Shown: positions 1-64,000 of the stretch, in pieces
Layout: the number at the start of each line of letters is the position of its first letter
Numbering within the stretch: position 1 is the stretch's first letter
NCBI RefSeq assembly: GCF_003315245.1
Contig: NZ_QNRT01000002.1
Span: forward strand, 1,224,206-1,288,205
Direction of reading: 5' to 3'
Length of the DNA stretch: 64,000 nt
Source: Arenicella xantha
GTDB taxonomy: Bacteria > Pseudomonadota > Gammaproteobacteria > Arenicellales > Arenicellaceae
The notes under the pieces: model-generated
Told to the model about the DNA's origin: nothing
What the model saw: only the letters and a program-made list of their open reading frames with translations
Databases searched by the model: none
Program-made: the position numbers and the translations under genes

Positions 1-98
1 AACTCGACACAGCCGATTTCGATAATTCGATGACCTTGACGATACTCAAGACCGGTGGTTTCGGTATCCAGAACAATCTGGCGCTCATACTCACTCAT
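1..98 (-). CDS. dnaQ: DNA polymerase III epsilon subunit (proofreading exonuclease), 5' part only
   Basis: The minus strand reads MSEYERQIVLDTETTGLEYR and continues with GHRIIEIGCVE before the window ends. This is the start of the DnaQ/DEDD exonuclease: the DTETTG motif carries the first two metal-binding acidic residues (Exo I) of the 3'-5' proofreading subunit of the replicase. About 32 residues are present and the rest lies left of the window. I chose the ATG at 98 because a GAGGG Shine-Dalgarno sequence sits four bases upstream. An in-frame ATG at 113 would add five residues. The neighbouring YafS-like methyltransferase and MltD match the usual gammaproteobacterial context. Confidence 0.9.
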   Translation of the reverse strand, partial: MSEYERQIVLDTETTGLEYRQGHRIIEIGCVE

Positions 99-237
99 GC
101 TGCCCTCGCTCATTTAATCCACACCACAGATCAGCAGCTTTAATCAACGCGTGAGTCGCAGCCGGCCAATCGCCCTTCACCACCTCGCCCTGCCGAACAT
201 ACGGAGAGCCGGTGTAACTATCATTTTTTTCAATCAC
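91..237 (-). CDS. possible 48-residue protein where rnhA is usually found
   Basis: After the stop of the methyltransferase the same frame stays open from a GTG at 237 to a TGA at 91, encoding 48 residues that end in LNERGQHE and overlap the dnaQ start. I do not recognise it: it has no RNase HI active-site motifs, no signal peptide and no membrane segment. It could be a real small protein, translated after the methyltransferase, or a chance open stretch. In many gammaproteobacteria rnhA occupies this slot; here the gap is too short for it. Confidence 0.2.
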   Translation of the reverse strand: MIEKNDSYTGSPYVRQGEVVKGDWPAATHALIKAADLWCGLNERGQHE

Positions 238-240
238 TAG

Positions 241-978
241 TTATTTATCTTCTTGCTGAGTTAAAAGTACTTTCTCAGAACCTGTCATTGACGCCCTAGC
301 AGGCGCAGTGGCACCGTGCATTTGACGCTTTCGAGTATTAAACCGAATACGTCCAACTAGGGTACTGGCTGGTTCGCGTTTTTTGGCGGTGATCATATAA
401 GCACCTCCAAACATCGGCAACCACCGATCACCGATTGACTCGACAAAGCGACATCCACGACGCAACTTGGGGCTTTGAAGCAACGGCGCATATTGATACA
501 TCGAACTTGCAACTATTTCAAACCCAAGTAGCTGCAACCAGTCAACTACTCGACTAACGGTGTAATAGCGCCCCGATAATACAGCCTTGGGACGCACTAA
601 ACGCTGGATTCCGACACAACTAGCTGGGTTAAAGCCCGTCAACACGATATGTCCTTCAGGCATTAATACTCGATGCGCCTCGCGCAGTACCTGATGCGGT
701 AAGGAATGACGCTCTAACACATGCGGCATGATTACCATTGCGAAAGAATCAGGGCTGAATGGCAAGAATGCCGGATCGGCTCTAACCTCAGATGGATTAC
801 TCATCTGCTGTGACGTACGTAATAAAAACGGAAGATCGAGGTCATCAATCAGCGACTGTTCGACCTGCGTACCGACCTGTAAAGCCTTAGGACCCACGGC
901 CTGCTTGAGCCCCGCGCTCAAGTAGGGGCTCTCTTGCTCAAAATAATGTTCTGCGTAGGGGCTATCTCGCCAAGTCAT
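241..978 (-). CDS. YafS-like SAM-dependent methyltransferase
   Basis: A 245-residue class I SAM-dependent methyltransferase of the Methyltransf_11 type. Visible elements are the acidic stretch before FSPDSFAMVIMPHVLE (about residues 75-90), the usual post-motif region in which the protein decides on the methyl acceptor, followed by REAHRVLMPEGHIVLTGFNP (about 99-118), the typical motif III-like segment. The N-terminal glycine-rich SAM loop is weak (VGTQVEQ). The C-terminal 45 residues are basic and look unstructured. The substrate is unknown. Its position between dnaQ and divergent mltD matches E. coli yafS. There are no membrane segments, so it is probably cytoplasmic. Confidence 0.8.
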   Translation of the reverse strand: MTWRDSPYAEHYFEQESPYLSAGLKQAVGPKALQVGTQVEQSLIDDLDLPFLLRTSQQMSNPSEVRADPAFLPFSPDSFAMVIMPHVLERHSLPHQVLREAHRVLMPEGHIVLTGFNPASCVGIQRLVRPKAVLSGRYYTVSRVVDWLQLLGFEIVASSMYQYAPLLQSPKLRRGCRFVESIGDRWLPMFGGAYMITAKKREPASTLVGRIRFNTRKRQMHGATAPARASMTGSEKVLLTQQEDK

Positions 979-1108
979 AGTAGTGAATCTACACCGGTTT
1001 GTGGCAGCGCTAAAGAGCTAACTTTAGTCGTCGTTTTAGGCCTTCATCTTACATGAAATGTCAGGTCACAACATTGACTGTTACAGAACAGCTCATTACT
1101 ATTCGCCG

Positions 1109-2527
1109 ATGAATTTTAAACTCATCATAATTTTGGTAGTTGCGCTAACGGTTAGCGCATGTGGCCATATGCGAGGCAAAGACACATCTGCCATCGACCC
1201 AGCTATCGAAAACACCGATGGCTCATTATCGAATGACACCGATGATGCCAACTTAGCCACATCAGACGGCGGTAGTATCACCTTATCTGAGGCAGAACTA
1301 GAGGCCGCTGAAGTCGCACCGAGTGTCACCAAATCAGAGCTAGGTAGTCCCAGCGCCGATATCTTTGCGCGCATGCGCGATGGGTTTTCACTGCCCGACC
1401 TAGATTCCAAACACGTTGCCGAGTACGAAAAATGGAATGCGTCTCATCCGACCTATTTAGAGAATTTATTTAAACGCGCAACACCGTTCTTGTTCCATGT
1501 TGTCGAAGAACTCGAAAAACGCGGCCTGCCAATGGAATTAGCGTTGCTTCCCGCGGTCGAGAGCGCATATCGACCGGAGGCCGTATCACGGTCTAGCGCG
1601 GTCGGGTTGTGGCAGTTCGTACCGGCTACGGGTAGAGAGTTTGGCTTACATGACGACTGGTGGTATGACGGACGTCGCGATCCTCTCGCTTCGACTAAAG
1701 CTGCGCTGGACTACCTAGAACAATTGAATCGAATGTTCGATGGCGACTGGTTTCTAACCTTGGCTGCTTACAATGCCGGCCCCGGCACAGTCCGCCGCGC
1801 AATGAAGCGCCATCGCACAAGTCGGCAAGCCAACTATTCATCAATTTCATTGCGCTCTGAAACTCGACGCTATGTGCCGAAACTAATCGCTCTAAAGAAC
1901 ATTATCGAGCATCCAGAACGCTTCAAAGTGTCCTTAGAACCAATCGCCAGCCAACCCTATTTTGAGGTATTAGAATTACCTGGGCAGGTCGATCTAAATA
2001 AATTCGCCGCCGATGCGAACATCGATATCGGCATGCTGCGTCACCTCAATGCTGGATTCAAACGCTGGGCTACGTCGCCAGACGGCCCGCACCGGCTGCT
2101 CGTACCAATTGGTGATGGGGAGCTAATTGCACAAGCCAAAGAAGCGATCGCACGCGCACCGGAGATTCGATTCAAAAACCACCGAATTCGCCAAGGCGAC
2201 ACGCTAAGTGGAATCGCTCGTCAGTACGGAGTTAGCGTGGCATCACTTAGAAAGGCAAACCAACTACGCAATAATAATATTCGCGCCGATCGGACGCTAA
2301 TGGTGCCGGTAAGGGGCAGCTCAGCAGTAATTGCCGCACTAGCACCAGCCAACCAAGCGCCGAGTCAAGTGGTGCACAATGTTAAACGCGGCGACACCCT
2401 TTGGTCTATCGCGCGTCGTTACAAAGTCAGGGTACAAGAACTGCTAACGTGGAATAACTTAAAACCAGACCATGTACTCAGACTCAACCAGCCGGTGATT
2501 GTGGTAACGCAACGCACTATGCACTAG
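1109..2527 (+). CDS. mltD: membrane-bound lytic murein transglycosylase D
   Basis: A 472-residue lipoprotein that cleaves peptidoglycan glycan strands, producing 1,6-anhydromuropeptides at the inner face of the outer membrane. I start it at the ATG at 1109, not at the longer frame from 1058, because it then begins with a lipoprotein signal peptide ending in the lipobox VSAC (modified Cys18). A low-complexity acidic spacer follows, then the SLT domain (about 120-250) with the catalytic Glu151 in LLPAVESAY and the motifs SRSSAVGLWQF and LAAYNAGPG. Two LysM peptidoglycan-binding repeats lie at about 358-400 (RQGDTLSGIA) and 423-466 (KRGDTLWSIA). It is divergent from the methyltransferase and convergent with rimI. 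Confidence 0.95.
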   Translation: MNFKLIIILVVALTVSACGHMRGKDTSAIDPAIENTDGSLSNDTDDANLATSDGGSITLSEAELEAAEVAPSVTKSELGSPSADIFARMRDGFSLPDLDSKHVAEYEKWNASHPTYLENLFKRATPFLFHVVEELEKRGLPMELALLPAVESAYRPEAVSRSSAVGLWQFVPATGREFGLHDDWWYDGRRDPLASTKAALDYLEQLNRMFDGDWFLTLAAYNAGPGTVRRAMKRHRTSRQANYSSISLRSETRRYVPKLIALKNIIEHPERFKVSLEPIASQPYFEVLELPGQVDLNKFAADANIDIGMLRHLNAGFKRWATSPDGPHRLLVPIGDGELIAQAKEAIARAPEIRFKNHRIRQGDTLSGIARQYGVSVASLRKANQLRNNNIRADRTLMVPVRGSSAVIAALAPANQAPSQVVHNVKRGDTLWSIARRYKVRVQELLTWNNLKPDHVLRLNQPVIVVTQRTMH

Positions 2528-2553
2528 TGTCTCGTTAACTTTGCATTCGCTAA

Positions 2554-2583
2554 ATGCGCCTACTGGTCGCCCAGCAGGCGCAT
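2554..2583. terminator. hairpin between convergent mltD and rimI
   Basis: A 13-bp stem with one mismatch (2554-2566 with 2571-2583) around a TCGC loop overlaps the 3' end of rimI. Neither strand has a real T-tract after it, so it may stabilise the 3' ends or pause transcription instead of acting as a strong intrinsic terminator. Confidence 0.35.
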
Positions 2584-3036
2584 AAAGACTAGCGCATCTT
2601 CACGTGTTGGAGCATCAGCATTGCTTGCCGCGTAATATTGCTTTCGAATTCCAATTTGCTTGAATTGCCACTGCTGATACATAGTTTGAGCAACAACATT
2701 GCTGACTCGAACTTCTAAGAATATTTTCACCAAACCGTTAGTCGCTGCCAGTTCAGCAATATCATGCATCAGCCTATGCCCGAACCCCTTGCCCTGCATT
2801 GACGGCGCGACGACGACATTGAGAAGGTGTAACTCATCCAGCACAGTGCTACAAACGTGGTAGCCAACCACCCGATTATCAACACACAGCACTCGGCACC
2901 AATCACCATTACTCAACGACGCTTCAAATGACAAACGACTCCAAGGACTAATCTGCGCATTCTGCTCAATCAGCAAAACCGCAGTCAAGTCTTCGGTGCG
3001 CATCGCGCGAACGGTAACCTCTGATCGGCTCGACAT
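2560..3036 (-). CDS. rimI: ribosomal protein bS18-alanine N-acetyltransferase
   Basis: A 158-residue GNAT-fold acetyltransferase that in the RimI family acetylates the N-terminal alanine of ribosomal protein S18 using acetyl-CoA. The family pattern is clear: LHLLNVVVAPSMQGKGFGHRLM contains the acetyl-CoA binding motif A (QGKGFG), followed by the conserved EVRVSNVVAQTMYQQWQFKQIGIRKQYY segment with the asparagine and tyrosines of RimI. It is the last gene of a minus-strand cluster and lies 32 bases after the psi-like/UDG fusion. This reproduces the E. coli holD-rimI order. Confidence 0.92.
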   Translation of the reverse strand: MSSRSEVTVRAMRTEDLTAVLLIEQNAQISPWSRLSFEASLSNGDWCRVLCVDNRVVGYHVCSTVLDELHLLNVVVAPSMQGKGFGHRLMHDIAELAATNGLVKIFLEVRVSNVVAQTMYQQWQFKQIGIRKQYYAASNADAPTREDALVFMRLLGDQ

Positions 3037-3068
3037 AGTAACTTATGTGCTCATTGCGACCTGCGCGA

Positions 3069-4061
3069 CTAGATACCTTGCTGATTCTGATGCAATGCAA
3101 TGGCCAATTTTAAATCGTTCCAGACTTGGGATTTGAGCTGAGAATCCTCCAACATTTGGGTTGGACTATAGGTCGGCACGATCGGTATCTGCGTGCTAAA
3201 GCAACGCTGCGGCTGCTCGCGCAATTGCGCCAAAGACTCGTTTGCCTTCAAGACAGACTGCGCAACAAACTCACCAAAGGCAATTACGACGGTCGGCTGC
3301 ACTAGTTCAATTTGGCGCCTGAGCATCGAATGACAAGCTGGACTTAAGGCTAAATCATCGGTTGGCGCACACTTAAACACCGATGTCACATAAACCATAC
3401 CGCGCTCTAACCCAATCGCTTGCAACATCGCATCGAACAACTTGCCAGCTCGCCCAGAGCAGAGTTGACCGCCTTGTAAGTCGATCGACGTTGGCGCGTC
3501 AAACACAAACATCCATTCGGCTTGGGTATCTCCATAACCTAAGATGGCATTATCTGAAGAGCAAGTGGGGCACAGATTGCCAGCATCGATAATACCTTGC
3601 AAGGTCTGCCAACCGGCATCGTCGAGCGGGTTAGCGGCACTCTTTATCGGCGGCGGCACTGGCACTATCGCTTGCGGTGCTGACGTGATAGGCGGAGGAG
3701 CTTGTTTGATAGGTGGTGGTGCCGGTCTTATAGCAACCGGACTACGCTGATCATTAGCAGTCGAATCCACTGCCGTCGAATTACTGACTTTAGGGGATGA
3801 TGCACTAACCTTCGGAGCAATTGACGCCGCTGACGTCGACTCAGCCACCGTGACCGGCTCGGCTGGCATAGCATCCAAAGGCACAGAGTCGCTAGACAAC
3901 AAATCTATAGCCACTGGCGCCATCTCAGGCCCATCATCATCCACAAGATCAGGACTGTCATTGCTGGCCACAGTTATTACTTCATCAGTGACAACATCAG
4001 CCGGTCGCGAGCGTAAACGCCAGCGTTGAATTCCCATTTGCTGAAGCAAGTCGCGAGCCAC
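3069..4061 (-). CDS. psi-like (HolD) N-terminus fused to degenerate family 4-type uracil-DNA glycosylase domain
   Basis: A 330-residue three-part protein. Residues 1-20 include QQMGIQRWRLRSRP, which matches the N-terminal peptide of E. coli psi (HolD; QLGITQWSLRRP), the part that binds chi. Residues 21-145 are an acidic then proline-rich linker with repeated PPPI units. Residues 150-330 are a uracil-DNA glycosylase superfamily domain. Four cysteines (C164, C167, C231, C243) sit where family 4 enzymes hold their 4Fe-4S cluster. The catalytic motifs are altered: GEAPG is replaced by FDAPT (188-191) and the HPS/HPA motif by YSPTQML (298-304), so base excision is doubtful. The start is a GTG three bases past the upstream stop codon. 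Lying directly upstream of rimI supports a replisome role. Automated annotation would probably call it a UDG. Confidence 0.75.
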   Translation of the reverse strand: MARDLLQQMGIQRWRLRSRPADVVTDEVITVASNDSPDLVDDDGPEMAPVAIDLLSSDSVPLDAMPAEPVTVAESTSAASIAPKVSASSPKVSNSTAVDSTANDQRSPVAIRPAPPPIKQAPPPITSAPQAIVPVPPPIKSAANPLDDAGWQTLQGIIDAGNLCPTCSSDNAILGYGDTQAEWMFVFDAPTSIDLQGGQLCSGRAGKLFDAMLQAIGLERGMVYVTSVFKCAPTDDLALSPACHSMLRRQIELVQPTVVIAFGEFVAQSVLKANESLAQLREQPQRCFSTQIPIVPTYSPTQMLEDSQLKSQVWNDLKLAIALHQNQQGI

Positions 4062-4063
4062 AG

Positions 4064-4576
4064 CTAAAATACCAACAATGTAATTGCAATCAAAATAAGC
4101 AAACCCAGCACCGCCATCATCACTAGCGCGAGAAGCGCGAAAAAAGGATTCGCCAACAAGGTAACCCCACCAATGGTGTCAAAGATAGCACTCAAGCCAT
4201 CTTCTTTACGTAGCGCATTGAGCGTGCTGAACAAACCTCTTAAACCACGAGACTCACCAACCGTTACCGATTTCAAGTTCAGCATTAACTCGTTATCTGC
4301 ATCCATTAGACCAGCCACTTGAGACGGTGCATCACGTAACTGCGACAAGACTAACCACACGAACGCCCATAACAGCGCCGGCAATGCGATGACGCCGCAT
4401 TTGAGAACATTCCACCACAATGCTGACTCGGCCGAATAAAGGTTCCATGCAAGATACAGCGTCGCAAATACCCCCAGCACTACAAACCAAGTAATCTTAC
4501 GCACGATCGAGTCAGCAATCATGCCAACCCGCTCGACGATCATAACAACTCGACGCCTTGACGGAGAGTCCGACAT
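4064..4576 (-). CDS. conserved membrane protein of unknown function
   Basis: A 170-residue inner-membrane protein I cannot assign to a family. It has two hydrophobic helices near the N-terminus (about 30-48 and 60-80), a cytoplasmic or periplasmic middle with MDADNELMLNLKSV and LNALRKEDG, and one long hydrophobic C-terminal stretch (about 135-170) probably spanning once or twice. I prefer the ATG at 4576; a GTG at 4603 would overlap the DHH gene and add nine residues. It sits inside a five-gene minus-strand operon between the DHH phosphoesterase and the psi-like fusion, only three bases before the latter. Confidence 0.7.
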   Translation of the reverse strand: MSDSPSRRRVVMIVERVGMIADSIVRKITWFVVLGVFATLYLAWNLYSAESALWWNVLKCGVIALPALLWAFVWLVLSQLRDAPSQVAGLMDADNELMLNLKSVTVGESRGLRGLFSTLNALRKEDGLSAIFDTIGGVTLLANPFFALLALVMMAVLGLLILIAITLLVF

Positions 4577-4583
4577 GGGTTGC

Positions 4584-5546
4584 TTAAGATCGGTAGAAGT
4601 CACCGAGCACCGCCGTAAATTTAGCCACGTCGGCCGCCGCTAATTGGTTAATTCCGGCTGCGGCCGCTCGACCACCGCCAGTATCAAATTGACGACAGAC
4701 CACATCGGCACCGCGTTTTTTACTCATTGGCGCTCGAACGCTCACTAGAAAGTCGCCATCGCTCCGCTCTGTTAACACGGCGTGCGCACGATTCTCATGC
4801 TTGTTTGCTAAGTCATTGCTGAAAACGCCACTAACTCGCCGCGCCCATGCCTCGCACGGCAGCACATAGACTGCGGCGTCAGCTGTCTGGTGTTCCGGTT
4901 CGAGCTGTGCGGCCTTAGCCATATCGCTGTGATACCCCTGCTCCAAGGTTGCATAGGTGTCAACATCATCACGCATAAACTCGAACGCACTGCGATATTG
5001 CGAAGTACGTTTAAACAGCTCGGCTGGGTCGAAGTACAGATCGTCGAGTGACGCGCCATAACCGTTGTAATTGAGGTAGATGCCCAAGTTCTGTAATAAA
5101 TTCAGATCTTTATCACTCAACGATAAGGGCTTGGCCAGAGCGCTGGCGGCTCGCGATAAATTGTCGCCAAACGTACCAACTACGGCCCATTCTAAAAACC
5201 GCCCTTTTAGACGATGGTTAATCAACAAACTAGTACACACATCCGGCGCAGTATTGATTAAGGTAGTCAAATTATGGTGCTCAGGAAGGTCACCAGCATA
5301 ATGATGATCACAATAGAATACTTGAGCGCCCTGCCCCAATACTCGGTCGAGCTCGGCGCGATTCTTGTCGAGTGAAATATCCAAAACCGTGACTAAATCA
5401 GCTTGTTCGGCACTAACGCGCTCCAACAATTTAATGTCACGCTTTACCCCAGTTACCAACAAAGAATCTACCGGTTGGTGCAAGCGAAGCTGTGTTAAGG
5501 CACAAATCCCATCGGCGTCGCCATTAAAACAATCGATATAAGCCAT
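4584..5546 (-). CDS. DHH-family phosphoesterase
   Basis: A 320-residue protein of the DHH superfamily, metal-dependent phosphodiesterases that act on cyclic dinucleotides, short oligonucleotides or single-stranded DNA. Diagnostic motifs are FNGDADGICAL (motif I, residues 5-15), VLDISLD (motif II), CDHHYAG (motif III, the DHH signature) and a C-terminal DHHA1-like substrate motif FDTGGGRAAAAGI. The start codon overlaps the stop of the upstream gene as TAATG, so I use 5546 instead of an in-frame upstream start. It lacks DRTGG-type NrnA features that I could point to, so the substrate is open; oligoribonuclease or exopolyphosphatase-like activity are possibilities. Confidence 0.8.
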   Translation of the reverse strand: MAYIDCFNGDADGICALTQLRLHQPVDSLLVTGVKRDIKLLERVSAEQADLVTVLDISLDKNRAELDRVLGQGAQVFYCDHHYAGDLPEHHNLTTLINTAPDVCTSLLINHRLKGRFLEWAVVGTFGDNLSRAASALAKPLSLSDKDLNLLQNLGIYLNYNGYGASLDDLYFDPAELFKRTSQYRSAFEFMRDDVDTYATLEQGYHSDMAKAAQLEPEHQTADAAVYVLPCEAWARRVSGVFSNDLANKHENRAHAVLTERSDGDFLVSVRAPMSKKRGADVVCRQFDTGGGRAAAAGINQLAAADVAKFTAVLGDFYRS

Positions 5547-5896
5547 TACACAAACTCCTGCCAAGCATCAGCCTTAAAACCTACGACACCTTGGCCATGA
5601 TCGGTAATTAGAAACGGTCGTTTAATCAGCTTACCGTCGCCAGCAAGCAATTTAATTGCTTGCTGAGAACTCATAGTAGGCAGTGAATCTTTTAGCTTTA
5701 ATTCTCGATAACGCACACCGGAGCGATTAAACAACTTACCAATATCACCGTCATAGACCGCCAACATTGCTTCCAATTCAGCCTCAGTCGGAGGCTGCTT
5801 TGAAATATCTATCGACGTTACATCAACGCCGTTTTCACGCAAAAATTTGGAGGCCTGGCGACAGGTCGAACAATTGGGATACTGATAGAGTTTCAT
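5546..5896 (-). CDS. ArsC/Spx/YffB-family thioredoxin-fold protein
   Basis: A 116-residue thioredoxin-fold protein of the ArsC/Spx superfamily. It has the N-terminal CSTC pair (residues 9-12, NCSTCRQA), an SIDISKQPPTEAEL segment typical of YffB/Spx and the conserved KRPFLITD motif near residue 95. YffB-like members are thought to be glutathione-dependent reductases; the presence of both cysteines distinguishes this from single-cysteine relatives. The ATG at 5896 gives the canonical start MKLYQYPNC; a longer frame from 5926 adds ten residues unlike the family. It is the first gene of the minus-strand operon leading to rimI, overlapping the DHH gene by TAATG. Confidence 0.8.
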   Translation of the reverse strand: MKLYQYPNCSTCRQASKFLRENGVDVTSIDISKQPPTEAELEAMLAVYDGDIGKLFNRSGVRYRELKLKDSLPTMSSQQAIKLLAGDGKLIKRPFLITDHGQGVVGFKADAWQEFV

Positions 5897-6087
5897 GCTC
5901 AGAAAGACGGCTGGTGAAAAACGCAATTATAGACGCTCACCGTGAAAGTGCCAGCCTCCACGCAATGGAATCGACAATTAGCCACAATAATGGCCGTTTC
6001 GCCGAATAAGCGCCAATCGCGCAGCCTGAACTAAGCCAGATGCTTAATATTAACTACTACAATTTGAGACTAGAGCACCAAACCCAC

Positions 6088-8070
6088 CTAGCCGTTTATC
6101 AAGCTTGGCTGGTCATGTGAATTCAACAGAGTTGATTTAGGTAAACTCACGGCAAATTGCGCGGTTACGCCATCCGCCGACCCAACGCTGATCTTGCCAC
6201 CTAGCTCACTAAGCGCCATCTTAACTTTCTCGAGTCCCAGTCCGCCACCAACTTCGCCAGCTGAACCAGTCCCTGTTGAAAACCCACTGATGAATATCAA
6301 TCTAACGAGTTCATTCTTAGATAACTTTTGACAGACATCAGCATCAACAATTTCTCGGGCTATGGCTGCCGACCGAATCGCTGAAAAGTTAAAACCAGCA
6401 CCATCATCCTGTACATAAAACCGAACTTGATCGGTCTCTTGCGGCTCCATGCGAATCGTAATCGAGCCCACCATTGGTTTTCCGGCCGAATGTCGCACAT
6501 CGGGTAGTTCGATGCTGTGAGCAACAGCATTTTCAACCAACTCATTCAATGTCGCTTCAACCGCATCGCGCGCCTCCGGTCGTATCATAGCCAAATCAAA
6601 ACCAACCAAATTCACCGTCACTTTTTTGCCCAGCTTAGTAGCCAAAGCTCGACCAAAACTATGTGCACCTTTAGCCGAACCGCCCTCCTCCACCACTGAC
6701 AAATCTGTTCGTCTGCCAGGATCATGAGCATTAAATTTTCGAGTAAGGACCTCAAGTGAATCTAACTCGCCAATTATTCGTTTAAGCGGCGAAGCCAGTG
6801 TAAGCACCTGCTGGCTTCCTAGAACCGGCTGCTCCAACAGGGCTAACACCGATAATTCAAGTTGGTGTGCCGACGTCTCAATCAGAGAAATACCAACCTG
6901 TGCCGCATCTGCCTTAATTTCGAGCGCAATCGACAAAATATCTTGAAGCTTCTGAGCGTTATCATCGTGTTGCTGAGCGCGATCTCGCAGAGACGTGTTA
7001 ATGAGTTCCAGATTGCGATATGTCGCGTGAAAGAAAGCCGTGATTTCAGGCGTTTCGCTCAAACTGCTCCTGATCAAAAGCTGGAATCGCTCTTCGTTCA
7101 ACCGGTCCAAATCTTGCAATTGCTGCTGTAATTCAACTTCCCTCGTGACATCCGACACTGACACCAGTAATCCCGCGCGGGGGTTCGCTTCATTACCTGT
7201 AAACTCAAAACTTAAGTAGCGAGTATCAATATACCCACTCTCATTTTCGCTGGTAATAGCAATATCGCGAAGCTTACTTTGCCCCACCCGCGAGCCACCG
7301 TCTTGTACACTATTTAGTTTCCCGACAATGTAATTTTTGATCTCTAGTAAATCGTCTGAACTCACTCGCTGCTGTAAAAACTCAAAAAAATCCCCAACGA
7401 TCGGCGTACTAATGCCAAACAGCTCAGCCGTTGAAGTAGATTGCACCGACCCGACTTGGAAGTTGGGTTTGATAATGAAAAGCCCATCTTTGGTTGACCC
7501 TAAAATAGTTTTACTCTGACTCAGACTTCCCGCCAACAACGCTTCAGTACGCCGCAGACGTTGGCGAATAGAAGAAACCAGCCAAACGCCCAATGCGATC
7601 AACAAACCAATGGTTGCCAACCACGTGATGGTACGCCCGAATTCAAGTTGTTGAATTGCCTGCTGCTGACTAACTAGCACTTGATTCAATGTCTCCCGAA
7701 TAGGCCTGCTGTCGTTAGATTCCAGCGCTTGCAGTAGCTGTTTTGACATGGCGGCAAGCCCCTCATCGGGCACCGCTGAGATGGACAATGAAAGCCCGTC
7801 AACACCGTCTAACTCGCCACCATTGACAAGCGCCTCAGCAAATTGCCGGAGTGACTGCTTAGCGCTAAGAGCTTGTGCGGTGGAGATATCCTCTGGACTA
7901 GTCGTCAAGTTAGACATTTGCTGCATCGCCACGCTACTAATCGCCTGTGCACGCAACACACCAGGGCTAAGCATCACAAGATGAATCAATATAGACCCAA
8001 CCAAGATCAACGCCAGCACACCAGAAGCCAGCATCAAATTAGGTCGACTTTGGGTCGGAATTGCGTGCAT
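6088..8070 (-). CDS. CheA-like sensor kinase with PAS domain and degenerate Hpt-like module
   Basis: A 660-residue inner-membrane signalling protein. TM1 is about 12-34 and TM2 about 147-166, bracketing a roughly 110-residue periplasmic region. A PAS-like domain spans about 185-310. A helical module (about 345-445) resembles an Hpt domain: ALEIKADAAQVG (382-393) and AHQLE align with the HxIKG...AHxLE pattern, but leucine 383 replaces the phospho-accepting histidine. The ATPase domain (about 470-645) is of the CheA type, with NELVENAVAHSIE (509-521), the AGKP motif, DDGAGF (555-560), SGFSTG and GGGLGLEKV. There is no CheW-like regulatory domain. No response regulator lies nearby. Either phosphate goes to another acceptor or the protein regulates without autophosphorylation at this site. 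Confidence 0.75.
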   Translation of the reverse strand: MHAIPTQSRPNLMLASGVLALILVGSILIHLVMLSPGVLRAQAISSVAMQQMSNLTTSPEDISTAQALSAKQSLRQFAEALVNGGELDGVDGLSLSISAVPDEGLAAMSKQLLQALESNDSRPIRETLNQVLVSQQQAIQQLEFGRTITWLATIGLLIALGVWLVSSIRQRLRRTEALLAGSLSQSKTILGSTKDGLFIIKPNFQVGSVQSTSTAELFGISTPIVGDFFEFLQQRVSSDDLLEIKNYIVGKLNSVQDGGSRVGQSKLRDIAITSENESGYIDTRYLSFEFTGNEANPRAGLLVSVSDVTREVELQQQLQDLDRLNEERFQLLIRSSLSETPEITAFFHATYRNLELINTSLRDRAQQHDDNAQKLQDILSIALEIKADAAQVGISLIETSAHQLELSVLALLEQPVLGSQQVLTLASPLKRIIGELDSLEVLTRKFNAHDPGRRTDLSVVEEGGSAKGAHSFGRALATKLGKKVTVNLVGFDLAMIRPEARDAVEATLNELVENAVAHSIELPDVRHSAGKPMVGSITIRMEPQETDQVRFYVQDDGAGFNFSAIRSAAIAREIVDADVCQKLSKNELVRLIFISGFSTGTGSAGEVGGGLGLEKVKMALSELGGKISVGSADGVTAQFAVSLPKSTLLNSHDQPSLING

Positions 8071-8259
8071 ATGAGTACCTCAAAAATTTCAATCTGCGTG
8101 GTCATGCCGGCTCTCATCCGACCAAGCGTCAACAAGACGCTCTTCATGTGTTGTACCACCCAAACCCCTGAGCTGTCTACATAACAATAGCGCGCCAGGT
8201 CGAGATTTGAGTTGGCAAACAAGCAAAGATTCTTAAAACGCCGCCGAACACCTAACACA

Positions 8260-9051
8260 TCACATCGCGAATGCGCTAATCAGTATCCAACTAGCAATAA
8301 ATAGCTTTAGTTGCACTGGAGAGAACCATGCAACAACTCGTTTTGCTATGGTTCCGCCAATCGCCGCTGCCGGACCTGCAAATAACAGCACCGAGGTGTC
8401 TATGGTCGGCTCGAACCACAAGTATTTTTGTACGCCGACTAACACTGAAACAGCACTAACACTAGCCGCAACGCCGACCGCCATTCTGACTGGGTAGCGC
8501 ATTAAAATCAGCAGTACCGCAATCAATTCGCCAACGCCTATCGAGAGCCATGCGGTAATGGTGCCCCCAATCAAACCAACAACAACAAATAGCACTTTGA
8601 TAAGTGGGCTTATTGCGACCGGATCTAACGCACGATTTTGAAACTTAACGATGTAAGCGGTTGTTACAAGTATGGCAACAGCAAACGCCATTGAGAACAC
8701 TTTAAATAATGCCTTCACATCTTGTGGCGAACCGGGATCAATGATGGTTTGACCTGCCACGACACCGATAACTGCTGGCACTGAAAACCATAAAATAAAG
8801 CGTGAGTAAGATTGCCAAGCCGGCACCTCAGTCGCCAGCCCCGGTTGTTTTGCATAGTTAAACCATGCAAAAGCGCCAGCACTCATACCGAAGCATTGAA
8901 TCGCGAAACTGGTGGCAATTATCGATTGCGGACTTAGCCCAAGCATATTGAACGCGGGCACAAATACCACACCACCGCCAGCTCCGGTGGCACTGGCTAC
9001 CACTGCGCCAAACAGCGCGAGTATAAAGAAATACCAATAACTTAAATCCAT
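8260..9051 (-). CDS. TauE/SafE (TSUP) family membrane permease
   Basis: A 263-residue polytopic membrane protein of the TSUP family, which exports sulfite, sulfoacetate or other small organosulfur anions. The family hallmark is two repeats, each with a glycine-rich first helix: GAVVASATGAGGGVVFVP (about 15-32) and GGTITAWLSIGVGELIAV (about 165-182). About eight hydrophobic segments are visible. It is followed downstream by the CheA-like kinase and preceded by a second TSUP gene in the same direction. The substrate is not given by sequence or context: no sulfur-metabolism genes are nearby. Confidence 0.85.
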   Translation of the reverse strand: MDLSYWYFFILALFGAVVASATGAGGGVVFVPAFNMLGLSPQSIIATSFAIQCFGMSAGAFAWFNYAKQPGLATEVPAWQSYSRFILWFSVPAVIGVVAGQTIIDPGSPQDVKALFKVFSMAFAVAILVTTAYIVKFQNRALDPVAISPLIKVLFVVVGLIGGTITAWLSIGVGELIAVLLILMRYPVRMAVGVAASVSAVSVLVGVQKYLWFEPTIDTSVLLFAGPAAAIGGTIAKRVVAWFSPVQLKLFIASWILISAFAM

Positions 9052-9130
9052 GATGGTAACGGGCGGGGAACGTTTTTCTTATTTGTCGCAGAGCTTAGCA
9101 AATCTACACCAAAATTGATGCCGGAATGAG

Positions 9131-9877
9131 CTAGCCTAAAGCAAGATATAGAAAATTGAAGACCAGAAGAATTGTCATCGCATTAACTATTTGACGATGA
9201 GTGTCATCACTTACGTTGTGCAACATTTTTTTACCTACCCAGTTGCCAGGAATAGTAACGATTCCGAGCAAAATCCCAAGCCACAAGCTAGAAGCATCAA
9301 GCAAAGTGGACGTGCCGAATACGCTAAGTTTAACCAAATTCATCACCAACACGATACATGCCAACGACCCAACAAAAGTGAGCCGATCCATGCCTCGCCC
9401 CTGTAAGAACGGGGCTAAAACAAAGCCCGGCCCGATGACGTTACCAGCCAACATTCCCCACAGCACACTCGCCCCGGCTAGTACGCTGTTACTAGCATGC
9501 AATTGTCGACGCTTTGCCCAATACTTTATCGGCAGCGATGCCGCCAAAAAACCAGCCATCATCAACGCGACTAACGTACTGGATAGATAAGTAAACAACA
9601 GTGCACCAAACGCAATGGTAGGTAGACTAAACATCAACACTATGCGCACCGATCGCCAGTCGACCGTCTTAATATACAAATACGCCCGACTCGCATGACT
9701 AAAAGCTAATGAACAAGTGACCACCGGAACAGCCAGTTTAATTCCGATCAAGTGCGACAATATCGCCGCCAGCACAATGCCTCCGGCCATGCCCGTTGCA
9801 CCATGCAATATGGCTGTAAAAAATGCGCTCAACAGCATCAAAACAATAAGCGCTAGCGAAAACTCTATTACCTCCAT
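9131..9877 (-). CDS. TauE/SafE (TSUP) family membrane permease, second copy
   Basis: A 248-residue TSUP-family membrane protein with the two-repeat layout: AILHGATGMAGGIVLAAIL (about 23-41) and AGNVIGPGFVLAPFLQGRG (about 143-161) carry the repeated glycine/proline helix breaks. It differs clearly from the neighbour at 8260-9051, so it is not a recent tandem duplicate. The two genes are 79 bases apart on the same strand and might form a pair exporting related anions. The substrate is unknown. Confidence 0.8.
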   Translation of the reverse strand: MEVIEFSLALIVLMLLSAFFTAILHGATGMAGGIVLAAILSHLIGIKLAVPVVTCSLAFSHASRAYLYIKTVDWRSVRIVLMFSLPTIAFGALLFTYLSSTLVALMMAGFLAASLPIKYWAKRRQLHASNSVLAGASVLWGMLAGNVIGPGFVLAPFLQGRGMDRLTFVGSLACIVLVMNLVKLSVFGTSTLLDASSLWLGILLGIVTIPGNWVGKKMLHNVSDDTHRQIVNAMTILLVFNFLYLALG

Positions 9878-9952
9878 CGCGCTATCACCACCGCAAGCAT
9901 CCGTGCTTTTGCAACCGAGCCCCAGCTTTCAAACAACTCAATCAAGCTAAAG

Positions 9953-10594
9953 CTACCACCAATTTGGCCCAGCTAAGGTCTTAGTGATAAATCGCCCAAA
10001 TAGCTCGAAATTCATCAAGCCGGTAAACATAAAGCCCCAAATAGCGCCGCTGAAATGCGCCATATGGCCAATATTGTCATTCGCTCGCTTATCCTTAATC
10101 CATGAGTAGTACAAATAACCCGCGCCAGCTAAAATTTGTGGAATCGCGATAATTCCATACAGATACAGGTTCCGCCAAGGGTCAAAAATTATCACCGCGA
10201 ACACCACCGCCGACACACCACCGGAAGCTCCAAGCGCTGCATAACTACTATTGTACTGGTTACGGAAATAGTCCGGAATTGAGGCAACGACAATCCCGCC
10301 TAAATATAAAATCAGAAATTTAAGAGTACTACCATCACCGAGAAAAGCGGGGTAATACGCTCGTTCCAGCGCGTTACCAAAGGACCAGAGCACAAACATA
10401 TTAATTAGTAAGTGCCAAAAATCGGCGTGTATAAACCCCGATGTCAGAAAACGATACCACTCTTTATCGCGACGAATAGTTGCCGGATGGAACAACAACT
10501 GAGCTTTAACGGCACGATTCTCCATGGTCATAAACGAGATGACACAGGTGAGCAGCACAAGAATATTAGTAAGGCTAAAAATTTCGGGGTTCAT
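9953..10594 (-). CDS. rhomboid-family intramembrane serine protease
   Basis: A 213-residue, six-helix rhomboid protease that cuts single-pass membrane proteins within the bilayer. The catalytic set is complete: HLLINMF in helix 2 (oxyanion His/Asn), the serine in GASGG (helix 4) and the histidine in HMAHFSG (helix 6). The expected L1 loop with WHLLINMFVLWSFGNALE is present. I start at the ATG at 10594; the longer reading begins with GTG at 10603. It stands alone on the minus strand, divergent from the TonB-dependent receptor. Confidence 0.88.
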   Translation of the reverse strand: MNPEIFSLTNILVLLTCVISFMTMENRAVKAQLLFHPATIRRDKEWYRFLTSGFIHADFWHLLINMFVLWSFGNALERAYYPAFLGDGSTLKFLILYLGGIVVASIPDYFRNQYNSSYAALGASGGVSAVVFAVIIFDPWRNLYLYGIIAIPQILAGAGYLYYSWIKDKRANDNIGHMAHFSGAIWGFMFTGLMNFELFGRFITKTLAGPNWW

Positions 10595-10763
10595 ACAAAA
10601 CACAATCCATTTAAATCTGACGATATTCTATCTGTTTATCACGCTCAGCAATGTCAAAAATCCGAAGAATTAGACCTAAACAGGATTCACTATTGAATAG
10701 TTGGTGGTAAAGTCACCAACTTGTCATTCTGGCATGATCACCGTTTTTCCTAGGACAGCAAAC

Positions 10764-12977
10764 ATGAAAAGATATCTGAAAGCCGGCGCCGTACTCATCG
10801 GCCTCACTCCACTTACCTACAACGTCAATGCGCAGAGTGATCTGACGCTTGAAGAGATTGTAGTTACTGCACAAAAACGCGAGCAATCACTACAAGACAT
10901 TCCCGCCGCAGTATCAGCAATACCCGCAGCACAAGTTCAAGACTACCTAGGTGCCGGCGAAAACATCCGGGCACTTGCCGGTCGTGTGCCGAGCTTACAA
11001 ATTGAATCATCCAACGGCCGACAATCTCCGCGCTTTTATATTCGCGGATTGGGCAACTACGACTTCGATGTAAATGGCACTCAGCCGGTGTCAATGATCA
11101 TGGACGAAGTAGCATTAGAGAACTCCGTATTGAAAAGCTTACCGTTGTTCGACGTCGCTCGGGTTGAAGTATTGCAAGGTCCACAAGGCACATTATTTGG
11201 TCGCAGCACGACCGCCGGTGTAGTTAAAGTTGATTCCGTAACACCATCATTCGAATCTGATGGCTATGTTCGTCTTGGCTATGGAAGCCGCGAAACAGTT
11301 ACTGCCGAAGGAGCGGTTGGTGGTGCATTGTCCGAGTCATTAGCGGCACGTGCGTCATTTAAGTACTTAGATCGTGGCAAATGGATCGACAATACTTTTA
11401 ATGGTGCTGGTGACGACTTTGGCGCATTTGACGAATTTGCTTATCGCTTACAGTTGCTTGCAACCCCGAACGATCAACTTTCAGCACTGTTTAAAGTGCA
11501 TGGATTCAAACAAGACGGCGACCAACCACAGCTTTTTTACGCCAACGCTTTCACGCCTGGTGTAAAAGGTCTACGTGATGGTTTTGACCCGGAACGCGCC
11601 TCACACGACGCCTTAGTTTCCGGTATGGACCTCGATCATTTTGGCGGCAGCGCTAAGCTGGTATTTGACTTAGGTGATGCAGAGGTAACCTCGATCACCG
11701 CCTACGACACCATCGAGAGTTTCAGTCAAGCCGACATCGACGGCGGAATCCAAGGCGGCCCAGAAGCAATTGGCCAACTAGGCGGACAAGCCTTTTTCAG
11801 CGTATCGTCTGGTGACGGTTTATCAGATCACAGTCAGCTGACCCAAGAATTAAGATTCTCCGCAGAAACTGATAAATTGTTCTATCAAGTTGGCTTGTTC
11901 TTCTTAGACGAAGACATCACTGTCGACAGCGCAGACTTCGCTAACTCCGGAGACCGAATCCAATTAACCCAAGCACAACAAAGTACGCGCTCGGTGGCCA
12001 TTTTCGGACAAACTGAATACCATTTAAATGATCAATTGTCATTGACCGCAGGACTCCGCTACACCGACGACCAAAAAGAACTAGAGGTCATTCCTGGACC
12101 TGGCTCTTCCGCACCAGCCGCGTTTATTGACGCCGAAGATGATTACTTCAGCTGGGAATTATCGGCCAACTACGCGTTAAACAATAGCTGGTCCACATAC
12201 GCACGCCTAGCTACCGCTTCGCGCGGACCAGTAACCTTAGGTCGATTTGGATTCGTTAGCCAAGCTGACACGGAAAAGATCACCTCCTTCGAAGTTGGCT
12301 TTAAAGCTGAGCTATTCGATGGTCGTGCTCGCTGGAACTCAGCTGTTTATACCTATACGGTTGACGACCAACAGCTCACTGCAACCGGCGGCACCGGCAA
12401 CACGAACGAACTACTCAATGCCGACAAAGTTGACGGCTCTGGATTCGAAACAGCGTTTGAGGTGTTAGCGAGCGATAATTTACGCCTAAGCGCAAACTTG
12501 AGCTACAACGACACCGAAATCAAAGACGCCAACCTCAATACCGAGCTGTGTTCTGCTACACCGCTATGCACATCCTTGGATCCGATCGTTGACACCTTCC
12601 CAGGCTTTTTTGGCACGGTGAATTTAGTGTCAGTTGATGGCAACCCGTTACCACGCGCCCCAGAATGGTTGTTTAATTTCTCCGTCGATTACGACTACCA
12701 ATTAGAAACCGGCAGTTTGTATGCACAAACCGACTGGAACTATCGTAGTGACTCCAATATCTTTTTGTACGAATCAGTAGAGTTTGTCGCAGAAAGCCGC
12801 TGGATTGGTGGTCTTCGTGTTGGATACAAAAATAGCGATGAAACACTCGACATCGCGGTTATTGGTCGCAACATAACTGATGAGATCGTCGCTGATGGCG
12901 CGTTAGACTTTTTAAATCAAACTGCGTTTGTAAACGAGCCCGCATTTTGGGGCATCGAATTTAGCAAGCGCTTCTAA
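10764..12977 (+). CDS. TonB-dependent outer-membrane receptor, siderophore/small-molecule type
   Basis: A 737-residue TonB-dependent receptor. The ATG at 10764 follows AGGACA at a good distance and opens a signal peptide (about 1-24, ending NVNA-QS). The frame upstream to 10701 is not signal-like. A TonB box-like segment, LEEIVVTAQKREQ (about 27-39), precedes the plug domain (about 45-160; YIRGLGNYD, VSMIMDEV, VEVLQGPQGTLFGRS). The beta-barrel extends to a C-terminal phenylalanine (SKRF). The plug style is common in receptors annotated for iron complexes or sterols, but the ligand is not known. Downstream is a strong terminator; there is no local regulator or ABC importer. Confidence 0.9.
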   Translation: MKRYLKAGAVLIGLTPLTYNVNAQSDLTLEEIVVTAQKREQSLQDIPAAVSAIPAAQVQDYLGAGENIRALAGRVPSLQIESSNGRQSPRFYIRGLGNYDFDVNGTQPVSMIMDEVALENSVLKSLPLFDVARVEVLQGPQGTLFGRSTTAGVVKVDSVTPSFESDGYVRLGYGSRETVTAEGAVGGALSESLAARASFKYLDRGKWIDNTFNGAGDDFGAFDEFAYRLQLLATPNDQLSALFKVHGFKQDGDQPQLFYANAFTPGVKGLRDGFDPERASHDALVSGMDLDHFGGSAKLVFDLGDAEVTSITAYDTIESFSQADIDGGIQGGPEAIGQLGGQAFFSVSSGDGLSDHSQLTQELRFSAETDKLFYQVGLFFLDEDITVDSADFANSGDRIQLTQAQQSTRSVAIFGQTEYHLNDQLSLTAGLRYTDDQKELEVIPGPGSSAPAAFIDAEDDYFSWELSANYALNNSWSTYARLATASRGPVTLGRFGFVSQADTEKITSFEVGFKAELFDGRARWNSAVYTYTVDDQQLTATGGTGNTNELLNADKVDGSGFETAFEVLASDNLRLSANLSYNDTEIKDANLNTELCSATPLCTSLDPIVDTFPGFFGTVNLVSVDGNPLPRAPEWLFNFSVDYDYQLETGSLYAQTDWNYRSDSNIFLYESVEFVAESRWIGGLRVGYKNSDETLDIAVIGRNITDEIVADGALDFLNQTAFVNEPAFWGIEFSKRF

Positions 12978-13014
12978 TTAGTAAGCGCTTCTGAGTAGCA
13001 AGCGCCTCTAAGTA
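12964..13014. repeat. 17-bp imperfect tandem repeat, three copies, across the stop codon
   Basis: Three head-to-tail 17-base units (12964-12980, 12981-12997, 12998-13014), each like GCAAGCGCTTCTAATTA, begin inside the last codons of the TonB-receptor gene (encoding SKRF-stop) and continue into the intergenic region. It looks like slipped-strand amplification of the 3' end of the gene. The first unit contains the real stop codon. Confidence 0.75.
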
Positions 13015-13084
13015 GAAGCGACTCGCAAACGTTTAATCTGCGCAGACACAAAACTCGCGGCTAAGCGGTAAGCAAGTAATATAA

Positions 13085-13117
13085 AAAAGGGCATGATCTT
13101 ATCATGCCCTTTTTTTG
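13085..13117. terminator. rho-independent terminator after the TonB-receptor gene
   Basis: A perfect 13-bp stem (13085-13097 with 13101-13113; core GGGCATGAT/ATCATGCCC) with a three-base CTT loop is followed by a T-run and preceded by an A-run, so it could terminate in both directions. It lies 47 bases before the start of the hydrolase gene and insulates it from the receptor gene. Confidence 0.9.
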
Positions 13118-13163
13118 TCGATCGCTTACAATCTCTAACACCTATTTTTATGAGGGCACCGCA

Positions 13164-14003
13164 ATGGAACTAGTAACTAGTCAAAAGCTGTTCGACGGGC
13201 AACAGCAGCAATACACACATCAGGCAGAGAGCGTAAACTGCGAGATGACGTTCTCTATCTATTTACCACCGCAAGCCGACACTCAGCCAGTACCGGTACT
13301 TTATTGGTTATCGGGCCTCACTTGTACGGATCAGAATTTTGTGACCAAATCCGGCGCACAACAGTTTGCTGCCAAACACGGGGTCGCTATTGTTTGTCCT
13401 GACACTAGTCCACGCGGCGCAGAAGTACCCGACGACCCTGAACAAGCTTGGGACTTCGGCTTAGGCGCTGGATTCTATGTCAACGCCACACAGTCGCCAT
13501 GGAAACAGTATTATCAAATGTACGACTACGTGGTCCAAGAGCTCCCTCGTTTAGTGGAAAAAAAATTTGCGGTAACAACGCAACGAGCTATTTCCGGTCA
13601 TTCCATGGGCGGCCATGGTGCGCTCACAATCGCCCTCAAGAATCCCGAACGCTATCGCTCAATGTCGGCATTTTCACCAATAGCGGCGCCAATCAACTGC
13701 CCTTGGGGTCAAAAAGCGCTGGGACTTTACCTCGGTGACGATCAAGAAAAATGGAAAGACTACGACAGTTGCGAGCTAATTAAAGTTTCGTCTAACGCTG
13801 TTCCGGGCTTAGTTGATCAAGGTAGCGCCGATGACTTTCTGCAACAGCAGCTCAATACTCAGCAATTAATCGACACAGTTAGCCGCGCAAACTACCCAAT
13901 GCAGGTTCGCATGCAGCCCGGCTACGACCATTCCTATTTTTTCATCGCCACGTTTATCGAACAACATATCGCCTTTCACGCTAAGCACTTCGATAACACC
14001 TAA
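13164..14003 (+). CDS. fghA: S-formylglutathione hydrolase
   Basis: A 279-residue esterase D-family alpha/beta hydrolase that hydrolyses S-formylglutathione to formate and glutathione, the second step of glutathione-dependent formaldehyde detoxification. Family marks are YWLSGLTCTDQNF, CPDTSPRG, the nucleophile in GHSMGGHGAL, and the histidine in YDHSYFF near the C-terminus. I start at the ATG at 13164 preceded by GAGGGCACC; the longer frame runs back into the terminator. The partner formaldehyde dehydrogenase (frmA/adhC) is not in this window. Confidence 0.92.
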   Translation: MELVTSQKLFDGQQQQYTHQAESVNCEMTFSIYLPPQADTQPVPVLYWLSGLTCTDQNFVTKSGAQQFAAKHGVAIVCPDTSPRGAEVPDDPEQAWDFGLGAGFYVNATQSPWKQYYQMYDYVVQELPRLVEKKFAVTTQRAISGHSMGGHGALTIALKNPERYRSMSAFSPIAAPINCPWGQKALGLYLGDDQEKWKDYDSCELIKVSSNAVPGLVDQGSADDFLQQQLNTQQLIDTVSRANYPMQVRMQPGYDHSYFFIATFIEQHIAFHAKHFDNT

Positions 14004-14125
14004 GCATTGTCGCGTCGCGACGGCACCATATTGTCGCCAAATGACAATCGGCGTTGATTCAATTTATTCACGACGAAGTGTATGATAACTTTCTATTGAT
14101 ACATAAATGGGTCCGGGAATACGCG

Positions 14126-14620
14126 ATGAAGCTTAAAGTTAACGGTCAGGAACACGAAGTCGAAGTTGCCGCCGACATGCCTTTACTCTGGGTACTCAGA
14201 GATGAACTAGGAATCAAGGGACCAAAATACGGTTGCGGCATTGCTATGTGTGGTGCCTGTACCGTACACGTCAACGGCAAGCCTGTACGCTCTTGTTCTT
14301 ACCCAGCATCCGCCGTGCAAGGCGAGGTTACAACCATTGAAGGGCTGGGTACACCAGACGCAATGCACGCGGTTCAACAAGCATGGGTTGATCATCAAGT
14401 AGCCCAGTGTGGTTATTGTCAATCGGGCCAAATCATGGCGGCCGCCGCACTTATTGCGACAAATTCACAACCGAACGATGCCGAAATAGACACCGCATTG
14501 GCCGGTAATTTATGTCGCTGCGGCACCTACCCACGAATTCGCGCCGCGGTAAAATCAGCCGCTAAGACGATCCAAGGTCGACCCTCGGACAAACCATCGG
14601 TTGATGAGGAATTGGCATAA
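14126..14620 (+). CDS. 2Fe-2S subunit of xanthine dehydrogenase-family oxidoreductase (IorA-like)
   Basis: A 164-residue electron-transfer subunit of a molybdenum hydroxylase, resembling isoquinoline 1-oxidoreductase alpha. The N-terminal plant-type 2Fe-2S cluster is bound by C37, C42, C45 and C57; the second all-helical 2Fe-2S domain has C95, C98, C130 and C132 ([19 protein letters not shown]). The ATG at 14126 gives the usual short start MKLKVNGQ; the longer frame from 14054 is unlike the family. Its stop overlaps the start of the molybdopterin subunit, so the two are co-translated. There is no signal peptide; it would be co-exported with the Tat substrate partner. Confidence 0.92.
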
Positions 14621-16860
14621 TGAGCACGCTCGGAAAGATTACTCGTCGCACCTTCTTAGTCGGTTCAGTCGGCATAGCCGGTGGCGTCGTATTTGGTTAC
14701 TGGAAGTATAAACAACCTTTTGACAACCCACTTGAAGCAGACCTAGTAGACGGTTCTGCAGCATTGACGCCATACGTAATGATCAATCAATACGGCGTTA
14801 CCATCATTGCACCACGAGCCGAGATGGGCCAAGGCGTCCACACCACGCTCGCGGCACTAGTCGCCGAAGAGTTAGAACTGTCACTTGAGCAGGTTAAGGT
14901 GATACACGGACCCGCTTCGAACGCATATTTTAATGCAGCGGTAATAGAAGAAGGTCTCCCGTTTGCAGCCACAGACGACGGCAGCGTCGCCGAGGCTGCG
15001 CGGGGATTCATGAAAGTGCCGGCAAAATTTTTAGGGCTACAAATCACCGGTGGTTCGTCTTCAATTCCTGACGCCTACCATAAAATGCGAGTTGCTGGCG
15101 CCGCAGCCAGATCAGTATTGGTCGAGGTAGCAGCGCAACAACTCGGTGTTGATCGTGCGTCATTGACCATCAAAGGTGGCAAGATTACCGCCGCTGACGG
15201 ACGCTCCTTAAGCTTTGAGCAATTGGCTAGCGACGCGGCAAAAATTGAGCCACCGGCAGAACCAACGTTAAAACCGAAGTCAGCCTGGAAACTGTTAGGT
15301 AAATCACAAAAACGCGTCGATATGATTAGCAAATCGACTGGAACAGCTGAGTTCAGTATCGATATCGACCTTCCGAACATGGTCTACGCCTCTGTGCGCA
15401 TGAACCCGCAATTAGGCGCCCCGATGACATCATTTGATGCCAGCAAGGCAGAGTCCATGCCGGGGGTTAAACGCATTATCCAGATCGACAATGGTATCGC
15501 CGCTATCGCAACCAACACTTGGTACGCATTTAAAGCGGTAAACGCAGTTGACTGTAATTGGGCTCAAGCCGGTTATGCTAACGATACCGCAGGCTTGTTC
15601 AAAGCTGTCGAGCAAAGCTTTAATGATGATCATCAAGACAGTCAATTTCGCGACGATGGGGATGTAGAACAAGCCCTACAAGACGCAACAACCATCGACG
15701 GTGAATATCGCGTGCCGTATCTAGCACACGCCGCCATGGAGCCATTAAATGCGACGGCTTGGTTGCGCGATGGCAAACTAGACATTTGGGCGGGGAACCA
15801 GTTGCCCACACAAGCGCTCAAAGAAGGAGCCAACATCACGGGGCTAGATGAGGCCGACATCCGAGTACATACCACCCTAATGGGCGGTGGTTTTGGACGT
15901 CGCGCCGAAATGGACTTCATTATTCATGCCATCAAAATTGCCAAAGAATTCGAGGGAACACCGGTTAAAACAACTTGGACTCGCGAAGAAGACACAACAC
16001 ATGACTATTACCGGCCAATGGCAATCGCTCGATTTAAGGCCAACCTAAGCAATGGTCGCCCTAATGCTATCGACTTACACCTAGCAGCGCCGTCAGTAGT
16101 GGAGTCACAGATGGGTCGATTAGGGGTACCGGCTGCTGGTCCAGACGTGTCGATAGTGCAAGCCGCGTGGGACCAACCGTACGGCGTAGCGCATTATCGG
16201 GTTACAGGGTATCGCACACCGAAAGCGTTTCCAGTGAGTTCATGGCGCTCAGTAGGTGCCTCTCAAAATGGTTTCTTCCACGAGTGCATGATGGATGAAA
16301 TCGCTGCCGCAGGGGAGTTAGACCCACTGCAAATGAGACTTGACCTGATGAACCATGATGCTTCGCGAAAGGTGCTCGAGGCGGTAGCGGAAATGTCGAA
16401 TTGGGGCGCAGCCTTACCAGAGGGTCACGGCAAGGGGGTAGCTTTCGTATTGTCATTCGGCGTTCCGACGGCACAAGTCATTGAAGTTCAAAACACGGCA
16501 CAAGGCATCAAGCTAATTAATGCTTGGGCCGCCGTTGACGTCGGCGTAGCACTCGACCCGCGTAATATCGAAGCCCAAGTCACGGGCGGCATGAACTTTG
16601 GTCTAGCTGCCGCAATGATGGGCAACATCACCGTCAAAGATGGCAAAGTTCAAGAGACCAACTTTCACAACTACAACTCAATTCGAATCAACCAAGTGCC
16701 TAATATGGCTGTGCGCGTTCTGGAGAACGGCGAAAAGATTCGAGGCATTGGTGAACCTGGGCTACCGCCGGCAGCGCCGGCCCTTGCCAACGCCATTTTC
16801 GCGGCCACCGGTCAGCGAATTCGCGAGCTGCCACTGAGTAAGCACATTCGATTCTTATAG
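14620..16860 (+). CDS. molybdopterin-binding subunit of xanthine dehydrogenase-family oxidoreductase (IorB-like)
   Basis: A 746-residue catalytic subunit carrying the molybdenum cofactor. It opens with a Tat signal (TRRTFLVGSVGIAGG, about 8-22), so the folded enzyme is exported to the periplasm. Typical molybdenum-site motifs are GQGVHTTLAAL, TLMGGGFGRRAEMDF and the C-terminal GIGEPGLPPAAPAL with the catalytic glutamate. IorB-type enzymes hydroxylate N-heteroaromatics or oxidise aldehydes, using an acceptor other than NAD because no FAD subunit is present. The substrate is unknown. Its ATG overlaps the stop of the 2Fe-2S subunit gene (TAATG). Neither a XdhC-like maturation factor nor a cytochrome subunit is adjacent. 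Confidence 0.92.
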   Translation: MSTLGKITRRTFLVGSVGIAGGVVFGYWKYKQPFDNPLEADLVDGSAALTPYVMINQYGVTIIAPRAEMGQGVHTTLAALVAEELELSLEQVKVIHGPASNAYFNAAVIEEGLPFAATDDGSVAEAARGFMKVPAKFLGLQITGGSSSIPDAYHKMRVAGAAARSVLVEVAAQQLGVDRASLTIKGGKITAADGRSLSFEQLASDAAKIEPPAEPTLKPKSAWKLLGKSQKRVDMISKSTGTAEFSIDIDLPNMVYASVRMNPQLGAPMTSFDASKAESMPGVKRIIQIDNGIAAIATNTWYAFKAVNAVDCNWAQAGYANDTAGLFKAVEQSFNDDHQDSQFRDDGDVEQALQDATTIDGEYRVPYLAHAAMEPLNATAWLRDGKLDIWAGNQLPTQALKEGANITGLDEADIRVHTTLMGGGFGRRAEMDFIIHAIKIAKEFEGTPVKTTWTREEDTTHDYYRPMAIARFKANLSNGRPNAIDLHLAAPSVVESQMGRLGVPAAGPDVSIVQAAWDQPYGVAHYRVTGYRTPKAFPVSSWRSVGASQNGFFHECMMDEIAAAGELDPLQMRLDLMNHDASRKVLEAVAEMSNWGAALPEGHGKGVAFVLSFGVPTAQVIEVQNTAQGIKLINAWAAVDVGVALDPRNIEAQVTGGMNFGLAAAMMGNITVKDGKVQETNFHNYNSIRINQVPNMAVRVLENGEKIRGIGEPGLPPAAPALANAIFAATGQRIRELPLSKHIRFL

Positions 16861-17074
16861 CCATCTAACAACGCTACCGCCAAGGATGGTTCGCGTTTAG
16901 TAGAGAGAGTGAGAGCAACCAACTTTGTGAGCACTCAGTCACGCCAGTGAAGACTTAGTCACAGGCGTGAACTACATGCTCAACTCTCCAACCAAATGGT
17001 AATCGCCGCTGCACATTGCGCGGGCACCCATGCTGTTAATGTTGCCTCTCATTAATCAACTCAGATCCAGCACT

Positions 17075-17602
17075 ATGAAAAATTCCCTACCGAAGTTCTC
17101 ACGCGCGATTGTTCTAGCTAGCACTTTATTGGCGTTTGGCCACGCGCAAGCCGGCCATCATGAAGGCGACAAAAAGATGGCAAAGGAAAGCCATAAGATG
17201 ATGAAACAAGACATCGTTGATACCGCGGTGGCAGCCGGTTCGTTTAACACCTTAGCCGCCGCACTAACCGAGGCTGGGCTTATCGACACGCTCAAAGGCG
17301 ATGGCCCGTTTACAGTATTTGCGCCAACTGATGATGCTTTTGCGAAAATACCAGCCGACCAACTCAAAGCGATTATGGCAGACAAAGAGTTGCTGACCAG
17401 CATTCTCACATACCACGTTGTGTCAGGAAAAGTGATGGCCTCTGATGTGGTCAAGCTGTCATCGGCGACCACACTTCAAGGCAGCGACGTTACGGTCAAC
17501 ACGGATGATGGTGTAATGATCAACAATGCAAAAGTCATCAAGACCGACATCAAAACCTCAAACGGCGTTATCCATGTAATTGATACCGTGCTCGTTCCAT
17601 AG
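17075..17602 (+). CDS. exported fasciclin (FAS1) domain protein
   Basis: A 175-residue secreted protein with a signal peptide (about 1-27, ending AQA-GH), a short Lys/Met/His-rich linker, and one FAS1 domain (about 47-175): [15 protein letters not shown], the conserved H1 block [16 protein letters not shown], and the H2 block [12 protein letters not shown] at the C-terminus. FAS1 proteins act in adhesion or as extracellular structural proteins. The ATG at 17075 gives a normal signal peptide; the upstream extension from 17030 does not. It is a single-gene unit closed by its own terminator. Confidence 0.9.
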
Positions 17603-17630
17603 TTCATCAATAAGTTTGTCACCTAGAAGA

Positions 17631-17667
17631 AAGGCCGATGCGAGTGCATCGGCCTTTTTGTTTTTTT
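17631..17667 (+). terminator. rho-independent terminator after the fasciclin gene
   Basis: A perfect 11-bp stem (17631-17641 with 17646-17656; core AAGGCCGATGC) with a GAGT loop is followed by TTTTTG and seven more T. It lies in the convergent gap with the RND transporter gene. Confidence 0.92.
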
Positions 17668-17734
17668 AAGCTAGCTTATTTCTGGCTTAGACTAAAAGCC
17701 TAGTTATAGAGCGTTCTACTGAAGCAACGGCAAA

Positions 17735-20700
17735 CTAGTTCTCGGCCATTTCAGCATTCAGTCGTCGCGCGACGTCGTTTGGCGAACCGGTTCGACGTGC
17801 AACTAAGCTGTATACAACCGGCACTATAAAAATAGTGAGAAAGGTTGATGACAACACACCGAAAAGAATCACAGTACCAATAACAAATCGTGTTTCAGCT
17901 CCAGCGCCACTCGCAAGTATTAACGGTAGCGTTCCGGCAACGGTGGTTAAACCAGTCATTACAATAGGTCTAAGTCGAGTAACCGACGCCGTTAACACCG
18001 CGCGGTTAAACCGGTAGCCTGCATCACGTAGTTGGTTAGCGAACTCAACAATCAAAATGCCGTTTTTGGCCGCCAAACCAACCAACATTATTAATCCAAT
18101 CTGCGAATAGATATTGAGCGTTTGACCGGTTAGAGCCAACCCCAGCAAACCGCCACCGATGGTCAATGGAACAGTGGTCAAAATAATAAAAGGATGCAGA
18201 AAACTTTCAAATTGCGCAGCCAAGACCAGAAACACCACAGCTATTCCCAGCGCAAACACAAACAGTATTGATCCGCCAGAGGTCACGAAAGCCCTACTTT
18301 CACCCTTATAATCTATCGACGCCTCGTCGGGTAAGTGTTCATCAACCAATGCCTCGAGATGAGCCAGAGCTTCGCCAAGGCTATACCCGTCGGCCAAATT
18401 TGCATCTAAGGTAATGGCGCGCACTCGGTTGAAGCGAGCCAAGCTATCAGCCGCACCGTATTCGTTAATACTCACTAGGTTAGACAACGGAATCAACTGA
18501 TTAGTGCGATCTGAACGGACATAAATATTCTGAATATCGTTAAAGGATCGCTGCTGACTGCGCTCACCTTCAATAATCACATCGTACTCTTCACCGCGAT
18601 CAATAAAGGTAGTGACGCGGCGACCGCCCATCATTGTCTCTAAAGTTCTGCCGATCTCAGCCACGGTAACGCCAAGGTCTGCGGCTCGATCGTAGTCAAC
18701 CACAAAGTCAATCTGTGGCCGAGTTTGTTTATAATTTCGATCTAGACCTTGAAACCCGGGATTATCAGCTTCAATTTTTTCCATTAAAGTCGCCGTCCAT
18801 GCTTCAATTTCTTCATAGGTTGCACCACCGACGACAAATTGCACTGGCTTCTGCGTACCACCGCCAAACCCACGCCGCATGACTGGAAATGCCCGAACGC
18901 CAGGCAGATCCGATATCCGCTCCCGCACATCGTCCATGATATCCCAAGCGGAACGACGCTCCGACCAGCTGTTCAAAATAACAATCGCGATACCGCTATT
19001 GAAACTCTCAATCGAGCCAAAAGCGCGCGGCGCACGAACCAGCAAACGGTTAATCTCTCCACTCTCGACCAATGGCATTAAGCGGGTTTCGACTTCAGTC
19101 ATGTATTCATTGATGTACTCATAACTTGCACCTTCTGGCCCATTGACCAATAAGAAAAACGAGCCTCGGTCCTCTGCTGGACTAAACTCTTGCTCAATGC
19201 CGTTATACATAAGCACCGACAATACAATCAACACCACCGACACGGCCAATAGCTTGGCTGGGGCGCGAAGGATTCGCACCAGCAGTCGGCGATACTTGAC
19301 TCGACTGCGCCGGAACATCCGGTCTACCGCTAACACTAAGCGGTTTGGTGGAGGCATTTCCGAGCCGAGTATCTTCGACGCAAGCATCGACGATAAGGTC
19401 AGAGCTATGAGTGATGAAAACCCAACGGCCGCAGCAATCGTCAATGCAAACTCGGTAAATAGTTGGCCTAAATCGCCCTCCAAAAAAGTAATTGGTACAA
19501 ATACGGCAATTAATACCAAAGTAGTCGCCACCACCGCAAAACCAACTTGGCGCGTACCACGAAACGCCGCGACCAACGGTGTCTCACGCTTCTCCTGAAT
19601 TCTCCGTACGATATTCTCCAGCACCACGATAGCGTCATCGACTACCAAGCCGATCGCCAACACCAAGGCCAACAAGGTCAGCAGGTTGACCGAAAAACCA
19701 AAGGCATAGATCGCAATAAACGTAGCGATCAATGACACTGGCACGGTCACCGCCGGAATCAACATCACTCGCACACTACCAAGGAACAGATAGATCACGA
19801 ACACTACGCACAAGATCGAAATCAACAGCGTGCTGTATACCTCGTTGATTGAAGACTGGATAAACACTGACGCATCAAAACTTTGTTTAACCGCCATACC
19901 TTCTGGCAAATTCTTATTGAGTCGGGCACTCAGCGCTTTGACTCCGCGCGCCACATCAATCGTATTTGCGGTAGATTGACGGACAATTCCCAATCCAACC
20001 ATCGGTTCTTGGTTGCCGCGGAAAAAGGTGCGATCCTCGACCAGTCCGCGCTCAACACGGGCAACGTCACCAAGCCTTACCAAATAGCCATCGTCACCCT
20101 GAGCTAATACCAGTTTGGCAAAATCCTCTGCTGAGTTAAACGTGCGATCAACACGGGCCTTAAATACAACTTCATCTGACTCGATTGATCCGGCCGGTAG
20201 CTCGACATTCTCAGCACGCAAGGCTCGCTCGACATTACTCACACTGAGGCCTCGCGCCGCCAAGGCTTGACGATCCAGCCAGATCCGCATTGCATAGCTC
20301 TGCCGACCACCAACGATCACGCGCGCAACACCGTCTAACGCCGAGTACTGATCAATTAAATAGCGTTGTGCGTAATCACTAAGTTCAGGCACGGTGAGTC
20401 GATCACTTACCAGGTTCTGCCACAAAATAACGTCATTACTACTATCAACCTTCTGAACTTCAGGCGGATCCGCTTCTTCGGGCAGGTTATCCATGACGCC
20501 AGCAATTCGATCTCGGACATCATTCGCGGCGGAATCAATATCGCGATTAATCGAAAACTCGATCACCACGCTTGAGCGACCATCACGCGATGTGGATTCA
20601 ACAAATTCAATACCTGCTACGCCGGAGATTCGCTCCTCAATTATCTGCGTGATACGGGTTTCGACAATATTCGCTGGTGCACCAGGATAGTCAACTTGCA

Positions 20701-20839
20701 CAGTCACAATCGGGGGGTCGATATCGGGATACTCTCGCAACGACAAGCGCTCGAAAGCAACCGCACCAAATGCAATCAACAATAATGAAATAACCGCGGC
20801 AAACACCGGCCGCTTAACGGACAAATCAGACAGAATCAT
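17735..20839 (-). CDS. RND-family efflux transporter, HAE1 type
   Basis: A 1034-residue inner-membrane proton-driven pump component of the AcrB/MexB-like HAE1 group. The start MILSDLSVKRPVFAAVISLL, the REYPDIDPPIVTV segment, the TM4 proton relay with two adjacent aspartates (IGLVVDDAIVVLENI) and the C-terminal repeat of this (GLAAKNGILIVEFANQ) are diagnostic. It would extrude hydrophobic compounds together with the adaptor at 20836-21984 and an outer-membrane channel encoded elsewhere. Its start overlaps the stop of the adaptor gene by four bases (ATGA). No regulator is adjacent. Confidence 0.93.
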   Translation of the reverse strand: MILSDLSVKRPVFAAVISLLLIAFGAVAFERLSLREYPDIDPPIVTVQVDYPGAPANIVETRITQIIEERISGVAGIEFVESTSRDGRSSVVIEFSINRDIDSAANDVRDRIAGVMDNLPEEADPPEVQKVDSSNDVILWQNLVSDRLTVPELSDYAQRYLIDQYSALDGVARVIVGGRQSYAMRIWLDRQALAARGLSVSNVERALRAENVELPAGSIESDEVVFKARVDRTFNSAEDFAKLVLAQGDDGYLVRLGDVARVERGLVEDRTFFRGNQEPMVGLGIVRQSTANTIDVARGVKALSARLNKNLPEGMAVKQSFDASVFIQSSINEVYSTLLISILCVVFVIYLFLGSVRVMLIPAVTVPVSLIATFIAIYAFGFSVNLLTLLALVLAIGLVVDDAIVVLENIVRRIQEKRETPLVAAFRGTRQVGFAVVATTLVLIAVFVPITFLEGDLGQLFTEFALTIAAAVGFSSLIALTLSSMLASKILGSEMPPPNRLVLAVDRMFRRSRVKYRRLLVRILRAPAKLLAVSVVLIVLSVLMYNGIEQEFSPAEDRGSFFLLVNGPEGASYEYINEYMTEVETRLMPLVESGEINRLLVRAPRAFGSIESFNSGIAIVILNSWSERRSAWDIMDDVRERISDLPGVRAFPVMRRGFGGGTQKPVQFVVGGATYEEIEAWTATLMEKIEADNPGFQGLDRNYKQTRPQIDFVVDYDRAADLGVTVAEIGRTLETMMGGRRVTTFIDRGEEYDVIIEGERSQQRSFNDIQNIYVRSDRTNQLIPLSNLVSINEYGAADSLARFNRVRAITLDANLADGYSLGEALAHLEALVDEHLPDEASIDYKGESRAFVTSGGSILFVFALGIAVVFLVLAAQFESFLHPFIILTTVPLTIGGGLLGLALTGQTLNIYSQIGLIMLVGLAAKNGILIVEFANQLRDAGYRFNRAVLTASVTRLRPIVMTGLTTVAGTLPLILASGAGAETRFVIGTVILFGVLSSTFLTIFIVPVVYSLVARRTGSPNDVARRLNAEMAEN

Positions 20840-21984
20840 GGCGCGCTACTCTGAGTTTCTTCGGTTATAACTTCTTGTGACACCGTTTCCTCGAGCACCG
20901 GTTGCTGGTTCTGATCCAATAACTGCTGCAGAGTCTCATCATTACGTTCGATCGCTTGCACCTTCAGTGGCGCACCGTCTCTGGCCATCATGGTGCCATG
21001 CACCACAACTAAATCCTTGTCATTCAGTCCAGCCAATACCTCGATTTCGCCTTTACGCCGCACACCGAGAGACACCTCAGTACGCGCCGCCTTGTGACCC
21101 TGACCATCGGGAGTCGCCACAATGACAAACGCTTGCTTGCCCTCGTGAATAATTGCTTCTTCTTGAATCACCAGCGCTTTACGCGGATTGTTTCGCAACA
21201 CGACGCGCATCAATAATCCAGGCTTGAGTGTTCGATCGGCATTATTAATGAGTGCTCGTGCAGTGATAGAACGAGTCACAGGGTCAACTCGGCTGTTGAC
21301 GCTTGAGAGTTCGCCATCATAGCTAACCCCAGGAAATGCGCTCGCAGTAGCATTAACTTGCAACCCAGGAACCAGCGTTCGCAAGAAAACCTCCGGTACT
21401 GAAAAGTCTAATTGCATAACACTATCGTCATCAATCGTGGTGATCATTCTGCCCGGTTGTGCCAGAGCACCAACGCTAATATTTCTCAGACCCACTACAC
21501 CATCGAACGGAGCGATAACTTTGCGTTGTGCGATGCGTGCTTCAACCCCTTGAATTCGCGCCTCAGCCGTTTTCAGGAGGCGTCGACTTTCATCCAGCGC
21601 TACTTCCGATGCCGCTCCGCGACCGGTTAAAGGCTCAAACCTAGCAACTTGTCGCCGTGCTTCATCAGCCAATGCCTGCTCTTCTGCAAGTTGAGCCAAC
21701 TCCTCGGACGCGTCCATTTCTACCAGCACATCGCCTTGTTTGACTCTCTGCCCATCGGTGAAATGCACGGCGGTTACCAGTTCGGTAACGGTGGATGCAA
21801 GCGTCACATTTTGTACCGACTTTAGCGTCCCTAATGCCTCAATATCATCTGAAAAATCTGTGAGCGTTACCGGCGCCACGAAGACCCCAGTCGGTCCACT
21901 TGGACCTTGTTGAGCAACGGCGAATGAGCTAACCCCAAACAGGCACAGCAAGCTGGCCATTTTAATTAATAATAGACGACACAT
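20836..21984 (-). CDS. RND efflux periplasmic adaptor subunit
   Basis: A 382-residue membrane-fusion protein that links the RND pump to an outer-membrane channel. It has a signal peptide (about 1-24, ending AVA-QQ), the barrel-sandwich segment VQNVTLASTVTELV, an alpha-helical hairpin (about 105-150), the lipoyl half KVIAPFDGVVGLRNISVGA and beta-barrel segments (FSVPEVFLRTL, RSITARALI). The C-terminal 40 residues are acidic and glutamine-rich. It is the first gene of the two-gene pump operon and is separated from the thioesterase by a 293-base gap with no recognisable gene. Confidence 0.9.
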   Translation of the reverse strand: MCRLLLIKMASLLCLFGVSSFAVAQQGPSGPTGVFVAPVTLTDFSDDIEALGTLKSVQNVTLASTVTELVTAVHFTDGQRVKQGDVLVEMDASEELAQLAEEQALADEARRQVARFEPLTGRGAASEVALDESRRLLKTAEARIQGVEARIAQRKVIAPFDGVVGLRNISVGALAQPGRMITTIDDDSVMQLDFSVPEVFLRTLVPGLQVNATASAFPGVSYDGELSSVNSRVDPVTRSITARALINNADRTLKPGLLMRVVLRNNPRKALVIQEEAIIHEGKQAFVIVATPDGQGHKAARTEVSLGVRRKGEIEVLAGLNDKDLVVVHGTMMARDGAPLKVQAIERNDETLQQLLDQNQQPVLEETVSQEVITEETQSSAP

Positions 21985-22181
21985 AATAGATCCAAGATGT
22001 ACTGGCTAAAAGTTGAGCGCAGACTAGCACTCTCGATGAAAATTACAGTGATATTTTACAGCTTTAAAAGCGGATTATCACAAATTAATTGCAAGCCTAA
22101 AATATCAAAAGCTAATCGCATTAACCGATTGATTGGTAATTCAAAAGCGCACTGTAAGGAGACCGGATAGGCACACCGATT

Positions 22182-22277
22182 ATGACTGAAAAATTTCAAC
22201 AATATTCAATTGCGGCTTACCGCCGTCATCAATCTTATGCCGGCCGAACACAAACCACGACACCGCCTAAACCTTGA
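22182..22277 (+). CDS. possible 31-residue peptide, weak candidate
   Basis: An ATG at 22182 opens a 31-residue frame (MTEKFQQYSIAAYRRHQS...) ending exactly before the convergent thioesterase stop. TAAGGAGA lies 20 bases upstream, too far for a good ribosome binding site. No family is recognised. It is listed only because it is the sole open frame in the gap 21985-22277. Confidence 0.15.
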   Translation: MTEKFQQYSIAAYRRHQSYAGRTQTTTPPKP

Positions 22278-22721
22278 CTAGATACCGGCGTGATTGGTGA
22301 ATTGATCTGGAGCACCAACTTCAAGCTTAGCCCGCAAATCATCGGGAATGGGGACACTTTTAAGGCTCTGCACACTGATCATCACATACACGATCTCAGA
22401 TTCCGCCACCACCGCCTGCGTCTCGTGATTGCGAAATTCAAGCGTCAATGTATAGGAGGTGTTTCCGACGGACTTAGTGCGTACGCTAATTGCCAATACA
22501 TCATCAAATTTCGCTGACGACTTCCATCCAGTATTGAGCTGTACGACCTGAGTGTCCATCCCCAGATCCAGTAAGGTTTGATATCCGCCCGGCCAAACCA
22601 ATCTCATAAACTCAGTGGCCGCCACATCAACATAGGCACCATAATTCGCGTTAAATACAACCTGCTGCGCATCACATTCTGCATAGCGAACACGTAAATA
22701 ATGAGTAAATGGCATCGCCAT
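22278..22721 (-). CDS. hotdog-fold acyl-CoA thioesterase (4HBT type)
   Basis: A 147-residue single-hotdog thioesterase. The start MAMPFTHYLRVRYAECDAQQ with the conserved RYAECDxxxVVFNANYGAYVDVA segment (about residues 11-35) carries the aspartate of the 4-hydroxybenzoyl-CoA thioesterase/YbgC-like active site. The ATG at 22721 is chosen over a longer frame from 22793, which has no family match. It probably hydrolyses a short- or medium-chain acyl-CoA. It is divergent from the hydrolase-kynureninase pair. Confidence 0.85.
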   Translation of the reverse strand: MAMPFTHYLRVRYAECDAQQVVFNANYGAYVDVAATEFMRLVWPGGYQTLLDLGMDTQVVQLNTGWKSSAKFDDVLAISVRTKSVGNTSYTLTLEFRNHETQAVVAESEIVYVMISVQSLKSVPIPDDLRAKLEVGAPDQFTNHAGI

Positions 22722-22817
22722 GATTTTGTACCTTAAACAGAATATTATTGGCGAAACAAGGCATTGATTAAACTTGGTCACACCGTCCACCATTCAGATA
22801 GTTTAAGATACCCAGCT

Positions 22818-23723
22818 ATGAGAAAATTAACAATCATCATCGCTCTGTTGAGTGCAACTATTGGCAAGCACCACGCACTCGCCGCCGAGTCTCAAACCAA
22901 ACCATTTGCGTTAGCGACAACAGAAACTTCCTTGGCATGCTACCTACCCACCGAGAGCAATGTGCCATATAGCGCGGTACTCAAACTCAAAACTGGTCAG
23001 CCTAGCGAGATCATTCCTTACGGCGATGACCCATTACAGTTTGCCGAGCTTTGGCTGCCCCAGCAGAGCAGCAAGCAACAACTCGCACCACCTGCGCCAT
23101 TAGTCGTATTTATTCATGGTGGTTGCTGGCTAAATCAATTCGATATTCAACACACACACGCATTCAGCACCGCGTTAACCGAAGCTGGATACGCCGTTTT
23201 TTCAATTGAGTATCGTCGCACTGGTGATGTTGGCGGCGGCTGGCCTGGCAGCTATGATGACATCAAAGCCGCACTAGCCGCGCGCAACAAACTAATAGGT
23301 TTCCCAGTCGATTTATCGCGCGTTGTACTGACCGGCCATTCAGCAGGCGGTCACCTTGCGCTATTAGCTGGCAGCGAGCCAAACATGAATTTATCGGCGG
23401 TGATCGGTCTGGCTGCGATTGTTAATATCGAAGACTATTCAATTGGCGAAAACAGCTGCCAGACTGCCACTCCAGCTTTTATGGGGGGGCACTTAGAACA
23501 ACGAGCCGAAGCCTATAGGGCCGCTAATCCAGCAAATCGTAAATGGCATCCCATCACCAAACTTATTCACGGTAGCAACGACGCTATCGTGCCGCTAAAC
23601 CAAAGTGCCGACTATCCGGACCAACAGATAGTAGTTGATGGAGCTGGGCATTTTGACCTTATCCACCCTGGAACAATGGCGTTCAAAACCTTCCTAAAAA
23701 CGTTGGCGAGCACACTTAGATGA
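22818..23723 (+). CDS. exported alpha/beta hydrolase, kynurenine formamidase-like
   Basis: A 301-residue alpha/beta hydrolase. The start at 22818 gives a probable signal peptide (about 1-23, ending ALA-AE). The mature part has an ADP-like FIHGGCW oxyanion motif (about 112-118), the nucleophile elbow GHSAGGH and a late histidine in GAGHFDLIHP. The segment IIPYGDDPLQFAELWLP resembles arylformamidase N-termini. Its stop overlaps the start of kynureninase (ATGA), so the two are co-translated; this suggests it hydrolyses N-formylkynurenine to kynurenine. The signal peptide conflicts with a purely cytoplasmic pathway. It may instead be a related secreted esterase. Confidence 0.7.
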   Translation: MRKLTIIIALLSATIGKHHALAAESQTKPFALATTETSLACYLPTESNVPYSAVLKLKTGQPSEIIPYGDDPLQFAELWLPQQSSKQQLAPPAPLVVFIHGGCWLNQFDIQHTHAFSTALTEAGYAVFSIEYRRTGDVGGGWPGSYDDIKAALAARNKLIGFPVDLSRVVLTGHSAGGHLALLAGSEPNMNLSAVIGLAAIVNIEDYSIGENSCQTATPAFMGGHLEQRAEAYRAANPANRKWHPITKLIHGSNDAIVPLNQSADYPDQQIVVDGAGHFDLIHPGTMAFKTFLKTLASTLR

Positions 23724-24958
23724 TCTGTCCAGAAGAAATTTTAGCCCTTGATGCAAGCGACCCTTTAGCCGCAAAACGTAACGAGTTTTGCTTGCCTGAG
23801 CAAACTATTTACCTAGATGGAAATTCATTGGGACCACTTCCCAAAGGCGTTAAAGAGGCGGTTGCCGATGCGGTTCAAAACCAATGGGGACAAGACCTAA
23901 TCAGTAGTTGGAATAAACATGGATGGATCGACTTAGCCACGCAAGTGGGCGAGCAGATTGCCCCACTTGTCGGTGCATCCCGGGGGCAAGTCATCTGCTG
24001 CGACTCGATTTCAATCAACCTGTTTAAGCTAATCTCTAGCGCCTTACAACTCAACCCAGAACGGCAGATAGTATTGTCACAACAAGACAACTTCCCAACT
24101 GACCTCTACATGGTTCAGGGCTTAACCTCATTGCTAGGAGCCGAACGTTGTCAGCTTAAAAGTGTGACCACCGAGCAACTGGTAGACGCCATAGATGAGT
24201 CGGTTGCCGTTTTACTACTTACCCATGTTAATTTCCGCGATGGGCAGCGCCATGACATGCAAGCTCTAACGCGATTGGCACACGACAAAGGCGTATTAGT
24301 GGTTTGGGATTTGGCACATAGCGCCGGCGCTATGCCTTTGTCTCTAGACCAACATAATGTCGATTTCGCAGTTGGCTGTGGTTATAAATATTTGAATGGC
24401 GGACCCGGTGCACCGGCTTTTTTGTATGTAGCAGCACGCCATCAACGCGCAATCAAGCAACCTCTGCAAGGCTGGATGGGCCACCAGACTCCATTCCAAT
24501 TCGACCCAGACTACCAAGCAGCCGAGGGCGTACAACAGTTTCTTGCCGGCACACCAAACATTTTGTCGCTGGTCGCATTAAATGCTGCTTTAGCAGTCTT
24601 TGCCGATGTTGATATGCAACATGTACGAGCCAAGTCAATCGCGCTTGCCGAAGTCTTTATCCAGCAACTCAGCCAATCCGACTGCACAAATGAATTCACC
24701 ATTTGCACGCCACTAGACGCACCACAACGTGGCAGCCAAATTGCTCTAGCCCACCCGTATGCCTATGCCATTACTCAAGCCTTAATCGACCGCGGTATCG
24801 TCGCCGACTTCCGCGCCCCCAACCTAGTGCGATTTGGGCTAACGCCACTGTATACTCGGTACCAAGATATATGGCGAACCGTTCAGGTTTTATCTGAAAT
24901 CATGCAGACTAAGCGCTATCTAGACAAAAAATATCAAACACGGCAAAAAGTGACTTAG
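23720..24958 (+). CDS. kynU: kynureninase
   Basis: A 412-residue PLP-dependent class V aminotransferase-fold enzyme that cleaves kynurenine to anthranilate and alanine in tryptophan degradation. Marks are YLDGNSLGPLPKGV (about 31-44), the PLP-contact WDLAHSAGA, and the lysine in GCGYKYLNGGPGAPAF (Schiff base). It is fully typical in length. It is coupled to the upstream hydrolase by a 4-base overlap and its 3' end overlaps the convergent SDR gene by 4 bases. Tryptophan 2,3-dioxygenase and anthranilate-degrading genes are not in the window. Confidence 0.95.
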   Translation: MICPEEILALDASDPLAAKRNEFCLPEQTIYLDGNSLGPLPKGVKEAVADAVQNQWGQDLISSWNKHGWIDLATQVGEQIAPLVGASRGQVICCDSISINLFKLISSALQLNPERQIVLSQQDNFPTDLYMVQGLTSLLGAERCQLKSVTTEQLVDAIDESVAVLLLTHVNFRDGQRHDMQALTRLAHDKGVLVVWDLAHSAGAMPLSLDQHNVDFAVGCGYKYLNGGPGAPAFLYVAARHQRAIKQPLQGWMGHQTPFQFDPDYQAAEGVQQFLAGTPNILSLVALNAALAVFADVDMQHVRAKSIALAEVFIQQLSQSDCTNEFTICTPLDAPQRGSQIALAHPYAYAITQALIDRGIVADFRAPNLVRFGLTPLYTRYQDIWRTVQVLSEIMQTKRYLDKKYQTRQKVT

Positions 24959-25725
24959 CGCGGCCCCATTCGAATACCACCATCTAAGCGAATAACTTCT
25001 CCATTGAGATAATCATTATCAACAATCTGCGCAGCCAATTTAGCAAATTCAGCCGGTCGCCCTAGTCGTTTTGGAAACTGAACCGCTTGCTCTAGAGGCT
25101 TCTTAAATTCTTCGTTCAACCCCTCCAACATAGGGGTACCAAACACACCCGGAGCGATCGTATTAACCCGAATACCACGCGGGCCTAAGTCTCTCGCTAT
25201 TGGCAATGTCATCGCCGCTACCGCCCCTTTGCTAGCGGCATACGCTGCCTGCCCCACTTGCCCTTCATAGGCGGCCACCGACGCAGTATTAATAATCACA
25301 CCACGTAAGCCGTCGTCATCAACTGGCGACAACTCGACCATTTTCTCAGCCGCCAAGCGCAACACATTAAAGGTGCCGATTAAATTCACATCGATAACCT
25401 GACGAAATTTATCTAAATCCAAAGCACCATCACGCCCCACGGTTTTGCCAGCCGGAGCAATACCCGCACAGTTAATACATACGCGAATTTCGCCCAACTC
25501 AGATGCCGCCGAAATGGCCTCAGACACCGCCGCAGCACTGGTCACATCCACATCGAAATAGGCAATCTTAGCGCCTACGGTCTGCGCTTTATGATCATGA
25601 CTCCCCTGCGCGTTCATATCCAATACTGCTACATTAGCACCAGCATCCAAAAAGTGCTCAACACACGCCGCGCCCAAGCCTGATGCACCACCAGTTACTA
25701 ACACTAATTTACCGTTTATATCCAT
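24955..25725 (-). CDS. SDR-family 3-hydroxyacyl-CoA dehydrogenase (HSD10-like)
   Basis: A 256-residue short-chain dehydrogenase. The NAD site is VTGGASGLGAA (about 10-20), with the NAG motif as INCAGIAP, catalytic Ser in INTASVAA and the YAASK active-site motif (QAAYAASKGAV). It resembles mammalian HSD17B10 and bacterial homologues that oxidise 2-methyl-3-hydroxybutyryl-CoA and straight short-chain 3-hydroxyacyl-CoAs. The ATG at 25725 gives the typical start MDINGKLVLVTGG. It is the last gene of the thiolase-dehydrogenase-SDR operon, where it would supply the third beta-oxidation step. Confidence 0.88.
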   Translation of the reverse strand: MDINGKLVLVTGGASGLGAACVEHFLDAGANVAVLDMNAQGSHDHKAQTVGAKIAYFDVDVTSAAAVSEAISAASELGEIRVCINCAGIAPAGKTVGRDGALDLDKFRQVIDVNLIGTFNVLRLAAEKMVELSPVDDDGLRGVIINTASVAAYEGQVGQAAYAASKGAVAAMTLPIARDLGPRGIRVNTIAPGVFGTPMLEGLNEEFKKPLEQAVQFPKRLGRPAEFAKLAAQIVDNDYLNGEVIRLDGGIRMGPR

Positions 25726-25735
25726 GATTTCCCCA

Positions 25736-26878
25736 CTACGCAAAAAGATGTTTGCTGATGATTATTTTTTGAATCTGAGATGTTCCTTCGTAGATCGTCG
25801 TAATGCGCGCGTCGCGTAGATAGCGCTCCACCGGATGATCTTCAACATAACCCGCGCCGCCCAGCAGTTGCATTGCGGTAGCGCAAACGCGATTGGCTGT
25901 CTCTGCGGCGTATAACTTTGCCATCGACGCTTGCTTTGAATACGGCAAGCCTGATTGTTTAAAGTAGGCCGCTTGTAATGTCAGTAATTTGGCCGCTTCG
26001 AGCTCGGTATATGCATCCGCCACCATCCATTGAATACCTTGGAATTCAGCGATTGCTTGACCGAACTGCTGACGCTCCTTAATGAAATCTGTTGCATAGT
26101 CGATGGCCGCAAAACCAACGCCTAAGGCCAATGACGCAATACCAATACGTCCGCCAGTCAGCTCTGTGACAGCAATTTTGTAACCTTGATTCTCTTGCCC
26201 CATCAGCGCCGCAGCGGGAATTCGACAGTCAGCAAAGGTCACTTCATTGGTACTTGAAGCATGTTGACCAAGCTTCTTCTCGGCCTTGCCGATAGTAATA
26301 CCCGGCGTATCAGCCTCGACCAAGAAACACGAAATACCGCGACCACGCGCAGCATGCTTATCAGTGACCGCCCACACGACAAACAGACCCGCATACTCCG
26401 CGCTGGTGATGTACAACTTTGACCCATTGAGGACCCATTCATCACCATCGCGAGTCGCCGAAGTACGCATGCCAGCAGGGTCAGATCCGGCGCCAGCTTC
26501 GGTTAAGCAGAATCCCGCGGCGGCGTAAGTGCCATCACACAACTTAGGAATATAGTTTTCTTTTTGCGCATCACTCGCCACTGACTCAATGACCTCGGCC
26601 ACCATATTATTGACCGACACCGTAACCGCCGTTGATGCACAAGCCTTAGCAATCTCGGTAACGGCTAAACTAAACGCGACAACGCCGACTTCGCTACCGC
26701 CGTATTGACTATTAATGTTTAGCCCCATAAAACCAAGCTCTGCTAAGGACTTGAGATTTTGCAAAAATAACGGCCGATCACTCGAAACCGTAGACGCAAC
26801 AGGCGCTAGCACTGATTGCGCTATATTAGTCGCGGTTTCTTGTATGAGCTGCTGATCGTCGGTAAGCGAAAAATTCAT
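25736..26878 (-). CDS. acyl-CoA dehydrogenase
   Basis: A 380-residue FAD-dependent acyl-CoA dehydrogenase that makes 2-enoyl-CoA and passes electrons to ETF. Clear family signatures are AGFCLTEAGAGSDPAGMRT (about 122-140), the middle-domain ITSAEYAGLFVV, QFGQAIAEFQGIQ and the catalytic glutamate in IYEGTSQIQ near the C-terminus. It best fits the short/branched-chain subgroup, consistent with its operon partners. The gap to the thiolase gene is nine bases, and it ends 10 bases before the SDR start. Confidence 0.92.
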   Translation of the reverse strand: MNFSLTDDQQLIQETATNIAQSVLAPVASTVSSDRPLFLQNLKSLAELGFMGLNINSQYGGSEVGVVAFSLAVTEIAKACASTAVTVSVNNMVAEVIESVASDAQKENYIPKLCDGTYAAAGFCLTEAGAGSDPAGMRTSATRDGDEWVLNGSKLYITSAEYAGLFVVWAVTDKHAARGRGISCFLVEADTPGITIGKAEKKLGQHASSTNEVTFADCRIPAAALMGQENQGYKIAVTELTGGRIGIASLALGVGFAAIDYATDFIKERQQFGQAIAEFQGIQWMVADAYTELEAAKLLTLQAAYFKQSGLPYSKQASMAKLYAAETANRVCATAMQLLGGAGYVEDHPVERYLRDARITTIYEGTSQIQKIIISKHLFA

Positions 26879-26887
26879 ATCAACTCT

Positions 26888-28057
26888 CTAAAGTATTTCA
26901 ACGGCGATCGCCGTGGCTTCACCGCCACCTATACACAACGACGCAATACCGCGTTTCTTGCCGATTCGTTTGAGCGCATGAATCAAGGTAACAATAATAC
27001 GCGCACCAGAGGCACCAAGCGGATGTCCGATTGCGCACGCGCCACCGTTAACATTTACACGCTGATGGTCTATACCTAGATCTCGCATCGCCAATAAGGT
27101 AACGACGGCAAAGGCTTCATTGATTTCGAATAAATCTACATCGTCGACCGACCAGTCAAGCTGAGCTAATAGAGCATTCATAGCACCGACTGGCGCCATA
27201 GTAAACTCCTCAGGCGCTTGAGCATGGCTGGCATAACCACAAATGCGGGCAATCGGCGCAACGCCACCAGCATCGGCTCCGGCCAACACTAATGCGGCTG
27301 CACCATCTGAGATTGAGCTAGAGTTAGCCGCCGTTATTGACCCGTCCTTTGAGAAGGCAGGTCGTAGATGTGGAATCTTCTCAGGTTTAGCCGTGCGTAC
27401 TTGCTCATCTTCAACAACGTCCACAGTTCCAGCCCGAGTGGTAACCGCTACTGGCGATATCTCATTCTTAAAGTACCCTTCATCGCTGGCTTGCGTCGCA
27501 CGACGAAGTGACTCAATCGCAAAGCTATCCATGTCCTCTCTACTAAAACCAAAACGGTCCGCAGTTTGCTGACCAAACTCGCCCATTAGACGACCGCTAC
27601 CCGCATCTTCAAGGCCATCGACGAACATCGAATCCTTGGTGACTTGGTGACCAAGTCGAAACCCACTGCGCGCGTTCGGCAACAAATATGGCGCATTACT
27701 CATGCTCTCCATACCACCAGCAATCGCAATCGGAAAGTGACCCAACTGAATCGCATCAGCCGCCAGCATCACAGCTTTCATGCCTGAACCACAGACCTTA
27801 CTAACCGTAGTGCACGGAGTTGATATAGGCAGTCCAGCCAATAACGCGGCTTGACGCGCCGGTGCTTGGCCAACGCCAGCACTGATCACATTACCCATCA
27901 ACACCTCTCCGATTTGCCCCCCAGAAAGCTGCGCGGCCTGTAATGCGGACGCGATAGCCGATGCCCCCAGCTGCGGTGCACTGCACGATGACAAGGCTCC
28001 TTGGAACCCACCTAATGGCGTACGAGTCGCACTTAAAATAAAAACGTCTTTCTGCAT
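26888..28057 (-). CDS. acetyl-CoA C-acyltransferase (thiolase)
   Basis: A 389-residue thiolase-family enzyme. All catalytic pieces are present: the nucleophile cysteine in TVSKVCGSGMKAV (about 86-98), the histidine in NGGACAIGHPLGASGAR and the late cysteine in SLCIGGGEATAI. It would release acetyl-CoA from 3-ketoacyl- or 2-methyl-3-ketoacyl-CoA. It is the first gene of a minus-strand operon with the acyl-CoA dehydrogenase and SDR. An enoyl-CoA hydratase is missing from the operon. A 20-bp palindrome of LiuR-like appearance lies 81 bases upstream. Confidence 0.92.
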   Translation of the reverse strand: MQKDVFILSATRTPLGGFQGALSSCSAPQLGASAIASALQAAQLSGGQIGEVLMGNVISAGVGQAPARQAALLAGLPISTPCTTVSKVCGSGMKAVMLAADAIQLGHFPIAIAGGMESMSNAPYLLPNARSGFRLGHQVTKDSMFVDGLEDAGSGRLMGEFGQQTADRFGFSREDMDSFAIESLRRATQASDEGYFKNEISPVAVTTRAGTVDVVEDEQVRTAKPEKIPHLRPAFSKDGSITAANSSSISDGAAALVLAGADAGGVAPIARICGYASHAQAPEEFTMAPVGAMNALLAQLDWSVDDVDLFEINEAFAVVTLLAMRDLGIDHQRVNVNGGACAIGHPLGASGARIIVTLIHALKRIGKKRGIASLCIGGGEATAIAVEIL

Positions 28058-28137
28058 ATCAATTTCTCGCGGTGATCTGGCCTGACCGTATTAGACGCTC
28101 AAGCGTGTTTCATATTAAGCAAAATTATAGACAATGC

Positions 28138-28157
28138 TTACGTTTACGTAAACGTAA
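28138..28157. promoter_or_regulatory. 20-bp perfect palindrome, LiuR-like operator
   Basis: The perfect palindrome TTACGTTTACGTAAACGTAA lies in the divergent gap, 81 bases before the thiolase start and 129 before the ferredoxin reductase start. It contains repeated ACGT units like the sites bound by the MerR-family LiuR regulator of branched-chain amino acid catabolism in gammaproteobacteria. The resemblance is from memory of that motif; the regulator gene is not in the window. Confidence 0.65.
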
Positions 28158-28285
28158 AGAAATGCTAAATAGGTTTACGCCTACTGATTCAGCGCGATCC
28201 AACGCCGGCTCTATAATAGTTCTGATAGAATTGAACTCAGTAATACACATCGTCTTTTCACTTCCTTACAAGCTCGGAATCAAAC

Positions 28286-29503
28286 ATGCAATCAGTCGTC
28301 ATCATCGGTGCGAGTCACGCCGCCACTGAAACCATCGCTAGCCTGCGCAAACAAGGATGGACTGGCAAAATTTGTTTAATTGGCGATGAACCCAGCCTAC
28401 CCTATCACCGACCGCCGCTGTCAAAAACATACTTCAGTGGAGAGTTAGATGCCAACAAGTTATTACTACGTCCAGAATCGTTTTATCAGTCTCACAACGT
28501 TGAAATACGATTAGGCCAACGTGTGGCCCAGATAGATCGGTCAGCCCAATCGGTCGAACTCGAAGATGGCACACAAATAGCATATGACTACTTAGTGTTG
28601 GCCACCGGTACACGCGCACGACAGCTACCACTTGACGGAACTGATGCGCCGAATATGCACACATTACGAACCCAAGCCGACGTTGATCAAATCCGCGCGC
28701 AGGTGTCATCGAAGTCTAAGCTGTTGATTATTGGTGCCGGTTATATCGGTCTTGAGGTTGCTGCCTCTGCAATCAAGCTTGGCGCTGACGTTACCGTGCT
28801 CGAAGCAATGGATCGTGTATTGGAACGAGTAACCAGTGAAGCCGTGTCTGAATTTTATCAAAACCTACATCGAGCCGAAGGAGTCGACCTTAGACTACAA
28901 ACATCCGTCACCAGCTTTGAACACCATAATGGCATCTCGCTGGCTCACCTCGCCTCCGGCGACACCATTGAATTCGATCTAGCCATTATCGGGATTGGTG
29001 TTATACCAAATTCTGAATTAGCCGCCGAGGCTGGCTTGGTATGTGATAACGGCATTGTCGTTAATGAATTCACGCAAACCAACGATGACCGCATTTTTGC
29101 GATCGGCGACTGCAGCTTTCACCACAACCCTTTCTACAATCGACACATTAGACTCGAGTCAGTGCCTAATGCCGTCGAGCAAGCCAAAGTTGCCGCCGCA
29201 AAAATTTGTGGCAAGGACATTATTTATGACCAACTGCCCTGGTTTTGGTCCGATCAATATGACGTGAAATTACAAACCGCCGGTTTATGCCAAGGCTTTG
29301 ACGAAGCCGTTATCCGAGGTGAGCCGGCGGATCGCAAGTTTGCGTTATTCTATTTACGAGACCAACAATTGCTTGCAGTTGACGCAATCAATTCTCCGGT
29401 CGACTTTATGATAGGCAAAAAATTGATTGCCAGCCGCTTGCCCCTTGCGGCCTCATCATTACATGACACAACTATCCCAATCAAGACACTATTAGGTGAT
29501 TGA
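28286..29503 (+). CDS. FAD/NAD-dependent ferredoxin or rubredoxin reductase
   Basis: A 405-residue flavoprotein reductase of the HcaD/ThcD family, which passes electrons from NAD(P)H to a 2Fe-2S ferredoxin feeding cytochromes P450 or dioxygenases. It has the N-terminal FAD-binding VVIIGASHAATE (about 3-14), PYHRPPLSK, the NAD-binding LLIIGAGYIGLEVAAS (about 150-165) and the FAD-contact RIFAIGDCS. It stands alone, followed convergently by the monooxygenase; no ferredoxin or oxygenase partner is encoded next to it. Confidence 0.88.
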   Translation: MQSVVIIGASHAATETIASLRKQGWTGKICLIGDEPSLPYHRPPLSKTYFSGELDANKLLLRPESFYQSHNVEIRLGQRVAQIDRSAQSVELEDGTQIAYDYLVLATGTRARQLPLDGTDAPNMHTLRTQADVDQIRAQVSSKSKLLIIGAGYIGLEVAASAIKLGADVTVLEAMDRVLERVTSEAVSEFYQNLHRAEGVDLRLQTSVTSFEHHNGISLAHLASGDTIEFDLAIIGIGVIPNSELAAEAGLVCDNGIVVNEFTQTNDDRIFAIGDCSFHHNPFYNRHIRLESVPNAVEQAKVAAAKICGKDIIYDQLPWFWSDQYDVKLQTAGLCQGFDEAVIRGEPADRKFALFYLRDQQLLAVDAINSPVDFMIGKKLIASRLPLAASSLHDTTIPIKTLLGD

Positions 29504-29519
29504 TATAGCGGAAGGATTA

Positions 29520-30698
29520 CTATTTTAGTTCAACAGCGTTAGCATCATAGCCAGCAAGAAAGCGCTCTTTTTTGCGCCCAACAACACTGAGCACGTTAAA
29601 TGCCTGCTTGAGCAACCATCTATGTTCCAGATGGTAGAGTGTGCCAAAACGCGCTGAGTCACGTTGGATTTTTGCTGTTCTAGATAGACGATTGCGCTGA
29701 TACATAGCCAGCCCCGGCATTGGCGTATCATGTTTATCTAGTGCGCGCTGCAAGACTCGCGCGTCCTCTATTGCCATGGCTGCACCGGACGCCATGAATG
29801 GCAAGGTTGCATGCGCTGCATCACCTAACAAGGAAATACGCGCCGAACTCCAGCTAGTAAGCGGTGCATGATCGTGCAGTGCCCATTTGAAACAGGCGTC
29901 ACGGTCCACTGCCTCAACTACTTGCTGCACCATTGGATGCCATCCCGCAAAATCACGTTTCAGCTCCTGCCAGGGAGCCGTTTCAGTCCAGGACTCGTTA
30001 TTCCACGAAGCGCTCTCCACCACTCCGACAAAATTTAGTAACTGTTTGGAACGCACATAGTAGACAACCATGTGTTTGCGCGCCCCCATAAAGTTAATCG
30101 CTTGAGTCGGCATAAAATCATGCGGTAAACGCTCTACTGGCACCACGCCGCGCCACGCCACGTTGCCAGTAAAGCGAGGCGATGACTCGCCGAAGAGGCT
30201 CTGCCTAACGATCGAGTGAATGCCATCAGCGCCGATTAAACAATCCCCGCGGACCGTGGATTGATCCCGCAAAGTAACCGTCACGCCAGCAGCATCCTCA
30301 GCAACGGTCTCGACCGACGCTCCGCGCATCACCATTCCACTATCTCGCTTTACAAGCGCCGCCAATAAAATGTCATGCAAATCGGCGCGATGAATATGTA
30401 AGTAAGGTGCTCCGTAACGAGCCTGATATAACTGACCAAATTCTGTACGATACAATACATCACCGGACACGCCATCTCGAAACTCAACACGCTCAGGTTG
30501 TACCGCCACAGATTCAAGATCAGGCAATAGACCTAAAGAATCCAGTACTTTAATCGCATTTGCACCGCATTGAATGCCCGCCCCGACGTCAGCAAAACTC
30601 GTATTGCGTTCAAGAACCGTCACATCATGACCGGCCTGCGACAGACACAAAGCCGCCGTGAGCCCACCGATACCGCCACCGGCAATCAAAATTTTCAT
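29520..30698 (-). CDS. FAD-dependent aromatic monooxygenase, salicylate hydroxylase-like
   Basis: A 392-residue group A flavoprotein monooxygenase. It has the GxGxxG site ILIAGGGIGGLTAAL (about 3-17), the DG motif CLIGADGIHS (about 155-164) and the GD motif ISLLGDAAHATLPFMASGAAMAIEDA (about 285-310). This family hydroxylates salicylate, 3-hydroxybenzoate, 6-hydroxynicotinate and similar acids with NAD(P)H and oxygen. The substrate is unknown. It is preceded by a LysR-type regulator gene in the same direction 21 bases away, probably co-transcribed, so the regulator may respond to this substrate. Confidence 0.85.
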   Translation of the reverse strand: MKILIAGGGIGGLTAALCLSQAGHDVTVLERNTSFADVGAGIQCGANAIKVLDSLGLLPDLESVAVQPERVEFRDGVSGDVLYRTEFGQLYQARYGAPYLHIHRADLHDILLAALVKRDSGMVMRGASVETVAEDAAGVTVTLRDQSTVRGDCLIGADGIHSIVRQSLFGESSPRFTGNVAWRGVVPVERLPHDFMPTQAINFMGARKHMVVYYVRSKQLLNFVGVVESASWNNESWTETAPWQELKRDFAGWHPMVQQVVEAVDRDACFKWALHDHAPLTSWSSARISLLGDAAHATLPFMASGAAMAIEDARVLQRALDKHDTPMPGLAMYQRNRLSRTAKIQRDSARFGTLYHLEHRWLLKQAFNVLSVVGRKKERFLAGYDANAVELK

Positions 30699-30719
30699 AA
30701 GCGTTTACCGCCAATAGTG

Positions 30720-31631
30720 CTAGTCATGACTCGCCTGCTGCAACATCGATTTTGCCGCACCGAGCACCGCATCAATGCCCGGATGATTGATTTTACGTTC
30801 CGGCGCAATACCGTAGAAACGGTCTGACAATGCGTCGACTCGCCCAACCACTTCGACATCGTAGCGAGCTAAAATATCGCTCTCGATGCTACTCGTTACG
30901 CAAAACACACCGCGCCCAACTTGCCCAAATATCTTGAGTAATGCGCTGTCGTCGAACTCAGCCACAACATTTGGGGCGATCCGCATCGACTCAAACCACG
31001 CCAAAAGGTTTTGCTTCTGGGCCGAATGTGCGCCAGGCATGAGGAATGGCGCACAATGCAATGAACGCGGAAAATCATCACGTATTTTGGCGGCCAATTC
31101 TGTTGCCGCAAAAAAAGTAACGCCAGACTCACCGAGGTAGTGACTTCGCGCACGAATACTCACGCCAGTTGGCAACGGCTGATCTGAAATAATTAGATCT
31201 AGCTTATTAACTGAAAGGTCTGCCAGCAACGAGCGCAGATCACCTTCATGGCACTCCAATTTGAATGATTGATCGAGATCAAAGCACGCGTCCAACATGT
31301 CGAACGCCATGACTTTCGGTATCGCGTCAACAATTCCAACATTGAAACTCACCGCAAGACCCGCTTCCTTGGTTGCCAGCGCCCGTGACAGTTCAGTGCC
31401 CAAGCTAAAGATATCTTCAGCATAGCGCATAGTGGTTTTACCTAACTCATTGAGCTCCAGACGCTTGCCATGCCGCTCGAATAAGCGCGCCTCAATATAT
31501 TCCTCAAAGGTGGCTAACTGACCACTTACGGTCTGCGGAGTCACATTTAATCGAGCCGCCGCCGCGGTGACACTACCCTCTTTGGCCACCGCATAAAAGT
31601 ATTGAAGATGGTTAAAATTGACTTGCTTCAT
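30720..31631 (-). CDS. LysR-family regulator, NhaR-like
   Basis: A 303-residue LysR-type transcriptional regulator. The start MKQVNFNHLQYFYAVAKEGSV is the NhaR signature; the winged helix (about 5-64, AAARLNVTPQTVSGQLATFE) is followed by the effector domain (about 90-290), in which EDIFSLGTELSRAL and the KINHPGID-type end also match NhaR. NhaR classically activates the sodium/proton antiporter NhaA, but no antiporter lies nearby. Its target may be the monooxygenase gene directly downstream. The protein has the normal LysR length. Confidence 0.85.
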   Translation of the reverse strand: MKQVNFNHLQYFYAVAKEGSVTAAAARLNVTPQTVSGQLATFEEYIEARLFERHGKRLELNELGKTTMRYAEDIFSLGTELSRALATKEAGLAVSFNVGIVDAIPKVMAFDMLDACFDLDQSFKLECHEGDLRSLLADLSVNKLDLIISDQPLPTGVSIRARSHYLGESGVTFFAATELAAKIRDDFPRSLHCAPFLMPGAHSAQKQNLLAWFESMRIAPNVVAEFDDSALLKIFGQVGRGVFCVTSSIESDILARYDVEVVGRVDALSDRFYGIAPERKINHPGIDAVLGAAKSMLQQASHD

Positions 31632-31746
31632 AAGCTCGATTATTCGGAAATATCTTAATATAGACTAATTATCTAAGAATATGACTCTCTAGTTCAAGCT
31701 CATCGACCAGTAAGTTTCCACAATATCTCAAACTTACGAGTACCAA

Positions 31747-31776
31747 TAAAAAAGGGCAGCACCAAGGCTGCCCTTT
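31747..31776 (-). terminator. rho-independent terminator of the small Lacal_2735-type gene
   Basis: A perfect 10-bp stem (31751-31760 with 31767-31776; core AAAGGGCAGC) with a six-base loop is followed on the minus strand by TTTTTTTATT. It ends the transcription unit of the small gene at 31810-31971. Confidence 0.85.
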
Positions 31777-31809
31777 GAGTCACAGACTCTCAATTATCAA
31801 TGGCGCTAA

Positions 31810-31971
31810 TTACAGCGCATCCATCTCGCGCGCAGTCTCTTCGGCCTTAGCAGTCAGCTCAGAATACAGCCTTATATCACCGTTCCGTTGCGCCACAAGT
31901 GCGTCGCTCAACAATTTTTCGTAAGACTTTTTAAGCCGAGCCTTTGGGTCTTTTTTAAACAAAGAAAACAT
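31810..31971 (-). CDS. small Lacal_2735/DUF6435-type protein
   Basis: A 53-residue, charged, helical protein beginning MFSLFKKDPKARLKKSYEKL and ending ETAREMDAL. The pattern MF-LFKKxP--KL-K-YE-LL and a closing AEE--REMDAL matches a small family of unknown function seen in marine Bacteroidetes and gammaproteobacteria. It has no membrane helix and is probably cytoplasmic. A strong terminator follows. It lies 30 bases downstream of the HiPIP gene, so both may share a transcript. Confidence 0.75.
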   Translation of the reverse strand: MFSLFKKDPKARLKKSYEKLLSDALVAQRNGDIRLYSELTAKAEETAREMDAL

Positions 31972-32001
31972 ATTAATTCACTGCCGCTTGATAGGCGTTA
32001 G

Positions 32002-32322
32002 TTAAGCCGGTTTTGCCGCATAGGCTGCGCACCAACCGTTAGCCGAAACTAGTTTACCGGGAAAGATCGAGCAGCCGCCCCACTCCGCATCAGCACCTTG
32101 CCATAACGCACAACCTTTACATAATTGGTCATCTTTGTGGCTTGCGTATTTAGCAGCATCGACGTCTGTACTAACAGCTTTATATCCCAAAGCGACCGCC
32201 ATGGAATCTTCTTCAGATAGTTTTTCCGGCGCGGCTTCAGCACGGGAGATGAATGGAATAGCCGCCAATGTGCCTGCTGCTACTTTTACAAATGCTCTGC
32301 GATTTAAGGTATTTCTAGCCAC
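32002..32322 (-). CDS. high-potential iron-sulfur protein (HiPIP), Tat-exported
   Basis: A 106-residue periplasmic electron carrier. The Tat signal NRRAFVKVAAGTLAA (about 7-22) precedes the mature domain with C68, C71, C84 and C98 in the HiPIP spacing C-x2-C-x12-C-x13-C. HiPIPs carry electrons from the bc1 complex to terminal oxidases or photosynthetic centres. I chose GTG at 32322: GGAG sits six bases upstream, while the longer reading would begin with TTG inside that ribosome binding site. No photosynthesis genes are in the window. Confidence 0.9.
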   Translation of the reverse strand: MARNTLNRRAFVKVAAGTLAAIPFISRAEAAPEKLSEEDSMAVALGYKAVSTDVDAAKYASHKDDQLCKGCALWQGADAEWGGCSIFPGKLVSANGWCAAYAAKPA

Positions 32323-32552
32323 AATATTCTCCAATAATTAGAAACGTAAAAAGCGCATCGGTATTGCCTAAATAACAATACTGACCGCCAAAACTAAGAC
32401 TTGTGTCTGCAGTAATTTTTTTAATGTATTCGAATAATCACCGATCTGGGCAAGCTTAGCAAACCAGTAATTATCGCGATAACAATTATTCACCGCGCAA
32501 GACTAGCAAACGCACGGTAGATAAAATGTGGTGTCTAAGCCCTAATTAGACA

Positions 32553-32858
32553 TTAACTACTAAATTTTTCTGGCCGCAACACATCAACATCGGACATATA
32601 CATCACCATGGAATAATGTTCGTAGTATCGTTCTTGCAACCGTGAAATAAGTAATTCAGCAAGTGCCTCAGCACACAAAATTTCAACCCGAATATTTGCG
32701 TTGGCCTCCCATGCGCCAGATCGCACACCGCCACTCCCTTTGCCACGAGCATTGGTGATCGTATAACCCGGCACACCGATGCCGTCCAACTCATGAACTA
32801 GACTAGACTCAATAGCAGCCTCAGTAAATACTGTGACCAGTTTGATACGGCTTGTCAT
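32553..32858 (-). CDS. sbtB: SbtB-like P-II family regulator of bicarbonate transport
   Basis: A 101-residue P-II-type signal protein. It has the ferredoxin-like core of P-II (IKLVTVFTEAAIE, YTITNARGKGSGGVRSGAW, ANIRVEILCAEALAELL) and the SbtB C-terminus YSMVMYMSDVDVLRPEKF. The T-loop differs from GlnB, with no uridylylation tyrosine motif. SbtB proteins bind adenine nucleotides or cAMP and shut the bicarbonate transporter SbtA. The gene overlaps the end of sbtA (TAATG), so stoichiometric translation is likely. Confidence 0.82.
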   Translation of the reverse strand: MTSRIKLVTVFTEAAIESSLVHELDGIGVPGYTITNARGKGSGGVRSGAWEANANIRVEILCAEALAELLISRLQERYYEHYSMVMYMSDVDVLRPEKFSS

Positions 32859-33814
32859 TAAGAACCTCCAAGAATTGCAAAGAGCTTAGTCGATAAAGCG
32901 TGATACAGAGGAATACCAAGTAAAATATTAAACGGGAAGGTAATTCCGAGGGATGCGGTCAATGACAGCGTCGGGTTTGCTTCGGGAACCGAAACACGCA
33001 TCGCCGCTGGCACCGCAATATACGAGGCGCTGGCAAATAGCGTGGCCAATATGCTAGTACCGCCAACCGACAAGCCTAACCATGCACCGAGTGCCGCGCC
33101 GATAACCGCAAAACATAGCGGCATGATAATTCCAAAGCCCACTAAAAATAAGCCATAGCGCCGTAGGCTGCCAAGCTGTGTGGCCGTAATCAGCCCCATT
33201 TCAAGCAGAAAGAGCGCCAAGATGCCCTTAAACAAGCCAAAAAATAATGGGCTGATCGTTTCAACACCTTGCGGTCCGCTCAGCCAACCAATGGCTAACC
33301 CGCCCAGCAATAACATTACCCCTTTACCAAGCAATACTTCATGCATTACTGCGGACCACTTAACGGAACCGGTCGTCACGCCGCGCGCCAGCAAGATGCC
33401 AACTAAAATTGCTGGCACTTCCAAGATCACCACAAATAGCGCCATATACTCTTCGTAAAATATATTTTGCGAATGCATGTACGCGACGGCAACCGCGAAG
33501 GTACCCACGCTCACCGAGCCGTAATGCGCAGCGATCGATGCTGAATCGACTCGAGAAAAACGCCCCAAATACATCAATATCGGAAACGCCAGAAGCGGCA
33601 ATGCAAAGCCAGCCGCTAACACCGCGCTTATCTCAGGTAATAGTGTAAAAAATGGTCGCTGAGCTAACTCGATACCTCCTTTTAAACCGATAGTCAGCAA
33701 CAGCAGCATCGACACAAACTCGTAGATGGGGCCAGGCAATCTTAGCTCTGACTTAACCACACCGGCGAAGATACCAAACATGAAGAACCAAATAATTGGA
33801 TCAACTGAACTCAT
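32858..33814 (-). CDS. sbtA: sodium-dependent bicarbonate transporter SbtA family
   Basis: A 318-residue polytopic inner-membrane permease (DUF897/SBT). About ten hydrophobic helices arranged as two inverted halves are visible, with polar breaks such as LLLTIGLKGGIELAQ (about 37-51) and SASYIAVPAAMRVSVPEANP (about 262-281), both typical of SbtA. It imports bicarbonate with sodium for anaplerotic or carbon-concentrating use. The adjacent sbtB supports the assignment. No carboxysome or RuBisCO genes are present, so a role in anaplerosis or pH balance is more likely than autotrophy. Confidence 0.87.
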   Translation of the reverse strand: MSSVDPIIWFFMFGIFAGVVKSELRLPGPIYEFVSMLLLLTIGLKGGIELAQRPFFTLLPEISAVLAAGFALPLLAFPILMYLGRFSRVDSASIAAHYGSVSVGTFAVAVAYMHSQNIFYEEYMALFVVILEVPAILVGILLARGVTTGSVKWSAVMHEVLLGKGVMLLLGGLAIGWLSGPQGVETISPLFFGLFKGILALFLLEMGLITATQLGSLRRYGLFLVGFGIIMPLCFAVIGAALGAWLGLSVGGTSILATLFASASYIAVPAAMRVSVPEANPTLSLTASLGITFPFNILLGIPLYHALSTKLFAILGGS

Positions 33815-34409
33815 AACAATGCCCTCATCATTCTCGCCTGAAGTCCATCATATCTATTAACCTGAAAAGATCGCCTTCGTTGCCGACCAAGCCTACGCAG
33901 CACCACTCGGCCCGCACGGTCGATCGCACTCTTTACACTGACATAAGCGTCGCTATCACGCTTACTAACCACCACGCATCTGCACCGCCACTGTACACTG
34001 TTTATCGTGGCCGCCCTTGGGACCGTATAAATCCTTGAGACGCACACAGAACCGAGCGATCTGCTGCTTAATAACGCGTTCAAGTGTGACGGTTAAAGGA
34101 AAATCGTATGACTCGACATAAATATGCATTCTAGCCGCCTAATGGTTTGGTTAGGACACCAGAATAGTTCAACGATTGAAATATAACATTCGATGATAGA
34201 TTAAAAATTATCAGATAAAATCTGATATTAATTCGACTTACAAATACGATTTTCAATTGCTAACGAACATTGAACCAATGCGAAAATCATAAGTCACAAC
34301 CTGATATGAATTATGCTTCTATCGACAATACCTAAACATTATTTGACATTGAGTTGACGTTTTCAAAGATATATTCCTCGCCAGTAACAACACTTTTGAG
34401 GAAATTAAA
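33815..34409. other. intergenic region without recognised gene
   Basis: About 595 bases. The part to 34083 holds only a low-quality frame, antisense-like in composition and rich in Arg/Ser/Val. From about 34170 the sequence becomes AT-rich (repeated ATCAGATAAAATCTGAT-type words near 34205-34230), consistent with promoter DNA for the small open frame at 34410. Confidence 0.5.
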
Positions 34410-34481
34410 ATGGAAATCATGGTAATCGTAACCTTGGCACTCTTAGGACTAATCGCGTATATAGAATTCGTCGGTCATTAA
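34410..34481 (+). CDS. candidate 23-residue single-pass membrane peptide
   Basis: An ATG at 34410 opens a 23-residue frame, MEIMVIVTLALLGLIAYIEF followed by VGH and TAA. An ideal ribosome binding site (GAGGA, 34398-34402) lies seven bases upstream. Residues 3-19 are a continuous hydrophobic helix. It is too short for standard gene finders and resembles in size the small helper subunits of membrane complexes (KdpF, CydX). No partner operon is adjacent: the next genes are a bicarbonate transporter and acyl-CoA synthetase. Upstream DNA is AT-rich with TTGACA at 34343. Confidence 0.45.
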   Translation: MEIMVIVTLALLGLIAYIEFVGH

Positions 34482-34498
34482 ATGTTTGCCAACATGGC

Positions 34499-34535
34499 AG
34501 TGGGTTCGTTAGCTGTCAAAAAAACCGAACCCACT
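34499..34535 (+). other. stem-loop after the 23-residue open frame
   Basis: Arms AGTGGGTTCG (34499-34508) and CGAACCCACT (34526-34535) are perfectly complementary around a 17-base loop. No T-tract follows, so it may be a transcript-end stabiliser or an operator instead of an intrinsic terminator. Confidence 0.4.
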
Positions 34536-34590
34536 TGTCGCGAAATCGCACGACACTGTAAATAACTCGCACAACAACTTTCTCACCTAA

Positions 34591-36291
34591 TTACTCCCAA
34601 ATCACGTCGGCTGAAGCTTCATGCCATGCCGAATAACGATCTGCATACTGATTGTCAATTTCTGCCCGCCTCAACTTGAGCGTAGGGGTTAATAAGCCAT
34701 TGTGTTCAGACCAAGTTTCATTCAGCAGAATACAAGTCGAAATCTGCTCAAACTTTGCCCGCGACTCATTTAACCGATTCTTGGTTTCTCGAATCGACGC
34801 CTCCACCTCCGACGCAGGCTGATTTTGCGCATGCTCCGATAGATTAATCAACGCAATTGGTTGCGGCATTCCTAGGCCAGCCACACACACCTGCTCCACA
34901 AACTCGTTAGCACTTAACGCTTCCTCGAGCGGGTTGGGGGTCACATAACTACCCTTTGCGGTTTTGAAGGCATCTGAGACTCGCCCGGTAATTCGCACAA
35001 AGCCAAACTCATCACAACTACCGCGATCACCGCTGTGAATCCAACCATCGACCAACACCTGATCTGTTTTAGCTTGGTCATTGTAATACCCAAGCATCAT
35101 GTACGGTGTCTGCATCAGCACTTCTTGCGTAGCGGGATCGATTTTAACTTTACCGTGCGGAATCACTTGCCCAACCGAGTCCAGCGGCGCCTTTGGATCA
35201 GGGCTGTTACAAATCGATCCACCGACCTCAGTCATACCATAAGCCTCAACCAAATGAATATCGAGCTTGGCAAAAAACCGTTTAATAAAAGCTGGTGTTA
35301 TGGCCGCGCCGGTGGCGGCTATTTGAACATCCCGCATGCCAATTGCGGTACGGATTTTCTTCTTAAGTATGTTGGAAATAACCGGCAGAGTCAGTAATAC
35401 ATTGAGTGTCCGAACCGACATCTGACCAACAATCCCGAGATAAAATTTTGTCCATATGCGTGGGACTCCAAAGAATAGATTAGGCTGAGTTTGCCGAATA
35501 TTGTCCATAAAAGTATCAATGTTTTCGGTGAACGAAAGCGTACCTCCGCAATAGATCGCTGGCACCTCGACTCCCATTCGCTCACCGACATGATTCAGCG
35601 GCAAATACGATAAAAACTTAAGCGTTGGTAAATTAAACACGCCAATCCAGTTAGTTTCGCGTTCGGCTGCCATGGCCATGGCTGGCATACGATGCGAGTG
35701 CATCACACCTTTCGGTGTACCGGTGGTACCCGACGTGAACTTTATGGTCCATAACGAATCGAGTTCAGGCACAGGCTTACCAATAATCGGCCCATGGCTT
35801 TCAATCGCTTGATCCCATGGCACACCAATCGACACCTCAGCACCACCGGAGTATTGAGGAAAACGAATCACCTGTACGCTAGCATCAATCGCTTCAGCAC
35901 GATCACCGAATTCATCTAACTTGCCAATAAACAATGCCTTAATATCACTCAGCTTAACGACCTCAGCTAGTGCCGCCTTAGGCAAACTCGGGTAGTACGG
36001 CACCGAAACGAAGCCCCCCATAAGAATAGCCAGATCAGCCAAAATCCAATGCGAGCAATTTTTTGATAACAAGCCAATATGATCACCGGGTTGCAAGCCA
36101 AGAGATTGAAGGTAAGCGCACATCTGGCGCGCCTGTTGACCGGCCTCAGCAAAGCTCAAGGTCTGCCATTTATCGCCTACCGGTTGACGTAAGAAAACGC
36201 GCTCTGGCGTTGTCTCCTCCCAATGGTAGAAGCGCTCGATAACAGACACCAACTGTGATTTTTGCTCGGACGTGAAAGACGGCTGCGGCAT
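34591..36291 (-). CDS. AMP-binding acyl-CoA synthetase, long-chain type
   Basis: A 566-residue adenylate-forming enzyme that activates a carboxylic acid to its CoA thioester through an acyl-adenylate. Motifs are KFTSGTTGTPKGVMHSH (A3 ATP loop), YGMTEVGG (A5) and GWIHSGDRG (A7). The C-terminal part (FKTAKGSYVTPNPLEEAL) keeps the region of the catalytic lysine. The style matches the bubblegum/FadD15-like group acting on long-chain or hydroxylated acids. The ATG at 36291 has GGAGGAA upstream. It follows the thiolase-crotonase fusion by two bases, so both are one operon and probably one pathway. Confidence 0.88.
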   Translation of the reverse strand: MPQPSFTSEQKSQLVSVIERFYHWEETTPERVFLRQPVGDKWQTLSFAEAGQQARQMCAYLQSLGLQPGDHIGLLSKNCSHWILADLAILMGGFVSVPYYPSLPKAALAEVVKLSDIKALFIGKLDEFGDRAEAIDASVQVIRFPQYSGGAEVSIGVPWDQAIESHGPIIGKPVPELDSLWTIKFTSGTTGTPKGVMHSHRMPAMAMAAERETNWIGVFNLPTLKFLSYLPLNHVGERMGVEVPAIYCGGTLSFTENIDTFMDNIRQTQPNLFFGVPRIWTKFYLGIVGQMSVRTLNVLLTLPVISNILKKKIRTAIGMRDVQIAATGAAITPAFIKRFFAKLDIHLVEAYGMTEVGGSICNSPDPKAPLDSVGQVIPHGKVKIDPATQEVLMQTPYMMLGYYNDQAKTDQVLVDGWIHSGDRGSCDEFGFVRITGRVSDAFKTAKGSYVTPNPLEEALSANEFVEQVCVAGLGMPQPIALINLSEHAQNQPASEVEASIRETKNRLNESRAKFEQISTCILLNETWSEHNGLLTPTLKLRRAEIDNQYADRYSAWHEASADVIWE

Positions 36292-36293
36292 TA

Positions 36294-38654
36294 TTATTTC
36301 CTCCAATTTGGTTTGCGTTTTTCAGCGAAGGCACGCGGCCCTTCCCAGAAGTCATTACCGTTTATCAACTCGTCAAATACTCCGTGCTCTGCTGTTACCG
36401 CCGCAGACTCACTGGCATACTCTGCAGTCTTCTGCTCAACCCGCATTGTGCATTTAATCGCATGCGGAGAGGCTTGAGCTATTTGCGAAGCAAGTTCTTG
36501 AGCGCGTGCTGATAACTCCTCTAACGGCACCACATCATTCACCAAACCGAGCGACAAAGCTCGATTTGCGTTCACTGGTCGCCCTGTTAACAACATCTCC
36601 ATCGCCGGTTTACGCCCAATTTGACGAGTTAAACGTTGAATGCCCCCTGCACCGGCAAATAAGCCAACGTTGACTTCAGGCAAAGCAAGCTTCGCGTGCT
36701 CTGCGGCCACTACCAAATCACAGGCCAAGGCAATTTCAAGTCCGCCCCCCATCGCATCACCGTTAAGGGCGGCGATAATTGGCTTACTGCGATGCGTACG
36801 ACTAGTAAGCCCTCCGAAACCGGACCTTGGTAGAAACATAGGCTTGCCACTGGCCATATACTTTAGGTCATTGCCAGCACAAAAATGCGCCGCGCCTGAA
36901 CCAATTAAAATCGCCACATGCAGTGAATCGTCGTCATCGAAAGTGTTGAAAATTTCATCCAACTCTAGATTTGCCGGCGGATGTAATGCGTTGCCTAATT
37001 CAGGTCGATTTAGTGTCACCGTTAGTACATTGTGGTCGCGTGCGACATCACAAAACAGGTAATTGTCGCGCCAACCAGTAAGCCGCGGAGCTGTCAGTTT
37101 CGCGAGGGTATCGGCATCAAAGGCAAAACGATTACCAGTCGCTGCATGTTGCACAAACACGGTTTTGCCGATCGGTGAATCTTGCATTAACTGCTCAATT
37201 GCGTGCGTGTCAGCGTCATAAGGTTGCGCATAGAATCGCTCGCCCGTGCTGTTTAATCGACCGATAATAAGAGGCTTAACCGGATGCCCTTGATGATAGA
37301 AGAAAGTATAAGAGTCGATCGTTGCTTCGCCACTTGGTTGGTTTTGAATTGATAAGCGGGGCGCGGCGTCTGCAGCCCGCTGATAGTCAATACTGTCATG
37401 CGGCTGCCAATTCTTGGCCGGTTTGGTAGAGTAAATGCCAACCGATATCTTTGACATCCAACCGCCGTTCGCCAATACCAAACCATAACTGGCGCGATCA
37501 TCGCGAAGTGTATTAACAGTCTCCGCAATCCCGTGCATAGAGTAGTTATTACCTGGACCACCAAAATACGGCAAGCCTCCAGTTTGTGTTAAACGGCGCG
37601 GGTCATCCAAATCAAGCCCAATTGCCTGCACAGCATCAGCCACCACCACCGGAAAACAGCTATACAGATCTAAATGTTGAATGTCATCAACACTTTTACC
37701 CGCTGAGTTCAGCGCGCCATGCAAACATTGTTCCAGTGCATGAGAAAACCCCAAGCGTTCACGCTCAAGCAAAAACCGATCGTTAACATCAGCATAACCA
37801 TGCAAGTAGACCCATTTATTTTGATCTATACCTAACTTACGCGCCGCGCCTACCGTTGTCATTAATAAAGCCGCTGCTTGGTTGACGGTGTCTTTGGAAA
37901 TCAACCGCTTGGTATACGGCCAAATAACCATCGGGTTGTTATCTGACGGTGTGATTAATTCGCTGCTGCTATACCCGGACTGATCCACGGCCAACGGATT
38001 ATCCGCCGCAACGCTGGCAATACGCGCGAACAAATCTCCCATTGTTTGACGGTACTCTGCGTGCCCGACGCCGCTTTCAGCGCACCGCGCATTCTCCATC
38101 AACGCGTAAAATTGCATGGGTAACACGACTTGGTGCGCAAACTCCTGTTGGGTAAAAAGATTGTCCGTGCTCAGGCCACGATCATCGAGGCTACCCTCTA
38201 CCTTTTCGGACCAGTTTAAGGTAGCACCAAACTTCTGAGCCACTCGCGAATTCGCCTGAACTTCCGCACCACACAACAACACCATGTTAGCCGAGCCGGC
38301 GTGGAGTCGTTGACTAAATTCGTTAACCAAAGCCTGCGGCGTATGACCACCTATTTTACTGTAGATGGCCTCAGCGGGATCACAATCGAGGCGTTTCGCG
38401 ACGGACCGAGGTGGATTGTTGGAGCCACCAAATGGCGCTCGGTAAGCAGGCGATGAGTCTGGAAACGTCCGCGCCATAACAATCACATCGATGTTCGAAG
38501 CTAAACTATCACCGCCAGCGTCCTGCAGCGCTAGGCGTGCTGCTTGCGCAGCGAGATCAACATTTGACGAGGCGTTATGAAAATCTTCGGGGACGGACTC
38601 GGTAACTTGGCCAACACCAATCAAAATAGGTGTTGAATCGATGCTGTGCGCCAT
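36294..38654 (-). CDS. thiolase (SCP2-type) fused to enoyl-CoA hydratase/isomerase
   Basis: A 786-residue fusion. Residues 1-410 are a thiolase-superfamily domain of the SCP-x/SCP2-thiolase type: PILIGVGQVTE at the start, the cysteine in LYSCFPVVV (C333), and GGLPYFGGPGNNYSMHG (359-375) with H374. Residues 440-525 form a small domain like the OB-fold/thiolase-associated region (GRLNSTGERFYA). Residues 535-786 are a crotonase: the oxyanion motif HFCAGNDLK (590-598), NGDAMGGGLE with E640 and ALPEVNVGLFAGAGGIQRL with E660, the two catalytic glutamates of hydratases. The reading frame is continuous. The arrangement implies channelled hydration and cleavage of an acyl-CoA made by the next gene. 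Confidence 0.85.
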   Translation of the reverse strand: MAHSIDSTPILIGVGQVTESVPEDFHNASSNVDLAAQAARLALQDAGGDSLASNIDVIVMARTFPDSSPAYRAPFGGSNNPPRSVAKRLDCDPAEAIYSKIGGHTPQALVNEFSQRLHAGSANMVLLCGAEVQANSRVAQKFGATLNWSEKVEGSLDDRGLSTDNLFTQQEFAHQVVLPMQFYALMENARCAESGVGHAEYRQTMGDLFARIASVAADNPLAVDQSGYSSSELITPSDNNPMVIWPYTKRLISKDTVNQAAALLMTTVGAARKLGIDQNKWVYLHGYADVNDRFLLERERLGFSHALEQCLHGALNSAGKSVDDIQHLDLYSCFPVVVADAVQAIGLDLDDPRRLTQTGGLPYFGGPGNNYSMHGIAETVNTLRDDRASYGLVLANGGWMSKISVGIYSTKPAKNWQPHDSIDYQRAADAAPRLSIQNQPSGEATIDSYTFFYHQGHPVKPLIIGRLNSTGERFYAQPYDADTHAIEQLMQDSPIGKTVFVQHAATGNRFAFDADTLAKLTAPRLTGWRDNYLFCDVARDHNVLTVTLNRPELGNALHPPANLELDEIFNTFDDDDSLHVAILIGSGAAHFCAGNDLKYMASGKPMFLPRSGFGGLTSRTHRSKPIIAALNGDAMGGGLEIALACDLVVAAEHAKLALPEVNVGLFAGAGGIQRLTRQIGRKPAMEMLLTGRPVNANRALSLGLVNDVVPLEELSARAQELASQIAQASPHAIKCTMRVEQKTAEYASESAAVTAEHGVFDELINGNDFWEGPRAFAEKRKPNWRK

Positions 38655-38777
38655 CTACTACCCTCCATTGCGTCGGCTAACGAATCGAGTCATCAGCCTT
38701 TATTTTAATTAGAATGAGTCTACATCAAGCCAGCGTTCGACCAAACCCGACGCAGACAATAATCGAGATTAACAAGA

Positions 38778-39176
38778 CTACTTTGCGACCATACGACTCG
38801 CTAACAAACCTACACAACACGCGGTTCCGGTAATCACCAAGCCCCACGCCACATCGCTCACGACTAGTATCCAGCTCCAACCGTCAAGCACCGCAAAGTT
38901 GGTAAACGCATAGGTTCCATACGCCAAGCCACCGGCAACCGCACCATTCAAGAAAGTCCCAGACATTGAATTTTCTTGCATCGCCTCTCGGCAAATAAAC
39001 AGTGCGCCAGCGGCATAGATTAGATAGAACAATACCGCCGCAATGGCATTACTCTCGCTTGCCATTAAGTGCCCGACCTCTTGAGTGTAGAGCGGAATGA
39101 CAACCAGACTAATCCACACCGAGTCGATCGCCAGAAAGCTGACTAAGAATCCAACATAAGCAAACAAAATTTTCAT
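38778..39176 (-). CDS. DUF2177-family membrane protein
   Basis: A 132-residue, four-helix inner-membrane protein of the DUF2177 family; the pattern DSVWISLVVIPLYTQEVGHLM after helix 1 and GGLAYGTYAFTNFAVLDGWSW in the third loop are typical. The function is unknown, but homologues are often encoded close to cryptochrome/photolyase genes in marine bacteria, as here (2.1 kb away). I start at the ATG at 39176; a TTG at 39182 is less likely. Confidence 0.8.
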   Translation of the reverse strand: MKILFAYVGFLVSFLAIDSVWISLVVIPLYTQEVGHLMASESNAIAAVLFYLIYAAGALFICREAMQENSMSGTFLNGAVAGGLAYGTYAFTNFAVLDGWSWILVVSDVAWGLVITGTACCVGLLASRMVAK

Positions 39177-39270
39177 CGCCAAACATTACCCTGCGCTTGT
39201 GATGGCCTTGTGCACGACATCACAAGCGCGAGCGTCGCTAAATCTAAACACTTTTGCGCGTTGAAACCCT

Positions 39271-39299
39271 TTGTTCTAGCGTGCAGCTATACTTATACT
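39271..39299 (+). promoter_or_regulatory. candidate sigma-70 promoter for mscS-zntB
   Basis: TTGTTC (39271-39276) and TATACT (39294-39299) are 17 bases apart, 49 bases before the MscS-family gene start. The -10 element is good and the -35 weak. Confidence 0.35.
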
Positions 39300-39347
39300 G
39301 CTTAACGGGCAATCAATTCCCAACACCTTGAAAGGCGATCAAAACTG

Positions 39348-40250
39348 ATGGAAACGCTAACGCATTTTTGGAATTACAGCTTAATAGACACAGCCAGTGG
39401 CACACATATCACCGTGGGCGATGTGTTGCTAATCATAGCGTTGCTCTTTGTCGGGTACATATTAAGTCGTGTGGTCGAGTTTTTATTAGCCCGAAGACTG
39501 GCTAAGACAACGCTACGCAGCGATGCGATTAACGTCATTAAGCGCGTGTCGTTTTATGCCATATTGGCGTTGATAGGCATCACCGTGCTAAGCCTATTAG
39601 GGATACCGATCACGGCGTTTGCATTTGCCACCGGCGCTATCGCAATCGGTGTTGGGTTTGGTGCGCAGAACATTATTAACAACTTTATCAGCGGCTGGAT
39701 TTTGATTGCTGAACGTCCGATCCGTGCCGGCGATTTCATCGAAGTAGAAGGCGCCTTAGGCGTGGTCGAATTGGTCGGCACTCGGTCTACTCGCGTGCAC
39801 CGAGTAGACGGCGTGCATTTGCTGGTTCCAAATAGCAAATTGCTTGAGAATACCGTGACCAATTGGACCTTGGTGGATCAGTTTATTCGAACCACCGTTC
39901 GAGTCGGCGTTGCCTACGGTTCAGACCCCGATCAAGTGTCGCGCCTGTTTCGAGAGGCCGTGGTCGCCCAACCAGAAGTTCAACAGCTGCCCAAACCGGA
40001 GATCGTGTTTGAAGACTTTGGCGACAACGCGCTGATTTTTGAGGCCTTAATGTGGTGCGATGTACTTGGCCCAAAACCTCTGCGCCAAGTACGCAGTGAG
40101 ATACGCTATCGGATGAGTCGTTTATTCACAGAAAATAACATCGTAATCGCCTTTCCGCAGCGCGATATACATTTGTATACCGACTCGCCACTCAAAGTAA
40201 CAATGGATAGCTCAACAAGCAATTCATCGACAAGTTCAGACCTAAAGTGA
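39348..40250 (+). CDS. MscS-family mechanosensitive channel
   Basis: A 300-residue small-conductance mechanosensitive channel protein that releases solutes on hypo-osmotic shock. Three N-terminal helices (about 22-45, 65-85, 88-115) precede the MscS core: AFATGAIAIGVGFGAQNIINNFISG (pore helix TM3) and the beta domain with RPIRAGDFIEVEGALGVVELVGTRST, then the NSKLLENTVTNW motif. The C-terminal domain ends in a Ser/Thr-rich tail. It overlaps the downstream ZntB gene by four bases (GTGA), so the two are translationally coupled. Confidence 0.92.
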   Translation: METLTHFWNYSLIDTASGTHITVGDVLLIIALLFVGYILSRVVEFLLARRLAKTTLRSDAINVIKRVSFYAILALIGITVLSLLGIPITAFAFATGAIAIGVGFGAQNIINNFISGWILIAERPIRAGDFIEVEGALGVVELVGTRSTRVHRVDGVHLLVPNSKLLENTVTNWTLVDQFIRTTVRVGVAYGSDPDQVSRLFREAVVAQPEVQQLPKPEIVFEDFGDNALIFEALMWCDVLGPKPLRQVRSEIRYRMSRLFTENNIVIAFPQRDIHLYTDSPLKVTMDSSTSNSSTSSDLK

Positions 40251-41236
40251 ACCGAATGAAGACCGATTTACCAGCAGGATTTGTTTACCAGTATATTTTT
40301 TCGACGGATCGTTCAGCTCGCGCATTCGTGAAACTCAGCGATGACGATCTTGCCGATCCTGCCAACACAGTTTGGCACCACTTAGACCTGCAACAACCGG
40401 AGTCGAGTCATTGGCTCAAGCATCAAGCAAAACTCGAACCATTGGTTTCCGAAGCTCTAATCGCTACCGAAACCAGACCCAGATCGTTTAATGCGAAAGA
40501 AGGCTTAGTGGTAGTCTTGCGTGGTGTAAACACCAACCCTGGCCACAATCCTGAAGACATGGTGTCAGTCCGAATTTGGATCGAAAAAAATCGAATAATC
40601 ACAACTCGTAATCGAACATTACTGCCGATCACAGATTTAGCCACCGCATTAAAAAACCAAGAAGGACCTCGCACTTCCGGTGAATTTCTTACTGATCTAA
40701 TTGAACGATTAGCTGATCGCATTGGCGACTTTGTCAACCAAATAGAAGACGAACTCGGCGACACTGAGGATCAACTTGAATCGATTCACCCAAATGAATT
40801 AAGGGGTACGTTAGGCTCGCTTAGACGTCAAATAGCATCGGTACGACGTTTCTTGGCCCCGCAGCGCGATGCGCTCGATCGGCTGAATTATGCAGAGACT
40901 GACATCTTAACCAACCGAGATCGCCAGCGTTTACGCGAGGAATCAGATCGTATATCACGCTATCTGGAAGACTTGGACTTGGCTCGCGAACGCGCGGTGG
41001 TATTACAAGAAGCGTTTTTAAGCCAGCTGGCACAACAACAGAATACGCGCATGTATGTGCTCTCAGTCATCGCGGCTATCTTTCTGCCTTTAACCTTTGT
41101 CACCGGCCTATTGGGCATGAATGTTGGTGGCTTACCCGGCATCGAAAATCAAAGTGGTTTTTCGATCGCAACCATGGTTATGGTCGGCGCAACACTGGGG
41201 CTAATTGTATTGTTTAAATGGAAGAAGTGGATTTAA
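40247..41236 (+). CDS. zntB: ZntB/CorA-family metal ion transporter
   Basis: A 329-residue CorA-superfamily transporter. A large soluble N-terminal domain with long helices (about 150-265) leads to two C-terminal membrane helices joined by the signature GMNVGGLPGIEN (about 285-296; GMNVGG replaces the CorA GMN-F loop and marks ZntB). ZntB transports zinc, probably with protons. It starts with GTG at 40247 overlapping the mscS stop; an ATG three codons on would also serve. Confidence 0.88.
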   Translation: MNRMKTDLPAGFVYQYIFSTDRSARAFVKLSDDDLADPANTVWHHLDLQQPESSHWLKHQAKLEPLVSEALIATETRPRSFNAKEGLVVVLRGVNTNPGHNPEDMVSVRIWIEKNRIITTRNRTLLPITDLATALKNQEGPRTSGEFLTDLIERLADRIGDFVNQIEDELGDTEDQLESIHPNELRGTLGSLRRQIASVRRFLAPQRDALDRLNYAETDILTNRDRQRLREESDRISRYLEDLDLARERAVVLQEAFLSQLAQQQNTRMYVLSVIAAIFLPLTFVTGLLGMNVGGLPGIENQSGFSIATMVMVGATLGLIVLFKWKKWI

Positions 41237-41284
41237 CTTCCAGCGAGCGACAAATCTAGCCTGCGCGAATAAAGTGCACTTGCG

Positions 41285-42832
41285 TTAAAGACTGTCTAGG
41301 TCGGCCATTAACACTTCGGCCCTTTCAAGCGTCTCGGCTCGCAAGGCCTCGTCCATTTTGTCTAGATTTCGATACACCATTCCAATACGCGGATTATTGC
41401 CAAAGCGGTCACGATGACGATGCATAAAATGCCAGTATAAGCTGTTAAATGGGCAGGCATCTTCGCCAACTTTCTTTTTCACAGCATAATGGCAATCACC
41501 ACAGTAATCGCTCATTCGATTAATATAGGAGCCGCTCGCTGCATAGGGCTTACTCGCGACTAAACCACCATCAGAAAACTGACACATGCCGCGTGTATTT
41601 GGCATTTCAACCCATTCAATCGCATCTATATAAACACCTAAATACCAGGCATCCACAGCATCAGGATGCATACCAGTAAGCAGACAGAAATTGCCAATCA
41701 CCATTAGTCGTTGAATATGATGCGCATACGCATGCTCCAGTGATTGCCCTAACGAGAATTGCATACAGCGCATCTTGGTTTCACCATTCCAAAAGTACGC
41801 GGGTAACGCATTGGAGGCTTCGAGAGCATTACGCTCAGAATACGTCGGCATGTTTACCCAATAAATACCTCGCACAAATTCTCTCCAGCCAAGAATCTGC
41901 CGCACAAAGCCTTCTATTTGAGCAAGGTCGATTTCATCAGGTCGTGCCCGATGCGCCTCAATGGCTTTAGTAATTACCGTCTTAGGGTCAATGATTTTGG
42001 CATTCAGCGCAAATGACAGACGCGAGTGATACAAGCTCCACGCTGAATCACTCTTAGCTGTCATGGCATCTTGGAAGCGGCCAAATTTTGGCAAGCAGTG
42101 CGCACAGAAAAATGCCAACAACTGCCGAGCTTCTTGGCGGCTAGTCGGCCAACTCAAACCATTATCAATAACCCCAAAATACTCGATGTTATGTCTTTCC
42201 AGCCGACTCAGTATTGGCTGAATATTCGATTCGAACAACAACGCCGCAGGGATGTCAGCTAAGTCGGATTGCTTGAGTTTATTGCGATTATCTGCATCGA
42301 AATTCCACTGTCCTCCAAGTGGCTCGGCATCGTCCATGAGCACATCGAAGCGGGCCCGCATTTTGCGATAGAAGGTTTCCATTCTGACGGCGGTGTCGGC
42401 TGAAAAATAGTCGTCAATTTCATCAAATGGTAAATAGAAATGCTCAGTATCGACTTCGTTAATGCTCGCTACTGGCACGTCTAGGGAACGCATCTGCTCG
42501 ACTAAGCGGTACTCATCTGGGCGTTGGTACTCTAGACAATCGATGTGATGACGCTTACACAACTCAGCCAGCAAAGCTGGCAAATCTACAAACTCGGCAG
42601 TGTCATCGAGGTCTAACAGAAGCACTTGGTGTCCAGCTTGTCGCAATGCTTCCGCAAACCGCTGCATCGATAGAAAAAATGCCACAATCTTCTGCACATG
42701 ATGCTTCACATACTGCTGTTCCTGATGTAACTCAGCCAACACGTAGATCACCGAGTCATCGACCTCGCGATACCAGCTATGAGAGGCGTTAAGCTGATCG
42801 CCTAAAATCAAGCGTAATGTTTTTGTCGTCAT
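41285..42832 (-). CDS. FeS-containing cryptochrome/photolyase-related protein (PhrB/CryB type)
   Basis: A 515-residue member of the prokaryotic FeS photolyase group (DPRP/FeS-BCP), which binds FAD, a ribolumazine antenna and a 4Fe-4S cluster and can repair (6-4) photoproducts or act as a light sensor. The start LRLILGDQLNASHSWY is diagnostic, as is the FeS motif in the C-terminus: CGDC followed by 12 residues and then C in DACPF, with the first cysteine in KMRCMQFS. The ATG overlaps the stop of the upstream DUF2256 gene (TAATG), so both are one unit with the DASH cryptochrome upstream. Confidence 0.9.
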   Translation of the reverse strand: MTTKTLRLILGDQLNASHSWYREVDDSVIYVLAELHQEQQYVKHHVQKIVAFFLSMQRFAEALRQAGHQVLLLDLDDTAEFVDLPALLAELCKRHHIDCLEYQRPDEYRLVEQMRSLDVPVASINEVDTEHFYLPFDEIDDYFSADTAVRMETFYRKMRARFDVLMDDAEPLGGQWNFDADNRNKLKQSDLADIPAALLFESNIQPILSRLERHNIEYFGVIDNGLSWPTSRQEARQLLAFFCAHCLPKFGRFQDAMTAKSDSAWSLYHSRLSFALNAKIIDPKTVITKAIEAHRARPDEIDLAQIEGFVRQILGWREFVRGIYWVNMPTYSERNALEASNALPAYFWNGETKMRCMQFSLGQSLEHAYAHHIQRLMVIGNFCLLTGMHPDAVDAWYLGVYIDAIEWVEMPNTRGMCQFSDGGLVASKPYAASGSYINRMSDYCGDCHYAVKKKVGEDACPFNSLYWHFMHRHRDRFGNNPRIGMVYRNLDKMDEALRAETLERAEVLMADLDSL

Positions 42833-42990
42833 TAGGTGCTCTGTTCAAACGTTTGTTTACTGGCTTTACGGCAACGTTGGGAACAATACAAAACCTTATT
42901 CCAGTCTCGTTCCCACTTTTTTCGCCAAGCGAAAGCTCGACCACAAACTCGGCAGTCTTTAGTCGCTAAATGTAGTTTTTTATGAGGCAT
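42832..42990 (-). CDS. DUF2256 small zinc-ribbon-like protein
   Basis: A 52-residue basic protein, [20 protein letters not shown] then WRKKWERDW and [10 protein letters not shown], with two CxxC-like pairs (C13/C16 and C36/C40) expected to bind zinc. DUF2256 genes are characteristically located beside photolyase/cryptochrome genes. It lies between the DASH cryptochrome (stop three bases upstream of its ATG) and the FeS photolyase, with TAATG overlap, and is too short for most gene finders. Confidence 0.88.
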
Positions 42991-42993
42991 TCA

Positions 42994-44391
42994 TTAGTAT
43001 CCTACCGGCCAATCCGCAGCGTCCATTGAGTCGAGCATCGACATACCTTGATCACCACGCCACCGCTCTATGTAATGGCCGCTAGGGTCAAAGCTTGCGG
43101 TCTGTTTCGATAAGTTGAAGTGCCGCTTGGGTTGTGCATCGGCCCCGACACCAGCTAAGTATTGCCAGTTACCCCAGTTCGATGCGACATCGTAATCAAT
43201 CAATACTTGTTCGAAGTAAGCCGCACCATAGCGCCAATCCAAACCCAACTCATTAACGAAACAGCTGGCGACGATTTGCCGACCTCGATTCGACAGATAA
43301 CCCGTCTCTCGTAATTCGTTCATACAAGCATTCACAATCGGATACGGCGTGGTGCCGGCGACCCACTTTCGATATCGTTCAGAATAAAAGCTAGTTAACG
43401 GAGCTTGGTTTTTGATACCCCTCAACAGATACAAAGCGGCTCCATAACGATGGGCATACCATTGAAAGAATTCGCGCCATAGAAGCTCAAAATATAACCA
43501 ATAGGTGGACTCATTCGTCGTGACATGAAGCTCATAATCATCCAGCTTGCTCACTAGTTCGCGTACAGAGATACTTCCATTAGCCAACCAAGGCGACATC
43601 TTGCTAGAGTTATCCCAACCGTCTAAGGCATTGCGTACCTGTTTGTAACACGCCGGATGACTACCCGAGAAGTAGTCGGAAAGCTGCTTCAGCCCCGCCT
43701 GTTCACCACCGACGAACCTATTCGATCCTCCAATTTTTGCAGTCTGCATCAACTCATCAGGCCATATCGTTGATTCATCTAACTCGCCAATTGAAGCCGG
43801 CATCGACGGTAAGAAGCTGACTGGCGACAATGGCTTTGAAGACCGTCTCAATGGCCCATTTAAGTTACCGTTTACAGCATGATCTAAAGACGGCAACTGG
43901 GCCGCCTCAAGTTGCTTGCGAAACTGCGTAAATGTGGGCGGCAATTGACTCAACTCAAACGGCAGTTGGTCATTATCGAACAGAGTATGCGAATCGATCA
44001 CGTGTTGGCGAATTTGCGGGTAATTGTCCTGCAGCCATACTAGGCTTTGCTTTTCATACCATCCCGCATGCTGGCTGCAAAATATATCAGTAATATTCGC
44101 GCCCTGAAGTATCTGAGCCAACGACGGTCCAAGTCGCCCACGCATAATTAGCAGCCGCTGTCCGAGCCGCTCCAGCTGCGTGTTTAACGCCGCCAAGCTG
44201 TCCAATAAAAACCGATATCTATGCTCACCGATCGACGGCGCACAAAATTTGCTAGGCGAGAACCAACGCTCCTCTAATACATAAACGCAAACCAATTCAT
44301 CAACGCTTCCTACCGCGCGCATCAGGGCGGGCTGGTCATGCAAACGCAAATCATTGGTGAACCAGTAAAGGCCCGTTCGTTTGTTATTCAT
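42994..44391 (-). CDS. DASH-family cryptochrome
   Basis: A 465-residue flavoprotein of the cryptochrome-DASH clade, which repairs cyclobutane pyrimidine dimers in single-stranded DNA and may sense blue light. Visible elements are GLYWFTNDLRLHDQPAL (start), DSHTLFDNDQLPF, GGEQAGLKQLSDYF, SKMSPWLANGSISVREL, LLWREFFQWYAHRYG and the late SNRGRQIVASCFVNELGLDWRYGAAYFE, all typical of DASH. It is the first gene of a three-gene minus-strand operon with DUF2256 and the FeS photolyase. Confidence 0.93.
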   Translation of the reverse strand: MNNKRTGLYWFTNDLRLHDQPALMRAVGSVDELVCVYVLEERWFSPSKFCAPSIGEHRYRFLLDSLAALNTQLERLGQRLLIMRGRLGPSLAQILQGANITDIFCSQHAGWYEKQSLVWLQDNYPQIRQHVIDSHTLFDNDQLPFELSQLPPTFTQFRKQLEAAQLPSLDHAVNGNLNGPLRRSSKPLSPVSFLPSMPASIGELDESTIWPDELMQTAKIGGSNRFVGGEQAGLKQLSDYFSGSHPACYKQVRNALDGWDNSSKMSPWLANGSISVRELVSKLDDYELHVTTNESTYWLYFELLWREFFQWYAHRYGAALYLLRGIKNQAPLTSFYSERYRKWVAGTTPYPIVNACMNELRETGYLSNRGRQIVASCFVNELGLDWRYGAAYFEQVLIDYDVASNWGNWQYLAGVGADAQPKRHFNLSKQTASFDPSGHYIERWRGDQGMSMLDSMDAADWPVGY

Positions 44392-44456
44392 ATCTATTGT
44401 TGATCTCGCTTAAGTTAGCGCAAAGTATCAGAAAGCGAGTCAATAGCGCGTCAGTG

Positions 44457-44472
44457 AGTTTCACCTGAAACT
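44457..44472. promoter_or_regulatory. inverted repeat in the DASH cryptochrome/orphan divergent gap
   Basis: AGTTTCA (44457-44463) and TGAAACT (44466-44472) flank a 2-base spacer, a 16-bp palindrome. It lies 66 bases upstream of the cryptochrome start and 112 upstream of the orphan gene. It could be an operator for a light-responsive regulator; no regulator is adjacent. Confidence 0.35.
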
Positions 44473-44583
44473 GAGCCAAAGTCGCTACTATCAGCACAAC
44501 ACAAAACGTTATTTAGTAGCCCACTCAACTAACTCCAACAATTGAGGCTTGGCTATATAGACGCCGAATCGAAATTCTTTATC

Positions 44584-44937
44584 ATGAAAAAAATCACTCT
44601 TGATCACGTAGAACGACTCAGTCGCGGTAAAAAATCAGGTGCAAACATTGGCTCTCGTTCGGTTGGCCACCACCTCCGGCCCCACGAACGAACGCAGTTT
44701 CAGCGCGCCCTGCGCAAAGGCTTCTTAGAGATAAGCGAGCAAGACCGAGCTAACCTATGGCATATATGGGAAAAAGCGAGCTCGGCACAACAGCGAAACT
44801 TTCTCGTACTCATCAAAGATACCGAGAAAAATAAAGGCACCATCTATCTAAATAACCACGTATTCTCCTGCGACTCCCTTGCCAACGCAAAACAACAAGT
44901 TCGTAGACTTGCAGAACAGACTGAGACTCCGATTTGA
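44584..44937 (+). CDS. hypothetical basic protein
   Basis: A 117-residue soluble protein I do not recognise. It is rich in Lys, Arg and His at the N-terminus (SRGKKSGANIGSRSVGHHLRPHERTQF, about 11-37), followed by helical segments with QDRANLWHIWEKASSAQQRNF (about 50-70) and a C-terminal helix. It has no signal or membrane segment. The basic N-terminus hints at nucleic acid binding. I start at the ATG at 44584. It is divergent from the DASH cryptochrome operon and convergent with the DUF4130 gene. Confidence 0.65.
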   Translation: MKKITLDHVERLSRGKKSGANIGSRSVGHHLRPHERTQFQRALRKGFLEISEQDRANLWHIWEKASSAQQRNFLVLIKDTEKNKGTIYLNNHVFSCDSLANAKQQVRRLAEQTETPI

Positions 44938-44945
44938 CAGTCAAT

Positions 44946-44969
44946 CATGGTTTCATGGTTTCATGGTTT
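44946..44969. repeat. tandem repeat CATGGTTT x3
   Basis: Three exact copies of the 8-mer CATGGTTT follow the orphan gene's stop codon. The position between two convergent genes makes it harmless; it looks like slippage. Confidence 0.7.
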
Positions 44970-45016
44970 GCTAATGCTCTCAAATGCCAAACGATTCTGC
45001 CGCGGGAAGGTCGATA

Positions 45017-45901
45017 CTAGTCGGCACTTTTAGCACGTAGCTCGTCTTGATAAGTGGTGATCAAGGTTGATTTTTCTCGTACCCGATTTGATGCCGTTAG
45101 CGGGCTGTTCAACATAGTTTGCAACGACGCCGCCGATTGCGTTGTAAGCGACTGAATGCAAGCGGCTTCGGGTAAATAACGCCAATAGCGCTTCGGCATC
45201 TCAGCTTGCATGGCCTTTTCTTTTAATCGAGCCGGATTAAATATACGCGTGTAATACGCCTTCCAGAATACCTCATAATTGTCACTAATCGCTGGCGGCC
45301 GCGCCACTCCTTGCGTCAACTTCAATGCTTGGCGATTCCAATGCGCGCAACCCAAAGGCGTTAAGATGGACCAGTGCATGCCGGTAAAGCGTTTCGCGAA
45401 AAACGGAGCAACGCGTTCCACAATTGCGTGCGACGGTTCAAACCAAGCAAGAAAAAGTGGTTCCCCTTCCAGCGGTTTATGCGGTTGCTCCAATGCTTTG
45501 AATCGCACAAATGCCTTCATCTTATGGCACTCTCGACTAACCGCTCGCACCATATGGCGAAGCGCCATGACGTCGCTGTCGACCGTATTGTCCAGCACCT
45601 CACGACCATCGTGCGCTAAGCGCCATAACAGCGCATATAGAGTAGCCCATTTATTCTGTCGCTCGCCCGCATCGATGTAACAAGCCGCAGCTCTGGCCAT
45701 GCTCAAAAAACTAGCCGGTACGGCAATATTTGAAGTTGCGCTATTGCCCGAACAGGCCTTATCAAACACTGGCCGTGCCGTAAAAAGGCTTGTCTGCTGA
45801 CCTTCAGCCCAATGGACTTGGCTCGGCTCGACGCCGTTATTCAATAGTTCTCGCGCCGTCTCTCGCCATTGCTCAAAACAGCTTACGGTAATAGAAAACA
45901 T
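45017..45901 (-). CDS. DUF4130 DNA-metabolism protein (TIGR03915 type)
   Basis: A 294-residue protein of the DUF4130/TIGR03915 family, found next to a radical SAM protein in many bacteria and predicted to act in DNA repair or modification. The N-terminal segment with FEQWRETARELLNNGVEPSQVHW and the central HMVRAVSRECHKMKAFVRFK, followed by WFEPSHAIVERVAPFFAKRF, match the family. It resembles a uracil-DNA-glycosylase-like partner in length. The ATG at 45901 is chosen; a TTG at 45916 is also possible. It follows the radical SAM gene by 16 bases. Confidence 0.85.
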   Translation of the reverse strand: MFSITVSCFEQWRETARELLNNGVEPSQVHWAEGQQTSLFTARPVFDKACSGNSATSNIAVPASFLSMARAAACYIDAGERQNKWATLYALLWRLAHDGREVLDNTVDSDVMALRHMVRAVSRECHKMKAFVRFKALEQPHKPLEGEPLFLAWFEPSHAIVERVAPFFAKRFTGMHWSILTPLGCAHWNRQALKLTQGVARPPAISDNYEVFWKAYYTRIFNPARLKEKAMQAEMPKRYWRYLPEAACIQSLTTQSAASLQTMLNSPLTASNRVREKSTLITTYQDELRAKSAD

Positions 45902-45917
45902 GCAATATCGACTCAAG

Positions 45918-47201
45918 CTAAAACAGTGTCAATTGAGGCGTCGCGCCAACACTAAACTGCTGATCTAGCATCGCTCCATCTAGTGCTTGAGTATGCGGAT
46001 GGTGGTCCAATGTCGATACAAAGTACTTGATCTTCTGAATAGGCAATTTCAATTGAATCAAGTCGTTATAACGAATCGCTCGAATGCGGCGTTGACGGAT
46101 AATTCGGCGCGCATTTATCACACCAATACCAGGCACTCTAAGAACTTGTTCGTAGTCCGCGGTATTTAAGTTGATCGGAAAAAGCTCTCGATTTGCCAGC
46201 GCCCAAGCCAATTTAGGGTCTTTATCGAGCGCCAACATATTGACCGCATCGCCATTCGCATTGGTCGAGAATGCTAGCTCATCAACAGTGAATCCGTAAA
46301 ATCGCAATAACCAATCCGCTTGATATAAGCGATGTTCACGCACTAGCGGCGGAGCCTGTAACGGCAAATCTGACGACGCATCCGGTATCGGGCTGAAGGC
46401 CGAATAGTAGACGCGTTTTAGCTTAAACGAACGATACAACCCGTTTGCTTTTTGCAAGATCGTCGCATCGGTAGACTGGTCAGCGCCGACGATCATTTGA
46501 GTGCTTTGACCAGACGGTGAAAACGCTGGCTTTAGTAATTTGTTATTACGTTTTTTCTTCGCGTCTAGTTTTGACGCTTTATATGCTCGAATGCCTTGAT
46601 CAAGATTTGCCATTGAGCGTTCGATTGATCGAGCATTTTTCTCAGGTGCCAACTGCTTGAGCGACACCTCGCTGGGAAGTTCTACGTTAATGCTCAAGCG
46701 ATCCGCGTAGAGCCCTGCTTCGGCCAGTAACTCAGGAGCCGCTTCTGGAATTGTTTTCAAATGAATATAGCCGGCAAAACTGTGTTGCAAACGCAAGGTG
46801 CGTGCAACCTCGACTACTTGTTCCATCGTGTAGTTCGCGCTTTGAATAATACCCGAGCTTAAAAAGAGACCTTCGATATAGTTTCGCTTATAAAACTCAA
46901 GCGTGAGTTTCACCACTTCCGCTACGGTGAAGCGCGCTCTCGGCACATTGCTGGAGGTTCTATTGACACAATAAGCACACTCATATTGACAGAAATTAGT
47001 AAGCAATATCTTGAGTAGTGACACGCACCGACCATCTGGTGTGTAGCTGTGACATATGCCCATGCCACCACTGGTAGATCCAATGCCGCCACTATTCGTA
47101 GAATCTCGCTTCTCGGCTGCACTACTCGCGCACGAAGCATCGTATTTTGCCGCATCGGCCAATATCTCGAGCTTTTGCAATAATTTAATTGAATCAACCA
47201 T
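45918..47201 (-). CDS. radical SAM DNA repair/modification protein (TIGR03916 type)
   Basis: A 427-residue radical SAM enzyme. The N-terminal GMGICHSYTPDGRCVSLLKIL leads to the 4Fe-4S motif CQYECAYC (CxxxCxxC, about 72-79), distantly like spore photoproduct lyase. A C-terminal helix-hairpin-helix (LRVPGIGVINARRIIRQRR, about 360-378) suggests DNA binding. The family is always paired with the DUF4130 gene found immediately downstream. Placed next to two photolyases, it may take part in repairing UV or other base damage. Confidence 0.88.
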   Translation of the reverse strand: MVDSIKLLQKLEILADAAKYDASCASSAAEKRDSTNSGGIGSTSGGMGICHSYTPDGRCVSLLKILLTNFCQYECAYCVNRTSSNVPRARFTVAEVVKLTLEFYKRNYIEGLFLSSGIIQSANYTMEQVVEVARTLRLQHSFAGYIHLKTIPEAAPELLAEAGLYADRLSINVELPSEVSLKQLAPEKNARSIERSMANLDQGIRAYKASKLDAKKKRNNKLLKPAFSPSGQSTQMIVGADQSTDATILQKANGLYRSFKLKRVYYSAFSPIPDASSDLPLQAPPLVREHRLYQADWLLRFYGFTVDELAFSTNANGDAVNMLALDKDPKLAWALANRELFPINLNTADYEQVLRVPGIGVINARRIIRQRRIRAIRYNDLIQLKLPIQKIKYFVSTLDHHPHTQALDGAMLDQQFSVGATPQLTLF

Positions 47202-47314
47202 TTCTTGATTATCGCACAGTTTTCAAGAAACTGAAATCGCATCCCTATTCGCTTTAAGCTTCACGTTAATCTGTCTCGATAGCGCGAGCTAAAACAACAT
47301 CCCCTTGCCTCATT

Positions 47315-47329
47315 TAGTCAAATTGACTA
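47315..47329. promoter_or_regulatory. xylan-locus operator A
   Basis: Palindrome TAGTCA-AAT-TGACTA, perfect in both half-sites, 52 bases before the ATT of the decayed leader. It matches the sites at 50272, 61625 and 63056. The sequence AAAGAATGGTT about 15 bases later is shared with the site before the large TonB receptor. Confidence 0.7.
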
Positions 47330-47380
47330 TATTATGGCTATTATAAAGAATGGTTTTAGAATTCACTGAGGAGAACTACG

Positions 47381-47509
47381 ATTGCGAAGCCTAATTCAGC
47401 CAAATACCTGCGCGCAGCCGCTATTGCAGTTTTGTGTTTTGGCAACACCCGTTTAGCGTCAACGCTAGTAGCCCCCTTTGAAGCCACCGCGCAACGTTTG
47501 TATATGTAA
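47381..47509 (+). pseudogene. start-less remnant of a secreted protein gene
   Basis: An open frame of 42 residues begins at an ATT codon (47381) with an ideal ribosome binding site, GAGGAG, seven bases upstream. It reads IAKPNSAKYLRAAAIAVLCF then GNTRLAS, a clear signal-peptide-like leader, and stops at 47507. Operator A lies upstream. ATT is hardly ever used as a start; the simplest reading is ATG mutated to ATT in a gene that then decayed. The following 240 bases to the ThuA-like gene show no conserved coding frame, only short frames such as KGPDVDINIAIN. Confidence 0.55.
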
Positions 47510-47751
47510 GGGCCCGGATGTGGACATCAACATCGCAATAAATGCGGTTTCAGTAGTCGCTACCGATTACTTACTGTTTTAGGTTGGGGCCTCTCGCACA
47601 ATCTCGCAAGAGATGCCTTCGTTTCGTGTTCGAGCGGCCCTAATCTTTTTTCCAGTGGCAATGTTATTCTCAAATAACAGAAGCGTTAAGCACCGCTCAA
47701 TAAGCTAAATTTAGCAAGCACCTCCGCCACCAAGATTAATCACTTAAGCCG

Positions 47752-48561
47752 ATGATAGACCGCATGAAAAAACGACACTCACGCATCAAAACCGCCTTAT
47801 TCATCCTCTGTATTTCTAGCTCCCTCACCAGCACAATGTCAAACGCAAAACAATTTAAAGCGCTACTGTTTACTAAAACCGCCGGTTGGCATCATGAGTC
47901 GCTACTTGAGGGCGTGACTGCGGTACGGGAACTAGCTGATAAACATCATTTTGAGGTGGAGTGGCATGAAGACTCAACACGTATCAATGATGAAAACTTA
48001 GCACAGTTCCAAGTCATCATCTTTTTATCGACTACCGGCAACATCTTAAACGACGAACAAAGAGCATCGATGGAAAAGTTCATTCAATCAGGTAAAGGCT
48101 TTGTCGGCATCCACAGTGCTAGTGACACGGAATACAATTGGGACTGGTATGGAAAACTAATCGGCCGCCGATTTAAAATTCATCCACTGGTGCAGAGCGC
48201 CGAGGTTTCAATCGTAGACCGGGAATTTTATGGCCTCGAATTGTTTTCCGACACGTTTCTGTGGACCGACGAGTGGTACGACTTCGAGCCAGAAACGGTT
48301 CCCAATCTCAATTATTTATTGACCGTTGATGAACGCTCGTACGATACCCATTCTGACTGGGGCGACAATAAAACTGGCAATGGCATGGGTCAATTCCATC
48401 CGTTAGCTTGGTACCATCAATTTGATGGTGGCCGTTCATTCTACACCGCGTTGGGTCACCTACCCGCCGCCTACCTAGATAAGCGTTTCCAAGAACACCT
48501 TTACGGCGGAATCTATTGGGCCGCAACTGGCAAAAAACCACTCGCGCCGTTAGATAAATAG
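47752..48561 (+). CDS. secreted ThuA-like domain protein
   Basis: A 269-residue exported protein with a signal peptide (residues about 5-32, ending SNA-KQ) and a ThuA-like class I glutamine-amidotransferase-fold domain: FKALLFTKTAGWHHESLLEGV, VIIFLSTTGNILNDEQ, GKGFVGIHSASDTEYNW and the end GQFHPLAWYHQFDGGRSFYTALGH. ThuA-type proteins are associated with sugar oxidation or glycan uptake loci, but the biochemical role is not known. A second ATG at 47764 is an alternative start. It is the first intact gene of the xylan-locus side, closed by its own hairpin. Confidence 0.85.
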   Translation: MIDRMKKRHSRIKTALFILCISSSLTSTMSNAKQFKALLFTKTAGWHHESLLEGVTAVRELADKHHFEVEWHEDSTRINDENLAQFQVIIFLSTTGNILNDEQRASMEKFIQSGKGFVGIHSASDTEYNWDWYGKLIGRRFKIHPLVQSAEVSIVDREFYGLELFSDTFLWTDEWYDFEPETVPNLNYLLTVDERSYDTHSDWGDNKTGNGMGQFHPLAWYHQFDGGRSFYTALGHLPAAYLDKRFQEHLYGGIYWAATGKKPLAPLDK

Positions 48562-48606
48562 TACCCAACCAAACAAAATTCAACGCGCAACAAAATGTTA
48601 TTTTCG

Positions 48607-48640
48607 ATGAACCACTGCTAACAATGACAGTGGTTCATTT
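48607..48640 (+). terminator. hairpin after the ThuA-like gene
   Basis: A perfect 11-bp stem (48607-48617 with 48628-48638; ATGAACCACTG) around a 10-base loop, followed by only a few T (TT). Confidence 0.55.
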
Positions 48641-48749
48641 GAAAATCAGGCTAGCGCGCAATCCAGCTCCACCTTCATCTCCAAAAGTCGTTCTATCTCA
48701 CAAAGCTAGGGCTCTCCCCTGACATAAATTGATCACGTTCGGACCGCCG

Positions 48750-50180
48750 TTACTCGCTGCGAGCTTTGAGCTCGTCTTGAATCCTGATCATTTCGGCATT
48801 GGTTAAACGATAGCGAAAAGCAAAGAACAGCACCACAACCCCACAGGCCAGCGGAAACAATGTCATAAGCAATACGATGCCATCTAAGGTCATTGGGCTC
48901 TGCACCTGTTCAATTTTGTCAATCGGTTCTTGGTAACCGTAGCCAGCCAAAATCCAACCTAACAAAGACCCGCCAATTGCCGCCCCCAGTTTAAGCGCCG
49001 ATAAATGCCCAGAGAAAGTCATCGCCGTCGCGCGTTTTCGCGTTACGAATTCGCCCCAGTCGACACAATCTGCGGTCATCGCAAATACCAGAGAAATCAA
49101 GATAATGTGGAAAAAGCCCACCACGGTGTTTAAAAACAACGCCAACATCACCGCATCACGCGCAACAAAGTACAGCGCCAACATCGACGCCATCATCATT
49201 ATCGTTGCCATCTTAAACAGCCACGTTTTGCAAACTTTACGCGCCAATACTATTGTCATAATCGCGCCGACAATTGAGCCCAAAGTACCAATCGTCAAGA
49301 ATGCTGTACCCAGCTGAGCAGCATTGCAGGTGTCGTATGCCACCAACCACAATGAGATCACCGAGCCCGAGCCACACTCCAACACATATTTGGTGTAGTA
49401 GAGCGTTGCGCCGCCGCGCATTACAGCAATAAGCAACAGAAAAAATGTGGCCGCAGCGACAACCGCCCATTGTCGATTTGCCCGCAGTAGTGTTTTTATG
49501 TCGGTAATGATACCTAACACCATTTCACCAAACGTTTTTTCACTTCGGTCATCTACCGAAACCACACGTTCCTTGGTAGCAAGAAAACACATCACAAAGC
49601 AAATCAACGCCACTACCGACAGCACCGCCATGGCATAAGTAAATCCGATTTGGTCGTTACCGCCGCCCAAGCGATCGACTAAATAAAGTAGAGAAGAATT
49701 GACGATAAAGCTTCCAACCATCGCTAAAGAAAAGCGGTAGCCTTGAATCTCACCACGCTCAAGTGGATCTTTAGTCATCACACCACCGAGCGCACCATAC
49801 GGAATATTTACCGCGGTATAAGCGGTCATTAGCAAGGCATACGTTATGTATGCGTAAAGCAACTTGCCGCTCTGCGCTAAATCTGGTGTTGAAAAAGCAA
49901 TAACCGCACACAAGCCATACGGAATCGCGACCCAGATTAAATAAGGGCGGTACTTTCCCCATCGCGTGTTAGTGCGATCGGCAATGCCGCCCATAATAGG
50001 GTCAGTTACCATGTCAAACAGCCGAACCACCAACATTAAAGTGCCCGCCGCTGCGGCGGTGATACCGAAAATATCGGTATAGAAATACATCATGAAATTC
50101 AGAACAACCTGAAACACAATGTTGCTCGCGGTATCGCCAAGGCCATACCCTACCTTCTCCTTAAAACTCAAACTTGTCAT
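48750..50180 (-). CDS. GPH-family glycoside-pentoside-hexuronide:cation symporter
   Basis: A 476-residue, 12-helix inner-membrane transporter of the GPH family (MelB/XynP/XylT group) that takes up xylosides or xylo-oligosaccharides with sodium or protons. Clear motifs are FKEKVGYGLGDTASNIVFQV at the start, the acidic RLFDMVTDPIMGGIADRTNTRWGKYRPY (about 48-75) and the loop ALGGVMTKDPLERGEIQGYR. It is divergent from xylB with operator B in the shared gap, so both directions should respond to the same regulator. It links oligosaccharide import to the cytoplasmic GH43. Confidence 0.9.
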   Translation of the reverse strand: MTSLSFKEKVGYGLGDTASNIVFQVVLNFMMYFYTDIFGITAAAAGTLMLVVRLFDMVTDPIMGGIADRTNTRWGKYRPYLIWVAIPYGLCAVIAFSTPDLAQSGKLLYAYITYALLMTAYTAVNIPYGALGGVMTKDPLERGEIQGYRFSLAMVGSFIVNSSLLYLVDRLGGGNDQIGFTYAMAVLSVVALICFVMCFLATKERVVSVDDRSEKTFGEMVLGIITDIKTLLRANRQWAVVAAATFFLLLIAVMRGGATLYYTKYVLECGSGSVISLWLVAYDTCNAAQLGTAFLTIGTLGSIVGAIMTIVLARKVCKTWLFKMATIMMMASMLALYFVARDAVMLALFLNTVVGFFHIILISLVFAMTADCVDWGEFVTRKRATAMTFSGHLSALKLGAAIGGSLLGWILAGYGYQEPIDKIEQVQSPMTLDGIVLLMTLFPLACGVVVLFFAFRYRLTNAEMIRIQDELKARSE

Positions 50181-50271
50181 TATTATTCTCTAGGCAGAGC
50201 GTAGTCTGCGGTTTGGGTTGGTGTAAAACTGAGTAGTAAATTTGAGTTATAGTTTACATGATTAATTGTTA

Positions 50272-50286
50272 TATTCAATATGACTA
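50272..50286. promoter_or_regulatory. xylan-locus operator B
   Basis: TATTCA-ATA-TGACTA: one perfect half-site and one with a single mismatch, in the divergent promoter of the GPH symporter and xylBA genes, 60 bases before the xylB ATG. Matches operators A, C and D. Confidence 0.6.
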
Positions 50287-50345
50287 TATGATATTATCGC
50301 AACCGAATATAATCCTTAACCGTCTTGCAACATAGAGATATAAAA

Positions 50346-51830
50346 ATGAGAACCACGCTCGGCATCGATCTCGGTACCCAAAACATAAAAGTGATTTTTT
50401 ATGACTTCGAGCTACGGCAAACTGTTGCCAGCGCTTCTTCACCACTTAACCTTTATCAGGACGATTGTGGAACCGCTGAACAACAGGCGCATTGGTGGAC
50501 TAAAGCCCTACGTGATGCACTAAGCCGCATCCCACAAGCGGTTAAACAATCGGTAATTGGCATCGGCGTATCAGGCCAGCAACATGGCTTCGTACCATTA
50601 GATAAACATGGTGAAGTTCTAGCACCGGTGAAATTATGGTGCGACACTTCTACCGAAGCCGAATGCCAAGAGATAATGGAGCGAATGGGCGGCGTGCAAC
50701 GCTGTATTGAGCTGACCGGCAACAAGATTGTAACGGGCTACACGGCATCTAAAGTACTCGGCTTCAAACATCGCCATGCCGAACAGTACAAACAGTTAGA
50801 CACCATACTACTGCCACATGACTACCTTAACTTTTGGCTTACCGGCGAAAAGTGCATGGAGATGGGGGACGCTTCCGGCACCGGTTTCTTAAACGTAAAA
50901 ACCCGCGAGTGGTGCCCTGAAGTATTACAGGCAATTGACCCAGATCGCGACCTAACTAAATGCCTACCAACACCTCGCATAAATAACGAAATCATTGGCA
51001 GCATAAGCACTTTTGCGGCAGAAAAAACCGGTCTACCCGTAGGGACACCGGTCTCAATAGGCGGCGGTGACAACATGATGGGAGCGCTCGGCACGGGCAA
51101 TATAACGCCCGGCAATACCACCATTAGCCTTGGTACCTCCGGCACCGTTTTTGCCTACTCCGACCAAGCAATCATCGACGATCAAGGCAACATTGCGGCA
51201 TTTTGTTCCTCTACTGGTGGCTGGATGCCTTTGCTATGCACAATGAACTGCACGGTAACCACTGAATTGCTCAGGTCCATGTTAGATGTCAGCATCTCCG
51301 ACTTTGACAACACCATTGCGCTTGCTCCTGCCGGTTCCAATGGGGTCATCACACTGCCATTTTTTAATGGCGAACGTACACCAAATTTGCCGACCGCTAA
51401 AGGTTGTGTCCTCGGCCTTGATAGCCAAAACACTAACCGAGAAAACGTACTACGCTCCGGAGCCGAGGGCGCTACGTTTGCATTGAAATTTGGAATCGAT
51501 GAACTACACCGACTGGGGCTGACAACCCGGCAAATTGTACTCACTGGCGGCGCAACCAAAAGTGCGGTGTGGCGACAAATAGTCGCCGATATTACCGGCG
51601 TAGAAGTCAACGTTCTAAAACAGGACGAAGGCGCTGCTTTCGGCTCGGCCTTACAAGCACTGTGCGCCGTGCTTAACAAAGGTGCAATCAACCAAGCATT
51701 CCTAGGCGAACATTACATTATGGATCCGCAAATGCACTGCGAGCCAAGCATAGTAGCCGGTTCGGTCTATGCAGAACGGTATCAACAATATCTAAGCGCG
51801 GTGAAAGCTATCAGCGCGATCTATCAATAA
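50346..51830 (+). CDS. xylB: xylulokinase
   Basis: A 494-residue FGGY-family kinase that phosphorylates D-xylulose to xylulose 5-phosphate. Marks are LGIDLGTQNIKVIFYD (phosphate 1), GIGVSGQQHGFVPLD (about 82-96), the catalytic-region LLPHDYLNFWLTG, SIGGGDNMMGALGTG and the C-terminal QIVLTGGATKSAVWRQIVAD. The ATG at 50346 gives the typical start MRTTLGIDLG; the longer frame adds seven residues. It is followed 27 bases later by xylA, in the same operon. Confidence 0.95.
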   Translation: MRTTLGIDLGTQNIKVIFYDFELRQTVASASSPLNLYQDDCGTAEQQAHWWTKALRDALSRIPQAVKQSVIGIGVSGQQHGFVPLDKHGEVLAPVKLWCDTSTEAECQEIMERMGGVQRCIELTGNKIVTGYTASKVLGFKHRHAEQYKQLDTILLPHDYLNFWLTGEKCMEMGDASGTGFLNVKTREWCPEVLQAIDPDRDLTKCLPTPRINNEIIGSISTFAAEKTGLPVGTPVSIGGGDNMMGALGTGNITPGNTTISLGTSGTVFAYSDQAIIDDQGNIAAFCSSTGGWMPLLCTMNCTVTTELLRSMLDVSISDFDNTIALAPAGSNGVITLPFFNGERTPNLPTAKGCVLGLDSQNTNRENVLRSGAEGATFALKFGIDELHRLGLTTRQIVLTGGATKSAVWRQIVADITGVEVNVLKQDEGAAFGSALQALCAVLNKGAINQAFLGEHYIMDPQMHCEPSIVAGSVYAERYQQYLSAVKAISAIYQ

Positions 51831-51857
51831 TTTATTGCAAATCTCAGAGGCACTCAA

Positions 51858-53201
51858 ATGAACAGAACAGTATTCACCGGATACACCGAGTATTTTAAAG
51901 GTATCGACCAGATACGCTACGAAGGCAAGGAGTCGGATAACCCACTCGCATTCAAAGCCTACGACCCAAGCAAAGTCGTGGCAGGCAAAACCATGGAAGA
52001 ACATTTACGCTTTGCGGTCTGCTACTGGCATACCTTTTGTGGCGGCGGTGCTGATCCATTTGGCCCTGCTACGCGTGATCATGCATGGCTAACGGGGGCT
52101 AATGACATGGACATCGCGAAACAAAAAATGGATGCCGCATTTGAGCTATTTTCAAAGCTCAATGTACCATTTTATTGCTTCCATGACCGTGACATGGCAC
52201 CCGACGGCGGCTCTGTCGCCAAGAGCGAAGAGAACCTACAAGCCATGGTACAAGAGGCTAAAATTCGTCAAGCTGAGACCAATATCAACTTGCTTTGGGG
52301 TACTGCCAACGCCTTTACCGATCCGCGCTACATGAACGGCGCGTCGACTAATCCTAACTTTGATGTAGTTGCGCACGCTGGTGCTCAAGTCAAAGCTGCG
52401 CTCGACGCAACTGTCGAACTCGGCGGTCAAAACTATGTTTTCTGGGGCGGGCGCGAAGGTTATATCAGCCTATTCAATACCGACACCAAACGTGAACTTG
52501 AGCACATGGGGCGATTCTTAACCATGGCCAGAGACTACGGTCGCTCAATCGGCTTTGAAGGCACGTTCTTAATCGAACCGAAACCAATGGAGCCGACCAA
52601 GCATCAGTACGACTTCGATGCACAAACGGTAATCGGCTTTCTACGTGAACATAAGCTCGACGCCGACTTCAAATTAAACATTGAAGCAAACCACGCCACG
52701 CTAGCTGGCCATACCTTCGCCCACGAACTACAAATGTGTGCGGATGCCAATATGTTGGGTTCCATCGATGCCAATCGTGGTGACTACCAAAACGGTTGGG
52801 ACACAGACCAATTCCCAGTTGACATGTATGACTGTGCGCAAGCCATGATGGTCGTACTTCAAAGCGGTGGCTTTAAACACGGCGGGCTAAACTTTGACGC
52901 AAAGCTGCGTCGAGAATCCACCGACATCGAAGACTTCTTCATTGCACATATCGGTGGCATGGACTGTTTCGCACGAGGCTTGCTGATTGCCGATCACCTA
53001 ATTCAAAATGGCCAGGTCGACGCAATCAAACGTGCCCGCTACGCCAGCTTTGATGCCGGACAAGGTGCTGCATTTGAATCAGGCAAACTGTCGCTGGTGG
53101 ATTTACGTGACCACGCCCAAGCCCAAGGACTGCCAACCCCAGAAAGTGGCAAGCAGGAATTGGTTGAAAACATCATGAACGATGCCATGTTTAAGATCTA
53201 A
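51858..53201 (+). CDS. xylA: xylose isomerase
   Basis: A 447-residue metal-dependent isomerase that converts D-xylose to D-xylulose. Family features are [14 protein letters not shown] (about 56-69), [13 protein letters not shown] with the catalytic histidine and aspartate, [12 protein letters not shown], the metal ligand [31 protein letters not shown] and [20 protein letters not shown]. The length fits the longer class II group. It follows xylB in a two-gene operon. Confidence 0.97.
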
Positions 53202-53257
53202 GTGAGCCAACAAAGTATTGAGTCCGCCTCTCGATGAAGGTTCAATACTTAGCGAAG

Positions 53258-53286
53258 CTGGCGTGCCGCTAAGGCGCGCCAGTCTT
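53258..53286 (+). terminator. hairpin after xylA
   Basis: A 10-bp GC-rich stem with one G-T pair (53258-53267 with 53273-53282) and a five-base loop, followed by TCTTA. It has a poor T-tract. A second, wider inverted repeat (AAGTATTGA at 53213-53221, TCAATACTT at 53242-53250) lies just before it. Confidence 0.5.
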
Positions 53287-53408
53287 ACATCGTCAGCGAG
53301 TCTGTGGTAACGTAGCCGGCATTAAGCTACACCGTAGATTACTAGCCTCCAATGCTCAAACAGAGTTTGGAAAATATCCTATAGCACCACTCAACTGACA
53401 GACCGACC

Positions 53409-54110
53409 GTGAAACAGAACACTCCATTAGCAAAACCAAGCGGCCCGCATAACCACACCGTGGACAATGTCATTTTTGGGTGTGAAGAAGACACACTCGA
53501 AGTATTTTTGGTGCAGCATGGCGAAGGTAAAAGTCGCGGTGAGTGGGGTCTACCTGGTGACTGGATGCGTGAGGAAGAGAGTCTCGAACAAGCCGCTACT
53601 CGCACGCTCAAAGAGCGCACCGGCATTACCGATGTTTACCTTGAGCAGCTGCACACGTTTAGTGACGTTGACCGCTACCCATTTGAGCGCGTGCTAACCA
53701 CCGCCTTCTTTGCGTTAATTCGACCGGATGCCGTAAAAACCATTGTCGGCGAAACAGAACTTGATGCCGCATGGTTTGACATTAACAAACTGCCACCACT
53801 TATTTTCGACCATAAATCAATTGTCGAAAAAGGTATCGAGCATTTGAAGCACAAAGTTCGACATGAACCGATTGGCTTCAACCTGCTACCTAAAAAGTTC
53901 ACGCTGCTACAACTGCAATGCCTCTACGAGGCTGTCTTAGGAATTAAGGTAGATAAGCCAAATTTTCGTCGTAAGATGAAGAAAATGCAGCTACTCGTCT
54001 CACTCGGCGAAAAGCAAACCGGAGTGGCGCACCGCGCAGCCAACTTGTATCGATTTGACGAGCAGGTGTACCGTAAACTCAAAACCAAAGGCTTTGTATT
54101 CGAGCTTTAA
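53409..54110 (+). CDS. NUDIX-domain transcriptional regulator (NrtR/AraR-like)
   Basis: A 233-residue protein with an N-terminal NUDIX-fold domain (about 15-150) and a C-terminal winged helix (about 165-233; FTLLQLQCLYEAVLGI, FRRKMKKMQLL). The NUDIX box is degenerate: the second glycine of LPGG is D51, and in RExxEE two glutamates are replaced (T66, R70). It therefore probably binds a sugar or nucleotide without hydrolysing it, as in NrtR-type regulators, which control NAD metabolism or pentose catabolism. It is the only DNA-binding protein in the xylan locus and the natural candidate for the TAGTCA-N3-TGACTA operator. Confidence 0.85.
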   Translation: MKQNTPLAKPSGPHNHTVDNVIFGCEEDTLEVFLVQHGEGKSRGEWGLPGDWMREEESLEQAATRTLKERTGITDVYLEQLHTFSDVDRYPFERVLTTAFFALIRPDAVKTIVGETELDAAWFDINKLPPLIFDHKSIVEKGIEHLKHKVRHEPIGFNLLPKKFTLLQLQCLYEAVLGIKVDKPNFRRKMKKMQLLVSLGEKQTGVAHRAANLYRFDEQVYRKLKTKGFVFEL

Positions 54111-54211
54111 TTCCAGTGTGCTTTAGAAACAGTCTCGCTGGGCTTGTCCGCCACGCTAATTGAACGGCGTAGATTACTCTACGCCCTCCCTATCTTTACT
54201 CAAACCAAGCG

Positions 54212-55861
54212 TTACTCACCGAATTCTTGGTAGTCAAAGAACTCGAAATCTGCGGGTAAACCGCTGCCAGCTAAGTCTTGGCAACACATGCCAACAAAGG
54301 CACCGGTAAAACTTTCTCCTTCGCCTTTCCCAGCTTCATCCGACACCACGCTGTAGTCAAGCTGCAACGGTAGCTCTTGCCAGTTTTCACCGTCTTGCGA
54401 CCAAGCGTAAACCAACGAACCATAATTCACCGAACACTGCAGGTAGATCGCGCCCTGATCAGGCAACACGACCTCGCCATTTTCAACTACTGCCGCACCA
54501 TTTTCGGCACCACTTAATGGAAAAACAAAATCTTGCGATGGGTCACCTTCACAACTCATTATTGCCAGCACACGCTGCCCATGGTCGTTCAGCGTAATGT
54601 ATAGATAGTGATACTTATGCGCATTGTAGTAATTCACTAAACCCGCTAACTGTAAAAAACTGGTCGGCTGAAATTCGATTTTGGTTGCTGCCTTAAACAC
54701 AAATGCTTGTTGACGGCGCGCTACTATCGACTGCTGAAACAGACTTCCCAACGACTCCCTGCCGTACAACCTGAGAAAACCGGGGCGGTCCTGCAAGCTG
54801 AATAACGGTTCAGTAAATGAAGTTCTAAGCCACTGAAAATCTATCGGCAACGTCGGCTCAACAAACTCAGTTCGAACCGGGGTTGCCGGCCACGGATGCA
54901 AATCAATCTTGGGGCCAGCAACGGTTAAATCGGGCTGGTTGCCACCATTGGATAATCGCAACCATCCATCGTCGGTCCAATATGCCGGTTGAATACCGGT
55001 TTCACGCCCCATTGGGCACCGCCGCATGTCAGTTTGGTTGATTGGCCGACCACACAGGTGTACGACATATACTTCGCCGTCCGGAGTCTCGACAAAATCA
55101 CCATGTCCGGCACGTTGTAATTCAAGCTCAGGATTATCCTTCGCCGTTAGCAAGTACCCTGCTGGATCCACCTCGTAAGGCCCGCTTAATGAACGCGATC
55201 GCGCCATTGTCATAACATGATCATAGCCAGTGCCGCCTTCAGCCGTCAGCAAATAGTAGTAACCGTTACGCTTATATAAATGCGGCGCTTCGGTCAAGCC
55301 CATTTCAGTACCACGAAAGATATTGGTAACGGGCCCGATTAATTTTTGCTCACTCGCGGAGTACTCTTGCAGAAAAATACCGCCAAATGGGTTGTGATTG
55401 GGTCGGTAGTCCCAAACCATATTCACCAACCATTTACGGCCGTCGTCGTCATGAAATAGCGACGGATCAAAGCCACTGCTATTCAAATAAACAGGCGCCG
55501 ACCACTCACCATCGACCGTCGCACACGTGGTTAAGTAATTATGCGGATCTTTAATGCCATCAAAACGTTTTACATCGGTGTAGACCAAATGAAATAAGCC
55601 ATCATGGTAGCTCAAACAAGGCGCCCAAATACCACAAGAATCGGGGTTACCGGTCATCTCTAATAAATCAGACCGATTTAATGGATGTGACACCAACCGC
55701 CAATTCACCAAATCCTTGGAATGGTGAATTTGAACACCGGGGTACCATTCAAACGTTGATGTCGCAATATAATAATCGTCGTCTACGCGAACAATAGAAG
55801 GGTCCGGGTTAAACCCTGGAAGAATTGGATTTTGAATATTGGTTGGCACGGAAATATCCAT
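54212..55861 (-). CDS. glycoside hydrolase family 43 beta-xylosidase
   Basis: A 549-residue inverting glycosidase. The five-blade catalytic domain (about 10-315) has the base in GFNPDPSIVRV, WAPCLSYHDGLFHLVYT, the pKa-tuning FDPSLFHDDDGRKW and the acid in GLTEAPHLYKR. A C-terminal beta-sandwich (about 335-549), as in XynB-type GH43, follows. No signal peptide is present, so it acts in the cytoplasm on imported xylo-oligosaccharides, releasing xylose for XylA. It follows the GH10 gene, probably in one operon. Confidence 0.92.
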   Translation of the reverse strand: MDISVPTNIQNPILPGFNPDPSIVRVDDDYYIATSTFEWYPGVQIHHSKDLVNWRLVSHPLNRSDLLEMTGNPDSCGIWAPCLSYHDGLFHLVYTDVKRFDGIKDPHNYLTTCATVDGEWSAPVYLNSSGFDPSLFHDDDGRKWLVNMVWDYRPNHNPFGGIFLQEYSASEQKLIGPVTNIFRGTEMGLTEAPHLYKRNGYYYLLTAEGGTGYDHVMTMARSRSLSGPYEVDPAGYLLTAKDNPELELQRAGHGDFVETPDGEVYVVHLCGRPINQTDMRRCPMGRETGIQPAYWTDDGWLRLSNGGNQPDLTVAGPKIDLHPWPATPVRTEFVEPTLPIDFQWLRTSFTEPLFSLQDRPGFLRLYGRESLGSLFQQSIVARRQQAFVFKAATKIEFQPTSFLQLAGLVNYYNAHKYHYLYITLNDHGQRVLAIMSCEGDPSQDFVFPLSGAENGAAVVENGEVVLPDQGAIYLQCSVNYGSLVYAWSQDGENWQELPLQLDYSVVSDEAGKGEGESFTGAFVGMCCQDLAGSGLPADFEFFDYQEFGE

Positions 55862-55946
55862 ATGGATTAGGTAATTATTAGTAGCAAATCGAAGTAACGA
55901 TTATATCGCTTTGTAGTCACAAAGACCATTTAGTAAGTCGGCAAAT

Positions 55947-57092
55947 TCAAGTTTGTTTAAGCCTTCTGATCGCATGATAGGCCGCTTTTGGCTTAGCCTC
56001 ACGATCAAATAACAGTGGGTAATTTTGTCGCCCCTTAACCGGCCAATCATTTTTCCACGAATGTGCATCTGTCACGCCCCACGTGGTGACTCGCTCAATC
56101 ACATCGCGATGTTTCACAAACAAGGCAAACAGCTTGGCATAACGTTCAGCAAGTTTCTCCTGCACCATTGCCGGTAGCTCGTCAGGGTACGGATTAAGCT
56201 TTTCGGAATACTCAAAATTTGTTGATATCTCAGCTCCCATGTAATCGAAAGCCTTCGGCAAAACATCCACATCCAACTCGGTGAAATGAAGCTTTAACCC
56301 CATTTCAGCATAGGTTTCAATAGACTTTTCGATTTCATCCAACTCAGGATCTTCCAGCGAGTAGTGAGCTTGAAAGCCAACACCGTTTATCGGCACTCCA
56401 CGATCTAAATAGTCAGCCAAAACGCCGGTCAAAAAACCTCGCTTAGCCGGATAGTGCATATTGTAATCATTATAGAGTAGCTCAGCATTCGGGTCGGCAG
56501 CCGCCGCTGTACGAAATGCATGCTCCATAAAATCCTTACCGAGAATGTTAAACCATGGGCTTTTTCGCCACGATCCATAGCCGTTATCACTGACCACTTC
56601 ATTCACTACATCCCAAGTATTGACCTTGCCTCGGTAGCGATCAACCAGTGTATTAATATGATTTTCCATTCGGCCTAACAGCGCCTTTGCAGTTATCGGC
56701 AAACCCTCGTCACCGGTAAAAACCGAGGCCGGGATCTGCGAATGCCAGACCAAAGTATGCCCAAGAATGTGTTTGTTATGCTGGGTACCGAACTCAATAA
56801 ACTTATCCGATGCTTCCCAGTTCCATTGATTTTCTGCGGGATGAATCTCCTCCCACTTCTGGCAATTCTCAGCAGTAACGGAACTGAACTCTCGATCGAT
56901 CAAGCCAAGCAATTGTTGATCGTCTTGCATTAAGGTGTCCGTTGAGATGGCCGCACCAACGAAGAAATCGTCCTTAAATGCGTCAGCGAGTCCAGCCGCT
57001 TTACTGGCTTGCTGCATCGCCGTTACGCGTGCACTGGCAAACATTGGCAACAGTGCACTGGCACCCAAAAAAGTACGTCTTTTCATATTCAT
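55947..57092 (-). CDS. glycoside hydrolase family 10 endo-1,4-beta-xylanase, Tat-exported
   Basis: A 381-residue GH10 enzyme that cuts internal beta-1,4-xylosidic bonds with retention. The N-terminal MKRRTFLGASALLPMFASAR (starting at residue 3) is a twin-arginine signal. The fold shows FSSVTAENCQKWEEIHP, HTLVWHSQIP, the acid/base glutamate in WDVVNEVVSDNG and the nucleophile in LHFTELDVDV, then VTTWGVTDAHSWK. There is no carbohydrate-binding module, which fits action on soluble oligosaccharides in the periplasm. It lies between the JmjC-like gene upstream and GH43 downstream on the same strand. Confidence 0.95.
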   Translation of the reverse strand: MNMKRRTFLGASALLPMFASARVTAMQQASKAAGLADAFKDDFFVGAAISTDTLMQDDQQLLGLIDREFSSVTAENCQKWEEIHPAENQWNWEASDKFIEFGTQHNKHILGHTLVWHSQIPASVFTGDEGLPITAKALLGRMENHINTLVDRYRGKVNTWDVVNEVVSDNGYGSWRKSPWFNILGKDFMEHAFRTAAAADPNAELLYNDYNMHYPAKRGFLTGVLADYLDRGVPINGVGFQAHYSLEDPELDEIEKSIETYAEMGLKLHFTELDVDVLPKAFDYMGAEISTNFEYSEKLNPYPDELPAMVQEKLAERYAKLFALFVKHRDVIERVTTWGVTDAHSWKNDWPVKGRQNYPLLFDREAKPKAAYHAIRRLKQT

Positions 57093-57119
57093 AATAATAA
57101 TAGTTTTAGTAATCGCGCC

Positions 57120-58172
57120 CTATTTAAGACGCATAGATTTATATAAATACTGCTTTATCTTGGCATAACGAGCTGGAATCATCTTTCCTAGCACGCCGTG
57201 ACGATGCTCAGGAATGTGTTCAGCAGGGTCACCATCTGGCCGAAACACATAGTGATCAAAAAATGCACGCCACGCTAAGCGTTGCTCTGGTGGCAAAGCA
57301 CTAACGGTCATCAAGCCATGAATCATCGCTTCATAAGCTGCATTTCCACCAAAACGAGAATTGGCCCACCAATAATTAAGCAGTACATTAAAGCCACCTG
57401 ACGACGCCACGTGATGCCACCACAAACTCGGTATAAACAACACATCACCAGGCCCTAACTCCGCAACCACAGCGTGCTGCATCGCCGTTTTAAAACGAGG
57501 GTACTTGTCTAAATCAGGCTGCCTTAGCGAAACCAAACTCGCCGGACGCCCTGCGAGGGTATAGTCGATCGGCCCAATATAGAGATTAGCTATCTGCTCT
57601 GGCGGAAATAAAGTAAACCTGCGACGCCCAGCAATAACACAGGCTAAGTTGTCTGAGACGTCGTAATGCGTGGCTACCTCAATGTCGTTTCCCAACCATA
57701 TTCTTGGCACAATAGATTTATCCAACCAAGGGAACCGATTGTGCTCAGTAAAATTTTTCAGCGCTTTATGCGCTTCAACTGACCCGCAATAATAATCCGC
57801 GTCGCCATGTAGTGAAGCATCGAATATCTGCTTCAATGCCGTTCCAAAATCTGCCGCCACGGCACTGAATGTGACATCTTGCAGATCCTCCGTATAGGTA
57901 AGTTCACCGCGCCATTTTTTATCCAAAGAATAAAGCTCAGTCGCATGTGGCTGAGCTCGGTCATGGAGATATTTATAGGCGTTATCTGGCCCCTTTACAG
58001 CTTCATGTACTGCTGGCCATTCGGCGGCAAAACCGCGCAAAACAGCTGGTTGTCCAGCTGGCAGTATCTGTTCAATCAAGGTATCTACAGAAGCATCCGA
58101 GTATTCCGTCACCGCAGGCAATGAAGCCGAGCTTAGAGGTTCGTTATTGTTAGTAGATTTCGACATTGCCAT
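57120..58172 (-). CDS. JmjC/cupin-like 2-oxoglutarate oxygenase-fold protein (PF13621)
   Basis: A 350-residue cupin-8/JmjC-type protein. An Fe(II) site is suggested by the HxD in VATHYDVSDN and the late histidine in PSLWWHHVASSGGFNVLLNYWW; the cupin strand RRRFTLFPPEQIANLYIGPIDY is typical. These proteins often sit next to TonB-dependent receptors in marine glycan-uptake loci; their substrate is unknown. It lies 244 bases downstream of the receptor gene and 27 before GH10, pointing to a role in the xylan response. Confidence 0.85.
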   Translation of the reverse strand: MAMSKSTNNNEPLSSASLPAVTEYSDASVDTLIEQILPAGQPAVLRGFAAEWPAVHEAVKGPDNAYKYLHDRAQPHATELYSLDKKWRGELTYTEDLQDVTFSAVAADFGTALKQIFDASLHGDADYYCGSVEAHKALKNFTEHNRFPWLDKSIVPRIWLGNDIEVATHYDVSDNLACVIAGRRRFTLFPPEQIANLYIGPIDYTLAGRPASLVSLRQPDLDKYPRFKTAMQHAVVAELGPGDVLFIPSLWWHHVASSGGFNVLLNYWWANSRFGGNAAYEAMIHGLMTVSALPPEQRLAWRAFFDHYVFRPDGDPAEHIPEHRHGVLGKMIPARYAKIKQYLYKSMRLK

Positions 58173-58329
58173 ACACTCAGTTAAACATATTCCAGCCCAT
58201 ACTAGCGGTCGTTAGGCAACTCGCTCAAGCCATTACCGTTTCATCTTCAGCAATCACAATTTTCACTATTTGTGACTAATGGTAAAGTCAGTCGCGCGAT
58301 ATGAGAAAAATTAAGCTAATTAGTGTCTA

Positions 58330-58372
58330 AAGAAAATTCGGAGGGCCCTGTGCTTATCACACGGAGCCCTCC
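58330..58372 (-). terminator. terminator of the large TonB-receptor gene
   Basis: A hairpin with a GC-rich outer stem (GGAGGGC 58340-58346 with GCCCTCC 58366-58372) and a partly paired inner part, followed on the minus strand by GAATTTTCTTT. It separates the receptor from the JmjC-like gene. Confidence 0.7.
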
Positions 58373-58416
58373 GCAAGGCTAGGAGTAAAGAGTAATGCTA
58401 AGGAGTAAAGTACTAA

Positions 58417-61400
58417 TTAAAACGAACCAGACAGCGTTACCGTAAAGCGTCGGTCATTCACAAAGTATGAACGCGGCGCTAATAACAAGTCTTGATTCAC
58501 CGCTGAGAACAAGCGATTGGTCGCATTGCTCAAGTTGTTCGCTTCAAGTCCAATCTTAAAATTGTCGTTGATTTGATAACTTATGGATGCATCCACTTGT
58601 TCAGTCGAACCAGAGTAGTTCGGTGCAAAAGTGATCACGTCACGAGTGGTCAACAAATACTCAGATCGATAGTTATAGGCAACGCGTGCAGACACCGGAC
58701 CTTTTTCAAACATCAATACGAAGTTGATCGTATCCTCTGAGAGACTTTCCAACGGTAGACCATCAAACACACCGAGGTCATTAGGAACTTGACCACCTTC
58801 CGGCGTCAACGCATTTTCAGAAGATGAACTTCCATCACTGTCAACATACGTGTAATTAGCTTGAATACCAAAGCCATCCCATGGTGCGGGTAGCATATCG
58901 TAGAACTGCGTATACGCTATCTCGAAACCTTGAATGGTCGCATCTTCACCGTTAACCGGACCACTAACCAACACATCACGAGTAACATCATTATTGGTCA
59001 CCGTTAGCACGCTAGGCCCAAAGCGGAAAAAACCTTCAGCATCTTTTCTGAAAATCGACCCAGTTAACGAACCCGTGTCTGAAAAGTACCACTCCAACGA
59101 TGCATCAAAGTTATTCGACTCAATTGGGTTCAAGCTTGGATTACCACCACCAGCGTTATAGCCATTGATGCGGGCATTGATGACCGGCGAAGTTGGATCA
59201 TTTGGATCTAAGTTCTCAACGATCAACTCACGTCCAATTCCCAATGAGTTTCGTTTGTCTCGAAGATCAGGCAATGAAATCGCTTGAGAGAAGGCAAATC
59301 GAGCCATTAAGTTCTCAGTTAACTCATACTTGATATTAAAGCTTGGTAGTAATTTTGAGTAACTATCTTTGACCGTATTTTGCAGCACCTGACCACCGTT
59401 GGCGGTAAATGCAATGTCTTCAGGAGACAAGAATTGCACCAAGTTTTCTGATATGGCAGACGGAAAACTAACACCGCCGGTCAAATCCCAATCGTATTTA
59501 ACGTAGCGTAAACCCACATTACCGGAGTAACGGTTGCCATTTAAGTCGCCGCCAAAATTTAGCTGTACATAAGCCGCTTGATTGGTTAACTCCGACACTG
59601 AGACTTCGTTAGGTAAAAAGAGTGTGCCCGCCACTGCGCCAGGGCGATTTGCCAACGAGCTCCAGGTTGAACCTGTGCTTTGAAATGGGCTAATTCGCGA
59701 GTTGTATTGTCCGTAGTTTTCAATGTCAACCAAACTCATAGCCGGGAAAACAAATGCTTGATCGCCTGAAAACTGGCTACCATTTGAAAAGTCATCAAAA
59801 CGATACTCTTCAACCAAGGATGCATCCTGACCAATTATTTGATCAACCGTGGTCGCTCCGCCATTCCAAGTTTCGGAAACAGCGCCCCAGTTATAAGAAG
59901 ACTCACGAATAGTATTTTCACGATTAACTAGGCGAACACCAGCTTCAACGCTTTCAAAGAAATCGCCTTCTAGCTCAAATTCAAAATCTAAGTTTGCCGC
60001 AACACTTTCAGCTTCATCATCTTCAGCGTGATCCATTGCCGATCGAAAGTAAAATGCACTTGGGTCAGTTAACAAGGCACGATCGCCACCACGCCCAAGA
60101 AACTCTGCCGATGGAATGCCACCACTCGTGTCTAACGCCAACTCAGAATAGAAATTGTACATTGCGGAAACATCTAACTGATCAAACTCAGCATCAATCA
60201 ACTGTAGTCCACCAGACACTTTAAGACGGTCACTAACATCATGTGAAACAGTCAGCGAAAAGTCTTGAATGGTTGATGCTTCGCGGTTATCGCGACTGTA
60301 GGTTAAGTATCGACCACCGCCGTTACCAGCACCGTTAGATAAAATTCCCGATTGAAAGAAATTGTCCGCGCCATAAGTAAAGGTAGAACCTTCAAATGGT
60401 TGCGCTAAGGCTGTACCCTGACCAGGTCCAACAGCAAACGGTTGATCTGGGTATTCGATCGTGCGCTCTTCCCAATTAATTTCGGAATCAGAATAAATAT
60501 ATTCTGCAGTCACCTCGGTTGCTTCATCCGGGCTTCTCCACTGCAGACTCATCGCACCACCAGTCCGATCGCGGTCAAACTCTTGGCGACGTAAGTTAGC
60601 GCCTTGCGGTACGAACACTACTTGATCTTCATCACCGAATACCGCTGTATCAGCGCCAGGCCCACGTTGGTAGTGATTGTAAAGCTGCACGCCATCGGCA
60701 CGAGATTTCAGGTTGGCCGTCGAGGCGTTAATCAAGAAGCCAAATTCACCAGCGTCATTCTCCCAACGCGTGCTGTAAGTGGCGGATAAAGCCGGAGTTA
60801 CTTCATCAATATCATCAGAGTAACTGGCTTTCGCGGTGAATGCATAAAACGAATCTTCTTCGCTGTCGAATGGCTTACGCGTCAGAATATTGATCGTACC
60901 AGACACGCCACCTTCGATCATCGAGGCTGTTTGGTTCTTGACCAACTGCACACCACCGACCAACTCTGGTGGAATGTCTTGGAAACTAAGTCCATTGTCA
61001 TTGTTCGCGGCAAATGCATCGCGGCCGTTAAATTCGCTTCGCGTTTGAGTTAAACCGCGAATCACTACGCCAGACCCTTCCACTGAGAAGTGATCGGCGT
61101 CGTTTGATGCGGCAAAACGCTCGATTGACACACCCGGTAGACGCTGAATCGCTTCTAGAACACTTTTGTCCGGTAGCGAATTAATATCGGTGGCTGAGAT
61201 CGCATCAACAACCGTATCAGAGTTACGCTTAATATCTTGTGCGCGACTCAAGTTCACCTTAGTTCCGTAGACGGTGACTTCTTCAAGCACCTCATTTCCA
61301 ACCGGCTCTGCACTAGTCGACTCTTGAGCGATGGCACCCGTAGAAGCCGCTAGAACGCACAACGAAACTAACGTTCGTCGGAACTCTGGCTTAGCCTTGA

Positions 61401-61434
61401 GGTTCGCTCTTTGCGTTTGATTTTCATTTACCAT
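58417..61434 (-). CDS. TonB-dependent receptor for oligosaccharides (xylan type)
   Basis: A 1005-residue outer-membrane transporter. The ATG at 61434, with AGGTAT about 11 bases upstream, gives a signal peptide after a charged N-region (RRTLVSLCVLAASTGAIAQ-ES); the longer frame to 61545 is not signal-like. The TonB box region LEEVTVYGTKVN precedes the plug (about 60-185: LPDKSVLEAIQRLPGVSIERF, GVVIRGLTQTRSEFNGRDAF, GGVSGTINILTRKPF). The barrel ends in a terminal phenylalanine (FTVTLSGSF). Length and plug style match marine TonB receptors of carbohydrate loci. It should import xylo-oligosaccharides. Operator C lies about 190 bases upstream. Confidence 0.93.
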   Translation of the reverse strand: MVNENQTQRANLKAKPEFRRTLVSLCVLAASTGAIAQESTSAEPVGNEVLEEVTVYGTKVNLSRAQDIKRNSDTVVDAISATDINSLPDKSVLEAIQRLPGVSIERFAASNDADHFSVEGSGVVIRGLTQTRSEFNGRDAFAANNDNGLSFQDIPPELVGGVQLVKNQTASMIEGGVSGTINILTRKPFDSEEDSFYAFTAKASYSDDIDEVTPALSATYSTRWENDAGEFGFLINASTANLKSRADGVQLYNHYQRGPGADTAVFGDEDQVVFVPQGANLRRQEFDRDRTGGAMSLQWRSPDEATEVTAEYIYSDSEINWEERTIEYPDQPFAVGPGQGTALAQPFEGSTFTYGADNFFQSGILSNGAGNGGGRYLTYSRDNREASTIQDFSLTVSHDVSDRLKVSGGLQLIDAEFDQLDVSAMYNFYSELALDTSGGIPSAEFLGRGGDRALLTDPSAFYFRSAMDHAEDDEAESVAANLDFEFELEGDFFESVEAGVRLVNRENTIRESSYNWGAVSETWNGGATTVDQIIGQDASLVEEYRFDDFSNGSQFSGDQAFVFPAMSLVDIENYGQYNSRISPFQSTGSTWSSLANRPGAVAGTLFLPNEVSVSELTNQAAYVQLNFGGDLNGNRYSGNVGLRYVKYDWDLTGGVSFPSAISENLVQFLSPEDIAFTANGGQVLQNTVKDSYSKLLPSFNIKYELTENLMARFAFSQAISLPDLRDKRNSLGIGRELIVENLDPNDPTSPVINARINGYNAGGGNPSLNPIESNNFDASLEWYFSDTGSLTGSIFRKDAEGFFRFGPSVLTVTNNDVTRDVLVSGPVNGEDATIQGFEIAYTQFYDMLPAPWDGFGIQANYTYVDSDGSSSSENALTPEGGQVPNDLGVFDGLPLESLSEDTINFVLMFEKGPVSARVAYNYRSEYLLTTRDVITFAPNYSGSTEQVDASISYQINDNFKIGLEANNLSNATNRLFSAVNQDLLLAPRSYFVNDRRFTVTLSGSF

Positions 61435-62074
61435 TTTTATTGATACCTGTGTAAACAGTTTTTGTATGTGAGGAAACTGCCGACCCAACAAACCCATGAT
61501 CCAATTGGTCGATCCAGCATGTTTGCAATCACCTCCTCTCCCCAACTCAAAGAACGCTTAAAAACAGCTCAACCAAAGCTCAAATTCCCACTCAGGTTAC
61601 TGCTTAATTTTTAACCATTCTTTGTAGTCATGTTGACTATAAAGGGGATTCATAAAGCTGTCAACAAAAAGAATACGACGCGGAGAACGGTGCCTGATTC
61701 AAAATTTTCCACCTAACAATTGTCAAAAATATCTCTATAAGCCTTTGATTTATAAACCTTAATAGAGACTCCAGACTGGACAGTCGGCGTAAAATAAATC
61801 GATTACCACGCTAAGCAAAAATAGTGTGTATTGAAATTTGTGATCAACATGTGTCGACATTTACCCATGCAGTAAACATACCTAAGCGGCGTTTTGAAAC
61901 TCAGCGCTTGAGCAAAAAGACAGTCAATCACTCACGTCAATTGGAGAACATACAGCCATAAAACCGACCGTAGTTCTCACAAAAAAAAGTAGAATTTCGC
62001 ACATGCATAATTTCGCCGTCTGCACTGACATAGGGCCCATGCAAACTCCTCCCATCGTGCAAAGTGAAGGTAAT
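61435..62074. other. intergenic region with operator C and no other gene
   Basis: About 640 bases between the receptor and transaldolase genes, both on the minus strand. It holds operator C and the receptor's leader. From 61640 to 62074 I see AT-rich DNA without coding frames, repeats or RNA hallmarks. Confidence 0.6.
61625..61639. promoter_or_regulatory. xylan-locus operator C
   Basis: TAGTCA-TGT-TGACTA, both half-sites perfect, about 191-205 bases before the TonB receptor ATG. On the minus strand it is followed by AAAGAATGGTT, as at operator A. Confidence 0.7.
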
Positions 62075-63013
62075 TTAGGTGGTCAGCATTTCAGCAAATA
62101 TTTGCTCTAAGAGTTCCTGATCACGAGCAAAACCACGAATTCCTTCTGCTAGCTTTTCGGTTGCCATTGGATCTTGATTCATCTGCCAGCGAAACTCCGT
62201 TTCACTCAACGCTAAACCAGGCAGACTCGGTGTTTCGGTTGGAGGAGTTAGCTTTCTCATTAACTCGCCATTATCTTTCTCAAGCTGTTCTAAGTAGGTC
62301 GGCGAAATAGTTAGGTAATCGCAACCAGCAAGACTTTCTATTTGTCCGGTATTACGAAAACTAGCGCCCATCACAATCGTTTTATATCCGAACTCTTTGT
62401 AATACTGGTAAATCTGCGCGACTGACTTAACCCCCGGGTCAGCATCACTACTGGCATTAAATTGGTCGGTATTAGCTTGATACCAATCCAATATGCGACC
62501 AACAAAAGGCGAAATTAGGGTCACCTTTGCTTCGGCACATGCCACCGCTTGGGCAAAGCCAAATAGCAATGTCAGATTACAGTGTATCGACTCTCTCTCT
62601 AGTCGCTCGGCCGCCTTAATGCCTTCCCACGTAGACGCAATTTTGATCAACACCCGTTCGGCATTAATCCCACGCTTTTCGTATTCGCTGATTATTTTGT
62701 GCGCTTTGGCTACGGTCGCGTCAGTATCAAATGACAGCCTAGCGTCAACCTCAGTAGAAATCCGTCCAGGTATCAACTTAAGAATGGCGCAACCGACTTC
62801 TACCGAAAACTGGTCAACCGCATCGCCGACGCTACCGTCACTAAGATCTAAGGCACGCTGCACCATCGCGGCAAAACGTGAATCGCGCGCCACGCTCAGC
62901 AACAAGGAGGGATTGGTGGTGGCGTCTTGCGGATGATACTGACGTATCGCATCGATATCGCCTGTGTCGGCAACCACCGTAGTCATTTTTCTAAGCTGTT
63001 GTAATTTATTCAT
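62075..63013 (-). CDS. tal: transaldolase
   Basis: A 312-residue TalB-type transaldolase of the pentose phosphate pathway, transferring dihydroxyacetone between sugar phosphates. Marks are [21 protein letters not shown] (about 30-40), the Schiff-base lysine in [12 protein letters not shown] (about 128-139), [17 protein letters not shown] and [11 protein letters not shown]. Its presence in the xylan locus with operator D 43 bases upstream suggests induction with xylose use, where it handles the pentose 5-phosphate flux from XylB. Confidence 0.95.
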
Positions 63014-63055
63014 TGGACTTGCTCAAATGGCATGATTAATCTAAACTGACCTATA

Positions 63056-63070
63056 TAGTCTATATGACTA
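63056..63070. promoter_or_regulatory. xylan-locus operator D
   Basis: TAGTCT-ATA-TGACTA: one perfect half-site and one mismatch. It lies 43 bases before the transaldolase ATG and 59 before the divergent small exported protein gene, so it can serve both. A TATAAT follows at 63072 for the plus strand. Confidence 0.6.
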
Positions 63071-63128
63071 TTATAATAATACCAAGCCAAACACGCTGGC
63101 CGAAAAACATTACTTAGACTGAAAGCTT

Positions 63129-63638
63129 ATGACCATTAAAAACTCGTTCCTCCCTTATCTTTCGCTGGTCGTTCTTTTTGCTTCAATGGGCAACGCCCAA
63201 GCGCGGGTAGAATCATTATTCCTCGAGCGCGTCGTCACTGATGGTCGCGATAACTTTTATGAGGTCGCAATCAAATGCAACAAAGACAATGAGAAACGCA
63301 AAATTTTGCGTGAAACCAGTCTGCAAACACCTTGGTGCACTCGCGGTTCAAACTCTATTTGCAACGATGATAAATACAAACTCGCACGGCAACTTTGCGC
63401 CGAAACTGACACTGAGCAAACACCGTCACCGTCGCAATTAGTGGACAATCAAGAAATCAAACCAGCTCAAATTTCAGCAGTGATCGAGAACCAATCAAGT
63501 GCCATTAATGTTAAGGAATTGCGCGCAGAACTACTTCTGATTGAAGAGCAGCGGATCTTAATCGAACAACGCCGCATCGAGCTATCAATGCGTGAGCTGG
63601 AGCTAAAAAGATCTTCCTTAGTGGTATCGCAACCTTAG
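63129..63638 (+). CDS. exported small protein with C-terminal coiled coil
   Basis: A 169-residue protein with a signal peptide (about 1-25, ending AQA-RV). The mature part has four cysteines (C49, C69, C77, C90), probably disulfide-bonded, and a C-terminal helix rich in Glu/Leu/Arg (about 128-162, ELRAELLLIEEQRILIEQRR) that should form a coiled coil. I do not recognise the family. It is divergent from transaldolase with operator D between, and followed 64 bases later by the GH11 gene, so it is likely co-regulated with xylanase secretion. Confidence 0.8.
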   Translation: MTIKNSFLPYLSLVVLFASMGNAQARVESLFLERVVTDGRDNFYEVAIKCNKDNEKRKILRETSLQTPWCTRGSNSICNDDKYKLARQLCAETDTEQTPSPSQLVDNQEIKPAQISAVIENQSSAINVKELRAELLLIEEQRILIEQRRIELSMRELELKRSSLVVSQP

Positions 63639-63701
63639 TTAGCGCAGCTCTCTGCTCTAATACTAATCGTCCAAGCCGAGAAATTAACAGCGAGGCATAA
63701 G

Positions 63702-64000
63702 ATGAATCCGTTATCGAAAAAACCAATAAGACACACTGGAATTGTTAAGGCTCGCGGTAGCAACGCCAGCCGGCGAGGTACGCGGCAGGCCCTCATCGCA
63801 ATAGTATCCGCTTACGCTTTATTGCAGATGTCGGCACTACATGCACAGACTCTAAGCACGCCACAAACCGGTCAACACGGCGGTTACTTTTATTCGTTTT
63901 GGACCGACGGCGGTGGACAAGTCTCGTTCACTCTTGGAGCGAACGGTAACTACCGATCTCAATGGAGCCAAGTTGGTAACTGGGTTGGCGGTAAAGGCTG
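63702..64000 (+). CDS. glycoside hydrolase family 11 endo-xylanase, 5' part (truncated by window)
   Basis: The frame from the ATG at 63702 runs off the window after 99 codons. A long, basic N-region leads into a signal peptide (about 29-52, ending LHA-QT). The mature start [20 protein letters not shown] then [20 protein letters not shown] is unmistakably GH11: the strand B2-B4 region of the beta-jelly roll. The catalytic glutamates lie beyond the edge. It should be a secreted xylanase that begins xylan breakdown for the receptor and GH10. Confidence 0.93.

Follow-up and report, generated by a model that had tools for sequence, protein, structure and literature searches.

The closest described counterpart of the regulator considered here is BtAraR (BT0354), the NrtR-family arabinose regulator of Bacteroides, whose structures are deposited as PDB 5bs6, 5dd4, 5ddg and 5deq (PMC4666351). 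BtXylR (BT0791), also from Bacteroides, belongs to the NrtR family and is predicted to regulate xylose genes (PMC3878776 Table 2; PMC4666351), and the 2015 paper reports its orthologues in Bacteroidetes only (PMC4666351). NAD-type NrtR proteins, such as SoNrtR of Shewanella (3gz5/3gz6), control NAD genes and sense ADP-ribose (PMC4666351). At the xylan locus of Arenicella xantha, which lies in the 64,000-nucleotide stretch of DNA analysed here (the window), the predicted system shares with BtAraR the Nudix and winged-helix architecture, the impaired Nudix box, a 21-bp semipalindromic operator and a regulon made up of sugar-catabolic genes, polysaccharide hydrolases and genes of TonB-dependent uptake. 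It differs in that xylose genes of a gammaproteobacterium take the place of arabinose genes. With BtXylR, as far as the published description goes, it has in common the family, the predicted sugar and the clustering with xylose genes, whereas the window regulon also takes in xylanases and a transaldolase. SoNrtR has the same domain architecture and family fold but other recognition-helix residues and a separate, starred branch in the tree.

XylR of E. coli is of the AraC type. XylRA of the Vibrio beta-1,3-xylan loci, a positive regulator that resembles E. coli XylR and thereby differs from the protein studied here, likewise places an entire marine xylan locus under xylose-responsive control (PMC12125979). 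For xylan use we propose a regulator together with its operator and regulon, in a group whose xylan regulators, in the accounts cited here, are of the AraC, LacI and two-component types. The palindrome described below is very probably the operator of the local NrtR-family protein encoded at 53409-54110, which would repress the xylan and xylose genes until a pentose is present.

Copies of the palindrome

The sequence-only reading had placed the palindrome TAGTCA-N3-TGACTA in four promoter gaps of the xylan locus, and the copies were found exactly there, without mismatch at 47315 and 61625 and with one mismatch at 50272 and 63056. The gaps are as it described them, except that the site at 63056 also faces a GH11 xylanase gene behind the small exported protein (Table 1); by its position, the GH11 gene joins the candidate regulon. 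What had been called a decayed leader behind 47315 resembles, in its translated remnant, a deleted GH10-CBM xylanase.

Table 1. Candidate operators, promoter elements and genes of the xylan locus, in window coordinates
Feature	Position	Strand	Remarks
Operator 1 (candidate, perfect)	47315..47329		Before decayed reading frame and thuA; matrix score 24.3
Remnant similar to the C-terminus of a GH10-CBM4_9 xylanase	47483..47558	+	Spread over two frames, downstream of a start resembling a signal peptide; tblastn E 0.006, search space very small
ThuA-like protein	47752..48561	+	Pfam profile
GPH-family sugar:cation symporter (xylP-like)	48750..50180	-	TIGR00792
Operator 2 (candidate)	50272..50286		Gap xylP (-) / xylB (+); matrix score 30.8
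xylB, xylulokinase	50325..51830	+	ORF starts with TTG; ATG at about 50346
xylA, xylose isomerase	51858..53201	+	TIGR02630, 4.3e-202
Regulator, Nudix and NrtR/AraR winged-helix DNA-binding domain	53409..54110	+	Pfam; homology to BtAraR 5bs6
GH43 beta-xylosidase-type enzyme	54212..55861	-	Pfam profile
Weak candidate operator before GH43	55914..55928		Window rank 5, matrix score 12.1; position matched in G014
GH10 xylanase	55947..57092	-	Pfam profile
Cupin-8/JmjC-like protein	57120..58172	-	Pfam profile
Hairpin between TonB receptor and cupin8 genes	58339..58373	-	MFE -26.6 kcal/mol for 91 nt, z -2.65
TonB-dependent receptor	58417..61545	-	TIGR01782; ORF starts with TTG; ATG at 61434
Operator 3 (candidate, perfect)	61625..61639		Overlaps -10 box of TonB receptor promoter; matrix score 23.1
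Promoter-like TTGACA-17-TATAGT of TonB receptor gene	61636..61664	-	11/12 matches
tal, transaldolase	62075..63013	-	Pfam profile
Operator 4 (candidate)	63056..63070		Gap tal (-) / exported protein-GH11 unit (+); matrix score 22.9
Small exported protein, presumed first gene of GH11 unit	63129..63638	+	No Pfam family
GH11 xylanase	63702..64000	+	Runs beyond window end

Two more copies with two mismatches, at 55914 and 59347, bring the window to six against 1.78 expected, a number reached in one of 100 shuffles. A scan of the organism's own genome (4,436,813 bases) yielded 18 copies with at most one mismatch compared with 13 for the backwards-read control pattern; the only perfect ones are those at 47315 and 61625. 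Outside the locus, the remaining 14 copies do not rise above background; 11 of them fall within predicted ORFs, and they score 1.3 to 17.6 with a matrix that gives the four locus sites 22.9 to 30.8. As extra regulon members they were rejected, with one possible exception (C2:593192, below). Two ORF-internal sites elsewhere in the genome are exceptions with scores of 20.6 and 22.5, near that of the weakest locus site. A scatter of background copies over unrelated genes, named beforehand as the outcome that would speak against a regulon, was thus examined, and the regulon reading stands. The site with a score of 17.6 (C2:593192, L008), which may yet belong to the regulon, lies upstream of a gene for a secreted protein that belongs to no Pfam family. 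The site L102 (9.6) falls inside an ORF according to the ORF table.

What counts as a mismatch at 50272 is a recurrent form of the motif: TA(G/T)TCA-N3-TGA(A/C)TA has three exact matches in the genome, all in the locus, and none for the control. When the pattern is lengthened by one base per side, to ATAKTCANNNTGAMTAT, and one mismatch is allowed, nine copies are found in the genome (control, one), four of them inside 15.8 kb of the locus (Poisson P about 4e-8); this pattern was partly derived from the locus itself, whereas the matrix test used no window site. Built from sites outside the window and run over the 64 kb, the matrix placed the four sites in ranks 1 to 4, while the best score per shuffle in 60 Markov shuffles averaged 11.5 and did not exceed 19.5. 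In full, the motif extends to a palindrome of 21-23 bp, (g)TTATA(G/T)TCA-N3-TGA(A/C)TATAA(c). It is AT-rich, a property that in itself favours intergenic gaps.

Promoters and the proposed switch

According to the proposed mechanism, a dimer of the regulator would bind the palindrome, one subunit per half-site of the candidate operator TTATAGTCA-N3-TGACTATAA. At the TonB receptor promoter the bound dimer would cover the -10 box and block RNA polymerase. The protein would come off the DNA when its catalytically dead Nudix pocket binds a pentose, for which D-xylose or an early catabolite is the likeliest candidate; xylan breakdown, uptake, xylose catabolism and the step of entry into the pentose-phosphate pathway would then be switched on together. 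The candidate regulon comprises xylP; xylBA, probably with nrtR; the TonB receptor-cupin8-GH10-GH43 genes; tal; the exported protein-GH11 unit; and the promoter of the decayed xylanase. We infer direct binding, the dimer, repression and the effector.

Repression is implied by the position of operator 3 over the -10 box, a geometry that is identical in the nearest relative (G014). Action as an activator, or as activator and repressor at different sites, is unlikely, even though the position of the site relative to the promoter is not fixed at xylB, xylP and tal, before which no clear sigma-70 promoter was found. In the region as a whole, promoter-like matches are fewer than by chance (15 compared with 23.8 in shuffles). 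Simple repression agrees not only with the receptor promoter in the two species but also with published relatives, in that NAD-type NrtR proteins are repressors and L-arabinose is a negative effector of BtAraR (PMC4666351).

For GH43, GH10 and the JmjC (cupin8) gene, said to lack a good copy, transcription from the receptor promoter or control by half-sites had been considered. The lack holds except that GH43 has a weak site of its own, position-matched in the nearest relative. The genes TonB receptor-cupin8-GH10-GH43 are collinear in the window and in G014, with a strong site before the receptor only, and therefore reading from the receptor promoter is favoured. The strong hairpin 3' of the receptor gene may damp read-through into cupin8-GH10-GH43. 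The half-site TGACTA at 58270 is not among the 15 best matrix matches in the window and was dropped as an operator of these genes.

The regulator protein and its recognition helix

The protein matches PF21906 (1.8e-27), PF19368 (5.7e-16) and PF00293 (1.1e-12), with PF00293 at residues 18-138 and PF21906 at 156-216, all above the cut-off, which is the NrtR-family architecture. Its Nudix box (consensus GX5EX7REUXEEXGU) reads RTLKERTGI in place of REUXEEXGU, two glutamates being replaced. The nearest structural homologue by sequence is BtAraR 5bs6 (1.2e-47), ahead of SoNrtR (8e-26), and in the tree the regulator falls into a clade with BtAraR (97/91) and not with NAD-type NrtR, although long branches of BtAraR and SoNrtR make the placing unsure. 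With the NCBIfam NtrR equivalog model it attains 123 of 400 bits, far below the cut-off, and no NAD genes were recognised next to strong sites, in an annotation that covered a minority of the weak ones. By its domains, homology and gene neighbourhood, the protein is an NrtR-family Nudix/winged-helix protein, probably of the AraR/XylR pentose branch. It is not AraR proper, since neither set of contact residues is fully conserved: the DNA contacts Lys179, Arg180, Asn181, Lys184, Lys204 and Arg205 correspond to K, P, N, R, H and R, so that the intercalating Arg180 is replaced by Pro and Lys184 by Arg, and of the ligand contacts Arg34, Arg86 and His131 the last two are kept and the first is His.

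If the palindrome were instead the operator of another regulator that is encoded elsewhere and co-controls the xylan genes, for example of the LacI, AraC or Crp type, the Nudix neighbour would control something else. Regulators of other types have indeed been published for xylan and xylose genes, namely the AraC-type Vibrio XylRA (PMC12125979), hybrid two-component systems of Cellvibrio and LacI-type XylR (PMC10766802). This explanation is quite improbable given that nrtR lies within the xylA gene cluster in all six xylA-bearing genomes of the family and in a distant MAG contig (L026), that the motif matches the AraR operator in length (21 bp) and register (PMC4666351), and that the type of operator tracks the recognition-helix residues of the Nudix protein.

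Where the AraR operator reads GTGT, the palindrome has TA(G/T)T, and the clade of the regulator has Pro/Arg where BtAraR has Arg180/Lys184. Homologues with Arg/Lys have a TAGTGT-N7-ACACTA-type site (at most one mismatch) beside the gene in 12/12 loci, a site found in none of eight xyl stretches. The Pro/Arg types go with TAKTCA-N3-TGAMTA, which amounts to a double dissociation between the residues of the helix and the operator. Two Pro/Arg-type homologues have no good site, L025 (best score 8.4) and L127 of Persicobacter (8.5), and the Pro/Arg-type paralogues L124 and L125 of Catenovulum have weak gap sites only (18.4 and 15.5). On balance, we lean towards the view that a Pro180/Arg184 clade of xylose repressors with the Nudix fold, present in Gammaproteobacteria and in Bacteroidota-like genomes, exchanged the TAGTGT-N7-ACACTA type of operator used by its relatives for TTATA(G/T)TCA-N3-TGA(A/C)TATAA by co-evolution with the recognition helix and acts as a genome-wide xylan switch. 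The switch would comprise genes of GH3, 5, 8, 10, 11, 16 and 43, TonB uptake, xylBA, tal and, in G014, a transketolase-like gene. If so, the novel clade is a traceable case of such co-evolution, and the natural pairs TAGTGT with Arg180/Lys184 and TA(G/T)TCA with Pro/Arg offer a test ground for the unusual arginine intercalation of BtAraR.

Sites in related genomes

Among 21 genomes of the family, six contain xylA, and the same six carry an nrtR homologue (at least 59% identity). It adjoins xylA in G000 and G014 and is separated from it by one transporter gene in the other four. Comparison of orthologous promoters, suggested by the sequence-only reading, revealed that the xyl operon is preceded by a site in all six, that is, in 5/5 besides A. 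xantha. Gene order is rearranged in G014, yet the sites have remained beside tal, the TonB receptor and xylP/xylB, and L026 has a single strong site (25.9), located where xylBA and nrtR diverge. The sole control with xylA and without a close nrtR, G040, has no site in the 3.4 kb examined.

Further pattern matches were opened in five relatives (29 in total; for G017, among the matches listed). Eight score at least 20 and none of these lies within an ORF; low-scoring sites inside ORFs include L141 (1.1) and L149 (0.5). Pfam annotation of the neighbouring genes was confined to the eight strong sites out of the 29. Seven of the eight adjoin GH8, GH3, GH16, GH10, GH43, GH5 or a second xylB, and six of these seven are on contigs other than that of the close nrtR, the seventh (L133) being on the nrtR contig. 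That the palindromes are chance or structural sequence, terminator-like or part of AT-rich promoters, is scarcely credible: AT-richness and the 14 background copies are outweighed by the ranking with the window-free matrix, by conservation at equivalent promoters through rearrangement and by the xylanase genes at the relatives' further sites.

The comparison of genomes shows that the motif is conserved in the promoters of xylan genes and co-occurs with the regulator and its recognition-helix type. Matrix ranking, co-occurrence and the relatives' sites together support the earlier proposal that the xylan and xylose genes form a regulon, with an operator that can be searched for and the protein of 53409-54110 as its regulator. 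The motif locates xylanase genes elsewhere in the genomes of relatives. In G017 one more unlinked perfect site precedes a GH11 gene, identified by the matched part of its ORF (2.9e-19 in Pfam), the whole ORF giving no match.

Distribution of the palindrome and the extended motif

The sequence-only reading proposed that the palindrome TAGTCA-N3-TGACTA, found in four promoter gaps, marks the xylan regulon. All four copies stand where they were claimed (Table), and a genome-wide scan of Arenicella xantha (4,436,813 bases) bore the proposal out in that the two perfect copies both lie in this locus. With up to one mismatch allowed, the pattern occurs 18 times and the reversed control 13 times; the 14 copies outside the locus fall within predicted ORFs (11) or in gaps (3). 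Copies were also seen at L009:1501 and L090:3620 (the latter perfect), stretches from two genomes in which the nearby gene pair is apparently equivalent, with ORFs starting alike. They lie outside xylan genes, lack TATA flanks and score 13.3 and 10.7 with the matrix described below.

Alignment of the window sites with those of relatives yields (g)TTATA(G/T)TCA-N3-TGA(A/C)TATAA(c), a predicted motif that is longer than and slightly different from the pattern first proposed. When 16 sites are counted on both strands (32 half-sites), T-7, A-6 and T-4 are invariant, C-3 is present in 31 and A-8 in 30, and position -5 is G in 23 and T in 9. Exact TAKTCANNNTGAMTA occurs three times in the A. xantha genome, and all three copies belong to the xylan locus (control 0). 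In the family, the six genomes that carry a close nrtR hold 20 copies versus 3 for the control, the remaining 15 genomes 13 versus 8. In G006, a genome without nrtR, two of the four copies were examined and both are ORF-internal.

To avoid circularity, a 23-bp matrix was trained on 11 sites from other genomes and none from the window. It ranks the four window sites first to fourth, followed by a match of 12.1; the best scores of 60 Markov shuffles average 11.5, with a maximum of 19.5. In left-out tests in the reverse direction, the sites of the nearest relative, G014, come first (4/4 in L029, 2/2 in L030), and the site takes the top place in the stretches L031, L034, L035, L037 and L089. Because two ORF-internal sites of the A. 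xantha genome reach 20.6 and 22.5, the matrix alone separates imperfectly.

Table. Regulator and operator-type sites in the window and on the G014 contig
Feature	Position	Context	Palindrome	Score
Putative regulator (nrtR)	53409-54110	Nudix and NrtR/AraR winged-helix domains		
Window site	47315	decayed leader, thuA	perfect	24.3
Window site	50272	xylP/xylB	one mismatch	30.8
Window site	61625	TonB receptor	perfect	23.1
Window site	63056	tal/exported protein-GH11	one mismatch	22.9
G014 site 1		upstream of transketolase-like ORF (named by eye)		
G014 site 2		upstream of likely start of first gene of halogenase-type operon		
G014 site 3		upstream of GH10-CBM4_9 xylanase		
G014 site 4		between xylP and xylB		
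G014 sites 5 and 6		between tal and TonB receptor		
G014 seventh site		upstream of GH8-CBM4_9 gene		26.9

Sites and their genes

In G014, six sites with at most one mismatch lie on a single 44.6-kb contig. The tal and TonB receptor genes, divergent there and in tandem in the window, keep their sites in both arrangements; the predicted sites follow the genes through rearrangement. The operator-led genes inside the G014 xylan regulon (L029:1172-6397) include tryptophan-halogenase-family proteins, a cupin and thuA. Another 29 pattern matches, none used in training, were examined in G010, G013, G014, G015 and G017; all but one lie on a different contig from the main nrtR. Scores of 20 or more are reached by eight, none of them ORF-internal (L140 shares bases with the opening codons of an unrecognised frame). 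Seven of the eight adjoin GH3, GH16, GH10, GH43, GH5, xylB2 or, in the case of the match on the nrtR contig, GH8. Among the 21 scoring below 20, 16 are ORF-internal. GH11 is present in 2/21 family genomes: that of the window, where the gene at 63702 is part of the unit that follows the 63056 site, and G017, where a perfect site precedes it and the contig carries no close nrtR.

Behind the perfect 47315 site, a decayed frame (47360-47570) has a signal-peptide-like start, and its later part matches, in two frames, the C-terminal tail of the GH10-CBM4_9 xylanase of G014 (tblastn E 0.006 in a tiny search space). A search of the A. xantha genome with that xylanase returned the local GH10 as the sole match. 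With moderate confidence, the leader is probably an internal-deletion pseudogene and the site belonged to the lost xylanase; its present target could be thuA, 430 bp further on.

Downstream of the receptor gene, the window and G014 share one order of cupin8 (a cupin-8/JmjC-like gene), GH10 and GH43. The view that all three lack a good copy stands for strong sites, but GH43 has a weak one at 55914, whose score of 12.1 is reached by 0/6310 other overlapping segments of equal length and 167/20,000 gap shuffles. The weak G014 counterpart (L030:12213) scores 16.0, reached by 0/1912 segments and 27/20,000 shuffles. Behind the receptor gene lies a strong hairpin (58339-58373, -26.6 kcal/mol), with a different one at the equivalent place in G014, and partial read-through from the receptor gene is plausible. 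Another hairpin, between xylA and nrtR (53225-53320; z -1.33), is weaker than the receptor-gene hairpin.

The TonB receptor promoter, TTGACA-17-TATAGT (11/12 matches), has a -10 box that overlaps the palindrome, and its G014 equivalent, TTGACG-17-TATAGT, has the same offset. The predicted site thus placed has the geometry of a repressor. No outstanding promoter was found for xylB, xylP or tal, and promoter-like matches in the region are not in excess of shuffles.

Kinship of the regulator and its constant partner xylA

The solved structure closest to the putative regulator is that of the Bacteroides arabinose regulator BtAraR (1.2e-47), followed by SoNrtR (8e-26); the window protein has an impaired Nudix box. 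A tree of 27 proteins puts it within a clade of nine, with BtAraR next to that clade (97/91) and SoNrtR apart, a placement that is a lead rather than proof because both their branches are long. Seven of the nine are encoded in xylA clusters (G000, the window's genome; G014; G017; G010; G015; G013; L026). The others are encoded on a short G014 contig and in L025, where the gene adjoins GH43 and sugar transporters, with no xylA within the 17 kb examined.

An nrtR homologue of at least 59% identity is found in 6/21 family genomes and xylA in the same six, all with a site upstream of the xyl operon; a second xylB in G014 also has one (L136, 26.0). Across the order, xylA occurs in 7/109 genomes; in the one beyond these six, G040, a close nrtR is absent and the 3.4 kb examined contain no site (best score 1.9).

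Recognition helix, operator type and candidate effector

BtAraR contacts DNA through Lys179, Arg180 (intercalating), Asn181, Lys184, Lys204 and Arg205, which define a GTGT motif, and is released by L-arabinose, as stated in PMC4666351. At these contacts the clade of nine has K, P, N, R, H, R (9/9) in place of K, R, N, K, K, R. Pro and Arg at 180/184 also occur in Catenovulum (two) and Persicobacter; matrix scoring finds no good site in L025 or Persicobacter and only weak ones in Catenovulum. Arg and Lys are kept in 12/12 homologues that belong to other families within the order and class, and near nrtR in these loci (L042-L049, L110-L113) stands TAGTGT-N7-ACACTA, exact in nine loci and with one mismatch in three; they point to a separate, apparently uncharacterised regulon. 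At up to one mismatch, this motif is absent from the window and seven xyl-locus stretches, and TAKTCA-N3-TGAMTA occurs in 1/12 Arg/Lys loci. The araR of B. finegoldii, also of the Arg/Lys type, has AGTGT-N7-ACAC sites upstream of the ara operon. In register, the AraR-type GTGT corresponds to TA(G/T)T of the window motif, and we infer that the change in the recognition helix may cause that in the operator.

Of the arabinose-holding residues of BtAraR, Arg86 and His131 are kept and Arg34 is replaced by His, which alone is no mark of xylose because His is also present in 7/8 homologues of the order. Since xylA is the constant partner of the regulator gene, the candidate effector that suggests itself is D-xylose or one of its early catabolites.

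An NrtR-family AraR and a predicted XylR have been described in Bacteroides (PMC3878776, PMC4666351), the latter paper reporting XylR orthologues solely from Bacteroidetes. No paper among the matches listed describes an NrtR-type xylose/xylan regulator in Gammaproteobacteria, and an earlier prediction in the 2008 founding NrtR paper or RegPrecise is possible. By term search, NrtR and Nudix are absent from a 2024 hemicellulase-regulation review (PMC10766802) and from a study of carbohydrate regulons in mat bacteria (PMC5507952).

Two nrtR-like paralogues of Catenovulum adriaticum, one on each of the plasmids L124 and L125, adjoin GH43 genes; one is also near xylanase genes, with fusA and a pgk-epd-tkt set downstream. 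L026 (PBTY01000017.1), a MAG contig labelled Rickettsiales, carries one operator-type site between divergent xylBA and nrtR; its genes look Bacteroidota-like, possibly through a mislabelled bin or lateral transfer.
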